From Asterella californica (Eukaryota; Streptophyta; Marchantiopsida; Marchantiales; Aytoniaceae), in assembly GCA_036924285.1 (NCBI GenBank), contig JAYKYS010000004.1, positions 32,768,001-32,832,000 on the forward strand: 64,000 nt of DNA, read 5' to 3'. The notes under the pieces were generated by a model. That model ran no database searches. It worked only from the letters and a program-made list of their open reading frames with translations, and was not told the DNA's origin. The stretch's first letter is position 1. Every line of letters begins with the position of its first letter. This document shows, one piece after another, positions 1-64,000 of this stretch. The position numbers and the translations under genes were made by a program.

Positions 1-1020
1 ACTTGATGTGTGTCCAATATTAACTTGAAATTGACACTTTTTCTCGTATCATAACATTGACGTATTGCTAACCTCTAGTCTTAGAGATTGATTTGCGCTC
101 AATGCAAGGAAAACTAGTTTACTAAAATAGTTAAAGAGATCTTCGAGATATGAGAAATTAATTAAATTTCATGAGTCCAGCAAGGAAAAATAAAAACCAC
201 TCTCTAACGAACCTTCAGAGAGATCTTCAAGAGAGGCATACAATTTAATTAATTTCATGAGTTTAAAGAGATCTCTTTATGAGAATAGGGACCGTTGTCC
301 TCTTTGCCATACTTTTTGTTGTTCAATCAAACCCCAAGAAATACAATGTCCACTATTTACTCATAATTATATTTAATTAGACCCACTGAGGAGTGTCCAA
401 GATTCGATGGATTCTAAAACAATTCAATGAAATACAATGAAACGAAAAGAACTCACTAGAGAAAGTCAAGAATTCCCTGGATGCAAAAATAGTTCGTTGA
501 GATAAATACACTACATTGAAATATAGCAAACCAAGAGAGTTCATTGGACCCTCCGAGGAGAGTCTAAGATTCGTTAGATCCAAAATAATTTGCTAGAATA
601 AATACACTCGCATAAATACAACGTATCGAACATAGCTTAGGTGAATAAGCACCCCAAACGGCGGAATGCCGTTTGAGGAGTGCCGAAAAACTAAATTCTG
701 TCTCCAGCCTAACGTCGAGAGAGGTAGTTATCATTTTTCATTTAATTCTGGATCCTTAGTCGTATTTATCGCCTGCTCCGAGAAGCCTTTTTCTCGGGAA
801 GGAACTGTTGTCTTTATGTTATAAAATATTTATATAACTTTTATATGAATATTTTAGATTAAATATAATAAAAATATCAAGTAATATTAAATGTTAACTG
901 TTAATTGTTCCAAGAACAATTTCAAAGTGGTTGAAAAACCCATAAGTACCGTGTAGGTCTACGCGTTTCAGACGGTACAAGTGCGGGAACCTAGTACACA
1001 AAGATAGTATATTAATAAAT

Positions 1021-1076
1021 ACATTCGTTTTTTACCTAACCCTTCCCGTCGGAAGGGTTAGGTAAAAAATGAATGT
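1021..1076. repeat. Foldback palindrome, ACCTAACCCTTCC type, copy 1
   Basis: Two 26-base arms (1021-1046 and 1051-1076) pair with one mismatch around a CGTC loop. The core ACCTAACCCTTCC recurs at 3756-3801 and 61402-61450. The outer parts of the arms differ between copies but stay complementary within each copy. Confidence 0.85.
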
Positions 1077-1098
1077 ATACATTTACATTTACTGCTGT

Positions 1099-1134
1099 CC
1101 TCTTCCATCTTCAGATGGAAGAGGTGAATATACA
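1099..1134. repeat. CCTCTTCC hairpin with GGTGAATAT tail
   Basis: Positions 1099-1124 form a hairpin with perfect 12-base arms and a 2-base loop. GGTGAATATACA follows directly at 1123-1134. This is a variant of GGTGAATATGCA, which follows or flanks related hairpins elsewhere in the window. It sits 22 bases after the first palindrome, so the two hairpins form a pair, as they do at 61.4 kb. Confidence 0.75.
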
Positions 1135-2725
1135 AGGAAGTACTATAAGAGAATTATACTTGAACCAATACTTTTCATTCTAAACTATTGATGAGAGAAT
1201 CTCATACAAGCTGTTCGTTGTTCGTAAATCATGGTGCTTTGTATCTAGAGAGCTGAAAGATAGACACAAAAAGTTAGAAACAGAAATTTTAAAAATATTT
1301 TAGCGGGATTTATCTAATACACACCTAAACTTCTCACATACGAGATGATATGTATGCAACATGTAATGAAAGAAGAGAAAATGCAGAACCGATGGAAATT
1401 CGCCAAGTCATATGTTCACTGCAGACTTGTGCTTATTTTGGATATATTATTTATTATTAATGTAACTACAAAATTTTAAATAAGTTCTCATAAATTAGTT
1501 AGATGATTGTTAGTGATTAGGTTGTTAAGTCATAATTGATAAAAGGGTAAGCGCAATCTAAACTGGGACATGCGTTGTTGAGGAAACAATAAATATGAAA
1601 TGAAAACAGTTTTGAACACACAACCTCCAGTTGGAACCAGTATATGTAAACAAATGCTTTTTAAATTCAAACTCTATTTTAATTTATGACCAAATCGAAC
1701 TGCTTCTCACAAAAATATTTGGTTAGAAATTAAAGTCCTCTCATATTCTTCTCTCCAATCTCAATCCAAGTTCCAAAAGTCTGCATAATCACCTCAGATC
1801 AGTTCATTCAATGTATTTCATTGTCATTGTTTTTATATGTATTTTATTTTACATCTGTAAACCAATCAGGTGTTGTTCTAGGCTGCTCTATTGAAAATTA
1901 AACATTAAACAAACCCCTCTAAATCATTTCAAATACGCTTCTCCTCATGAATGATGATCAGAGATAATTATTTCTTCTAAGCTTGAGGGTTATTTTAGCT
2001 TCTTGTCATATAGAGTGAGGCAGGATTCGAACCTAAACCATATTGTCTCCAAACTGAAGCTGTTGTCATTGCGACAAACATTGTATACGTCTATAGTAAA
2101 TGATGTATCCTTCTTGAACAAAAAAGTTATTCCATTCTAGTTTCATACTACCAAGATTAAAATAGTAAAAAATTTCTATACTCATAGTTCGGATCTTCTT
2201 ACTATCTCACGCCAAGAATGATGACAACATATTTTTCTCTACACTTCCAGATAATGTTAAATAAATATCAATAGATTTTTCTATATTAACGTTAAATCTC
2301 TATCTAACCAATTACTGTTCAAGATTATATTTCCGTTTTATATGTTTTTTCTCTTCTTTCTGTTTGCTCAAAGTTCACTTTGCATGCATAATCTTCTCTC
2401 CCATCTTAAGATGGAAAAGGTGAACTGCGATGTCTGGAGCGGAGAAATGCAAAGAACAAAAGTAAATTCTTATTAGTGAGAAGATACTTCGAGGAACATT
2501 TTCACAAACTTAGGAAAATAATGTGTACCGGCAAGCAAGAACTTCTGGAACGCAGAAAACGCAAAGACGTCCCGTCTCCAAGAAAAGTGTGTACTAAAAT
2601 ATGTTAAGTCTGGGAATGAGTCAAAGCCTTAATTTCTGGGTGTATGCCCCAAGAAGATGGACTACGCACTAAGTTCAGAAGAGTATGGTGACACACTTGG
2701 TGAGAGAAGAAAAACGTCAAGGAGT

Positions 2726-2821
2726 TGGATCCTTTCCTTAACTCTTTTGCTATTGGAAAATGGACCCTTTCCTCAACTCTTTTGCTATGGGAAAACCCAT
2801 AGCAAAAGAGTTGAGGAAAGG
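2726..2821. repeat. Duplicated sequence plus perfect 26-base-arm palindrome
   Basis: 2766-2791 and 2796-2821 are perfect inverted copies of 26 bases around an AAAA loop. An imperfect direct copy of the left arm lies just before, at about 2728-2757. The structure is thus one direct and one inverted copy. A recent foldback event or a replication template switch would explain it. Confidence 0.85.
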
Positions 2822-3755
2822 ATCCACCTACTTTACAAAAGGATGCTCAGTTAACCAATTCAATTATCAATTTTGAGCATACTTTAATTATGAGTAAACC
2901 TTTTCATCGCAGTTTGGTAATAAATAAAATCAGTTCACATTCCTCTCTTCCGTCCGAAGGAAAGGTGCCAGAAGAATGCAGCGGTGCCAGCATACAATAT
3001 ACCTTATATCCTACACAGTCATCTTCAAGAACACTAAGAACTTTTGTACATCAAGTATCTTCATACGTCTCGATGAAGAATTAGGGTTACGAAGTAAGAT
3101 ATAATATAACTATGTACAACTCATTTTGGATCGCAAGAACAAGTTATTTTACACTGTATTCTACACTGCGCCAGCTGTGTAAAATAAATATGTTTAACTT
3201 CGTTGCATTATAGACGGTGCATAAGCCTTCGATTTTTCCTGGCTCTATTTCTTTCTATCTTCTCGTGATATCGGTAAACCATGCAAATGCATAGAAAGAA
3301 GAGTTTTCTTCTGGTCGTTTTAACATTAAGATAGAGAAAATTTCAGCAGTTTAGAATAGAAGATCCACTTCAATCCAAATATGCATCTCAAACGACCTAA
3401 TCAAAGATAGTCGAGAAAGGAAAAAGAAACAGAAGGGTATGAGAGAGAAAATAGAAACAATGGATTGGTTTTTGATGCTGAGATGGACTGAATGACTGTT
3501 TTGAATTTTTTTTTGAATTTTTTGACAGATTTTTATTTCAGTTATAAAGAAAAGTCTATATTTTAAAAGAACTGTTTTCAATAAGTTAAAATTTTGATTT
3601 AATTATTTACTAAATAATAAAGAATATTATAACCAGAAATGGCGATGAGTCTAGAGACGACCCATAAATGTAGAATATCCACACGCGCTGTTGAAACTAT
3701 ATGGCAAAGTCTCTGTTCTAAAAAAATTATACAGAAGGTGATTAATGACGATATG

Positions 3756-3801
3756 AATTTATTACCTAACCCTTCCCATCGGAAGGGTTAGGTAATAAAT
3801 T
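3756..3801. repeat. Foldback palindrome, ACCTAACCCTTCC type, copy 2
   Basis: Perfect 21-base arms (3756-3776 and 3781-3801) enclose a CATC loop. The outer arm bases (TTTATT/AATAAA) differ from those of copy 1 (TTTTTT/AAAAAA) yet still pair. Confidence 0.85.
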
Positions 3802-4160
3802 AATCCTGCCACATTCTCCATCTGAAGGTGAAGAAGGTGATTGTGCAGGCTTGCCTACCTATCCAAATCCACACTGCCCGTTCACTGTATGATATTGACG
3901 ATTCCATCTTCATGAAATTTAACAGAAGATAAGGGTCTAATATATTTTCCAGTAAACGGCCCACCGCCTGTTCGGCGAGCGAAAGAGCGAGTAGCTGCAA
4001 CTGAGTGAGTAGTAGACGATGTTCTGACCCACCGACTGCTCTTGAGAGAAAGTACTAAATTCAACTGTTTTGGTTGGGAATTTTGTACGCACATGTAAGT
4101 TGCAGTTCGTTCTAATAAACCCTAATTTGTCTAGCCGCCACGCGTCGTAGTCTTTTCCTC

Positions 4161-5514
4161 AAACTTGTGTCCACCAGTTTGAACCAAATATTATGGTATC
4201 ATGGCGATCCAATACCGGTCTCTCTACACGTCAGGGTGGTCACGCAGTGTCAGTCTTGGCCCCAGCTCTCTTTGGCTGCCCTATACCGACGTCTTTCCTC
4301 TCTGTTCGCTGACGAAAAGGGAGGAAACCAGAACAGGACAAAGCGAAGACACGACAGGCAGGAGCGGAGGTTCGTCTCTCGTTTCCTTGCCTTCCTTCGC
4401 CTTCCTCTCCGCCTGCTTCCTCATCCAATTTCGGGCCCGGCTTTATTTTTATCCCCTGGACGCGGCGAGGCATCAGGCCTGCCTTGCCTGCGCCTGGCCT
4501 CCTGCAAGTGACTACCTGCTGCTCCGGCACTGTGGTGCTATCGCTCTCTGCTCGCGAAGCTCGCGATTTGTTCCGCGAACTCCTGTCTCGTACTTTTCTC
4601 TGCCCTGCATCGTGCTAAGTGCTTGTGTTTGTCTTCTCGTTTCTTTCCTGGAGATGTTGGTCTTCTTCAATCAGACCGCACTGACTGAGACCACCACGTG
4701 AAGGGAGACGGATTGGGATGTTGGGGGATTAGGTAGCGTTCGGGCGCGGGAGGGAGCGACGGAGCGACGGGGGAGAAGAACATGTCTTGGGTGCCTTTAG
4801 TGAGGCCGCTGAACGAGACTACTGCCTTGCTTCCACTTTGGCCCTCGACCAGCTTGCGAGGCTTGGTTGCGTTAGAAGGTGATTGGATTTTCAAGTTTGG
4901 GTAGACCAAGTGTGGAGTTTCATTACGTTGCCTTGCGGCTTGTCGCAGTCGCTCTAGTTCAATTGTGGTTGCGTAGTGATTTTGGCTCTTAATGTTTTTT
5001 CCTGGCTTCAAGTTTTGTTTGCGCGCGAAATCAGGGGTTCAGAGGCCTTCACTGTGGAGTTATAGATGAAAGAATGGCTATTCGTGTCCCACATATGTAC
5101 AGGTCCTGGAGTTTGTTCACAGGATTTATTGAATGGTGAATTTATGTTGGCGGATTAGGCTGTAACGAAGGAGGAAGGAGGAAGGATTTCAAGATAATTG
5201 TGCTGTTTTCTCGGGGGAATTGAATCGAAGAGCGTGCACTGGCGCGTGGTCAAAGGACTTCATTGCTTTGAAGGATCTGTTATGTACAAGTCTGAGCTTT
5301 ACGTGGTTTAGACGGTGATTTAGAGCGATTTAGGCAAATTCTCTAGAGCATCGGACACTCGAAAAGATGAAAGGGCGGTACATGGTCCCACTGGAGCAAG
5401 CCTAGAGCTGACTTAGACGGGGTGGAAGGGAGAGGATCAAAGCAGACATGCGCGGGGAGGAGAAAAAGGCAACAGGTGGTGGAGGAACCGGAAGCTATCT
5501 TGCTTGAAAGTTTA
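4161..5514 (+). promoter_or_regulatory. Probable promoter and 5' leader of CUL4
   Basis: The region in front of the CUL4 start codon is richer in G and C than its surroundings and has long pyrimidine-rich runs around 4370-4480. This is typical of a plant 5' leader. Open frames of 90-166 codons occur on both strands, but they overlap one another and match nothing I know. The transcription start and any leader intron cannot be fixed from sequence alone. Confidence 0.45.
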
Positions 5515-8500
5515 ATGTCTCAGAAGAAGAGACTAAGCAGTGGTGGAACCGGGGGGTCAACCATGCTTTCCGCCTCCAAGAAGCCGAAGCCCCAATCCGC
5601 ACTGGATTCTTTTGAGAAAAATGGGGTTCAGCATTTGACGGGTGAAGAAGATAGTCCTACTGACCTGATGATGATAGACCTTAAAGCGGATGGTTTGGCC
5701 GCAGCACCGGCCATGGCAATGAGTATGAGTGGTAGTGGAACCACAGCTAATTTGTCTAGGAAGAAAGCTACTCCACCGCAGCCTGCAAGAAAGCTTGTTA
5801 TCAAACCTTTTAAAGGTACGTATCTTCAATTGGGTCTCAGGAGTAAGGACTCATCAGTGACTTACTTAGAGGGTTCCAGTCTTTACTGAATGAACTTAAC
5901 GTCCGTATTGCTGGACAAATTACGAGGGTTATTTTGTTTGTGGGATATTTGTTGGCGTGGCAGATAAACCTAAATTACCTACAAATTTCGAGGAAGTCAC
6001 TTGGGCCAAGATCAGAGAGGCTGTTATGGCCATTCACCTCAAGCAGCCTGTATCTTGCAGCCTGGAAGAGCTTTACCGGGTTAGTACTTGTGAAGGTTCC
6101 GATTCTCGGCTTACTCGTGTGGGCTTCATCCTAAACTGTGTTTAAGAGTAGTGTTTAAAAAGGAACCGTTAGTGTGTTGTTTCACTTCGCGGGCACTTAA
6201 AAGCTATTCATAATCCCTTCAGAAAATATTAGTCCGGTGAAGCTGGTCTTCTGTTGATGAGCAATACCTTCCTTGCATATTCTTTACAACGGAATATGGA
6301 GAAGCTTTGAGATCAAGTGCATCTGATCTGGAGTGTATTGTAGAATAGCCCGACACTTCATGAATGTGTTCTTCTGTTGTTTTGGACTAGGGTTACGGGA
6401 CTGAGTGCACTTTGTACTCTGATCACAGGCAGCGGAGGATCTGTGTTTGCACAAGATGTCAGGGAACTTGTACCGAAGGCTTCAGCAAGAATGCGAGACT
6501 CATATTATGGCCAAACTACGGTCTCTCGTGGGGCAGAGCCCTGATCCAGTGGTCTTCTTGACTCACGTGGAGAAGTGCTGGCAGGATCATTGTGATCAGA
6601 TGCTGATGATCCGAAGTATCGCGTTGTATCTGGATCGGACCTATGTTATCCAAAATTCCAACGTGAGGTCGCTTTGGGACATGGGTTTGCAGCTCTTCCG
6701 GAAGCATCTGTCTTCTTGCCCTGAAGTTGAGAACAAGACTGTGTCTGGTTTACTGAAACTGATTGAGAAGGAAAGGTAATAGTTTTTACCGTATATCCAG
6801 GATTCACAGGTGTCTAGTTTTGCACCTTGTAAGTAACTTAAGGATCGAGTTTTATAGTTTCTTGTGTACATGTGGGTTGCGGTAAGGAGACATGGCCGGG
6901 TTTTTCCATGACCGTCTTTTAAACATGTGGGTACCTCTTGTAATGATGCGCCCATTTGCACCCTGTATGCTACTTGCTATGTACTTGGTCGGGGCTAATT
7001 GCGTGTTACCCCTGTACTAGAGAGTGGTCCTTGAGAAATTTGCCGTTCGACGTGTGAATATGTGTGTGAATATATGTACTTGGCCGGGTTACTTGCGGGT
7101 TACCTATGTACTGGAGAGTGGTCCTTGACTCTCGACGTATGAATATATGTACTGCTCTGGAGTAAAAAGATTTCGGGTTACCTTAAGTATGTGAGGATAG
7201 TTCTTGCATCGAGCTGCTAAACTCATTGACCGACGGTATTTATTATATTTAATTAGACATAGGTTGCAGTTTCTTACTACTCCAAGTCCGAGGTATATGA
7301 AAAGAGTTTTAATGGTACGTACCTCTTGTAAAGATGATGTCCCACTATCTACTTCTCGGGGAAAGATATGTTGGGTTACCTTAAGAGTGTGAGGGTAGTT
7401 CTTGCATCGAGCTGTTTATCTCGTGGACCGACATGCCTCTTGTGAACCGTCTGAATGCTTAACCCTCTAGGTTTGCACATCCAAGTCACTACTCTAGAGA
7501 GTATACAGGAAGGTTTCTGTCTGGCTTTATTTTTTATGACCGTTTTAAACCTGTGGATACACTTCAACGCGGGTGATTAATTGGTCAGGAATGCAAAGAG
7601 TTAGTGTTACCTGTTTCTGGAGAGTTTGGTTCAACTAGAAGAATTTTACTCAAGCAGGCTACTCTATTTTGTCCAGGATGGGCGAAACAGTCGATCGCAC
7701 CCTTATCAAGCACCTGCTGCGAATGTTCAGCGCTCTCGGGATATACTCAGAAAGCTTCGAAAGGCCTTTCTTAGAATGCACCGCAGACTTCTATGCTGCA
7801 GAGGGTAACAGGTTTATGCAGCAAACTGATGTCCCAGACTACCTTAAGCATGTCGAGGTACTCTTAAGTCTCCCTTTAACCAAACTTGTCAGTTCATGTT
7901 GTCGGTGGATAGACAGTGTTTTGTTTATGTACAAAAGAGTTGTTCGGTGGCTTCATCATGCTACAGTGTGCTAATTCTAAACTGTGTAGGCGCGACTTCA
8001 TGAAGAAAACGAACGTTGCCTCTTGTACCTGGATGCCGGTACACGCAAGCCACTGGTGGCCACCGCAGAGAAACAGCTCCTTGACCGTCATACTGTCTCG
8101 ATTCTTGACAAGGTATCTCCATGCGATTGCAGTTGGCGAAACATTGTGTTTTCGGTGCTCATTTTCGGTTGAGGTTATTCGTAAGTTTACCGGGTTTTTA
8201 CTTGATTGAACGATCTTTATTTAACCTTGCCTTACCCTGGGGTATGTTTGCTGCCCTCAGGGATTTAGCGTTCTTATGGATGCCAATAGGGTTGGCGATT
8301 TGCAACGGATGTATACTTTGTTTTCCCGAGTTAGTGCCCTGGAATTGTTGCGGCAGGCTTTGAGTGCATATATCAAAGCAACCGGGCAAGACATTGTAAT
8401 GGATGAAGAGAAAGATAAGGACATGGTTTCGTCGCTTCTAGACTTGAAGGCTAGACTGGACACCATATGGGAAGAAAGCTTTTCCAAGAATGAAAGCTTT

Positions 8501-11500
8501 GCGAATACTGTGAAGGACGCTTGCGAACACCTCATCAATCTACGTCAGGTGAGGTCCCGTTTGGCTTTCCAGTTACCTAGAAAGGAAATCTTTGGTATCG
8601 AATAGGTTTACTTTTTGTGAAGGAGGAGAAGTCGTTTTTGGGTTACTTTTCCTGGCTGCCATGCATCTGGTTCCATAGAAGTCGTCTGCACGTTTGGCGA
8701 AGTAAACCTTTTACGGGCACTGGTGTATTGGTCGCGGAAATTTAAGCGTGAGTCGTCGTCATATGGCGCAGCGTGCCTATTTTGGTCGGGAGGTGTAGTT
8801 AGTGACTGTATTTGAACCTTCTACGTATGCCGAGCGAAATCATCTGCTTATGGTAGTGAGGATTGTTAATTTCGCCTTCTTGTTGGTGAGGTGTCCGGTT
8901 GAAGTCTTTTGACTTCATTGCGCGCTCCATATAATCAGTGTAGCCTTTTTGGCAATTCGTTAGTTCGTTTATTGACTTAAGCACCATGCGAATTCTTCCC
9001 CGTGCAGAATCGTCCTGCAGAGCTGATTGCGAAGTTCATCGATGGTAAACTGAGAGCTGGTAATAAGGGAACGTCTGAAGAGGAGCTGGAAGGAACACTG
9101 GACAAAGTTCTTGTTCTGTTTAGATTCATTCAGGTGCTGTCCCATGCACTAAAGATGATGCAGTGTTCTCCAGCCTATTGTAGGTTATCTTGTGTCCTAC
9201 ATTTAAGTAGGCCCTGACAGAAGATGATAAGCGTGGAGGCTTCGTTCCTTTTCGTAAGCTTATGAAGTTACCGAAGTCTTCAACCTGATTGCGAATCCTT
9301 GCCTTTTTGTGTTGTCGTCTGACACAGGGGAAAGACGTTTTTGAAGCTTTTTATAAAAAGGACCTGGCGAAGAGACTCCTTCTCGGTAAAAGTGCGTCTA
9401 TTGACGCCGAGAAGTCAATGATCTCCAAGGTAAGTGCATGTCTGTGTTATATTCGTCGTCGACGGCTGCTTGGATAGCCAAGCTACCAGTCATTCACCAC
9501 AGGTGATAGTGGTACCTTAGGCTTCTCAGACAGTAACGTTCTGCATCCGGAAACGCATCTGTGCGTTGTTTATTACATGACGAGATTTCCATCAACTATT
9601 GTTCAGCTCAAGACAGAGTGCGGGAGCCAGTTCACCAATAAGCTGGAAGGCATGTTCAAGGTACGACATAGTTTGAAAGCGGAGGCTCTTGCTTGAAACA
9701 TAGTATACTTCGATTATACACTTGAAATGAGGTGTACTTTCAACGAACTTCCTTGTTTTCCCGTATTAAAGGTTTCGGCTCTATTTATTTTTGCGTAGTC
9801 AAAGTATAGACTCGGCAACAACGGGAGCTTGATTTGAGCTATATATACTTTTGGTGGACACATTTGTCATCCAGGATATTGAACTCTCGAGGGAGATTAA
9901 CGATTCTTTCAGACAGTCTGCCCAAGCTCGAACGAAACTTCCCTCTGGAATCGAGATGAACGTGCACGTTCTCACAACGGGGTACGTGTACCACGATGTG
10001 ATCTTTGAATTTAAGTATCGTGTACTTAATCAAGTGGAGAACCTCCTGCAGTCCTGGGCCACTAATCTCAACCGTTCGTATTCTTGCCACTTACGTCTCT
10101 GGCTTAAAGTTAGTGCACATTTTCACCCCTCTATGATGCATTACTATGTAATGCTCTGGGTTCAAGCACCGTTCAGCCAAGGCGCAGGGTCTATGGTCGA
10201 ACAGCTACGGCATGCAATTTGATGAGTACATCTTCTCTGGGTTCTGGTTACCTTTAGTGTGTATGAGGATAGTTCTTGCTTCGAACTGCTATGCTCATGA
10301 ACAAGGGCCCAAAATATGTACTTCTGTGGGTTCAGCCTTTTCGGGTTACCTTATCATTCTTGCATCGAACTGCTGTACTCCTGGACCAAGATATGTACGT
10401 CTCTGGGTTTGAGAACAGTACCGTCCAGCCAGGGCGAGGGGTCTGTAGTCCAAACGCTTCTGCATGCAGTTCTTCTCTGGGTGTGGGTGGGTGGGTGTTA
10501 AGTGTATGTGGGCACTTCTTGCATCGTGCTGCTGGCCACATAGACCGACGATGTCTGGAAACCAAGCACAGATTAACAACTTGCGGCCTGTTGTCTTTCT
10601 CCTTCTTGTGAGGAACTATACGCCAATCGTCCAACACCTGATATCAAGTCTGTAATGCAGGTACTGGCCAACATATCCCCCTATGGAGGTCAGGCTCCCG
10701 CATGAGTTAAATGTTTATCAGGTAACTAACCGTTTACTTGTAACTACTCGTCTTGCGACAAGTTACTTCTGACGTTTTCACAGTTCACACTGCCCATATA
10801 AAGTAAACTGTTTTATGTCCTCTGTCAAATGTACCGAGACCATTCGCGGATCTGGCGTGGAATATCCCTGTAAGTCCTTTGCTGTACTGTATACTGCAGT
10901 GACACAGCATAATCTGAATGGTGACGAGGAACTGGATTTCGAGGCGAGCTCATGGTTTAGATTGACTGTTCTTTTTCTTGCGTCACTGACCACAAGAGCC
11001 GACACCGCATATGTTACCGTCATTGCAGGACATTTTCAAAGAGTTCTACTTGAGTAAGCATAGTGGGCGTCGTCTGATGTGGCAAAATTCACTGGGACAC
11101 TGTGTGTTGAAATCAAATTTTCCGAAGGGGAAGAAAGAGTTGTCCGTCTCGCTCTTCCAGGTTAGGCTGGCTCACTCTCATCTGTTCGGTCAGTGGAAAG
11201 ACGGTGTTTAGGCCAGTATTTGCTTAGTGGTAAACCTAAGTGCTCAGCTACAGAGTCATTTTGTTCATGCTGCTGTCGTCGTAGGTGTTGGCGCAGACGA
11301 AGGGAGGAAACTTGTCTTCTGTATTTCGTTTCAAATAGAAGCTGAGTTCATCTGAAGCGGAACTACGTGTAAATCTTTGTAGAGGATTTAATCGTAGATA
11401 GTAGGTCCAAATGCCTTAATTGGGGGACTACTTCCCTTAAAGTTGGATATTGTTTGGTTGGTGAAAAGTCTTTTAAGCATCATAATGCACCATTCATTTC

Positions 11501-13429
11501 GTTTTGGCAACTGATCCATTATATGGTTCTTTAATTGTTTTCACTAATCGAGTTCCGAACGCATTAGTGACTTCAGTTGATAGGCTCCGCGAGAAGTCAT
11601 GCTCCGCCTGTTTGTCTTAGACGAACGAGGTGAGATGCAGTTCGGATCTAAATCTGTCCACCTTCCTGCCATACCTTTGAGCACCTTAGTCATCAGATTG
11701 TACGTCGTGGATCACGAATGCAGACGGTGGTTTTGATGCTCTTCAATGACGCTCATACACTAAGTTTCCAAGAAATAAAGGATACTACAGCCATCGAGGA
11801 CAAAGAACTCCGCAGAACACTTCAGTCCTTGGCATGTGGCAAAGTCAGGGTTCTCCTGAAGGTACGCAACTTTCGGTTCGGGTTGTTCATAGTTACGTCG
11901 TCTGGTACATGAACCTATTATGAAGAATTGTACGGACTGGAGAAAGTCTTTATATCCGGAGCTTTTGATAGAAAGAAGCGATTTCCATAGCACGGTTTCG
12001 AGATTCCGTTACTGGATCACCTGCTCACCTTACGTTATGTTTATTTCGGCATACAGCAACCTAAAGGAAGAGAAGTCGATGACGAGGACACTTTCGTGTT
12101 TAATGAAGAGTTTGTAGCTCCATTGTTTCGTATCAAGGTATGTCTCCGGTGGCTTAAGGGCACTTTCGTAGATGATGAATATGTGGACTCTGCAAGGTAT
12201 GCTCGATGGTTTATTTACTTCAAGGAAAAGCTGCACACCAAATTCTTATCTTAAATTCGTGACCAGGTTAATGCGATACAACTGAAAGAAACTGTTGAAG
12301 AAAATACAAGTACCACTGAGAGAGTATTTCAAGATCGGCAGTATCAGGTCATTTTCGCCATCTCTTGTTTTGTTTAGGGTTTTGTGTTCTGTGTATGTCA
12401 CGCGTTTGGGGTGCTCAGTTCTTAGGTCAGTCCCCTCCGATTGGTCTGCTGGTAGTTTACCTGTTAAAACTATTAAATGTGCTTCTGTCATTCCGTATGG
12501 CAACAAGCAATAGTTTTGCAAGTTCTCTAAATTATTTGAATTGATGCGGTCACATAACATAATTGATTCCGTCGATGCTTTTGCGATTCCGATACTGCCC
12601 AAATGGGATTAGGTGTGATATCTGTTAAATTCGGTTGGAGAGAGTATGGGTCACTGAGTTTGCGTTCCAAATGGCTACTATTGTCTTCTGGCTACGTTCT
12701 GCTTAAACCTGGGAAAGTGACCTCTTCTGGGGGTGTATAAAGTCTTCACTTACAGATACTACTGAGGCGCCTGCATGCCTAGAACAGATTCTTGATGATT
12801 ATTTAGGCATGAACTCGCGCAGACATTACTCGCGCAGACATTTCTGTGGTTTACTTGGGTATAATACGTACTTATGTATATAGATATCTGATGTGGGTCT
12901 GTTATGTCGGCTTGAGCAGATTGACGCAGCTATTGTACGAATTATGAAGACGCGGAAGATGTTGAGTCACACTCTTCTTATCACGGAACTCTTCCAACAG
13001 GTGAAACCTTCATGGATTACTTGGAAGCTTCCGTTGTTAGCCTCTGGGACCGAATTTGTAAATGGATGGTACAGGAAGTTTGTATGTGGCCATCTTTATT
13101 TGATCTTCTCTGGTTGCCGTAAGGAATGTACATTCTCATTCGTTCGGGGACTTATATATGTGGAGGTCCAGAGTTGATTGATCGTCTCGAGGACGAGTTG
13201 ATAGGTCGTTACCGTAAATATTTCTGTTCCATGCGGTGGCGGTGTAATGGACCGTACTGATGCCCGTTGAAACGCGTACTGACGATTACAGTGACTGTTA
13301 TGAATGGTTTTGCAGTTGAAGTTTCCAATAAAACCCGCAGATCTGAAGAAAAGAATTGAGAGCCTGATTGACCGGGAGTATCTTGAAAGGGATAAGAGCA
13401 ACCCACAAATATACAACTACCTTGCCTAA
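5515..13429 (+). CDS. CUL4: Cullin-4, scaffold of DDB1-type ubiquitin ligases (17 exons)
   Basis: CUL4 bridges the DDB1 substrate adaptor and RBX1 in nuclear CRL4 ubiquitin ligases. The exons are 5515-5815, 5964-6079, 6429-6775, 7677-7857, 7990-8112, 8261-8548, 9008-9133, 9328-9429, 9607-9660, 9875-9981, 10661-10721, 11029-11160, 11724-11861, 12057-12137, 12267-12347, 12920-13000 and 13316-13429. All introns are GT-AG and all phases join, giving 810 residues (Arabsidopsis-type CUL4 is close to 790). The frame is open upstream of 5515 but has no earlier in-frame ATG; MSQKKR is therefore the chosen start. The N-terminus is low-complexity and basic. Cullin repeats follow, then the cullin homology domain (about residues 430-690) and the C-terminal winged-helix domain. 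The neddylation motif IVRIMKTRK places the acceptor lysine near residue 756 (codon at 12947). The protein ends in the expected YNYLA. No disruption is seen. Confidence 0.95.
6977..7440 (+). repeat. Degenerate repeats in CUL4 intron 3
   Basis: Two copies of a unit with GGGTTACCTTAAG followed by TTCTTGCATCGAGCTG lie at about 7175-7232 and 7372-7433. A second unit ending in GAGAGTGGTCCTTGA occurs at about 6976-7035 and 7077-7130. The first unit recurs in CUL4 intron 10 but is not seen elsewhere in the window. Confidence 0.75.
10195..10551 (+). repeat. Degenerate repeats in CUL4 intron 10
   Basis: Three further copies of the TTCTTGCATCGARCTGCT unit lie at about 10271-10310, 10356-10400 and 10514-10551. 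The motif GGTTACCTT precedes two of them. A second pair, with GGTCTATGGTC/GGTCTGTAGTC followed by GCATGCA, lies at about 10180-10220 and 10425-10475. The copies are diverged, so this is an old intron-confined expansion. Confidence 0.7.
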
Positions 13430-15720
13430 GGTGGATGTCAGCGTGTGTTACATTTTACAACAGATGCAGAGCTTGACTAAATTTGGGTAGAGGCGAAGTT
13501 TCAGCTTACCGACGTCAGCAGATCACCAAAGTGATGTGGATGCTGAGGATTGATGACGGTTTCTGTTGTAAAGTGGTGTTGTTTCTCTGGGATAAGCCTT
13601 AAATCTGCTGGGAGTTCTTCCATAGCTGCATGTCTCTCTCAAGTCTACTGGAACTGTTCTCCACCTTGAGCACCAGTGGTTTCAGCTTGTAGTGTACATT
13701 CAAACCTTTGTTAACGCATCTGGAAAATTTCAATTCAGCAATTTTTCCTAGTCAGCAGTCACTCGGCACTAGAATGTGAAAGCCACATCTGGTCTCATTT
13801 GTAATTATGTTGAGGTTTTTTCCCATGTGGAAGTAAGTAAAACGAGTTCGTTAATAGTAACGGTTAAATGCTTGTGCCGTTTGCACCCGACTGCGGTTTG
13901 CGTGGCAGGGCAGCTGTTTAGCTTCTGTAGGCTGTGATGTACGTACGTGGGCCCCGTGTGGAGGAATGGATTTACTATGAATGATATGAGTTCAAGCTTA
14001 AGAATCCTTTCAATCAGAATGTCGATGAAGATGGGAAGAAGCCGTTAGGTGAAATCTTTCTCAGATCGTGTACCGCATCCGTAGCTGAGCCGAGTCTTTC
14101 TCGCTTGGTGCTTGGCCCCTGACCCATTGTAGTGGTCTTACTGTGTAAGGGAAGGCTCTTGGGAGAGTCGCTTCCCGGAAATAAGAACGTCTTCCCTGCG
14201 AGGCGTGAGCCGAGGAGATCGGCATTACCCAAGAACCTACCATCATCCGCAGAGCCTTTAGCGGCGGGCAGGCGTTTAGGATTTTGTACAACCTTTTGCA
14301 CTTTGAAAAGGAACGTTACGTGGTTCCGTTGAGTTGTGGTACATCCCGGACAGGTGAACCGTTAATATTGAATTTGCGAACTGGAGTGAACACTTGCGTG
14401 TCATGTTGTTACATTTCTAACGTCCTTTTCCTGAGTGAAGATGCGAGACTTTTAAGAAAAATGTAATTCCAGCCTTGGTTTTAAGTTCCGTTTTGCATTG
14501 AAGATAGTGAAATGACGGGAAGGCTGAGTACTAGTCTTAGAACAGTACTGGTCTCACGAGTTCTGTTTTAAGTTCGTTTTGGGATTTGATGACGGAAAAT
14601 GTACTTCCACGGCTGTATCCTCTGTTCTCAAAGATAAGGACAATAAAACCTCCAAAATCATAGCAGAGCTTTTGCGATAATGACAACTCTTTTTTCTAAG
14701 CATGCATAGTAGTCACCCTCTTCCGGGTTCGGAAGAGGGGGTAGTCCGTCTAATTTAATATTTAATTTGTTCGTATTAAATTAAACATATGATTAAATTA
14801 TGAAGTCATGAGTACAGTAACCTGGACTTGTATCTTCTGAAGTGAGAGAATCAGCAGGTTCTTACCTGCTGTCTACGTGTTTCGAGGCATGGGTATTATT
14901 TATGCTGTCTACGTGTTTCGAGGCATGGGTTAATAAATAATGTCTATGGAAAATTTCAATTATTTATATCTAGTTAATATATATATTTTATTTAATATTT
15001 TATATAATTATCTGATAACAAAAGAAGAACACAAGTTCCAAAAAGTTCAGTTTACATGAATATTTACTTTACTCTCCTTTGAATCTCTAGAGTTCCTAGC
15101 GAACTACTTTGGCTAGTAAGGGTCCTTCCTTGGGTAAGTTATAGGTTCTTTATTTCTTTATGTATGAACCGCAATAAGGAGGTTGGTGATTGTTTACGAA
15201 GAAATGCATTTTCTTTTAAGCACAATTGAGGGTTCATAAAAAAGCGCTCTTTTCCTGTAGCTAACTACCTCTTGCGCAGAGAACATAAGGAAATGTACTA
15301 AATAGCTATTATCTTAAACCCCGAGTAGGCATACAAATAGCAGTTTTGAGAGTTCTTCCGAGTTTCCTGGATAGTATGTTTGTCTTCCTGTCTAGTTCCA
15401 GCACAGCTTGCTTGTTTTGCACATGTCAGCGTTTCTTGATTGTTTAGATGGAATCAAGAATGTAAGAGTTTCTGATCTGAGTGTAAGTTCGAGGTTTTTT
15501 ACTAATAATGTTTGGTGGACGTGTTGATCCGAGTGGGTCTAGTGTCTTTTTTGCATCTACGTGATTATCGGTTTAATAACACGACAACAAGTTTGTGCTT
15601 GTCGACTTCTCAATAATGGGTAGGATTGTACATGTGTTCTCTGTTGTATTTATTGTTCATGTGTTGTTTTTGATTCTGTTTCCTATAGCAAATAAGTCAT
15701 TGAAACTTGTGTACTGAAAT
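13430..15720. other. CUL4 3' flank and gene-free spacer
   Basis: The first part should be the CUL4 3' untranslated region. An AATAAA at about 14643 is too far downstream to assign with confidence. No other gene is supported. A 9-base-arm hairpin (CCCTCTTCC with its complement) lies at 14716-14739. A 39-base direct duplication containing CTACGTGTTTCGAGG lies at about 14866-14940. The DNA becomes AT-rich after 14750. Confidence 0.55.
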
Positions 15721-15776
15721 CTAACCTGATATTATCGTATGGTTACTGTAGAAAAAAGCAATGCATTAGAGAAACG

Positions 15777-17935
15777 TCATGCTTCTTTAATCATCCAAGC
15801 TAAGCGTTTGAAACGAGCTTTTGTATGATGGTACAGTGTCTTGGTCATGGGTTCCAACGCATGATCACGATGTGCGTGTCTTCGAACAACAATACCTGTT
15901 GTCTTTCGATATTGAATTTTCTTCACCTCTTGACGTATATTTTTGTTCCAGTCGAATGCAGCAATTGCAAGACGTGCACAATGAGATTTGTGCAATGAAT
16001 TCACTTTGTGGCATATTTGTTTATCCTTGAGTGAAACGTTTTAGACATATAATTTTCTTGAGCTCGCACGTAATACTTCATCTTTGAGGGAGTTATGTAC
16101 TTTATCAAGAATCCTTGAACAACATGATGCGCGCCAGACCTTGCCAGCAATGAACAACTTGAGGAAGTGAGTTCTCATGAAACATCCTTCACGTTCACAC
16201 TACCAACTAATAGCAGTTTCAGTTTCTAAATTGTAAAACATGGTTGTTATTAGTGGAGGAAGATGCTCGACCACATAAAAGCTCAACATGTGTCCCGCCT
16301 CCAGGAAAATAAAAGCAAGTTACTCATAGTTTACATCTCAAGAGACTATAAGCTCGGCTTTGCTCAGCGACATGAGCTAGATATCGAAAAACATGCACAA
16401 GTTCATAAAGCTAGAGTCCTCTTTCATCTTCTGGAACTGTTCAAGAGATATGACCAGTCATTCGTCACGGTGACAACAGCTGTAATAGCAACTTACATGA
16501 ACTACTACAGATAGAGTATTGTATCTACAAATCCAGCAAGAGTGTCGAACAGATATGATCTTACCTTCTTCATAATATCTTTTCACGGAAGATTTTCAGT
16601 TCTCATGTACACATTACGATTCTTTGGGAATATTCTGCATGTTGAATGTATGTATGCCCAATGATCTACGACATTTTGTATATCATGGTTAGCAAGGAAG
16701 ATCCATCACCGTTTCTGCACAGCAAACCTATCAATCGATGTCAATGAAGCTGCAAAAGCAAGGAAGAGTATAAGATAACATGCTGGATAGTAGTGATGTT
16801 GTTGTTATCTCTTTGCTGCTGCTTTGCAACTGGTGTAAATCCACGATTTCAACTTGTATGTCATATCATTCGCTTGTAACTATGTGTTTGTCAACGGAAG
16901 AGTTCACAATCTCAAAAGAGTTTGTCAACAACAGCTGAGCAACAAGAGCTGTCAACAGCAACCGAGGTGTTACATAGCTCAGTTTTTGAACTTGAAACAG
17001 TTGGCCTCGTAAACATAGTCAATCCTTCAACTATCTCAAGTGAACAGTGCGATGTCATTCATGTTCTTATGTTCACGTACCTTTATCTTTAGAAGCGCAA
17101 GCAGCGCGACACCAATGCTCATATCTACAACAATCTTACGACGATCCTGCAACTTCTCTATAAACTTATTTATAATTTTCTTACACTTATGTCAGAGATT
17201 TACCTACAATAGAATCATGTTGTTTACTAGTATAGCATCAACAACAACATTGTCCTCATGAATGACTTCTGCAATTGTTATGCTCGTACCAAACAAGTTT
17301 TGTATGCCACGAGTGATGGCAGTAGTCTCAGTCTGCCATGAGTTGTCAATTTCTATGCGTGTTAAAGTTATCATCTGTATAACTTTATCATCCATGATAT
17401 TTATGAAACGGACAATCTCATGATACCTTGACCGTGAACTATCTAATATACAGTCCACATATAACGTAACAGGTTCTGGTCCACAAGAAGTGTTCAAAGT
17501 TACATGTTACATATAGCAATTGCAATGAGCACATAAGTTTACAAAGATAATCAAAACTCATAAACTGCACAAGCTTTAACTGGACATGATAATACTGCTG
17601 TCTGTAAGTCAACCTTGTGGAGATCCCAAACAGCCAAGGTAGCATGTATTCATCCGACATGTCTCCTCTTGTCGGCAACTACTAGTCAGGCTACTGAGAA
17701 TCAAGAATGAGATCATGATCAACCTGCTCGTCCTCTACCCTTTCATCCTCGTCTATGCTTAATCGGCAATAATTTTTGCATCTAAGTCTACCTCAAATGG
17801 TATCACTTCATCCTCTGACTCTTCATCGCTACTTACTGCACCTTCGTCTACAATAAGAGTTGGAAGAACTTGAGGAGCAAATCTTGTCTGTTCAGCAACA
17901 ATGACTACATCAATAGCATGTTCCGTTGCATCAAA
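15777..17935 (-). pseudogene. Relic of transposase-like gene, copy A
   Basis: Read on the minus strand, the order matches copies B and D. An acidic N-terminal stretch (VSSDEESEDEVIPFEV, about 17810-17780) is followed by a block containing LYVDCILDS and IQMITLTR (about 17490-17200). A block with YYVRAQENYMSKTFHS comes next (about 16110-16030), then HCARLAIAAFDWNKN (about 15985-15935). Stops and frameshifts break the frame, for instance between the last two blocks. No terminal repeats of the TTAA type are visible around it, so it is probably a fragment. Confidence 0.7.
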
Positions 17936-18224
17936 AAAATCTAACCAAAATTATCCAATTTGATTGGAAAGTCGTTGCAAACAACTTTCCAACGAGATCC
18001 ATATTGCCCCAACTAACTCTCAAAAAATAGTTAGAGCGATTCAAAGTTCACAGGTTTCTACTTGGTTTTTCCCGTCTGTTGTCAAGTCAGTTTGGCACCT
18101 CGGCTAGGTTGATCGAGTGCGGACTGACGAATCCCGGTAGATCCATTAGTGCCATTAGGGTGAGTTGGTGGATAACCCACTAGGGATCTACTTCGCAGGT
18201 AGGGCTTGGAGGCCTTAGTTCTTC

Positions 18225-18335
18225 GAGTTGAGCCTTCAAGCTCCTGGTTATGGTGGATAGTCTTGGTGAGTGTAGTCTGGATTCTCTGCGAGCACAGAGT
18301 GGATTTGGCTCGACTTTAGTGATTTTTTAGCATCC
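18225..18335 (+). repeat. Possible 5' LTR segment of the Ty3 element
   Basis: This segment aligns imperfectly with 27540-27650. Shared blocks in order are TTCGAGTTGAG, TTCAAGCTC, GAGTGTA and AGAGTGGATTTGGCT. The flanking sequence does not align clearly, so the LTR ends cannot be set. Confidence 0.5.
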
Positions 18336-18492
18336 GTTGGCATGATGGAGTGAGTACATATCGTTTATCACTCGAAGAACTCGAATTGCGAGGTTTGATT
18401 GAGAGCTTTCCGGTCGTAGATTTCTGCCGTTGGTATCTCTGGAGTTTGCAGATCGTTGGTATCTTCGATTTGCGGGTACCTTCGATTGCGGA

Positions 18493-18860
18493 TCCTCTAG
18501 GAACGTGCGAGAAGGTCTCCTACAACCTTAAAAAAGTCGAGGTGTGGAGTGCGTGTTAGGAGACATTTAGAGACTTCGAGGAGCAGAGGTGCGTGAGTGT
18601 AGAGACGGAGCGGAGTCCGAGCTCGAGCTCGCAGTAAGCCAGTTTGCTGACGTGCGTGAGAGAGATATGCAAGTTTCAGTTGTGTAAAATCAATAGATCA
18701 CTCATCCCAACACTATTTCTGAACTTACACACTTAACTCTGTAGTCTTATCTTTGACTTTACCACTAGACCAATAGTTCTTGGTGTCTTCTAGGGATGCA
18801 TGCAAGTACTTATGGACTTGTTTAAGGTAGTAAGAGACCTTCTCGGACGTTCCTAGAGGA
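18493..18860. repeat. Inverted repeat of 37 bases
   Basis: 18493-18529 and 18824-18860 are inverted copies with about three mismatches. The core GAAGGTCTC pairs with GAGACCTTC. The arms lie just inside the putative 5' LTR end. They may be a foldback in the leader of the retroelement or part of an older nested insertion. Confidence 0.75.
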
Positions 18861-20100
18861 GTGGTAGGGCGACCTCTTAGTACTAGGAAGAAGCTGTTGT
18901 TGTGGTAGTGTTTGTCTGTACCGTAGAGACGTGTATGGAAGCAGTTGGTGACAATTATCATGGGTGACCTAGTAGAGCTACCACGGAGGTACTTTTGGAG
19001 TTACTAGAGGTATGGACATCTAGTTAGTGACCTTAGGTACATGTTATGACAGTTGGTGGTCATATATTGTGCATGTGGTCACCGAAGAGGAGTCGTCAGT
19101 CTGGGTGGAGTTGGATTTCTTGTTATATGAATGTTTGAGGGTGGAGGGTTATCGTTTGGACTTCTTGTGATTGGAACCCCTCCATATTCTACTTCCTGTT
19201 TGTGCACCATGTTTGCTTGTGTTGGCGCTTGATTTCCGGAGTGAGTTCGCTCGAGTGTGCTGTCGATAGTGAAACTGGATTTACGAACTAGTCAGACTAT
19301 CTTTGTTTCTCTCACGGTGAGGTTGGACTAGCGACCAACAGACCGTGAGAGGTTGTTTGTGGTGATGACATGTACGTGTTATCCTTATCTTGACCGTCTT
19401 AGTAGAGGATAAGTGAGCTCAATATGAGCAGAGTTAGACAAGTTGTGGTTACAGTGGTGACGAGGATTTCGACATTCTGGTTGAAAAGTGTATTCACGAG
19501 ATTCTATCATCACCGATTTCTCGGGAGGTTTTGGTGAGGACTTCTCGGACAGTGGGTATACACGGAGTGGGGTGAGGTCTGACTACTTACACCATTGCCG
19601 TCGGTTGTTCTAGAGGACGAGTGAAACTCAGACAGTGCATTTTCTGATGGTGAGTCTAGTGTCATCATACCGTTGTTGTGAGACATAGACGAGATCTATC
19701 GGACCACGAAGGGACCTCAACGTTACTCAGACACGGTGGGTATCATTGAGTTGGATGACTTCATCCAAGAGTTCGACAGTGGGTACGATATGTAGCAGAT
19801 GCGGAACCCACAGCTATTTACACCCTTCATGGTATGGAAGGGTTTGTTCCAATACTTGGAGGGATCGTCAATGGACGATTATCATGAGTTCAAGTGAGAC
19901 TACAATATGGAGATTGAGTTGTGGAGACAACATTGGTCTCTCAACTACATTTCTATCACTACTGGCGTAGTTTTGAGAGACATAGCACTTGCGAGTTTGG
20001 GTGTCAGTAGCAGTGACACATCCACGGGTGGCAGAGTATCTACTACCAGCGATGCGTCCACCAGTAGTGAAGCACGTGGTAGTGTGAGCGGGATACCGCC

Positions 20101-20770
20101 AGAGTTTAACCTTGTGGTTTTGTTCTTCCAGTGTTTGAAGAAGAACTATCAGGATGTGCTGACGGACAAGTTGAGGAGTATGCAAGAGTTCCAATGGAAG
20201 ACTGGAGAGAGTCTATGCGAGGCGTTTAATCGCATGAGGCGGTTGATCAGCGTTATCCAAGGGGTGACAGAAGCACATGCAGTCTAGCTCTGATATGAGA
20301 TACTAGACCGAGAGCTACGTAGGAGAGTCATGGATGCGACTCTCTTTAGAGACACTGCTCCGACGTTGACGATTATCTTTGGTCTAGCTGAGCAGATTGA
20401 GCTCAACATGGTGGAAGAGAGGGTGATGACTGCTGGATTAGCAAGGAGGTATCACATGAGACGACCACCTCTTCTCGAGGATCAAAGGTTGCGCAACAAC
20501 GTGGTGGTGGTGGTAAAGATCGTGCTAAACAGTCACGATCACAGAGAGGTGTTGGGGGACCTGATGGACAGAAGCCCATGTCGTCCTTCTCTAGTTAGCA
20601 GCAAGCGGGTCCTTGTTGGACATGTGATGGTCTTCATCAGTAGAATGACTGTCCACGGAAGAGAGGTGGTTATGAGACGTTTGAGGCGTCTCAAGTGATG
20701 CCTAGGCAGTGTGAGCATTGCGGACGACCATGTCACAGTAGTGACCGTTGTTTTGATCTCCACCTCGAGC
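20101..20770 (+). pseudogene. Ty3/gypsy gag remnant with zinc knuckle
   Basis: 20101-20286 reads PPEFNLVVLFFQCLKK and later EAFNRMRRLI, like the capsid helical region of gypsy gag. At about 20704-20750 the series C-x2-C-x4-H-x4-C (CEHCGRPCHSSDRC) is a retroviral-type nucleocapsid zinc knuckle. The two parts lie in different frames with stops between them. Confidence 0.65.
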
Positions 20771-21639
20771 TACGACAAGAGAAGGTTGATTGTGGACGAG
20801 ACGGAGGAGCTCAAGGAGGCCATGGCGATCGAGCTGGAGGTAGAGGTCCAGGACTTGAGAGAGGATCACTCGGTCCACTGCCTGCTATGATGTCAAATGC
20901 GGGTATGGCTGCTTGGATTGAGTAGTTGGAGCAGAGGATAGCTAGTATGGCTATGGCTCAGTGGAAGTCTAGTTCAAGATTAGAGGCTTCCACGTCTTAT
21001 GGAAGAGAAGGAGTTGACTTCGGCTTCATGGTTGATGTGGCACAGATTGAGACATTTGGGTAGTGACTTGAAGTGCAGTACGTATCTTTGAACCACGAGG
21101 TGCATCATTGGAGTTGGATCCATAATGCAAGGAGACTGGTAGACATGCCAGGCTTCCTCAGTCATTCACAATATCAGAGGTGTTGAGGACTACGTCTATG
21201 GTTCCTAAACGACCTACCGATGGTGCAATGGAGTTAGAGACGTCGACATCCAAGAGTGAGGGTGATGCAAGACAATCCTCGACGTCTGTGGATGCGACGT
21301 CAAATCTCTTGTTGGGGATGATTATAGTAGTTTTGCAAGCTCCACTATTTTCAGCCACGGATATGAGGACATTGGGAGTCAGCTTGACTCCAGTGTTCTA
21401 GTTGACAACCACGGTAAGTGAGAGCGAGGATGTAGTTACTTCTTGTGCTAAGGTGGTTCAGTGAGAGACGATAGATGTGTCCATGAAGTCGAGGATCAGG
21501 ACAACTACCAGTGATACTTGACAAACGGTGACTGCCAAGTTAGATGAGGTATCAGCTAGGCCGGCGAATGATCGTGCTGGTTTGACACTAGGTGTGGTGT
21601 TGTTGGACAACAAAAGTGGTATCTTCTGTTTGATGACAC

Positions 21640-21740
21640 CTTCAGAGAAGGTGTATCAACCGCAGAATGTCTTGTTGAACTCTAGAGCCCAACCGTTGAT
21701 GTTGGGAAAGACGACGTGCATTGGTTTGGGTTTGAGGAAG
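21640..21740 (+). pseudogene. Retropepsin-like protease remnant
   Basis: The frame reads VLLNSRAQPLMLGK. Plant gypsy proteases usually have D-S-G at the active site in this setting (LLDSGA). Here the site is N-S-R. Both changes fit G-to-A mutation of the coding strand, and the enzyme would be dead. Confidence 0.6.
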
Positions 21741-23780
21741 TCCGAGGTGGAGAGATGACATTCCAGCTACAGACATCTCTAAAGGGATCAGGAGGTACAT
21801 CTCTACATATGACACGCGAGATGCTAACGGTGAGAGTTCGACTTGATCATCCCACAGATGGCTCCATGGTGAAGACCTAGGTCATTGTTATGGTCGTAGA
21901 GTCTTATGATGTGTTGGTTGGAGGTGTTGTGTTATAGCTTATGAGGTTCGTGGTTGACACTTGGGCGGAGACAACATCTTACAGATCAAGTTGGCAGTCC
22001 GGTGAGGACCGAGTGAGCCGCTTATCAGTGCGGATCAGTGCTAGAGTTGGAACAACGGAGCCTACACAAGGGACCATGATATCCGTTACAGGTTCAGTTC
22101 GATCATCACTTGGCCGGCCGAGTTGTTAGAGGACAATGTTCATACGGAGGATACTCCAGTCTTTGAGGAGCTGAGAGACATGCCTAGCATGACTACGGTA
22201 GTATCATCTACCTTGGATGTTCCACTTTGGAGTTCGAGTGGAGAGTTGCAGAAGTATGCTGATCGGTTGGTGCAACAGGCTTGGAGTGAAGCCTTTGTAT
22301 CGCCAGTAGAAGAACAGTGCGTTGTTCTTGCTACTGACCTTGTGACCTTATCACCGTTGGATATCACTCTCATTGTATGACATTATCCAAAGGAAGGTGT
22401 GTGTGTGCTGGAGCTGTTTGGAGAGATCAGCACAAGTTTGGCTGGGGTATTGCAGACATCCATACAAGTACATGGAGAGAGATGAGATTGTAAAACGCAT
22501 CTCATTGCGACATGCGACACGTTTGGTGTAGAGATATCTTGAGTTGTTGACCATATCAGTTGTTAGAAGATACAAGCAAACATTATCACCGAATATTTTG
22601 CTGTTGGGGACGCATGATCTTACGTTTGTTGACATCATTCACTTGGTGATAACCGAGTACTCGGTCATGTCAATATCACACGCGTGCTGAGAGAGATCAA
22701 GGTTTATATGATCCGCGATCTAAGATGTTTTGAGAGATGTTACGGATCTTACGACATCTCCAGATGCATCAAGTGGATTCTCCAGCGAACATCTTGGAGA
22801 ACGTTCTTTTGTTGATGATGCTCATACACAGATGATGACAAGTGTGCACCAGATGTGGTCTTGGGTTGGACCGACAGTGCCGTTGGATGTAGCGAAAGTG
22901 AGATCTCGTGCACATCGTCCACGGTTGTGATGGACGAACTTGTTACCAAGAGAGGTGCTCAAGCGCGCATACGATGCAATTAGACGACCAACACACCTCA
23001 CAATTGTTGACATCTTGGATGCAGGACGATGATTTCAAGTAGTGAGAGTCATCTATAGATCATCCATGGCAGTGATGAATCTAGTGAGACGGCCCCATGA
23101 TAGCGTTGTCCACTTTGGTGAGCTTTCCAGCGTCACATGCTTACAGAGATGGAGGACATAGGCTTGTGTGGGATGCTCAATTACAGCAGTTGGTGGAGCC
23201 CTATGCCGATGAAAGAGAGCGAGCGATGAGTTTCACTATGGACACGCCGACAATAGCTTCGGTGTCAGATGCTTCACATCGTCAAGTGTTGGGTCAAGCA
23301 ATGGACTTGGACTGATTGACGTGGATTGTTAGTCTTGGATTGGTTGAACAACGTCGGATGCGGTCCACGGGTGTTATTGCTCAGACACTTCTGAGCTCTT
23401 TGTCTACTGGGTCGGTGGAGGCAAAGGCTGAGGGCGAGGCGTGTGAAGTTCGTCATCCTTGGACATCATTGGATGTCGTAGGAGAGAGTGTGGAGCTTAC
23501 AGCTAGGATTGTAGAAGTTTTCACACAATGGTGGTGGATGTAGCTGATGATGAGCAGAAGGAAACTGCTCTAGAGACGGCAATATAGCAGTCAACGACTT
23601 CGTCTTCTACCTCTAGCGTGGTGAAAGAGGATATTTGGGAGTCGGAGATTGGACCCAAGCTTATAAGAGAGGAGAGATGAAGAGTTCAAAGATTCCTGAA
23701 GAACTACAAGAATTGTTTTACCTTCAGTATGAAGGATTTGGGTACCTTGAAGGGATCTGGTATACGGATCGACTTGGCTA

Positions 23781-24900
23781 ATGACACGTCCAATCTTTCG
23801 ACGTCCTTACAAGTACAGTGACATGGAGAGAGCATTGATCCAGAGTAAGACTCAAGACTTTGTGGAGGTTGGGTTGGTGGAGATGTCGCATGGAGAGTAT
23901 GCATCTGCCATAGTTATGTCAGCAAAGAAGGATATGTATAGCCACTACATAGGCCGGACGTGTGGAGACTACTGTCCGATCAATCGGCAGACAAAGTCTG
24001 ATAAATATGTCATGCTGACACTTGAGGAGATCTTTAATGCAGTGAGACATGTAAAGGTTTTCAGTATTTTGGACCTTCGAGCAAGGTATCATCAGTTGCC
24101 GATAGGAGAAGAGATAGCATTGGAATTGACTCTCACAACAAAGATTGTTTGTATCAGTGGCGGTTCTTACCAGTTGGGTTGAAGAACGCCTCTGTTGAGT
24201 TCCAAAGGGTGATGGACAAGATCCTAGTAAGATTGGATTTTGTCAGATGTTATATTAACAACATCTTAGTCTATAGTGCTACAATGGAAGAGCACGAGAG
24301 ACACTTACGAGATGTGTTCGAGCGGTTGAGAGCTCATGAGTTGAAGTTACACCCTAGGAAGTGTAAGTTCTTCCAGGAGTTGGTAGAGTATCTGGACCAC
24401 ATCATCTATCCAGGTGGGTTGGGTGTTCAACAGACAAAGGTTGAGGTTATTGCACGTATCTCACGTCTCATAGATGTGAGTCGAGTTCAGACATTGTTGG
24501 TTGACGAACTTCTATCCTCGATACGTGAAAGGGTTTAGTGTAGTTGCGAAGTCATTAACCAAGCTGATGAAGGTGGACCAAAAGTGACAGTGAGGAGATG
24601 AGCAGGAGAGAGCTTTTGTAGAGCTCAAGGATAAGTTGACATCTGCTCCCATCTTGAGGAGACCCATTAGTGAACGTCCTTTCCAACTGCACACTGATTG
24701 GAGTATGTTGGGACTTGGAGCAGTGCTGACTCAGCATGATGATGAGAAAAAAGAGTTTATGATGACGTATGTCAGTCGCTCCAACAATTCGGCAGAGACG
24801 AGATACAGTTCATATGAGGAGGAGTGTTTAGCTGCAGTGTGGACTATTGCACACTTCCGATGTTATCTGTTTTAGGAATCTTTTTACTCTCATCACTGAT
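23781..24900 (+). pseudogene. Ty3/gypsy reverse transcriptase and RNase H remnant
   Basis: 23781-24180 carries the early RT blocks (CGDYCPINRQTKSDKY, then FSILDLRARYHQLPI). The next frame continues with LPVGLKNASVEFQRVMD and CYINNILVYS at about 24150-24280. The catalytic Y-I-D-D is Y-I-N-N, so both aspartates are lost. RNase H follows at about 24636-24875 (LHTDWSMLGLGAVLTQ, later SSYEEECLAAVWTIAHFR). Frame changes occur at about 24170 and 24530. About 120 bases further on, RVANLDADGLSRNP is the usual connection sequence before integrase. Confidence 0.85.
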
Positions 24901-25484
24901 CACCAGCCGCTCAAGTGGTTGATGAAGTCCGACAAGCTTATAGGGAAGCTTGCACGATGAGCTATGATCTTACAAGAGTATGACTTCTAGGTAGTGCATG
25001 GACCTAGAGTTGCAAACCTAGATGCCGATGGGTTGAGTCGCAACCCATGCACGAGTCAACAAGATCAGACTAGGACTCGATGGCATGACGAGGTTGATGA
25101 GAAGATAGTGCTAAGGTGGCATACACCTGTCTTTCTTTGTGTGTTGGTCATGAACTCTAGTATGGAGAATCATGTCATATATTTCTCAAGTTAGAGAGTA
25201 GATGACGAGGCTCCAGATCATGAGGGTGGTGATGGTGTTCCAGACCAGCGAGATATCCTTGACGATGTGATCGTAATTGAGTATCTATGTATTAACGTGG
25301 TGGTAGGTATAGTAAGTGCCAAGGAGCGAGATCGTGTTCCTTAACGAGCGAAGAGATTTTGATGAGGTTTTCGAAATAAGAGACGGATATATAGAAAAAA
25401 GAAGGACGACATGTACTTCGAGTGTGAGATGATGAGAAAGTACAAATAGTGCCACATCCATCGCAAAGGGCACAGTTAGTATGA

Positions 25485-25993
25485 CATGCTCAGGACGAAT
25501 TGAGACATTTTGGAGTGAAACGTACGCATAGCTTACTCCAAGGACAATATTGGTGGCGTGGTATGCACATCGATGTGCAGCAGTTTATCGCACTATGTGT
25601 GATTTGTGATCGAGTACGATTATATATATCGGTGATTATATCTATCTGCAGCAGACTGCATTGATGATGTTGGATGTGACCGCAAGACGCACTATTATAC
25701 GAGTGCGTGAGGTGTTACCTTCTGGAGTACTCGTGTTAGAGGATCGTGATGGGGTTGTTTGAAAGGACCATGTGCATAATTGCACGTCATGTCATCTTCC
25801 CAACATCGATGATACTGTTGACCCAAGATTAACAGTTGTACGTACGGGCTTGAGGTGTATGTTGTGTGGGTCTGCTGGTGGAGCAGCCCGTATGTTGGTG
25901 TGTGATGGTTGTTCGAGAGGTTGATACATGTCGTGTTTGACTCCACCTCTCATTGTCATTCCTGTTGGATGGTGGATTTGTCCTCGATGTATA
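25485..25993 (+). pseudogene. Integrase zinc-binding end joined to SH3-like and PHD-finger tail
   Basis: 25485-25625 reads as an integrase H-H-C-C zinc domain (DELRHFGVKRTHSLLQ, then YWWRGM, then CVICDR). The catalytic DDE core that should follow is missing. From about 25670, in another frame, comes an SH3-like stretch (RVREVLPSGVLVLEDRDG), then NCTSCHLPN. A PHD finger spans 25856-25990: C-x2-C at 25856/25865, C-x2-C at 25901/25910, C at 25934 and C-x2-C at 25979/25988. Where the finger should have W-H there is a TGA stop (25922) and a tyrosine codon TAC (25925). The frame ends at TAG 25994. The PHD finger probably replaces the chromodomain of chromoviruses as a chromatin reader. Confidence 0.75.
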
Positions 25994-25999
25994 TAGCAG

Positions 26000-27480
26000 T
26001 ACATGTTTGCAACTTACTCTATCAACGGGAAAACTTCTGTTGTCTGTATGTGAACTTTGACGACACATGATGTTTGTATTGTACATAGATTGACGATTCT
26101 AGTTCACAGTGCGTACTAGAGTCATCAGTATAGAAACTTGTTTGCTTGTGACTCAAGTCTTTATAGACACATTAGAGATTGCATGTGTTGACAGTGAAGG
26201 TGCTATTCTGTGTCCACTCTGAATTACATCAAACTCTCGTCAATGCTAGAGAGCTAGAACTCCAATATCTTGTAACTAGGCACTTACAGATATCTTCCAG
26301 CTTCAACATATACTGCATAATGAATAACATCTTTAATGCAACAACATAGTAAGCTGAACCTTCACATCAGTTCCGTCAACTTATGAATGATTTCAACACA
26401 TCTCAACAACTGATAACCGATTAGATCTTTGCGTGGTATGGATTGCAACAGACGACTAACGATGAGACGATGTAGCACACGGCCTCCTGATCCTTGCACC
26501 CATGAAGATGTATACCACATCAACGTCGAGGTCTGTCTCGATGTTAGATCCATAACCCTTGAAGTTTTGTGTTCCAACATGGAGGTTAGCCTCGATGTTG
26601 GGGTTAATATTTCTAAGTCACCCAAAAATTCTTCAAAAAGATCCACCTTAATGAAGGAAAAAGTGCTCCTTAAATACCCTACTAAGGTGCATCCTAAAAT
26701 GTCACATGTCGACTCCTAGGACAGCCAAATGACATGCATGCTAGGCGGTATGCCTACATGCTACCACATGACGATCATGCAAGCTTGTCTTCCACCTCAC
26801 TGTCTCGTCAACAACACCACAATTTCAGCCTCCACTCAACAGCATTTGACACATAAGCAAAATCACCAAGTCAGCATCGGCTACGTCAGAAAATATTCAC
26901 CATGTCACTTTTTTCATGTCATCATTCATTGCTGGCCAGTTTCTAAAACTTCCCACCTTCGTAATTTCTTCGTCTTGGCAACGATCAAAATATCAATTTT
27001 GATCTTCTAGACGATACTTACACAATGATCTGTCATAAATATATTTTGAACCAAAGTGGAAAAATGTATTCTTTGAACCTTGGTTTCTTTCCATAGCTGA
27101 TCCACAGTACTACATCGTTTGGAGGAGAGATGATCTCTTTGTCTTTATGTGCAATGCGACACAAGTGATACATCCATAGTAGTAACTCAAGGGGCAATAC
27201 ATACCTTTGAGTGTCGGGAGCTTGAGCTTACACGAGAAGAGTCATAGATGAAAAATGGATTCTTGAAGAGTTACATGAACTATTTTGTCTATGAAGCTAA
27301 ACCTGTGATACACGTGTGAATGTGTTTGACACTGTATGCATGTTGTGTGTATATGTCGTTTGGTTTAGACATCAATGAGTATTGTATAGCGATGTATATG
27401 CGCACAACAACTGTCACACTATAAGTACTACTTAACATAGTGTGTGGTTTTAAATCATGTTAGAGCTATTAGTACTGTCA
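26000..27480. other. Non-coding 3' part of the Ty3 element
   Basis: I see no conserved protein here. Short open frames on both strands overlap and match nothing I know. The stretch lies between the PHD tail and the possible 3' LTR. Confidence 0.4.
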
Positions 27481-27539
27481 ACAAGCGGTCTTGTTTCGGA
27501 TCTCTCTAAGGATTATAATGAATATCAAGTATTGAAAAC

Positions 27540-27650
27540 TTCACTTTGTTCGAGTTGAGACTTTCAAGCTCTTGCCTATGGCAGATGAGACAATTGAGTG
27601 TAACTTTTATGATGCATAGAGTGGATTTGGCTTGACTAGAGTGATCTTTA
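27540..27650 (+). repeat. Possible 3' LTR segment of the Ty3 element
   Basis: Imperfect match to 18225-18335 in the same orientation. The spacing of about 9.3 kb fits a gypsy element. Confidence 0.5.
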
Positions 27651-28760
27651 TGTTGTTGATTAACATTTTTCATACTACACTTTGAAAAGTCAACCCACAC
27701 TACACCATACAAGCACTCCAAAGGGTCATAAACCAAGAATCTCTACTAACGACACTAACGTCCTTAACGGTACTAACTACCACGCACTACACTAACTAAC
27801 AAAAATGACATGAATTAGGTGATATTTTCTCAACTATCTCAGTAAACTTATGTAACTATGAACATGTAGTTCTCTCACTCCAAATGCAGTGATTTTGAAT
27901 GCATTGGAAAGTCTGTTGATCAAGCTTGCTAGTGATACCAAACAAGAATAAAACAAACGTCTGCAGATTAAAAAACAACCGCTCTATTGAGAATAAGTAG
28001 TATGTACGACGACGTAAGCTCTTGGTCCTATTACCTCCTCAAGTACCCCTTCTAGATCTTCAACCCTCGAAAACTTCCACAAGTTTGAAAATCTCTCTCC
28101 CAAGACATCTCACTCCTCTTTTGTATTTATCACCTCCTCATAAACTCTCATCGGACGTGGAGACTTTCACACCCAAAGTATGACATCAATTTTACCAACA
28201 CCCTAAAAACCTTGACAAATAATCAACAAAATAACGAGATCCACAACCAAAAATCACACTCCTCTGTTCCTCAAAATCTAAGCTTTTATATTTTTATGAG
28301 TACTCCTCTAAGATACACATGTCATTACCAAAAATTGTCAAATGATGCTGATGTGTCACCACTAAGTGGAGCACATGTGGTCAACCAAGTATCCTTCAAA
28401 TGGCTCGCCAAGTAGCATTCATGTAGATGGTCACACCATCTTTCTCACTAATTATAAACCATATTTCTGCCATGTCAACGGAGTTCTTTGTCAATATCCA
28501 TCCATCCATCCATATCATCCAATTGTCACCTCAACACCACATAAGCTAGTTTTTTTACATCATCAACATGGTGCAATCAGCATGCCATCTCAACAGCATG
28601 GATAACACTTCAAACATCACCACCATAACAAATCTTAAAACTTGAAACTATCATAACGACATGACATGACATGACAATGTATGACTTTATTGTAAAGACA
28701 TCAATTTTGAACAATTTGTTTGTAAATTTGAGCAATTTTGAGCATTTTGATCAATTTGTT
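27651..28760. other. Gene-free spacer
   Basis: No gene recognised. Short microsatellite-like runs occur: ATCC repeated at about 28499-28516 and GACAT repeated at about 28659-28678. Confidence 0.5.
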
Positions 28761-28761
28761 T

Positions 28762-28824
28762 GTCTCTCCATCTTTAGATGAAAAGGTGAATATGCATGTC
28801 TCACAAGAGGCATGCATATTCACC
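28762..28824. repeat. Hairpin cluster with TGCATATTCACC arms
   Basis: GGTGAATATGCA at 28785-28796 faces TGCATATTCACC at 28813-28824, so the two form a foldback. A diverged small hairpin around CCATCTTTAGATG lies just before. The cluster ends about 160 bases upstream of the Rep relic at 28985. Confidence 0.75.
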
Positions 28825-28984
28825 TCTAGGCACGAATAAATCAACGTGGAATTATAAAAATTTGTACTTGTGTTTATATGTCTTTATGGTATGTAAATGT
28901 GCTTGGAGATGATTAATGACTCTTATTGGTTAGTGCTAGAAGTAATATACAAGTGAATGTTAACTTATCCGAGATATTGCTAGA

Positions 28985-29720
28985 TTGAATATTATCACAC
29001 AAACAAACTCTACAGAAAATGTTGTTGTGCAAACAAGCTCGACCAAGAAGACAGCGACAACAAAGGAGAAATTGAAGTTGTCTGTGACTATCTATAAAAC
29101 AGATGGTGATGTAGGCTTGGTTCTTTTTTGCTCTGCTTCATATTTTCTTGAGACATGCTGCATGTTAGATATTTTTTTCATCGAGAGATATGATACGCTC
29201 CTCCATCTTTATTCCCGATGAGAAAATTGCATCAGGACAAAAGCTCACCAAGAGATGAAGAAGCATTCGACATGTGCTTTGGGATGACAACTTGAGCGTC
29301 TTATTGACCTAGAGATCTATGTCGAAGCCCTTGTCAGCAACTATATACATACATATGTCATGATGATATAATATTGCATGAAAGTCATTGAAAGATCAGG
29401 TGGAAGTACCATCAAGTACACATGAATAATATTTTGAGATAATATTGGCTGATAGGAAGGAGTTGTATACACTTATGGGTGCTAGCATACCAAAGACATA
29501 GCTGAACTTACCTAAGCTAACACACTTTCGTATGCGTTATAGTTTAATAAGTATAATCTTCTTATCCATTGGCTAGCACATTCAAAACTTGTCTAGACGA
29601 TGGACGAAGATAAAGTATGTCAAATATTCTACATCACGATGATAATTGATACAAGCAAGGGTCCGGATTGAGCGTGTGGACTCTCTTTGGATATCTTTCT
29701 GCATCATGAAGAAGTCATAG
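28985..29720 (+). pseudogene. HUH-type Rep relic, copy E
   Basis: It parallels copy F on the other strand at 47 kb. The order is LSVTIYKT, then IERYDTLLHLYS, then YVEALVSNYIHTY, then YCMK (tyrosine codon at 29372), then KYSTS and RVDSLW near 29610-29690. The catalytic H-L-H is H-L-Y here (second His codon CAT to TAT, about 29210). At least five in-frame stops and several frame changes make it dead. Similarity to copy F is the main evidence. Confidence 0.7.
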
Positions 29721-29859
29721 TTGAAGACACAAAATGTCAAAAAGTGACAAGAACACAGAACAATGCACACCACAAGTTGGAAGAAATGTAATGCAAGGAG
29801 AAAGAGGATCACGAAAGAGAAGCCATTGAAGTAGAACTAATGGAGTACGTGCTAGAGGG

Positions 29860-31900
29860 TCACTAAACATTTTTTTATATATTATGTGCGATGTTTCATA
29901 AGTTTGGGTATTTTATTATATTATTAGAGATTATATAAAAATATAAAAATATTAAATATATAATTTTAAGAATCACCTCATTTGAATAAAATAATTTTAA
30001 ATTAATATTTATAACTTGCAAATAATGATTATCTTATTTTTAAAAAAAATTAATGAACACTATTTTCTAAACTTGTAGTTATAAATCTTTAGATGTGTCA
30101 CTATATTGATGATAGTCAATATGATAGTCAACAAGTCAAATATGACAGATCATTCACATTGTATTTGTGATGAATTAGACTATTCTCTCTAAATATTGTT
30201 TTGAATTTGTGAGCCCCTTTGGTATTTTTTCTTGTTATTAATAGAATTTTATTTCAAGAAATTTTCAATAATCTTTATTATATTATTATATTATTTAATA
30301 TTTATTTTTCTATTTTTAAGACTTATATTATGCTACAAGTGGTTTTATAATAATGTTCCACTATCCCTCTCGAGAGTACATACTCTTGTAGGAGCCTCGT
30401 TCAGAGCCACAGATGCTAGTCGAGCTATTGCAGAGCCGAAATTGTGTGTATAGTGTGACAACTAGAGGCACAATTAGATGTATGATATCGTGATGTTTGT
30501 ACGACAAGAACTGTGTAAAAGCATATATAGCAACGAGGCTCTTGTAGAAACTTCGTTAAGAGCCACAGATGCGTCGAGCTATTGCAGAGCCGAAATTATG
30601 TGTATAGTGTGGCAACAAGAGGTACATTTAGATGTATAATACCGTGACGTTTGCACGGCATGAACTTGTAACAATGTAATGTGCAATGGGACTTGAGACA
30701 AGCGAATGTACATACTGTAAAATGTTATAGTAGTGAGTTTTCACTATATGTGAAATATTTTCTGATCAATAAATAAAGAATCGGATCTAGCTTGACCTTG
30801 TTGTTATACAATTGGATTTGAAATGGAAGTAAGTGAGAGATGATTTCAAGAAAACAATGGAACCATCAGAAATATCTTGTGTGAAGGAAGTGATGATGAA
30901 ATGCTCAACTAAGGAAAAAAGATCCCAAATGAGCAGGCATTGGTCAGAGGTCAAAATAAATCGAATCAATCCATAAATATTTCTTCTCTCTCAGAGAAAT
31001 GAAAGATGGCTAGGTGAATATGCAGGTAAGATTAACTTCTGGAACTTTTGCCTGCTAGATATTATCAAAACAATTTTATTGTTATGTAAAAATACTATAT
31101 CAAACTGGTAGAAAAGGTCAAATTTATTCTAAATGTTAAATGATAGCCAAACATAGAGATGCAAGAAGATCCAAACATAACCTAACTATATATATCCAGA
31201 AAAATCATAGACTCACACGTTACAAAATTTGCAAGTACGATAATTGTTAACGAAAAGAATAAATTTAACCAATAAAGGTGTTCAAGTTAAGAGAAAATAT
31301 TCTTCAACGTCCGAGAGAAAATATGTAGTAATTTTATCGCAAATAACTTTGTGCAGAACCGCAGCTCATTCTAAGATGACTTATGTAAATAAACACTATT
31401 ATCGATGTATTAATAATTTATTCAATTCGGACACTAAGAGTGGAAAGAATAAAAATCCTTCAAGAAAACATATGTGAAAACAACTACGGACATCTGGTTC
31501 AAGTTATAACTCTCTCTCTTGAATCTCGAATCTTCCAAAGAAATTATAACTTTTACACTCATAATACATCATCTAATATTTTGTACGATAGAGTTAGGTA
31601 ATAAATTAAACTCTTGTATATTTACCTCCCTTAGCAAAAAAACATAGGGATGTGAAAATACCATATTTTGATGGAGGAGGTGAATATGCAAAGAATAGCC
31701 TTTTTGAAAGACGGCTAGGTGAATTTAATAAGCACACCTCGGCGTTTCCTAGGCGTGCACTGAAACTATTCCATTTGTTGTCATCTTCCCGGTTCTTTCA
31801 AATCGAAGGTTAGCTATGCAAATACATTGCAATAAAATAAAGGGAAGGAAAAGCAGATCGTTGTTTCAAGGAAATTCGGCTATATATGAAATGGAGTGAC
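29860..31900. other. AT-rich gene-free region
   Basis: No gene supported. It contains the tandem repeat at 30380-30670. Single copies of GGTGAATATGCA occur at 31013-31024 and 31679-31690, the flank motif of the foldback family, here without a clear hairpin. Confidence 0.5.
30380..30670 (+). repeat. Tandem direct repeat, period 154
   Basis: Two copies carry AGAGCCACAGATG and then GAGCTATTGCAGAGCCGAAA. The anchor CAGAGCCGAA starts at 30431 and 30585. The copies differ at scattered positions. Confidence 0.85.
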
Positions 31901-32334
31901 ATGGTTCGGACCGGTCACAGAGTACTCGTCCGGGACCGCCGGACATCATGCTGGTGAGCAAGAGTAACATCAGTCTTCTTGTCCACTTGACCACCGATTT
32001 TCATCGGTGAAATGATCGTCCGTAAGTAAGCTCCTTTCTTTCCAATGTGACAGCATTGACGAAGGGTAAATTGGACAGTGGTCGGTTTCGGCCAGGCGAA
32101 GACGATGGACTCGATGTTGGTCTAGTCCCGGGGAACTGTCTGTTACTCTCTAGGAAGCTCTGCGAGTTCAGGAGCGGAGGTCCTGGGTATAGACGGGGTG
32201 AAATTAGGGTTTTGAGACTGCACGAGCGGGCGGGCTGCAGATTTCGAGGAAGGTGTTAATACATTCAAGATTCGATTGATGAATGGTCAAGAGTTGAAGT
32301 GGAGAAAGAGACAAAGCTGCGCGTACAGGGTGAA
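31901..32334 (+). promoter_or_regulatory. Probable promoter and 5' leader of the PUX10-like gene
   Basis: This non-coding stretch precedes the PUX10-like start codon. Base composition turns from AT-rich to more balanced at about 32040. I see no strong TATA box at a convincing distance. Confidence 0.4.
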
Positions 32335-35075
32335 ATGACAAGTCAATCGAGGGAAAATGAGGAGAAGTTGGCCTGGTTCCAGGATGTGACAGGGGTGCTA
32401 GACTCGTCACTCTCCACGCAGATTCTCGATGCTCACGGGTGGGATTTGGATGCTGCAGTGAACTCGTTGGTGGAAGGGGTGAACCACGCGAGTACTGTCG
32501 TGATGGGAAGTAGTAGCGGTGGTGCTTTGGGCACGGAAGAAGCTTCAGGTTCCAGTGTATGGGATTCGACTGCAGAGCGAATCAATTCAGAACTTCCCTC
32601 CACTCGAGATGCTGAGTTGTATGCAGGCAGTCATGGACGTGGACATCCTGGTGGAGGAGGTTATGAGCGTTTTCCTAGTAGCCCAGGGAGGGATAGCATA
32701 AACTACGATCGGTTTAGGGACTACGATGATTCTTATCGAAATGGGCGGATTGTGCAGCAGAATGCTCAGGGGCCAGGGATTGCATGGAGGCTAGTAACAC
32801 TGCCGTTTTCAATGATCCGAGGGAGTTACAATCTCGTGTATGGGGCTGTAGGGTTGGGGATGTGGGTCGCTGGAGGGATGATATCGTATTCATTAGGTGC
32901 CCTTGGTTTGGGAAGCGGAGGAGTAGGGGCGGATAGGAGAAGCAGATCCTTGTTGCCTATGCCGCCCTCGGGAGCTTCAGAGGCCAGCCTTTTTGTGAGA
33001 AATTTTGAGAGGGAGTATGGTGAGAATCATCCAAATTTTCAGACGATCAGCTTCATGGAGGCTATGCGAAGAGCGGGGCAGCAGTACAAGTTTTTATTTG
33101 TGTATCTGCATGCCCCAGATCACGCGAACACGCCATCGTTTTGTGAAAATACTCTGTGCTCTCCGGCCGTGTCAGAGTTTATCAACGAAAACTTTGTAGC
33201 ATGGGGTGGGGACGTACGAGCTAGCGAAGGCTTTCAGATGAGCAACAGCTTGAAAGCGTCAACTTTTCCGTTTTGTGCTGTGGTCACGGCTTCATCCAAC
33301 CAACGCATTGCCTTACTGCAGCAGGTCTTATTCTCTGTCTCGTATGCCTTGAGGTCAGCATGATATTCATTGCTTTATGACAATTTCTGTTTGCACATTG
33401 TTGCAAATCTATTTTAGTTTGTCTGACGTCAAGTTAGTGGGCTGTTAATTTCAAGTACTTGCAAGTTTCTTTTTTGTTCTGCTTGCTTCTCAGTCTTCCT
33501 GCAAGTGGGTAAATCTCCGCCCGGTCTTTAACGGATGATGTCTTATGGGATCTTCCGACGTTTCCGGATACTTTCTGTACGGTGTCGGTGACAGTACATC
33601 CTAGTGTGGTTACACCCAGGGTCAGGGCTAGTGCAATGCAGTCTATGCATTGCACTAGTCCTAGTGTTTGGTCGTGTGTCGGAGGTTTTATTCTTGTGCC
33701 GGTTGTTGTATAGGTTTTGAAACTCTGCTTGAGCCCGAGACTTCTTTGTAACTTATTTTCAAGTACATGGTTGTGTCTCTTCTCACTGAAGTCGGTTCAT
33801 ACATTCTAAGTTTTTGGTTCATCTTCGTGGCTCTGTCACATCTCTGGGAGCAAATTGAGTACCTTCCTCATTCTGCTAAACCTGTTTCTGGTTACTTCTG
33901 AGTGAGTTTAATAGCGCATGATATTTTGAGGTGTTGAGACATTCGAGCCAAGTTGTGATTTTTGAAGTGCTTTTGTGAAGCAGATTGAGGGTCCCAGGAC
34001 AGCGACCGAGCTTTTAGCAATCTTGCAACGAGTGGCAGAGGAGCAGGGAGCAGTCCTTGTTGCTGCCCGTGTTGAGGAGGAAGAACGTCAACTAAACCGC
34101 CGCTTACGAGAGGAGCAAGATGCGGCATATCAGGCTGCTCTCCAGGCAGACCAGGTTTGAGTCTAATTAGAACCATTCACGTCTGACTTCGCTCATACCA
34201 AGATGAGGTATGCGGATGTCCTTGTCAAGATATTGATTACCTTGCAGGAATGGAGAACTGTGTATGCTGTACAACGGGGGGTCATGTTACCTCAACTTTT
34301 AGCTGATTTCTTACCTACCTGTTGGTTTATGCTCAAGGACAGCAGTAATGTTGAGCCGGAAAGAACTGTTAAGCCTAAATGTTCAGGGTGGGCGTGTGCC
34401 AGTTGTACGGCACAGATTGTCTTGAGGCTTGGCAGTGAACCTTATGATTCAAGTCTGTGCTTATGGTATTCAACAAAGCTTCAACATAGGAGTGTTTCTT
34501 GGCAGGAGAGGGAACGAAGACGGCAGGAAGAAGCTGAACGAGCCGCCAGAGAGGCAGAGGAGGCTGAGAGGAAGGAGAAGGAAGAAGAGGAGGCCAAAGC
34601 TCGGGCTGCCAGAGAAGAAGCTGAGAGAGAAGCAGCACTAGAGCGCCGTAGACAGGAGAAGGCCAATTCCTTAGGTGTTGAACCAGCGAAGGCCCCTGAT
34701 GTCACACAGGTTAGAATCTGTGTCCTTCGGGTCCACAAGGTCGTTTGTTTGTTATTTATTATTGCACTGTCTTGATTAGACAAGAGAACACGCCAGTGTT
34801 ATGTGCCGTGATGTCGGTTCATTTATCTCGTTTTATCGCAGGTACTGGTGCGTCTACCGAATGGCGAGCGCAAGGAGAGGAGATTCTATGCTACCGACCG
34901 GGTGCATAAGGTTTATGACTACGTGGACTCACTCGGTTCTTTTGATGCAGTCAACTACAGCTTGGTCTCCAACTTCCCACGAACTGTCTACGGTCCAGAT
35001 AAATTGGACCTGTCCCTCAAGGACGCAGGACTTCATCCACACGCTAGTCTTTTTGTCCAGGTTGAAGATAATTAG
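32335..35075 (+). CDS. PUX10: PUX10-like UBX-domain protein, CDC48 cofactor on lipid droplets/ER (4 exons)
   Basis: Exons are 32335-33324, 33984-34154, 34506-34709 and 34842-35075, all with GT-AG introns in phase 0, giving 532 residues (Arabidopsis PUX10 is about 480). Start MTSQSRENEE is the first in-frame ATG. A UBA-like domain covers about residues 8-50 (AWFQDVTGV, AHGWDLDAAV). A glycine-rich linker follows. A hydrophobic hairpin spans about 148-196. The UAS thioredoxin-like domain is about 215-330 (FLFVYLHAPDH). A Glu/Arg-rich coiled coil covers about 340-445, and the C-terminal UBX domain 456-532 has the CDC48-binding FPR at 500-502. This is the FAF2/PUX10 arrangement. In Arabidopsis PUX10 recruits CDC48 to lipid droplets to extract ubiquitinated oleosins. 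The frame is intact, so the gene is probably active. Confidence 0.92.
33600..33667. repeat. Hairpin flanked by 8-base direct repeats in PUX10 intron 1
   Basis: Perfect 13-base arms at 33628-33640 and 33646-33658 enclose a 5-base loop. The 8-mer CCTAGTGT stands on each side, at 33600-33607 and 33660-33667. This looks like a tiny inserted element with a target duplication, although chance cannot be excluded for such a short unit. Confidence 0.6.
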
Positions 35076-36556
35076 AGTACTTATCGGTTCTCTTACACTA
35101 GCACCATAACTGACTCCTTCTCGGTCCTTGCTGTGTTGAGCTGGCTGACCTGTATGGCTGAGAAAGTCTGAAATGGCCGAATAGTGTGTACAGTTTGATG
35201 TAGGCTCACGTCTCCCATCGTTATCATGACGCAACCCGAAGAATCTGTTGGCCTCATGGATGGGTGTAACATACCATTCATAGCCGTCACTGGTAACATT
35301 GTCCTTAATGTTCATAAATTAAAGCGCAGCAGCGAAATCTCGACTTGCGGCGCTGCAGTCTTGAAGTACACGCCTGAATAAGGAGGCTTCCTACCATTTT
35401 AACATGAACCACGCATGTTGCTAGCAAAGTTATCTCGTGACTAAGCAGTTCTGGAGTAGGTCTTTCCAGTTATGTGTTAGTGTGGAGCTGTTTCCTATTT
35501 CTGGCCATTCATCCGGAGTTTCGCATGTTGTTATTTCGCTTCAAGCAGAAGATCCGAGTGTTGGTATCAATAAAGTTGAATTCTGAATTGGGAAAAACTT
35601 ATTGGACAACATCGTTTGTATAGTTGCACCACTTCAATAAACTCTTCTGGGTTGGGAGTACATAGAGGCGACTACTGTAGCGATAGCTTTCGGGAGGTAA
35701 ATTCACGATGGAATTTGGTCTCAGTTGTGGGAAACTGTCCGACACACTGGTACTACGAAAATATCACTGATCCTTCACATTTCGTCGTGTGCTCTCCACT
35801 TGATTAGCGTTCGATAACATGAGCTATATTCGCAGCCGTACTCGCGGATCAGCAAAGCAACGTGAGGACCAACTTAGCAGCTGGCTAGTTCAGCGGGAAG
35901 TAAGAGAGGGATATCTTACCAGGTATTGATCGACACTGCAATAGGGTTTCTTTCCTCCGGAAAATCTCCGGTAAGTCTGACGTTCTACGCTATCAAATCT
36001 CGCTTTTGCATTAAGCTTATTCAGTGCGATGATCGTTATATTTCTAGAGAAGGATTAGAGGCAACAGCAGTGTGCACTATGCAGTTGCAGGCAGTGTCTT
36101 ACACAAGGCAGGAGAGTGGGAGAGGAGATACGTAGTGTTCGGGAAATAGAACAAGTTACAGCAGGTAGGTAGAACAGTCTTAAGTAATGCAGATTGTCGG
36201 CATTGGGTACCAGTCCTTGAATAATCCGTATTACTCCTTCCATATTACATGGACTCCAGTCTGCTGCTACATTCGACGAAACGAGAACGAAGCGGATAAC
36301 TGGTTTTTCTTGCACATCCTACAATCTCTAGAGTTTTGACCTGTAAGATCCCTAAGCGCTATCCCTCCTCTTTGCCTTCATAATGGCGCACCCCGAACGC
36401 GCGGAGGGTAAGATCCCCAAAGTGACGAAATTGACTTGTCCAGAGTCCTCTGGGTTCAAAGTTGTTGAGCTGTAGATTACGAATCCGGTCTCAATCTGTT
36501 TTAAGAACGAGAGTCTACTGCACGGGCGCCGAGGAGAACGTCCTGCTAACTCTATC
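35076..36556. other. PUX10 3' flank and spacer
   Basis: The 3' untranslated part of the PUX10-like gene is expected here. Open frames up to 128 codons on the minus strand overlap the last exon or this spacer and match nothing I know. I see no other gene. Confidence 0.5.
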
Positions 36557-36601
36557 TTAAAACCCCCACTACCCGTATAAAGGCTCTGGGTAACCCAGAG
36601 C
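36557..36601 (+). repeat. Left end of element 1 with hairpin
   Basis: TTAA at 36557-36560, then AACCCCCACTACCCG, then TATAAA at 36576. A hairpin with 8-base arms (GCTCTGGG/CCCAGAGC) follows at 36583-36601. Elements 2 and 4 also have a hairpin directly after the TATA. Confidence 0.6.
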
Positions 36602-36949
36602 AGAATTCGGGGAGTAATAATGCTAAGTACAGTTGTCAGTTCCAGCCATGCTGTATCGCGATAGAATTAGCAAAGGATACTCTACATTTTTGTAAAAAAA
36701 TAGACGTATAAGACTCAAAAATATGTATGCAATATCCACTGACACAAAACAACTTTCTCACGTGATATCTGCAGCCACAGTGATAAAATTCGAATTTGAA
36801 CTCCTTTGGACTTGGGCAGTTGTCCCAATATCCATAGGCAGCAACTCCTGAAATCTTTGGGCAGTTGTCCTGAAAATGCCAGGGCAGTTTGAAACGAGAT
36901 GTGCTCCTTGCAGGAAGGAGGAGGAAGTCATTATCTTCTTGGCTTAGAC

Positions 36950-37240
36950 TGTAAACAGGATGCTGGTGAGGTGGGAGGGCTTGCCTCCTGCTCTGGAGTT
37001 TATTCATTTTCACTTTGAATCAAAGTGTGTCATTTGAAGGTGTTCATGTGTCATCATACTCCCATGTTATTTTACATTGTAAATTTTACACTGTAAACTG
37101 GATGTTGCTGAGGTGGGAGAGGCTTGGGGAGTTAACCTGCTGCTCTGGAGTTTATTCATTTTCACTTTGAATCAAAGTGTGTCATTTGAAGGTGTTGATG
37201 TGTAATCGTACTCTCAAGTTATTTTACAAGGTGATGCTCC
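36950..37240 (+). repeat. Tandem direct repeat, period 152
   Basis: Two near-identical copies are anchored at CTCTGGAGTTTATTCATT (36991 and 37143). The unit includes a small inverted repeat, CACTTTGA/TCAAAGTG. It lies between the left end of element 1 and its transposase-like gene. Confidence 0.9.
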
Positions 37241-37506
37241 TGAGACCTATAGAATTATAGAATTTTTGATGTTTATATGCTAGTGGCGTCTCTTATTTGA
37301 ATTTCAGAAGCTTTGTTGATTATACTCAGTTTAAATTTTATTGTTGAGCCTATATGATATTGTGCATTTTGTTCTTATTCTAGAGTTTCAATGATATATA
37401 TTTTGTTATTGATTTTTTGAAGTTGGACTTGTTGGCATGACGTATAGGAGTAAGTTGTTACTCGTAAACATTGCATACTTGTATCTCAGATCACTATTTT
37501 GACTAT

Positions 37507-39649
37507 ATGGCGGGTCGACGTTGGAGTCAATTTCCTTCCGATCAAATCAACTACCATGGGCAGAGACGTCCGAATAACGTTCAAGTTATTTAGATTCCAG
37601 AGGATCTTTTAGACACTTACTCACGTTTACGTCATGCACTGGGATCGCAAACGTCACATGCCGCTGTCTTGAGATGGTTGTTGGATGGTTCAGCAAGACG
37701 TATAGATGTCTTAGTGGCTGCTCGTGCACAACGTATAGCAGCCTCCGAGCATGTGTCTGATGAGTCCATAGTTGAACAAGAGTCACTAAACCATGTGAGT
37801 GATAGTCAGACTATTGTCCCCGATAGTCAAGTTGAGCCCACGAGAGTGCGTACTGATGAGTTGGAGGAGGAGCCTCACGTCGAGACGGAGGATGAGCCTC
37901 GGACACGCGTGGAGGCCGAATATGGGTTATGGGGCAGAGGAAAGATCATGGAGTTCTGTGATGTATTTCGTGTGAAATGTCCACAATCAGATTGCGTATT
38001 GTATTGCACCGCACCAGTTATTACAAAGTTGCATCAAGTTTGGCAATTGAAGTTCGGATGCGATGCAGGCCATATGACGGTTTTTGTGACAAGGGAGATG
38101 GAGAGAGAGAGGATCGCCAGAGGGCAGATGTACCACGTTGCATTATGTGCGGGTCTTAGTTATACCTCAATTGCGAGTATGCTAGAGGTCATGCGACTTC
38201 ATGTCCCCACAGAGAGACATTGGTATGATTTTCAAGGTGGAGTTGGACGTCCTCTCGGGTGGTGCAGTGCTGCATTATTACAATGGGAGGAACACAATGT
38301 GGCGATGCATGCAACATTGTTTGGAGGTAAATACTTATCTTATCATTTATGTACATAAGATATTTGATATTTATGTGTGTTTTTGATTATTATCAAGATT
38401 CTTATAAGTGTTTTTTGTAATATTGTACACACTAGAGCCTTTGATCCTATACGTCGATTGTCGATGAGATTCATATCACAATGGATATCATGAGACAGTT
38501 CCATTCATCAATGCAGCCGACAATCGAATTATTGAGATGGTCACGATGACGCGGATGGAAGCTGAGAGCTTTTGGAGAATAGAGACGGCCGCGGTTCAAA
38601 AAGGAAGTGAGAATCTCCAAGAGAAAGGCATGTTCATCTTGGAGATTATCCATGATGATATTCACGCTGTTGACACTATTATTGATAGGTATGTAACTTC
38701 ATAAGCTGTTTTGAAATTGTTTTGGAGAAAATTCTATTTTCCATGGTTTCATCTTGCATCTTGTGGTGCAGGAACGAGATCCGTAACCAAAAGGATCTTT
38801 GGCACAAGTGTAAGGGGATTGTTACCAAATTCAAGGAGGAGTTGCAAGATGTGCGTATGTCTACGAGTGATCAGGGAATCGAGGATGCACGGAGCAGGAG
38901 CCAGCTAGCGGTCTTTTCAGTGTCAACATTGAAAGAGTTTTTGTCGAGCTAGAGCTCTTCCTCTAGGCGGTTCAAAGATAGTGCTCGTGAATCGAATTGC
39001 CGAGCATCTAGCTCTTCCGACAGAGGATTACTGGCAGCCTGACGCACTCGAGGACTGAAATACCCTGAGCTTGGTGCACAAGATATTGCTTATAAACTCA
39101 AGTCATGGATTTACACTTGTGCTCATCGTGCTTTTGAGAGGTAATAAGTTCTATGTCATAGTTTATCGCTTTTGTGATTTCTATATTTCAATCTCACGTT
39201 ATTACAATTTTCGCTTATCTAACCATATTTCTTCCATTTGTTGCAGAGGGGACCTTCGTCCGGAGTTGATGTGTTTTGACATCTTGACTGCCGCATCACA
39301 TTGGGCTGGCGATCATTCGGATTGTCGTATTCTTCCAGGCGATCGACCTTGTAGTGAGCGCGAGTTTGGAGAAGGTGCACGCTTTCCACATGACGGAGCT
39401 ACTCATCTTGCAGTGGCGGCCTTCCTTACTAAACACATTACACCAGCGAAGATGCGATTCTACATACGCGCGAGAGAGAATTTCATGAGCGAGACCTTCC
39501 ACTCTGTCATCAACAAGTTTGCGACGAAGAGGATCAATTGGGAGAGATCGCATGAGGCTCGATTAGCTTGTGCTGCTATGGATTGGAACGAGAACACGAC
39601 CGGCAACAAACAGGGTGCTTGTGCGTCGAACAACGGCATGGAAGGATGA
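37507..39649 (+). pseudogene. Transposase-like gene with introns, copy B (best preserved)
   Basis: Probable exons are 37507-38326, 38436-38688, 38772-39140 and 39247-39649, with GT-AG borders that restore the reading phase. It starts MAGRRWSQFPSDQ. Only a few defects are seen: TAG at 37591, TGA in the second exon, and stops or a frameshift in exon three. An acidic stretch is followed by a Cys/His region (VKCPQSDC, KFGCDAGH). Later blocks are LYVDCR, IIEMVTMTRMEAESFW, IIHDDIHAVD, DLWHK, ASHWAGDH, ILPGDRPC and SHEARLACAAMDWNEN. The repeated acidic residues and the D-L-W-H motif resemble a transposase family known to me from animal elements. Exact superfamily and catalytic residues are not certain. 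Confidence 0.7.
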
Positions 39650-40744
39650 ACTGAGACAACGGATTTTTGGATACTGATAATAGGTAAATAAAATTATTTC
39701 TTTACAAGGTATATTATTTCTGGGTGATTTTGAGTTTACGGTGTATATTTTATCTTGCTGTGGCGGCCTTTTATACTTACACTTTTTCCTAAAAAAATGT
39801 TACAGAAGGTGCCTGTTCCTGCTGGTTTACGACAGACTTTTGTGTCTGCTTTTATTATCCTTACAAGGTATATCTTTTCTTTACATTTCATTTTTAATTG
39901 TCTTTCCCTGCCACTAGTCAATATAGTTGCGGTGATTGTAACAGATTGTGTGATCTCTTGTCTGTTCAATTCTTGCAGGGGTGCATTTTCTTGCTGGATT
40001 ACGAGCTTCATACTGTATCTGCTTTTATTGCCCTTCAAAATAATTATATAAGGTCACTTTTTGTTATGAGTCCTCTTGAGACAAATACTTGGTGCAAGTA
40101 TGCCATTTGTCAAATTCTTGCTATATTTTGAAATATATTTTAAAAATATATTTATCATCAAAACTCGAGGCTATACCATGAATGAAGCTAGACCATTTTT
40201 GGAATATATTAAGCATTATATAACTTATAATTCTTTGGTGAAAGGAAAGAGACTTTATGTTGGTAACAGAGCAGCTCCTTACACTATGTATACAACATTA
40301 TATATCACTTTCTGTGGCTCTGCATCGAAAGTTTACATCTTATCTTTGCAAATCTAGCTTATCAAGAACCACGGGTGTTCCAAATATCAGTCCGGATTTG
40401 AACTTAGATAAAAATTTGTGTCATTTCGGTAGCATCGGTTCCAGGTTCAGTTATGGATCCTGTTCAGACAAATACTGGGTCTGGACTTGAAATATATTTT
40501 TCTCGGAATACTCTTATGGTCAGAACTGCCTTTCCCATGTACCAATATATTTCCGGGATCTGGACCTTTGCTCTATTGTGTTGCTCTCTTTTGCAGAAAA
40601 TTGTTACTAATGTTTCCTCTGCTTGCTCACCTTGGATGGTTGATTGCCCTGTTTACTGTCTGCTCTGTGAGTATAAGCACATCCTTGTAAGTTTCCTTTT
40701 TTAATACTGACTAGAGTATTTGCTAATGGTCCACTTTAGATAGA
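39650..40744. other. AT-rich interior of element 1
   Basis: No gene recognised. Diverged direct repeats occur: TGCTTTTATT followed by CCTT at about 39850 and 40020, and AGACAAATACT at about 40080 and 40468. Confidence 0.45.
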
Positions 40745-41146
40745 TTACACGTAGATTTGTCTGCGTTCAGTAGTTGGAGTGCATTCCAACTCAATTTTCC
40801 CTTCTTCCATCTTTTCCGGAAGGAAATGAAAATTCGTTTCAATGTGCTTAGTCTTTCTGTGATGTTTTGGAAACTTGGCAAGTGAGATAGATATCACATT
40901 TAGTTTTATAAGAAGTACAAACTCCCATCCGAAATCCCTTAACAGCCTTTTCAGCAAAATAGCTTCTTTGGATGCTTCAGCCAAATATTCTGCAGCCATA
41001 CTTGATAAAGTAGTACATTTCTGCCATGTATGACCATGACACCACTCCTCCATCGAAAGTAAAAGGACATCAGTGGGAACTGGTTGGGAAGTTTTCTGTT
41101 GTCTGAACATCCTGCGAAGTCTGAATATTGAAATTTGGTTCTTCAC
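40745..41146 (-). pseudogene. Ty1/copia RNase H fragment
   Basis: The minus-strand frame has the copia RNase H end: AAEYLAEASKEAILLKRLLRD, then a block with SISLAKFPKHHRKTKHIE, then a tail with EEGKIELECTPT. The usual Y/CDN block before it is altered (LLIKLN). Only the C-terminal end of the polyprotein is present, with no LTR. It is probably a fragment that inserted into or was captured by element 1. Confidence 0.8.
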
Positions 41147-41365
41147 GTAAGCTTTTATAAGTAACCAGAGGAGCTGGTCGAGGCATCTTCAACTGTCTTC
41201 TCTGTTCTTGATTCTGTGAAGAACTGTAAACAAATAACGAAAGACTGTAAGACTACATGTAAGACTGTAGACTGTAAAGACAAATAACGACTGTAAGACA
41301 AAAGACTGTAAACAGCTAACGAAAAACTGTGAAAAACTTCGAAAATCTGTGAGAAAGTAACGTCA

Positions 41366-41450
41366 GTGGGAATTGAACCCACGAAACCTCCGTCTGGGTT
41401 GACGTTTCACAGGAGTGCACAAGCAACTCCTGGACCCGCTAGTCGGGATG
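41366..41450 (-). repeat. tRNA-like (SINE-like) piece, copy 1
   Basis: On the minus strand a short hairpin (AGGAG...CTCCT) precedes GGAGGTTTCGTGGGTTCAA, which includes a pol III B-box-like GGGTTCAATTCCC. It aligns with the plus-strand piece at 44360-44450. I cannot fold a complete tRNA. Both copies lie just downstream of SYTE genes, in gene orientation. Confidence 0.55.
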
Positions 41451-41513
41451 CAGCTAATATATATGCAATGCAGATGTCCTGGGAAGATAAAACATGCAAA
41501 CATGAAACAGAAC

Positions 41514-41916
41514 TTACTCTTTGCAGCCAACAAATTCCTCTCCAGGAGATGACCAAGTAACCTTCACAGCTCTCTCTAACGACTCAAGTAACTGAGTTCG
41601 ATCTTTGTATCCAAGACAAAAAACTATAGCCATGTACACTTGAAACCTTTTCCGCGATAGTTTGACCTCGGTGTATGATGCTGCTGCACAAGCCAACAGT
41701 GGTAACTCGTTGTCAAAACCGACATGCATATCAGTCCGTTGAGAAGACCTCTACACATGCCTCGGAGAACACAGGAAACTCAGATCGAATTTGATCAGGA
41801 GTCACCAAGATGGGAGTTTCTAAAACTCCTCCACTGACAACCCAGTGGCCAAGCGCTTCCCCTTCCCACTGAAGATTTGCTGTATGGCGAGATTCTACTG
41901 CCTTAGACTCAGCCAT
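41514..41916 (-). pseudogene. SYTE-family small gene, element 1 copy (frameshifted)
   Basis: Two overlapping minus-strand frames together cover the family. The first (41916-41731) has HWVVSGGVLETPILVTPDQI. The second (41729-41514) has FDNELPLLACAAASYTEV and then KRFQVYMAIVFCLGYKDR. Aligned with the intact copy at 43871, the break falls at the junction, at about 41730, and fits a single-base shift. A good splice donor (GTAAGT) overlaps the end. Function is unknown. I see no signal peptide, membrane segment or catalytic motif. Confidence 0.65.
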
Positions 41917-42299
41917 GACTGCAGATCAATCGTCAAGAAACCGCGCCAAGAAACCGCACTGTGCAGCCACTGCACAATCACGATATTCACACCCGCCGGA
42001 GCGAAAACGTGCCAAGATACTGCACTGTGCAGCCATTGATAAAGCGCGCCAAGAAACCGCACTGTGCAGTCACTGATAAAGCACGATATTCACACCCGCC
42101 GGATCGAAAACGTCTCTCAAAACGTGATGCAGTGCTCGAATGTAGGCAGTGCACTCAGAAGGGTTCTGTGTTTGAACGCGGAAGGGTCCTGTGCTTGAAC
42201 AAGACCCATTAGTTTCAACGATACCAAGGCCGAGGCCTTCAGATTCAACAGCCAAGACTTTCAGATTTAGACGAAGGCCTTCAGACTCCCTAAACAGAA

Positions 42300-42580
42300 G
42301 ATCTAATTCCTGCCGCCAACTCCACGGAGATACAAAGCATAGAGAAAAAGCACCAAGATCGAAAGCACAACCATGAAGTCCAGTTCCTGCCGTCAACTCC
42401 ACCGAGATACAAAGCACAGCAAGAAAGCACCGAAATCGAAAGCACAAGCAAAAAGCTTGATTCCTATCGCCAACTTCACTGAGATACAAAGCACAACGAC
42501 AAAGCACCGAGTTCAATAGCACAAGCAGAAAGTGCTGCTTTCTGTCGCCAACTCCACCGAGATCGAAAGTAGAACGAGGA
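42300..42580 (-). repeat. Tandem repeat, period 77, in the leader of the element 1 SYTE gene
   Basis: Four units are anchored at GCCAACTCCAC-like sites at 42315, 42392, 42469 and 42547. They lie between the right terminal TATA (42821, minus) and the gene start. The minus-strand frame through them is open only because the repeats are; I do not call it a protein. Confidence 0.8.
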
Positions 42581-42788
42581 AACACCGCGATAGCAACGAC
42601 GAGATGGCACGCGCACAGCAACGATGAGAAATGTCAAAATTCGGGCCGTCGACTACTGCCTGCGGTAGTACGAACGCATCACCTAGGGCAAGTCCTGCTC
42701 GGGAAGCTGGGCAGGGCGGGAAGTCTCACGGCCGAGGCAGGAAGAGTCACTGACCGCCTAGACCCTAACACGATCCAGCCAAAGGCAT

Positions 42789-42839
42789 CCGGAGAGAATG
42801 ATTCTCTCCGGCCCTTTTATACTCTCAGTGGGGGTTTAA
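42789..42839 (-). repeat. Right end of element 1 with hairpin
   Basis: On the minus strand: TTAA (42839-42836), ACCCCCACTGAGAG, then TATAAAA beginning at 42821. A perfect 23-base palindrome lies just inside at 42789-42811. The TATA is correctly placed to drive the minus-strand SYTE gene. This is a possible terminal promoter. Confidence 0.65.
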
Positions 42840-42866
42840 ACCACCAGGTCTCCTATAAAAGGGGCG
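42836..42866 (+). repeat. Left end of element 3 / promoter-like box
   Basis: TTAA (42836), ACCACCAGGTCTCC, then TATAAAA at 42854, the same spacing as in the other ends. The string CCTATAAAAGGGGCGT is shared with the right end of element 2 (minus strand near 59120). Both face a SYTE gene, which supports a promoter role. Confidence 0.65.
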
Positions 42867-42914
42867 TCCTGGCACCCTGCTGATGTGGCATTCTGCCGCG
42901 TAAGCCAGACCTGC

Positions 42915-43160
42915 ATCGAACAGTGACGGACTGCCTAGAGCCGGAATTTTTGAAACTCGCCTGAGCGCGTCGTGCGCATTTAGATTTTTTTTTCGTCGTC
43001 TCTCGGTCGTTCGCTTCCAGGCTTCCTCGTTACGGTCGAATAGTGACGGACTGTCTGGAGCCAGAATTTTTGTAACTCGCCTGAGCGCGTCGCGCGCATT
43101 TAGGTTTTTTTTTTCGCCGTCTCTCGGTCGTTCACTTCCAGGCTTCCTCGTTGCGGTCGC
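42915..43160 (+). repeat. Tandem repeat, period 120
   Basis: Two copies are anchored at GTGACGGACTG (42923 and 43043) and end in CTTCCAGGCTTCCTCGTT. Each has a T-run. It forms the start of the leader of the SYTE gene at 43871. Confidence 0.9.
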
Positions 43161-43484
43161 TCGCTTCCAGACCTCTCTCGTTGCAGCTTTCCGCTTTTGC
43201 TATCGCTTGGTCGTTCGCTTCCACGCATTCTTGCTATGCCTTTGCCATCACGGTTTTGGACAGTTCTTTTTTGTACAGGTTCGACGTTTGCTCGGTCGCT
43301 CGCTTTCACGCTTCCTCGCTGCGGCTCTGCCATCGCTGATTTGAGTTGTTCTTTTCTGTTCAAGCTCGAGGTTTTCAGTGGTCTTCTCTCGCCATCGCTC
43401 CGCAGGACTTCCCGTCGAAGTTTGCATCTTTTCACACCAGTTCTCAGGTTATTCTCGGTTCTTACTGGATTCAGTGGTTAGCTT

Positions 43485-43685
43485 CAGGTTCTTCTCGGTG
43501 TACTGTGAGTGCTACCACGCTTCCTCATTTGCTTCGATTCTTCTCAGTTCTCAGGTTACCAGTTCTTAGGTTATTCTTGGTTCTTACTGGATTTAGTGGT
43601 TTGCTTCAGGTTCTTCTCGGTGTACTGTGAGTTCTATCACGCTTCCTCATTTGCTTCGATTCTTCTCAGTTCTCAGGTTTTTCGC
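43485..43685 (+). repeat. Tandem repeat, period about 123
   Basis: Copies at about 43491-43556 and 43614-43679 share GTGTACTGTGAGT and CACGCTTCCTCATTTGC. The CTGTGAGT site, also present in GCACTGTGAGT at about 43830, looks like a splice donor. The leader may contain duplicated small exons. Confidence 0.8.
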
Positions 43686-43870
43686 GGTTCTTTTCAAGTT
43701 CAGTGGTTTGTCTCAGGTTCTTCTCGGTTCTCATTGTTGAGTGATATTTCTCGGTTCTTTTCGGTTTTCATTTCAGTTTCTTGTAAGTTTCTAACGGAAT
43801 GGAAACTCGTGTTTTCTATTAAGGGGGTGCACTGTGAGTACTATCATCTTTCTGGATTCTTTTAGGTTTC

Positions 43871-44260
43871 ATGCCACATACTGTGAAGCGACGGAGGGTG
43901 ATGGCTGATGATGAGTTGAGAGATGTTTGGGTAGTCTCGGGTGGCTGTCTTGGTGACAGTTCTTTATCTTTCACGACAGAAGAACTGCGAGAAAGTTTTC
44001 CTGGTTATAATGCAGCTGTGATGGCTTTCGTTGTCTCTGATGGAGGTGCACACCTGTGGGACTTTGAGAGTGAGTTGATAGCTTGCATTTCTGCCTCTTA
44101 TACTGAAGAAACCTCCAAAAAGAAACGTTTCGCCATTTACAGAGAGCCTTTTTTTCTACTTGGCTATGTAGAACGGAAGCAGTTGCATGAACTCCTTGAA
44201 GCTGCAGTAAAATCCGAGTTTCATGATCACATGGAAGTTTTTGTCGATTTTCAGAACTAA
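43871..44260 (+). CDS. SYTE-family small protein, element 3 copy (intact)
   Basis: The 129-residue frame starts at ATG 43871 (MPHTVKRRRVMADDEL) and ends at TAA 44260. I do not recognise the family. Conserved blocks shared with the copies at 41.5 and 57.9 kb are WVVSGGCLGDS, TTEELRESFPGY, LWDFESELIACISASYTEE, KKKRF and LLEAAVKSEFHD. The first residues are basic; the rest is acidic and looks globular, with no signal peptide or membrane segment. It sits next to the terminal repeat in each element, with a long repeat-rich leader, so it is probably an element-encoded accessory protein (DNA-binding partner or regulator are guesses). Confidence 0.6.
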   Translation: MPHTVKRRRVMADDELRDVWVVSGGCLGDSSLSFTTEELRESFPGYNAAVMAFVVSDGGAHLWDFESELIACISASYTEETSKKKRFAIYREPFFLLGYVERKQLHELLEAAVKSEFHDHMEVFVDFQN

Positions 44261-44322
44261 GTTTTTGTTTCTGATGTACATTTCGGTTCTCATATCTCTG
44301 TCTTTGTAATTTTATTCTTAGC

Positions 44323-44352
44323 GGCATTCAGGATGCATGATGCATCCTGAAT
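44323..44352. repeat. Perfect hairpin downstream of the SYTE gene
   Basis: ATTCAGGATGCAT and its complement, with 13-base arms around one base, stand about 65 bases after the stop codon. It could end or process the transcript. A second hairpin (TAGGAGCTG/CAGCTCCTA) follows at about 44360-44383. Confidence 0.8.
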
Positions 44353-44359
44353 AGCAGGT

Positions 44360-44450
44360 CTAGGAGCTGCTGAATCAGCTCCTACGAAATGTAATGCCCA
44401 GATGGGGGCTTCCAAGGGTTCAAATCCCTGTAGCATGTCATGAAACCGTG
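44360..44450 (+). repeat. tRNA-like (SINE-like) piece, copy 2
   Basis: The hairpin is followed by CCCAGATGGGGGCTTCC and GGGTTCAAATCCC, the B-box-like part. It aligns with the minus-strand piece at 41366-41450. Both elements place it after the SYTE gene. Confidence 0.55.
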
Positions 44451-44639
44451 TCTCTTGCAGGGTACTCCTGATGCACGGTCTTCTCGGCTGGAGGCTAGAC
44501 TAAGACAGTGGTTTAGGTGCCAGTTACAGACTTCGGAGTAGTTTGCAAGGTGGCTGGAACACTGCTCGGGTCTACAAAGTTTTCGCTTGTACCTTATGAC
44601 GAAGGAAGCTGTTTTTTTCCCGGTTTTCCCAACGAGCTC

Positions 44640-45382
44640 GAACAGGAAGTCGGAAACTTGAGCTCCGATGTCTTCGTCGTTCGTGTACTTCGGTTCAAGT
44701 TTACCAGCTTCTTTTGCTGTCAAGGCCAGCTATCCATGGCTGTCAAGGTCTCGACCAGAATGAAGTCCATCACACATGACGGCTCACCTCCATTCTGCAT
44801 CCTCTTCCTGCTCTTGCTAGCGCATTTGGCTAGTGTATCAGTCAGAACGACAACTGACTTCTTCGCTTGGTAGTAACTAAAACCTGGAATGTTGATGGGT
44901 AAAGTCATGGTCCCCTTGTTGAAACTTTCGTAGTTCTTGTTGAACTGGACCTTCTCTTCGTCCTCTAAATACGGTCTGAGGAATGTAGTCTGTGAGGTTT
45001 CCAAATTAGCATGTAACAGAAACCTGAGCTGGAGTGGTTCTTTCCTCGTTTCGAAGGTCTTGATCCCTTGAGCTATATGCTTCCGAATCAGCTTCTCTTG
45101 AATGGACAGATACAGTGCCAGAGCTTTCGGGGTAAAAATCAGACCGAGGCGTTTGCGCAGGTCACGATGATCATCCCCGAACATGAAAATGAAATTATTC
45201 TGATCCTCCCAGAATTTCACAGGGTCTGCAACCATAGCATATACATTGCCTAAAACTGGTATGACGTAACTTCGCCCTGCCAAGTGCTTCGCCTTCTTGA
45301 AGTACGAAATCTGCTCATACACTATGTACAGCACCAAAGCCGTTCCTACGATCATCTTCCTTTGGCTGACACTTACCTTCAA
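44640..45382 (-). pseudogene. Captured CYP710A (sterol C-22 desaturase) fragment
   Basis: The main frame 45382-44720 codes 220 residues, from the N-terminal membrane anchor (MIVGTALVLYIVYEQ) through VIPVLGNVYAMVADPVKFWEDQ, FIFMFGDDHRDLRKRLGLIF and LETSQTTFLRPYLEDEE. These are CYP710 blocks. Between FWEDQ and FIFMFG about 50 residues of the family are missing. At about 44722 a short duplication around CCTTGACAGC shifts the frame. The protein continues with KYTNDEDIG to about 44640 and stops before the oxygen-binding I helix core and the heme cysteine. It cannot be an active P450. CYP710A makes stigmasterol-type sterols in green plants. Its place between the SYTE and transposase genes suggests gene capture. 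Confidence 0.8.
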
Positions 45383-45599
45383 GCCATGTCAATTTGCCAC
45401 TCCAAAAAATGTTACGAGGAGTGAGATACCTTACACCTAGACAGTTGAAACCACTGCCCTAGTCTCGGCTTAGAGTCACAAGGAGTTACTGTGTAACTCC
45501 ATAATGAAATCATTTCCATAACATTATTGAGTTTAGTGCAGATGACGAGAAAAGTTAGACTAAGTTTGGAGTTAGTATTTTTGTGTTAAAAAAATATAA

Positions 45600-46145
45600 C
45601 AAGTTATATAGGAAAAAAACATATATGTAGTATGTTGAAAATTTTACAACAGAAAAGGAACAGCAAGTTTGGAGTTAATATTTTAATTTTATGAAAAAAT
45701 AACAAGTTATATAGAGTGGAAACATTTAAGTAGTATGTTGAAAATTCCACAACAAAAATGATATGCAAGTTTGGAGATAATATTTTTATGTTATGAAAAA
45801 ATAACAAATTATATAAGGTGGAAACATTTATGTAGTATGTTGAAAATTCCACAACGGAAAAGGAACAGCAAGTTTGGAGTTAATATTTTTATCTTATGAA
45901 AAAATAACGAGTTATATAGAGTGGAAACACTTATGTAGATGTTGAAAATTCCACAACGGAAAATGAACAGCAAGTTTGGAGTTAATATTTTTATCTTATG
46001 AAAAAATAACGAGTTATATAGAGTGGAAACATTTATGTAGTATGTTGAAAATTCCACAACGGAAAATGAACAGCAAGTTTGGAGATAATATTTTTATGTT
46101 ATGAAAAAATAACAAGTTATATAAGGTGGAAACATTTATGTAGTA
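45600..46145 (-). repeat. Tandem repeat, period 102-103, about six units
   Basis: Units are anchored at TGGAAAC sites at 45717, 45819, 45922, 46024 and 46127, with a diverged unit before. Each has GCAAGTTTGGAG and ATGAAAAAATAAC. A single related unit stands downstream of transposase copy D (57550-57680), so this is an expansion of a normal 3' part of the element. Confidence 0.9.
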
Positions 46146-46400
46146 TGTTTAAAATCTACAATGAAAACTGTTGTTAACTGGTACTGAAGTACTTGTTGTT
46201 CGTCACCTGTGCAGAAACAATCAAATTATCAGTTATAGCTGAATCAACATTCACAACCAAAAAATATCACCTAGCAAGTTATGTATGAAGTGAACAACCA
46301 TGTTTAATACTTACATAAACTAAATAGTATGCTCGCCGAATATCGTGTCTCTCAACTCAGTCTTCCATGCAGTTGTTCTCTCAGGTAACTCTCGGCGTGT

Positions 46401-46850
46401 CTAAGTCCGGTTGCGCACTGTCGTATGTTGAGGACGTCGCTGATAAATCTTGATGGGCTCCCGACGTGTATTCTCGTTCCAGTCCATGCAACATGCCGCT
46501 AATCGAGCTTCATGTGACTTCGCAAAATGTGTCCTTTTCGTGGTAAACTTGTTTATGACCGAGTTGAAAGTCCTAGACATATAGTTCTCTCGAGCTCTAG
46601 TATAAAATTGCATCTTCGTTGACGTAATGGTCTTCTTCATGAATTCTACCATAGCTCGATGAGTGGGAGAATCTACAATGCAGACATCATTTAGTTTACA
46701 TCATAATCAAGATTATGTCTATCTAATATGCACATTAGAATTGACATTAGAATATAGAGAACATACCTCGTAGATAATATATGTCTGAGACGGGTGTATT
46801 TAGGTTCGAGATATTGCAGCAAGGTCTGTCTCCGGGTAGAGTAGACTGCA
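46401..46850 (-). pseudogene. Transposase-like gene, copy C (3' end only)
   Basis: Two exons remain. 46850-46767 reads LPGDRPCCNISNLNTP and then DIYYLR. A GT-AG intron separates it from 46672-46401, which reads FYTRARENYMSRTFNSVINK and SHEARLAACCMDWNEN. Exon borders match copy D exactly. The 5' two-thirds are absent; a Rep copy follows upstream at about 46.95 kb. Confidence 0.75.
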
Positions 46851-46949
46851 TCTCTGCTACAAGTACTTGTGGCTACTGCTGAACAACTGTGATGGACGGG
46901 TCGGTCTATGTATCTCTTTGTATACCTCCTCCTGCACTGGCCACAACGT

Positions 46950-47744
46950 CTATTGTCTTGCCAAAAGAAGATTGAACATCTTATGCGGTCACTTCAGCAA
47001 GGTGCAAAAACTATTTCCACAGAGAGTCCAGTCTCCATTCCTGCATCCCATCTTGGATGAGCCAGCGAGGAGAAGTACTGTATTTCCCAGAGGTTAGCAT
47101 GGTTCTCAAACATGTGCGGATTATAGTAGACAACGGATGAGAGCTCCTGTACTTATTAAACTGAAGTGCCTAGCAAGTACATTCGCATAATTGAGTTCAA
47201 CACTATTTTTTGTATCCGTAGCATCTAAAAGAACGTAGATATCCTTCCCACCAGTGAGCATGCTCTCAGAAACATTTTTCATTGTCACATGATGATATTC
47301 CTCCTTCTGATCCTTCATACAGTAACCGACCATACCAACATAGATGTGCAAGCCACGATTTGTTAAAGACTTCACATAAACCTCAGGGTCCAAAGGTTTT
47401 TGATGCTGCCAACCCAAAACAACCATAAGCCATTTTTTAACCTACGGGTAATTCTTTGCACGGATGCAGACTACTCCTTGAAAATGCAGATGAAGTAGAG
47501 CGTCCCCACGCTCTACAGAAAACAAACCCGAAATACAGTGCTTGTCTAGAAAAACTGCCAACAAGGAGAAGAGTTCTAAGTCTAAATCCCTCCCTGTTTT
47601 ACAAATAGTAATTGACACCTCGAGATTGGACGGATTCGTCTTCTTCGCTCTTGCTTCCCTTCGCAGAGACATTAAGGCGAGATGGCTGAGAGAAGTGAGG
47701 ACAAACATACTTAAACTTCGATGGATCAAGAACAACACAGACAC
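46950..47744 (-). pseudogene. HUH-type Rep (rolling-circle-like) protein, copy F
   Basis: The frame from 47744 to 47121 is broken only by TAG at 47444-47442. It holds LEVSITICKTG, then FSVERGDALLHLHFQG with the H-hydrophobic-H pair (codons 47492-47490 and 47486-47484). It continues with LTNRGLHIYVGMVGYCMKD; the tyrosine (47324-47322) is in a Y-x2-K setting, like motif III of Y1 Rep proteins. After a frame change at about 47125 the homology to copy E goes on with KYSTSPRWLIQDGMQE and RLDSLWK (to about 46950). HUH enzymes nick one DNA strand and form a phosphotyrosine link. The pattern recalls Replitrons, HUH transposons described in green algae, but I could not compare sequences. Confidence 0.65.
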
Positions 47745-47759
47745 AAGGTAGAGTACGTA

Positions 47760-49005
47760 TCCTATAAATTGCTCGTACTATAGGCTTCAATAACTGTAAG
47801 CTACAACAGTCCACGAAAGAACTAAGGTACGTAAACATCTGTTGCTCCCGATCTTGTACTACGAGTCAATACGTATCGTCTATGGTGTCCAAGTACATAA
47901 AAGGTCTAGATATAGTCACAAAGACACGAGCTACTTTCAAAAATCTGTATCAAGAAGAAATCATAGAATATGCTCAGAGAAATCGAGATCTAAGTATATA
48001 TAGAAGCGATCAGCTTCTAATCTTTGATCTTTAAATCCTTGATGGGAGACCTCAACCAACGTAAGAAAGATGGGAGGGAAACCTAAAGATATATACAAAA
48101 AGTCTTCGTCAAACTCAGAAGAATCAGTAACAGAAATGTGAGGAATGACAGCAACAACTTTAGGTTCAGGGCTCGAAGGAAGAAGAGGAGTTGGTTTCGG
48201 ACTCGAAGCAGGAAGACTAATCGCTTCAGAAACAAGACTTGCTTCAGGAGTAGAAGAGGTATCGATTGTGTCCAACTTTTCATCATCGAGGCAAAACAGA
48301 CAAACAGTAGAAACGATGAAACTAGACAACGATACAACTCTGACTTCATTTTCAGTCGATGTGTATCTGTACACGGCGGCAGCCCTCACTTACATCTGCG
48401 ACAACCTCCAAGGAAAGTTAGACAACGTCATACCACAGACATCATATCACGAAACGAGAGCACGACCAAGAAAATGACAAGATGTGACCACTGCCCATAG
48501 CTGCATGAGCGGCAACGGATAAGAAGAGGGCAGCGAACAAAATGTACAGTTGGGAGGTGCAACATCCGACCGCAGTGACGACCGATTGAAGAAGTCAAAA
48601 TCCCGTCCTCAGCTTGCACGTCAAGCAGACCCAATTCCAAATTATGCAGTCGGGAGACGACAATCTAGTCAGCTACCTGTACGAAATTGCAGTCGCGATC
48701 GATCGTCCAATCGCGTCCAATCGCGTCCACACCAAACTCATTCAACAACTCAAAATCTGCACTCAGGCATGGACTTCAATTTGCAGGCAACAGCCTACAG
48801 CCCACATCCGAACAACAACGACAATCCGTAGTTGCAGAAAATTACACTGAGCTCACACCCAGCAGCAAGCAGGCCCAATTGCGAATGTTCCATCCAACAG
48901 CCCACATCCCACAACCCACTCATTCAACAACTCCAAATCGTCTCAAAATTTCCAACTCCAAATCATCCCAAATCGTCTCGAAAATCGTCACCAATTGCTC
49001 AATCT
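47760..49005. other. Spacer, possible N-terminal part of Rep copy F
   Basis: A minus-strand frame of 142 codons (48389-47961) has a Ser/Pro/Glu-rich low-complexity stretch (PASSPKPTPLLPSSPEP). It could be an N-terminal extension of the Rep protein or chance. Nothing else is supported. Confidence 0.35.
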
Positions 49006-49008
49006 CGT

Positions 49009-49645
49009 CCACAGCAGATCGATTTCCACGAGCACAGAATTCCAGTCCAAATCACGACAGATTTCTGATTGGACCGAGCGAACAGAGATGTGCAAGAGCA
49101 AAAGCAACGGCAGCGAACGAGAGCAGTACGACGAGCAACAGCAACAGCAGCGAGACAGAGGAAAGAGCGGCCGCAGTGGACAAAGCCGCGAGACGAACAA
49201 AGAGCGAGACGAACGAAGACAAGAACGGATAAGCAGCAAGATGTGTGGTGGTGGCAGCAAAATTTCCAGCCAACATCCCACGACAGCGAAGAAGAATTTG
49301 CAGCCAACAGAGCACAACCCACCCGACTTATCACTGATCGTCCAATCGTGTCAAAATTTCTAACCCACAGTCCACACACAATCACCCAATCGCGTCCACA
49401 GCAGATCGATTTTCACGAGCACAGATTCAAGTCCAAATCACGACGGATTTCTGATTGGGCCGAATGAACAGACATGTGCAAGAGCAAGAGCAGCGACAGC
49501 GAACGAGAGCAGTACGACGAGCAACAACAACAGCAACGCCAGCGAATGAGAAGAAGAAGGAGCAGTCGCACTGGACACAGCCGTGAGACGAACGAAGAGC
49601 GGGATGAACAAAGAAGAGAACGGGCAAGCAGCAAGAGCCGCGGCA
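49009..49645. repeat. Direct repeat, period 387
   Basis: Two copies start at CAGCAGATCGATTT (49012 and 49399). They share CAGATTTCTGATTGG-like sequence, ATGTGCAAGAGCA and GAACGAGAGCAGTACGACGA. The minus strand is pyrimidine-rich (CTTCG, CTCG, CTGTTG runs) like the SYTE leaders at 43 kb. Long open frames on both strands are by-products of this composition. Confidence 0.85.
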
Positions 49646-49699
49646 GGCTTCTTGATGGACTCCCGCGCGATCGACAATGAGCCGATTGAACAAAACCGG

Positions 49700-52600
49700 A
49701 ATGTGTAATCTTTAATACAACTGACCTCTAATCTTAAATGTAACGCCTATGTGTTTAATGTAAGTCCCTTCTATCTCCATTGGAACCAATTAAAATACCA
49801 TTTTTAATCTCAAAAACCGCACATGTCTCTTTGCTTCGATTGCCTCCGCAGTCCATAAGCATGCATATTCGACCAAACGAGTACTCAACACAAACTTGAT
49901 TATTTTACTCTCGTTCTTTCATTCATTAACTGAACCTCGACAATGAGCTAAGGTTTCCTTCATCTTTCGTCAAAAAAGTGCAAAAGATAGAGCCTACACC
50001 TCCACTTCGGGAGGTGGACCCTCCTCATCGAACCTCTCCACCTCCCCATCGAGCCAATGCATGATGGATGCATATTGTTTCATTACACTTAAAGCATCTT
50101 TATCGAGACAACAATGAATGAGTCTGCACACTAGACGGTCGGGATAACCAATGGTTTATTCAGTAGGTGGTTTGAATTACACGATATATATGTAATCTTT
50201 ACTATGGAGTTAAACACACGCTATACTCCCAATCAACAAAAAGAGGTCATCTGACATCATTATTTCTTTCAAAAATTTGGAATGTTTATTGAAGCTGAAG
50301 AAAATGAAAAACATAACATTATGTTATACTTCAAGTATTGTGTGTTTAATTTTCTTTTTGCAGATATCTTTTGATTACATGTTATCTGAATTGAACGTAG
50401 AAATTACTAGTGAAATACGTTTCTGAAGGAAATTGTCCCACCATCATCACTTCTTTCAAACTGACAAAGAAGGCATATAAAAAGAAAATACCAATTAGAT
50501 TGTAAAGCTCTTCTTTGATATGTTGTTATCCGTATCCTTTCCACTGCTTCTACTTGACCTTTATCTTTACTTATCACATTGCATCTGCTATGTAATATTT
50601 TTGTCCTCAAGTAGAAATGTGGTTTCTTTTATCCTTTAGACAACGAGGTGCTTGCAGTTGGAATTACGGGGTTATGCATTTATGATTTATCTGGATCTAA
50701 GCTCTTCTCTCTTTCCTCTAATTGTGCCTTAGACAACATACACTATATTATGAAAAGTCCCCTTTCTTTTCTTGGTTTTACAATCTACGCATAGCTGTTC
50801 GAACCTTATCATTCTAATGAAAGGATAGAATCTTCCACAATGCTCGAGATAAAACTTGTGTCAACTGCAAATTATCTGATCGCAATGAATGTGGTGGAGT
50901 TTATATTGATCATCTATCCATTTTTCTTATAAATAATTTGTTGTCATGTAAAAATTCTAGCTGCTCATTAGTTTAACTTGACTTTTCAGAATTCCAGCAG
51001 GTTGAGAATACAAATAATTCTGGTTAGCCTTGAGCATTCTTATTTCATCAGTTTACATGGACCTCTAGACCTAATCCGAGACACAGAAGGACGATTCACA
51101 TCAGTTAATGAGATACGTCAAATGGATGTTCGACACTCACTATAAACAAATGAAATTCCAGTCATAATGAGAAATGTTTTTGACAGCTTGTGAGTATAAA
51201 TGAAGAAATAAGTCTCAAACGTACGTCCAATCCATCTCAAATTCGTTTAGCAACTCTGTATTGCTGAATACTCTTGACCAGACATGAGTCATATCGTCTA
51301 GAAGATAAGACCCATCAAGAGATCTATATGTCAAGCAACTCGACATACGACTACCCCTTGCCTTGACGTTGTCGTGTCATGGACCGGCTCCTACCTGGAA
51401 ATCTATTTTCGATACTTATCATTATCGCTCCAAAGACACTCATAGGATCGAAAATGAGCTTTTCCACACAACTTCGGATCTTCACTTCATTACATCGATA
51501 GCTAGAGCTCGTTGTCAACTTCTCATGGACACTTCGTCTACTTCATTTGGACGCCTAGTGATGAAGTTACGAGACTCAAAAGAAGAGAAAATCAAGCTAG
51601 ACCTTAGCTTACTATTGCTGACTGGGTATTTGTGACTCCTGGCGCTATACTAAGGATGCAAGGGGTCTGGTTGCTCATAATCTATGAGAAACTTCACGTA
51701 TACGACTGACGTCAGGGAGCAGCTTAAGGGACTAGCTTGCACTTACGATCTGTCGGCAGACGGTTCAAGAGATTTGGAGACATGTGAAGGAGAGTTGGAC
51801 GGTTCGGACAGTTCTGAAGTCCAAACTTGCTGTCCTTAGATCCATCAGGATCAGAACACCAAGTTTTTCAGGAAATTGAAGACGATACAAAGTTTCATGG
51901 AGCGATTTGGGAGTTCTGAGCGAAATTGGCTCACAGGGAAGTGCTTACGTCAGCTTTTCATCGTCTGCGACTTGAGATTGGGTTGTTCTTCACGATCGGC
52001 GAGCCAAGCTCTTCATTCTTGGTGCCTACGTGATCATGGAGTCTTCATCTACGCATAAAAGAAGACCGTATGTGGATTGGATTGTTGGTTTGAGTGTGGT
52101 GAGTGAGTTTGAGCCACAAAGAGTCAATTTACGCAGTTTTTTACATCCTACGACCAAATTGCTTGCGTGGTTTTGCGAGGAGAACTCCAAACGGCTTGTT
52201 TGGAGTCTCGTTGGATTCAGGATAACTAGATCTATCTACCAGAGAAGACGGATATAAGATCAAGCGATCTGTTTGAATGGTGTGTGCAGTTTTAAGCCGT
52301 TGGGAGAAGTTTTTGAAAGTTCGGTCACCTACGATCAAAAATCGATGATATCTCGGCTGTCGAGAGTCAGACCTGAGGATTTCTTGGGCCATCGGAGCCA
52401 GGGAAGAAGACTCTATCAACATCTGAAGACCATTTGGCAAAAGGAGAAAGTTCTCAGATAGATCTTTTTCGGTTCTTTCGCTATGATTTTTGCTCTTTTT
52501 GAGTTCGTTAGAGAACTAGTTAGTTATATACAGCTTGTGGTAGCTAGCTTTAGCTAAGGGCTTGTACATGGACGTTGTTTGGACTTGGGTTTGAATCGTG

Positions 52601-54248
52601 TGATGCTGGTGCAGCTCTTTTTGTTAGCAAAGAGATTTTTTCTTACTTTGAGCTACGCTTCGATAGTTTTGGGTCTAGGTTGAGATTCAAGGGCTCGTTT
52701 TAGAAGGGTTGGTATAGATTACAGACCGCTCAAGTTTGTTTCTTTGTTTTGCATTCTTAGAGAAGAAGAACCGGAAGTGTATATAAAGTAGGAGTTGGTA
52801 TACCTTGCGACACTTGTTATCGTGGTTGTTTCTTTCTGTCTTGTCTTTGTTCGACACGTTACATCTCCATAGCCATGAACCTCACATTTTCATGGACAAC
52901 CTTCACATAAAATCCGACACGATAACAGAAATTGTCGTGTAACAACTCGCTGAAAGTAATTCAAGCGATGTGAATGAGTTAAGAGACATTGCGGATGGTT
53001 TGTCCCAATCGAGTACGTGAGTCAGCTTATCGTTAATGTTAAACTATAAGCAAACACTATGACTGAGGAAGGAGTCCAAAGATATGAAAAGTAAGACAAG
53101 TCAGTAGGTATCTTTTTCAATTTCGTCAATGGTATCAAACACCTCCATCTCAACTTCATGAAGTCTTGTTTTTGATATCTCTTCTTATATCAACTACTTC
53201 CTCAACTTTCTCACCGTCATGATAATCATAATCGTTTTTCAGTGGAACAATGCTACAAGCACAACAATCTTTCAACTTGGTTCATGTACGGTTTTGAAGC
53301 ACAAGACAAGGGCATGAAATCAGTTGTACCAAGAAAAAGATTTAAATGTCACATAGAGTGCATCAACGATGGATACAATAAAAGAAACACTTAAAATAGT
53401 TGAAGCGATGTTGTCTATAAATTGACAGAAATATAAAATTAGTAGTGAAAATGTATAAGACTCGAATGACATCATCTATCTTCGTGGACCATCCATCTCG
53501 TTCATTTTGACCCATGTTGGCTCGGTGTGTCAGTTTAGAGTTGGAGATCAATGGGTGCACAGTAGTGTGTTTTGTTACGTCTTCATGACATTCTCTACTT
53601 CTGAAATTGTACCACTGTTGCAAGTTTTGATGTTTTTGAACGTAGTCCGAGTTTAGTATCCTTTTGCAGAATATGTTTATGGTGTGGGACCTCTCCATGG
53701 TCTCCTCATATATATAGGTCGCAAGCAATGTCATCGAGTGGCGTCCGTTTCTTAACGTGCACAAGAATATAGTTTGCCGAGTTTGTCAAGAATGTGTATA
53801 GCGTCAACAAGTGAAAGAATGAATGAAATCTGAAAATGCACAGATGAATGAGATACGTGGTAGACCATTCACATTTTGATGAACAGTACGTAAAAGTCGT
53901 GCTGGGTAAAGCCCAATACTTAACTTCCAAAACTTCCACCAACTATCAGATTGTCCAACAAACAACAATAGGTTCGACACTAATCCTCCTCCATTAAGCA
54001 TTAAATAAGTTGTAAAACGTGTGATGCTAGGAAGAGGTGTGATGAATCGGACAGGAGCACGAAAGTAATGATTATTAATGTGTTTGGTGACAATCTTTTC
54101 ATCCAGTGGTTGTAATGTAGTGATTAGTCTTCGAAGTAGGAACTCTAGTTCATCGATCTGAATCTTGAGTAAAATTTTAGTCTGTTTGACTCTTGTTCTA
54201 CGGCCGCAGGTCGCTGTCTTAGGGTGCTCAGTACCTGAACATGTTCTC
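49700..54248. other. No recognisable gene
   Basis: Open frames here are short and unlike known proteins. At about 51835-51950 the plus strand reads DQNTKFFRKLK and then ERFGSSERNWL in neighbouring frames. This weakly recalls plant LINE ORF2 sequence (DRNTKFFH), but no RT motif follows, so I do not call an element. Poly-pyrimidine or hairpin signals are not striking. Confidence 0.45.
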
Positions 54249-54296
54249 TTAAACCACATGGGCCCCTATATTAGCGGTGGGTTAACCCACTGCTAA
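54249..54296 (+). repeat. Left end of element 2 with hairpin
   Basis: TTAA, ACCACATGGGCCCC, then TATATTA at 54267. The hairpin TTAGCGGTGGG/CCCACTGCTAA follows (54271-54296). The same hairpin, with small changes, stands in the left end of element 4. Confidence 0.7.
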
Positions 54297-55339
54297 ACAG
54301 TTTAGTCACGATTTTGAAAAAACAGACGGAGGTGGGTTTACCCATGAGTATTATGTCCAACTGTAATGTTTTTATTTGTTGTTCAATGATCTTCATCTAT
54401 GGTTCAAAACGTTCGTCTGCTTGAGACTTAAAATTTGAGCCATCCATGGCTCAAAATGGATGTTTTACGTGGACAATATGACAGAGATAAGATTTCAGCA
54501 TTTGAAAGAGAATATTGAGAATATTCTTTTTTGAAATTTAAAATGTTCTAGTATCAAAATATTTCATTATTGTGATGAACCGAATTTTATATAAGAACAA
54601 TTATAATCAGAAAAGTAAACATACTGAAAACTGATGATAAAACAAAACGGTCGAGAGACGGATATTCCACCCGTTATTGCATACCCGGAAAATATTTTCT
54701 GACATACTAGATACACTACTGCAAGACCTGCAACAGCTTCTTTCCGCAGGCTGCTGCAGGTCTGGACGCTGCCGTCCTTCCCCCATCCCAGCCACCCTTC
54801 ACCTAGTTCTTTTTTTTTCTTCTCCTGCTTCCTACCTTCATCCTCCCTTTCTTCCAGCCTTCCTCTACCCTTCTTCTCACCCATCTCAGATCCGGGATAC
54901 CATTTTTTCCCCTTCTTTTTCACTCTTCGCTCTAAGACTTGGTTATTTCCAAGTGTCTTAGTCATCCTTTTTCCTCATTCATGTTTTTAGTTATATTTTC
55001 AAACTATTGGAGTTTTAGTTTTTTTTGTTAGGACTGTTAGAGTTTTGTATTAGTCTTCTTCTGATTTGGAAAATTCTTGTGGTTATATTTTTGTTTTTTT
55101 ACTTAATCTAGATTGTTATAGTTTTATTTCAATATTTTTTATATTTTTGAGATGATTTGAGAGTATCTCAGTGACGAGGACTGGACCTCCAGACGGATAG
55201 GTTCATTTTAATTGTCAAGTTTTAAGTTCATGTCTCTTAGGATACATCCACCACGACCGGACGATAGGCCTAGACCTAGAGGATGTCCGGAGGTCCCTTG
55301 AATCAGAGAGGCAGAGGTTCGAAACCATATTCCAGATGT
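54297..55339. other. Interior of element 2 before the transposase
   Basis: No gene supported. 54720-54770 contains an inverted repeat (GACCTGCA/TGCAGGTC), and 54760-54890 is almost pure pyrimidine on the plus strand, like a leader. AT-rich from 54960. Confidence 0.45.
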
Positions 55340-57450
55340 AATTCTAGGAGGGTGATGTGGAGGTACTTGTGTCAGAGATGGATGATGATGAGTTTGTGAC
55401 CGATGTTTTGAATGCGTTGGGTGTTCATGTATGGTCGTCTTTCTATCCTTTTCAAGCAAGCTGAAGTATGCTTGTAAATCTGTGAATGAGGACGCATTAT
55501 ATCTTCTTATTTGAATTGACATATTTTATCTATAGGTGACAGATGATGTGTTCGACTCTCAAATCTCATTAGATCCAATAGTAGATTCTCAAATCCTCAA
55601 TGAAGTGGATAATGGTGAGCCACATGAGAGAGAGATGAGAGAAGTTGACATACTTGTCGAAGATTTCTTGAGGATTGGATTTGTATCTTTGTCTTGATTT
55701 TGAGAGAATCTTTCAAGATTTCAAGATGAAGAGTCCTCATCCAAGATGTGATAAGCTCTTGTTACCTCCAACAATCAAGGCTTTCCATCAGACTTGGAAG
55801 TTGAAGTTCAGTTGTGAGTGTCAACACAAGTTTGTATGGTTGTCCACGAAGATGGAGTTGTATTATAAGATCTCCAATGTGATGTGTCATATGTACCATT
55901 CTGCTCTGCACTATGTGCGAGACTCGGATATACACAATTGGATTCAATCTAACGAGAGGTCGGCGTACAACCTATAGAACGAAAGTACTTTTATGGATTT
56001 CAGAGCGGGAAGAGACAACGGATTGGATGGACTCAAGCAACACTCGAGCAATGGACGGTCAAGAAAGAAGAGGTGCAGTCAGAAATACTCGCCCGGCATT
56101 TTCTGGACTTGAATCATGCTCCCATGAGAGATGAGTGTGTTCACATTGTGCTAAGTGACTTGTATCTTACTCATGTTGTGATATCATATGCATAAGTAAT
56201 CTTACTTAGAATGTCTTAAATATGGATTTTTGAATTTGACTTGTATGTCTTAGAAAACTTCGTTGTGTATGCCGACCTCCGTTACGACTCCATCCGAAAT
56301 GACTACAACAGCACTTGTGCATTCATTGATGCGTCTGACGGTCGTGTCATCGAGATGGTGAATATGACTTGAGTCGAAGTAGGAGGAAATGCATTGTTGA
56401 TCGAGATCCAGCGATTGGTAGCTCGCGATATTGTTCTTGACGAGGTTGTCCATGATGACAAGACATCGGTGGATGTATATTGCGTCAACATGGCATCGTG
56501 AGCCATAAGGACCTATGACAAAAGTGCAAGAACGTGACCAATAAGTTCTTAGCGGAGGTGCAGACGAGGAAGTGATCTCCGGATGGCATTGACGAAGCTG
56601 AGATGATTGCAAACCTTGAGCTCCTCACAAAGAGACAATTGGAAGGATGGCTTCGATCGCAAGTAGCTTCGACTATGAGAAATAAACCCATGTTGGTTTT
56701 AAGAGAGTGGATCAGATACGAGATCTTCGAGATAATGAGGTCGTCGATTTCTGACGATATATTTATCCAGAGCTGATGACTCACGGTATTGCAGACAAGC
56801 TGAAGGGATGGATTTACACTTGTTGTCAGCTGAATGAGAGGAGGACAGTCATGGTTGGTGGTCGTTATACTACTGATGATGAAGACGACACGAGCATCTT
56901 AGTTTTGGACATTTAGAACGCAGCTGATCATTGGACAAGAGATCACAGGACGTGCATGACTCTACCCGGAGATAGAACTTGCTGCAATATTCCGGATCTA
57001 AATAGACCCGCATCAGACACATATTATCTACGGGGTATATTTTCTATATTCTTATGTCAGTAATTGCTTAGATTAAGACTTGTATATATTAATAGAGTGT
57101 ATCTTGTTTATGATGTATATAAATGATGTTTGCGTTGTAGATTCTCTTACTCATTGAGCTATGGTAGAACTCATTACCATTACTTGAAGAAGATCATTAT
57201 GCCAGCCAAGATGCGGTTTTACACTAGAGCTCGAGAGAACTATATGTCAGAGACTTTCAATTCCGTCATAAACAAGTTTGTCATGAAGAGGACTCATTTT
57301 GCGACGTCACATGAAGCTCGATTGACGGCATGTTGCATGGACTTGAACGAGAACATACGTCGGGGTGCAACCGGACTCAGACACGTCGGGAGCTACAGAA
57401 AAAGTAAGTACTTAACTTGTTTGTTCACTGGGTTTACTTCATACATAGCT
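55340..57450 (+). pseudogene. Transposase-like gene, copy D
   Basis: Blocks in order match copy B. VDSQILNEVDNGEPHE (about 55580) precedes a Cys/His part (HPRCDKLLLPPTIKAFHQTW, KFSCECQHKF; 55740-55840). YGFQSGKRQRIGW (about 56000) follows in another frame. Then come VYADLRYDS and GRVIEMVNMT (56265-56370), VVHDDKTSVDV (about 56450), YPELMTHGIADKLKGWIYTC (about 56765-56825), TLPGDRTCCN (about 56965) and a last exon from 57141 with FYTRARENYMSETFNS and SHEARLTACCMDLNEN. Many stops and frameshifts. Intron positions before the last exon agree with copy C. Confidence 0.7.
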
Positions 57451-57549
57451 TTCTAGAGGATATTTTTGAGTTGTGAATGTTGATGAAGCTATAACTGATA
57501 ATTTGATTGTTTCTGCACAAGTGACGAACAACAAGTACCAAAGTACCAG

Positions 57550-57680
57550 TTAGCAACATTTTCTGTTGTTGAAAATTCAACATACTACATACTCTTTTCC
57601 ATCCAATATAACTTGTTATTTTTTCATATGATATAATATTAGCTCCAAACTCTCTCTTAAGAAGAACTCTTTCTGTATCT
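57550..57680 (+). repeat. Single unit of the 102-base repeat
   Basis: GTTGAAAATTCAACATACTA and the following AACTTGTTATTTTTTCAT are the complement of the unit expanded at 45.6-46.1 kb. The stretch before it (GTGACGAACAACAAGTAC) also matches the flank of copy C, which confirms that both belong to one element family. Confidence 0.8.
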
Positions 57681-57903
57681 CACTGTATACTTCAAGTTCC
57701 GAAACCTGATTTAGGATTCAAATTCCCGTTTTTTTTAATCTGGAAGATGATTGCAAGCTCTCTTCTTTTCTTCTACGTCACGCATTTCTCAATAGATTTG
57801 AGTCCCTTCAAGTTTGAACGATGTTAATCTGTGCCATGCTTCCAGTGAAAAAAAACTAAGATATGAAAAATGAAATGCATATCAGACAACAGAAACAGGG
57901 AAC

Positions 57904-58272
57904 CTAATTCTGAAAAGCGACAAAAACTTCACTGTAATCATGAAACTCACGTTGTACTGCAGCTTCAAGGAGTTCTGACAACATGCTCCCGGTCCACATG
58001 ATCCACATGATGAAACGTTTCTTTTTGGAGGTTTCCTCCGTGTAGGAAGAAGAAATGCAAGCTATCAGTTCACTCTCAAAGTCCCATAGGTGTGCACTTC
58101 CATCAGAGATAACGAAAGCCACCACAGCTGCACTATAATCAGGAAAAGCTTCTCGCAGTTCTTGTGTGATGAAAGTTAGAGGGCTGTCACCAAGACAGCC
58201 ACCCGAGACTATCCAAGCATCTTTTAACTCTTCGGAAGTCATCACCCTCCGTCTCTTGATCGTATGTGGCAT
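57904..58272 (-). CDS. SYTE-family small protein, element 2 copy
   Basis: The 122-residue frame from ATG 58272 to TAG 57904 aligns along its whole length with the 129-residue copy at 43871 (MPHTIKRRRVM, WIVSGGCLGDSPL, LWDFESELIACISSSYTEE, KKKRF, LLEAAVQREFHD). Seven residues are missing after KKKRF, where this copy reads IMWIMWTGSM instead of the conserved IYREPFFLLGY; the short repeated CACATGATC in the DNA suggests a local rearrangement. Otherwise open. Function unknown. The right-end TATA of element 2 lies upstream at 59121. Confidence 0.55.
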   Translation of the reverse strand: MPHTIKRRRVMTSEELKDAWIVSGGCLGDSPLTFITQELREAFPDYSAAVVAFVISDGSAHLWDFESELIACISSSYTEETSKKKRFIMWIMWTGSMLSELLEAAVQREFHDYSEVFVAFQN

Positions 58273-58559
58273 GGAGTCTATTTGAACTCAGAAATAAAAT
58301 AGAAAACTAGAAGCAAGAGTGCCGGGAGACTGAAAACCAAGACAGAACTTGGAACAGCGAAGACAGAACCTACAACGAATGAACGATGCGATGTGTCCAA
58401 TGAAAACGATGTGCTTGCACAGAACGTGAGCCGCAGCGAGAGATCAAATGAGAGAATCAAGAAAAATCTCAAACTTATATGCATAGAACGTGAGACGCAG
58501 CGATGAAAAAGATAAGTCTCGAACCCGCCTGCACAAAATGTAAGCCGCAGCGATGAGAA

Positions 58560-58885
58560 AGAAAAATCTCGAACCCGCCTGCATAGAACGTGAGCCGCAG
58601 ATGAGAAAGAAAATACAGAACATGAGCCTGCAGAGAACATTGACCGTAGCGATGGAAAAGAATATCAAACCCGCCTGCAGAAAACGTGAGCTGCAGATGC
58701 GAAAGAAAAGTACAGAACATGAACCTGCAGAGAACGTCAGCCGCAGCGATGGAAAAGAATATCAAACCCGTCTGCAGAAAACATGAGCCGCAAATGGGAA
58801 AGAAAAGTACGGAACATGAGCCGCATGAGAACGTCGGCCGCAGCGATGGAAAAGAGTCTCGAACCCGCCTACAAGAAAACATGAG
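58560..58885 (-). repeat. Tandem repeat, period 97, in the SYTE leader
   Basis: Three units are anchored at GATGGAAAAG (58651, 58748, 58845), each with AGAACATGA and GAACGTCAGCCGC-like parts. This is the third SYTE leader made of tandem repeats, with a different unit each time. Confidence 0.85.
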
Positions 58886-59106
58886 CCGCAGCGATGGTAA
58901 TGAGAGCTTCTCGTGAAAATCCTCGATCCCTAGCTCTAATCCTGTCTCCTACCCTACGCTTTGGTTCTGTGCAAGCGGGAGGCGCGTCTAAGGTGGGTCG
59001 TCGCTGACGCATCAGCTGATGCGCTCTTCCCTGAGTTTGAATCAGAAAAGAGCGCGTGCTCACTGTTGCGTGCAGACGACAAAAGTCATGTCAGCTCCCG
59101 AGCCAG

Positions 59107-59139
59107 TACGCCCCTTTTATAGGGGCAATGGTGGTTTAA
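59107..59139 (-). repeat. Right end of element 2 / promoter-like box
   Basis: On the minus strand: TTAA (59139-59136), ACCACCATTGCCCC, TATAAAA from 59121. The box CCCCTATAAAAGGGG is itself nearly palindromic. It faces the minus-strand SYTE gene. Confidence 0.7.
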
Positions 59140-61013
59140 GGTCCTTGAATCTCTACTAGTAATCCAGTCCAACAGATTTAGGAGTTAGTGAATAATGGAT
59201 GCACAGTTCTCAAACCCGCATGGTTTCGCTGCAGGAAAGCGCTCCTCTGATAGAAGAGGACGGAACCGTCGCACCAAAGTCCTAGCTTTGTTCACTTTCG
59301 TTGTCCCAAAAACACACCGTTCTCTTACGCTATCTGCAACTCGCATAAAAGAACTCCCGTACTTCGTTTGGTTCAACTCGTGCGTCAGAAAACTGTATAG
59401 CTGTTCGGTCTCATAATCGTGCGATCTTCTGTATGTAATAAACGCGGTGGGTAGTATGAAGACGGGGAAGAGCCACATATTTTGAAATCATGCGTGAAAT
59501 ATTTCTATTTTGCAGCTATCTGTACAAGGCCGTGGGGAAAGCCATTGACTTGAAAAGGAAAAAAGAGCTCTTAATGTTCAGGCTTTACTCAGAAAGCTGA
59601 TACTCGTATGCATTCAGAAGTTTATTAGGTGGCTAAAAATACGAGAAGAGATTTGTATGTCTCAGTGGGGTAGAAATAAAGAAGAACATGAAAAAGACAC
59701 TGAAACCTAGAACAAAGTCAGTGGTGCAATCCTCCCCTACCTATGCTGATAGGGGTGTCAAAGTTAGAACTTTCCAAAAGGTTCTTTACAGTTACTCACT
59801 TCAACCAGATCAATGAGGATGTTTTCTGGGGGCATCTCCAGAGGTGCCCTTAGGAAAACACCACGGCCATTTTCTTACTGAGTTTTCATCAGTTCCGTCA
59901 ATTTTGTTCTTGCAGTAGAGAAATTTATCTTCAGAATAATGATTCCAGGTGACAAGATCCAAAAGAATTAATGAATACTCTCAGTTCATAAAAGCGATCC
60001 AAAACTAACAGCTGAAAAGTTTCGATCAGTTTCCTTTCCGTCGTGTAAGCATATCTCTGCTTAACTTTGACACCTCCTAATGTATAGATGCGAAGTGTTA
60101 CGCTTGCATGGAATTGTGGGGCTATGTGTTCTTGACTTCTTTCCTTGGGTTTCACGATTTACAGAAAACATAGATTGTGAGTCAAGATATCTTCTTAACC
60201 TTTTACTTTCTCTCATGAGAAAGTACTTTCACCCTCCATCCCTTAACTGTCTCGTAATATAATAAGATACACTAAATGATAAAAAAATTCTCCTTCCTTT
60301 CGAGTTTGACAAAAGAAGGATAGCTACGCTAACGACAATACTTCATCATGTGATCATAAGAGATCAAGAAATCCACAAGATCCTTGCAACAATATAGATT
60401 TGATCACTTTATATGTTTATATCCTCAAAATCGAGTCACTAGGTAGATTTGCTCTCAACTAATCTTTACGAAGGGTACTTGAGAGGCAATTTTGCACCTA
60501 GTGTACATGCAAATTTGTAAACTTCATATATTATAACTAACAAAAAAGAAAAAAAGAATTGGATTGAAATATTTATTTATTCGTAAGAAAATATGCATCC
60601 AAGGTGCACTTCTAACCGAACAGGGGAAAAAGACAAACGCTTAAATAGGTCACAAAATTACTCATGGGCAATTGGCTGACAAATTCCTTAACAGAATTTT
60701 AGTGAAAGGTACCGTTTACTTTACAACGCAGAGTTACGGAGAAGAGTGGTTCTAGGTTGGATTTGCAAATTGTGAAACTTTTTTTAAACATATCTTACTA
60801 AATTTAAAGAGTTAAATTTAAATTACTAAAATTAACATCCACTTGAGTTAGACATGGTCACTTGAGTTACACAAAACTCATAAGTAATTCACTCACACAA
60901 AACCTTTTTCCTGATATAAAAACCTGTGACGTCCACGAATAAATTTTTTAAATTTCTAAGCTTTAATTTATAAATCTTTCAAGAGAAAATATCAAAATAA
61001 TATAAAAACTCTT

Positions 61014-61055
61014 TGCATATTCCCCTCTTCCAAACTTGGAAGAGGTGAATATGCA
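61014..61055. repeat. Foldback palindrome, TGCATATTCACCTCTTCC type
   Basis: 18-base arms (61014-61031 and 61038-61055) with one mismatch and a 6-base loop. It is the fullest copy of the family whose right half, GGTGAATATGCA, recurs at 28785, 31013 and 31679. Confidence 0.85.
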
Positions 61056-61401
61056 TCCAAAGCGTACTTCCGGCCGAGAGTCGGAAGACGACAAGCGGGA
61101 ATGGCGGGATATTTACGGTTGGCGTAGAGCGCAAGTAGGCAGGCGTTAGGTCATTTTCTGAAAATGCTGGTTCTCAAGTGGTCTAAATCGACTTAAATCG
61201 ACGTGGGTGTTATAAAAAATATATAAATGTTAAATCAATATTTTTAAAATAAATTTATTATTTTTATATATATTATATATTAAATAAAAAGTACATGCCG
61301 GAAGTTGCGGACAAAATCCATAAACGAAGTACGTTAGAGCGCGCACTGGAGAAAATAAATCCGGACTAGAGCATAACCGTCAAACAGTTTTTGTGAACCA
61401 T

Positions 61402-61501
61402 TTAATTTATCACCTAACCCTTCCCGCCGGAAGGGTAGGTGATAAATTAATCTTCCATTGCATTATCACCTGCTTCCGAACTTGGAAGCAGTGATAATGC
61501 A
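61402..61501. repeat. Paired foldback palindromes (ACCTAACCC and CTGCTTCC types)
   Basis: The first palindrome spans 61402-61450 (CGCC loop, one base missing in the right arm). The second spans 61459-61501 (TGCATTATCA arms, CTGCTTCC stem). This repeats the two-hairpin order seen at 1021-1134. Confidence 0.85.
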
Positions 61502-62650
61502 AGGAAGTCAGATTTACGTAGAATATGCGTGCTAGATATAGAGGTGTTAGATAACATCAGCACACATATCGACGTAAAATCGAACTCGCATCGGACTGTT
61601 CTGAGTCTCACGTATTTTCGTCATGAGACTTTTACTCGACCAATAATCGCACCCAATGCACACTGGAAAGTAGTCTCAATCTGTTGTTCATGATCGGAAC
61701 CGCGTTCTCCAATAAGTGTGTCCCTCGCCCCTCGATCAGAAAAAGTCAAGCTTCTGACTCGACGTTTGGAGGTGAAAGGTCTCCCCTAGTGACAAAAGAG
61801 ACGGTCGAGTAGCTTCTTAGCATGTAATCAGTCCAATAGTTGAGACCTCCTATCTGCCTCTATATGTAAGGTTGCTAATTCTAAGTTCAATTGATTTTCC
61901 AAGTTTTTGCAGCACACTGTATTAATATAATCTAGAAATGAGAAAATGCCATGATGTATCATGTTTTCAGTTCCCATTCAATTAGGAAGTAAGCTCAATC
62001 TCTTAAAACTAGAAAATATTTTCCATCTTATGCGTCTTTCTCTAATTTTTATTTGCTTAGAGTATTTTGTATTATTTGCGCTTCGCTTTCGAACCTTCTT
62101 GGACTAAGAAGACTTGGGGAGGAGGTGCTAGAGGATGACAATCTGTTTCGCAAGTTGCTAACTCCTTATTATTCAATGCAAAATATATTTGCAGATCTTT
62201 TATCCCACTTAGAACTATAATTATAACTGATTAAACGACAGATTGTACATAAATCAAAAGATAGTTTCATAAATTATTTATTTCATATCTTTTAGCTTTT
62301 AATGTAATCTCCTACACTATGTAAATTAATATTTCTTGTTTTCATATTTACTTATTTATTTTCTCTGTTAAATAATATAACATGTACTATTTGGTATCCT
62401 CTATACACATGAACGGTGCCAGTTTCCCTCTTTTCTTTTTCTTTTTCAATTCTTTTTACGGAAAGTCGGCTGTACACCCGGTGGAAATCTATAAATATGA
62501 CAACGAAGTACATGAGCATGAAGGGACAACAGAGGGAAGATCTAACAGGGGAATCCATCTTCACTTTTAGTATTGAGCAGAGAAGGGAGACCCCAAGAAA
62601 GAAGATCAGGCCCGACTGTCCTACCGCCATCTGGAAGAAAACCCACCGAA

Positions 62651-62680
62651 CTTAACCAATGGGACTACCCATTGGTTAAG
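62651..62680. repeat. Perfect hairpin
   Basis: 13-base arms CTTAACCAATGGG and complement around ACTA, about 115 bases left of element 4. Confidence 0.8.
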
Positions 62681-62798
62681 CCTTGAGCCTTGAGCAGCAG
62701 GGGGTAGCGGTGACAAGTGGGACCACGAATTACAAAGGACAGGGTAACCTGACCCTAGCCAGACAATAGGGGGCATTTCCTTTCAATAGTACGTTTAA

Positions 62799-63280
62799 AC
62801 CACAAGTACCGCTATATTAGCGGTGGGGATTCCCACCGCTAATCATTTTAAACCTTCGCTAAGTAAGTTCAGCACGGGCGGGGGCCCCTGAGAGATTTGC
62901 GCAACGCAGTTACCAACGCAGTATAGCCTCAAACACTGTGATCTTGGTAGCAAAATGAGCAGAAAAGGAAGAGCTTCAAAATGAGCCCATGATGAGCTCA
63001 GGAGGACTACGGATGACTTCAAAATTATCAAGTGAATCCCGGATCACTGAGAACCACAGAAATAGAATATTTTGAATTTTGAATTTTGAAATGTTCTCTT
63101 ATCCAGCATATTTTGTTATTATCACTTACCCTCACGTTACTATGAACCAACTGCTCTTTTGAGACAAGGAGCTCCACAGAGACCTTGGCCTCCCGCACTC
63201 TGACTGAGAAAAAAAAAAGAGCTACAGTGAAAAGAGTCCGCCGCGTGGGAAGTGAAGGCTTTTATACCCCTACTAGTGGT
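62799..63280. mobile_element. Short non-autonomous relative, element 4
   Basis: TTAA at 62795-62798 and 63281-63284 bounds 482 bases. Terminal 18 bases match at 14 positions (ACCAC, then AGTA, then TATA). The left end has TATATTA and the hairpin at 62817-62842; the right end has TATAAAA on the minus strand from 63266. No part of the transposase or SYTE genes is left. It looks like a MITE of the family. Confidence 0.65.
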
Positions 63281-63284
63281 TTAA

Positions 63285-64000
63285 GCCGGAAAAGTCTTAT
63301 TGAGAGTGATGTCCGCGTACAGCGTCGGGAGATGCTTGAGAGCAGTTAGCTCGTGCGATTGAAGATGATCTGCGGGTAATGACCGTGAACATAGTCTGCT
63401 TTGCAAATACACTCTGAAGAGGAAATCGCGATGCAATGAATCGCCAACGGATAGAAATACCTCATTAAGTTGTACAAGAGAAAGAGAGACCCGAAGGGCC
63501 AAGCAACCAACGACCGGAAGGGAAGAAAACCATCAGGGCTAAATCCCTCTATCATAGCTTTAAGGTCACTAATCGCTTGCTCCTAAAATATACTCTGAAT
63601 AGCGTATACGTAATTAAGCCGGTTCATTTTAGTGCACCGGACCATTAGGGGTGTCAAAGTTCAGAGGAAAGATTTTTCAACGGCAAAAAGATAAATGATC
63701 GTAAAATTGTCACAGGTAAAGTTGTATTTAATCGCGACTCATTCTGGGTCAAGCCTGTGACAGAACATCAAGATTTTATCATTGATTATTTTTTCATTTT
63801 GTACACTCAAGATAATTACTCTGAGCAGCAGAGAATCAGTTGCAAAAAAAGACAGACGAAACCAGTGAATACCCGTTAAGAAAATACCCGCGGTGTTTTC
63901 CTGCGGATATCTCAGGAAGTGCTCGCATGAAACGCTGGTCGCAGTCTGGCCGAATCTGTAACTCATGCTCGCGAGTCTCGAATATTTCAGAAGGTTATTA
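63285..64000. other. Gene-free flank
   Basis: No gene recognised. It contains the small repeats shared with 59.7-59.9 kb noted above. Confidence 0.5.

Follow-up and report, generated by a model that had tools for sequence, protein, structure and literature searches.

Kolobok transposons have been reported chiefly in animals, fungi, algae, and protists. They duplicate a TTAA target upon insertion and carry termini that read 5'-RR and YY-3'. Their transposases are DDE enzymes with a C/DxxH motif between the second D and the E, and almost all of them except Kolobok1 contain a zinc finger between this motif and the last E (PMC9587614). The C/DxxH motif itself is common to hAT, P, and MuDR elements (PMC9587614). 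Several Kolobok lineages encode a second protein, which in KolobokP is found downstream on the complementary strand. Five kinds of such accessory proteins are listed, among which KolX belongs to Kol0 (PMC9587614). The hosts listed in this work (Kojima and Bao 2022, PMC9587614) include only chlorophytes and rhodophytes among plants. In the literature searched, we found no report of Kolobok in a bryophyte, and the sole land-plant instance was a repeat annotation of spinach, where the Kolobok label appears among the rare superfamilies. The word Kolobok is absent from the main text of the Riccia sorocarpa and Apopellia genome papers. One review contains both Kolobok and Marchantia, in unrelated passages.

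Here, we describe a family of TTAA-flanked elements from the liverwort Asterella californica, based on a stretch of 64,000 nucleotides (the window) and on the 516.7-Mb assembly of 773 contigs that contains it. We consider it very probable that this is a diverse family of TTAA cut-and-paste DNA transposons with two converging genes, end recognition by subfamily, TATA promoters, and short copies that are moved in trans. The superfamily to which its mechanism and transposase signature come closest among known kinds is Kolobok.

Paired ends and their TTAA target

The preliminary description of this DNA named seven TTAA-flanked end sites in the window, each of which is present at its position (Table 1). 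The motif ACCAC-N9-TATA occurs five times, compared with 0.42 expected occurrences, and none of 100 shuffled sequences contained five. A weight matrix trained on the seven ends scored them at 33.7–37.9 and the next-best site in the window at 14.5; this ranking is circular for the training ends, so that only the gap to the next site is informative. The proposal that all ends share ACCAC-N9-TATA holds for elements 2 and 4 but not for element 1, which has ACCCCCACT-N5-TATA. Of the seven ends, only the left one of element 1 lacks an adjoining TTAA and reads TAAA-ACCCCC. Since all eight other fetched ends of this type are flanked by TTAA, the TAAA probably reflects one changed base. Elements 1, 2, and 4 are delimited by inverted partners as described, but no partner of the end at 42836 (+) exists within the window. 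This site marks the right end of a third element, which lies in minus orientation and abuts element 1 at a common TTAA; the left end of this element was looked for and not found. The reported agreement of the variable N9 within pairs is real but modest, with a mean of 5.6 identical positions out of 9 compared with 4.5 for permuted partners. This agreement is reached by 6 in 10,000 permutations. The sample of 21 pairs consisted of 19 located on contig C1 together with elements 2 and 4, without element 1; several of the pairs are close relatives, and one (L022) was later shown to join two neighboring elements.

Table 1. Positions of the elements, their ends, and their genes in the window
Feature	Positions	Strand	Basis or remark
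Element 1, ACCCCCACT-N5-TATA ends, palindromes at both ends	36562..42835	+	Inverted ends; end type recurs genome-wide
Element 1, left target duplication, TAAA, one base off TTAA	36558..36561	.	
Element 1, left TATA and adjoining palindrome GCTCTGGGTAACCCAGAGC	36576..36601	+	
Element 1, transposase gene, about four exons, in-frame stops and frame changes	37507..39646	+	
Element 1, accessory gene, one frame break	41517..41916	-	
TTAA common to elements 1 and 3	42836..42839	.	
Element 3, minus orientation, right end at 42840	42840..46842	-	46842 is the last homology to element 2
Element 3, accessory gene, open, 129 aa	43871..44257	+	
Element 3, transposase gene, C-terminal part	46332..46842	-	
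Element 2, left TTAA	54249..54252	.	
Element 2	54253..59135	+	Inverted ends; homology to L018, L019, and element 3
Element 2, left-end palindrome TTAGCGGTGGGTTAACCCACTGCTAA adjoining TATA	54271..54296	+	
Element 2, transposase gene, degraded	55672..57456	+	
Element 2, accessory gene, open	57907..58272	-	
Element 2, right TTAA	59136..59139	.	
Element 4, left TTAA	62795..62798	.	
Element 4, short geneless copy	62799..63280	+	Left and right parts match L022
Element 4, right TTAA	63281..63284	.	
Further transposase remnant of the same family, ends not recognised	15855..17670	-	

Genome-wide, TTAAACCAC-N9-TATA is present in 1,595 copies, compared with 28 copies of a reversed control. The search for inverted pairs that had been proposed on the basis of the window identified 19 convergent pairs within 10 kb among the first 100 listed ends, all of which are located on one contig. 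The same 100 ends form 3 divergent pairs within this distance, and random placement gave 0.93 convergent pairs on average with a maximum of 5 in 1,000 runs. Nine of the convergent pairs span 0.46–0.57 kb and ten span 6.0–7.9 kb. In the 18 fetched stretches that cover all 19 pairs, the two ends differ consistently, one with TATATTA and its partner with TATAAAA, apart from a single TATATAA. The end type of element 1 occurs in 62 exact copies (control: 0), which form six convergent pairs including element 1 and have no other neighbors within 20 kb. Sixty-two of the 100 listed boxes lack an exactly matching partner at distances up to 10 kb. Some of these can be attributed to mutated or variant ends, as the pattern missed the true right end of L022, which contains an 8-base middle and is located near position 6780 of the oriented element. 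L022 was rejected as a single element of 7.9 kb; its right 487 bp belong to a neighboring short copy.

Left ends were sought without TTAA in the query so that the target was not presupposed. This search returned 206 matches (control: 0). In 29 of the 30 loci with fetched flanks, TTAA directly precedes the left end (CTGA in the remaining one), and it follows the right end in all 12 loci where the partner was seen. The ten bases beyond the TTAA of these 30 left ends show no clear pattern, and the two flanks of fetched pairs are dissimilar beyond TTAA. The joined flanks of a 488-bp element (L012/L033) matched 36 sites, of which 27 span the junction, 2 correspond to the flanks of the element itself, and 7 are one-sided. 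Twelve loci were fetched, including the two own flanks. Nine of the ten non-self, paralogous loci contain a single TTAA and one contains TTAT, with no extra bases at the junction in any of the ten. This match covers little sequence on its left side, as the shared repeat starts only about 20–27 bases left of the site. The joined flanks of element 2 match six diverged repeat copies across the junction, of which one carries TTAA and the other five TTAG. Three of the six copies are gapped just left of the junction, and this comparison lends weak support. The flanks of element 4 are unique in the genome.

These counts support the suggested TTAA target duplication. The convergent pairing, the presence of TTAA at ends that were sought without it, and the empty sites with a single TTAA show that the elements are TTAA-target transposons. 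The same pairing and empty sites, together with TTAA on both outer sides, bear out the view that the ends are terminal inverted repeats of separate transposons. By sequence, a TTAA duplication with ACCAC ends is equivalent to a TA duplication with AACCAC ends, and we adopted the former description.

The transposase and accessory genes

Two converging genes are present in all 13 long elements examined. These genes, the left-end palindrome, and the relation to Kolobok were absent from the preliminary description. The transposase gene reads inward from the left end and codes for a DDE-type protein in which a DxxH motif and a zinc finger are accompanied by an internal SAP domain. The residues D385, L386, W387, and H388 of the DxxH motif are kept in 35, 36, 33, and 35 of 38 aligned rows, with gaps counted in the 38. 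The residues H517, H522, C525, and C534, which would bind zinc, are found in 29, 30, 27, and 27 of the 38 rows, the rest being mostly gaps. The protein is predicted to adopt an RNase H-type fold. The list of similar folds is headed by the P element transposase, ISCth4, and the hAT transposase Hermes, with 7–12% identity in the alignments; ISCth4, an IS256-type transposase, and Hermes also appeared in a second fold comparison. Seven pieces from the window gave no Pfam match above the cut-off, and we found no mention of PF20700 in the literature searched.

Relatives of the family occur in Riccia and in the alga Klebsormidium. The best full-length match of the element 1 transposase is P0001 of Riccia sorocarpa, a species with a 661-residue predicted transposase. 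In a tree of the C-terminal domain (33 rows and 95 columns, with 12 of 30 inner branches open), element 1 and 10 other rows of our own join P0021–P0023 of R. sorocarpa with a support of 87/86, and P0001 is not grouped with element 1.

The accessory gene reads inward from the right end and codes for a conserved protein of about 130–200 residues, with an open frame in many copies. In one subfamily, this protein is apparently under purifying selection, as judged by dN/dS; pairs between the E3 and L069 groups were left out of this calculation, since the ungapped pairs do not align. A search against the protein database returned 11 candidates, none at E ≤ 0.01. A structure predicted from the window rows only had a mean pLDDT of 55, which is too poor for a fold search.

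Short copies of the type seen in element 4 align with L022 over about 300 bp of its left end and over short parts near its right end. These matches give them the appearance of internally deleted derivatives of a long relative. In or beside element 3, we also observed a P450 piece and a Replitron-like remnant. Candidate tRNA-like stretches in the window are unsupported, as scanning it for tRNAs yielded none.

Relation to Kolobok and other superfamilies

Like Kolobok, the liverwort family targets TTAA and has a transposase with a DxxH motif and a zinc finger before the last E; it also encodes a second protein, as several Kolobok lineages do. In contrast to Kolobok, it has termini that read AC..GT instead of RR..YY, a SAP domain inside the catalytic region, TATA in both ends, an accessory protein without recognised match to the five listed kinds, and a different host group. 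The assignment of AC as the first bases inside TTAA follows from the direct contact of TTAA with ACCAC (29 of 30, in a left-end search that fixed ACCAC) and with ACCCCC (8 of 8). Given these termini, we call the family Kolobok-like rather than Kolobok.

A true Kolobok lineage, in which the terminal dinucleotide has drifted and the accessory protein is a divergent KolX minus its zinc-binding cysteines, is a serious possibility, if short of probable. The TTAA target, the DxxH motif, the zinc finger before the E, and the two genes would all be accounted for. Moreover, the accessory profile aligns co-linearly with the ballast domain of P2X7 (KolX fold), with a score that just 1 of 200 shuffles exceeded. 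Against this reading stand the AC..GT termini, a hhalign probability of only 4% for the same alignment, and an accessory alignment that contains no cysteine cluster. In addition, at E ≤ 10, P2RX7_C was matched neither by any of 30 accessory proteins nor in a profile search of the PDB. This domain was also not found in the genome at E ≤ 1; 14 control genomes were equally matchless, so that this result does not imply absence. We treat the likeness to the P2X7 ballast domain and KolX as a weak similarity, a lead and no more.

We find it unlikely, though conceivable, that the elements constitute a separate streptophyte superfamily of TTAA-specific DDE transposons, sister to Kolobok and with two genes and two promoters. 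In such a superfamily, each inverted end would combine the site bound by the transposase with the core promoter for one converging gene. In most subfamilies, the left end alone would carry a palindromic operator, and movement would depend on an accessory protein of unknown fold. The P element, hAT (Hermes), and ISCth4 resemble our family in that they head the fold list of its transposase, but differ in the length of the target duplication. MuDR, P, and hAT elements duplicate 8–11 bp, whereas the flanks of our fetched pairs differ beyond TTAA. Finally, piggyBac-type elements share the TTAA target but are hardly credible here, since piggyBac ends read CCY and the present ends ACC, eight family members gave no Pfam match to the piggyBac transposase domain at E ≤ 0.1, and the fold list is headed by P element, IS256-type, and hAT structures.

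The Kolobok-like reading places a TTAA cut-and-paste family of this type in a land plant, whose genome contains 1,595 of its exact ends. It adds a transposase with a SAP domain inside its catalytic region and a second protein that accompanies it in each of the long elements we examined. In generic annotation of plant repeats, such elements may be labeled as unclassified or Mutator-like.

TATA motifs and palindromes at the ends

We compared 22 left ends, several of which are close relatives. In 17 of them, TATA is adjoined on its inner side by a palindrome that scores above the 95th percentile of 600 interior windows. Among 23 right ends, only that of element 1 exceeds this threshold. The left ends were defined by TATATTA, or by the transposase in the case of element 1, and the palindrome was not used. 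Its symmetry is kept across subfamilies while the letters vary, as exemplified by TTAGCGGTGGGGATCCCCACCGCTAA and GCTCTGGGTAACCCAGAGC.

We surmise that a long element of about 6–7.5 kb, with the DDE transposase reading inward from the left and the accessory gene from the right, moves as follows. The transposase most likely recognises the ACCAC-N9-TATA inverted end of its own subfamily through the matching N9. It would cut at the TTAA border and join the element to a new TTAA, which is thereby duplicated. The TATA of each end most likely also serves as core promoter for the gene that starts there, and such terminal promoters would stay with the ends after every move, for both converging genes. 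By binding to the palindrome at the left end, the transposase may restrict its own transcription. The short copies of 0.46–0.57 kb would be moved in trans. Some members of the family may be active at present, and activity is testable because many accessory frames are open and the predicted Riccia sorocarpa transposase is available.

It is quite possible, at somewhat less than even likelihood, that TATA and the left palindrome are transposase-binding sites only, with no role in transcription. Their fixed spacing to the TTAA border would be expected of such sites, and both are also found in short copies that are too small for genes. On the other hand, both genes point into the element from ends whose TATA faces the same way, and the motif at the right end conforms to a canonical TATA box. 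The opposite extreme, that the boxes are ordinary gene promoters made of TATA and an upstream ACCAC box rather than transposon ends, is exceedingly improbable: the fixed distance of TATA, the TATAAAA at right ends, and the many boxes without exact partner would fit, but the convergent pairing, the TTAA on the outer sides, the divergent flanks, the empty sites, and the transposase between the ends of long pairs do not. We rejected this reading as a full explanation; a promoter role within the ends is compatible with the transposon reading. Lone boxes near genes had been named at the outset as the pattern that would speak against transposon ends. Within this one genome, to which the empty-site comparison was also confined, 38 of the first 100 listed boxes fall in the 19 convergent pairs.

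Cytochrome P450 sequence in element 3

Element 3, a member of the TTAA-inserting Kolobok-like family, carries part of a cytochrome P450 gene of plant type between its accessory gene and its transposase remnant. This fragment matches solved P450s (best E 1.3e-07) and is possibly captured host DNA. Its coordinates are listed with those of other genes and remnants.

Host genes and gene remnants in the window
Feature	Position	Strand	Evidence
Cullin, host gene	6423-7974	+	PF00888
UBA/FAF1-like protein, host gene	32260-33363	+	Pfam
P450 gene fragment	44720-45388	-	similarity to solved P450s
Replitron HUH endonuclease remnant (likely)	47121-47777	-	PF21859

Repeats and a copia-like piece

Element 3 also contains a tandem array (45548-46170) with a unit of about 100 bp, which element 2 has in single copy (57557-57651). 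Stretches of about 85 bp are alike, in opposite orientation, in element 1 (41368-41452) and element 3 (44341-44428); a tRNA gene scan called none at either position. Within element 1, 40745-41188 (-) resembles by its motif a copia-type retrotransposon piece, for which Pfam returned no supporting match.

Adjoining and apparently nested elements

The Replitron-like sequence, identified as a likely remnant from a Pfam match below cut-off (E 2.4e-05), adjoins element 3 on the side where its left end has been lost. Elsewhere in the genome, the short family element L014/L034 appears to be inserted in the left end of another member, near the TATA of that end as seen in the joined flank.
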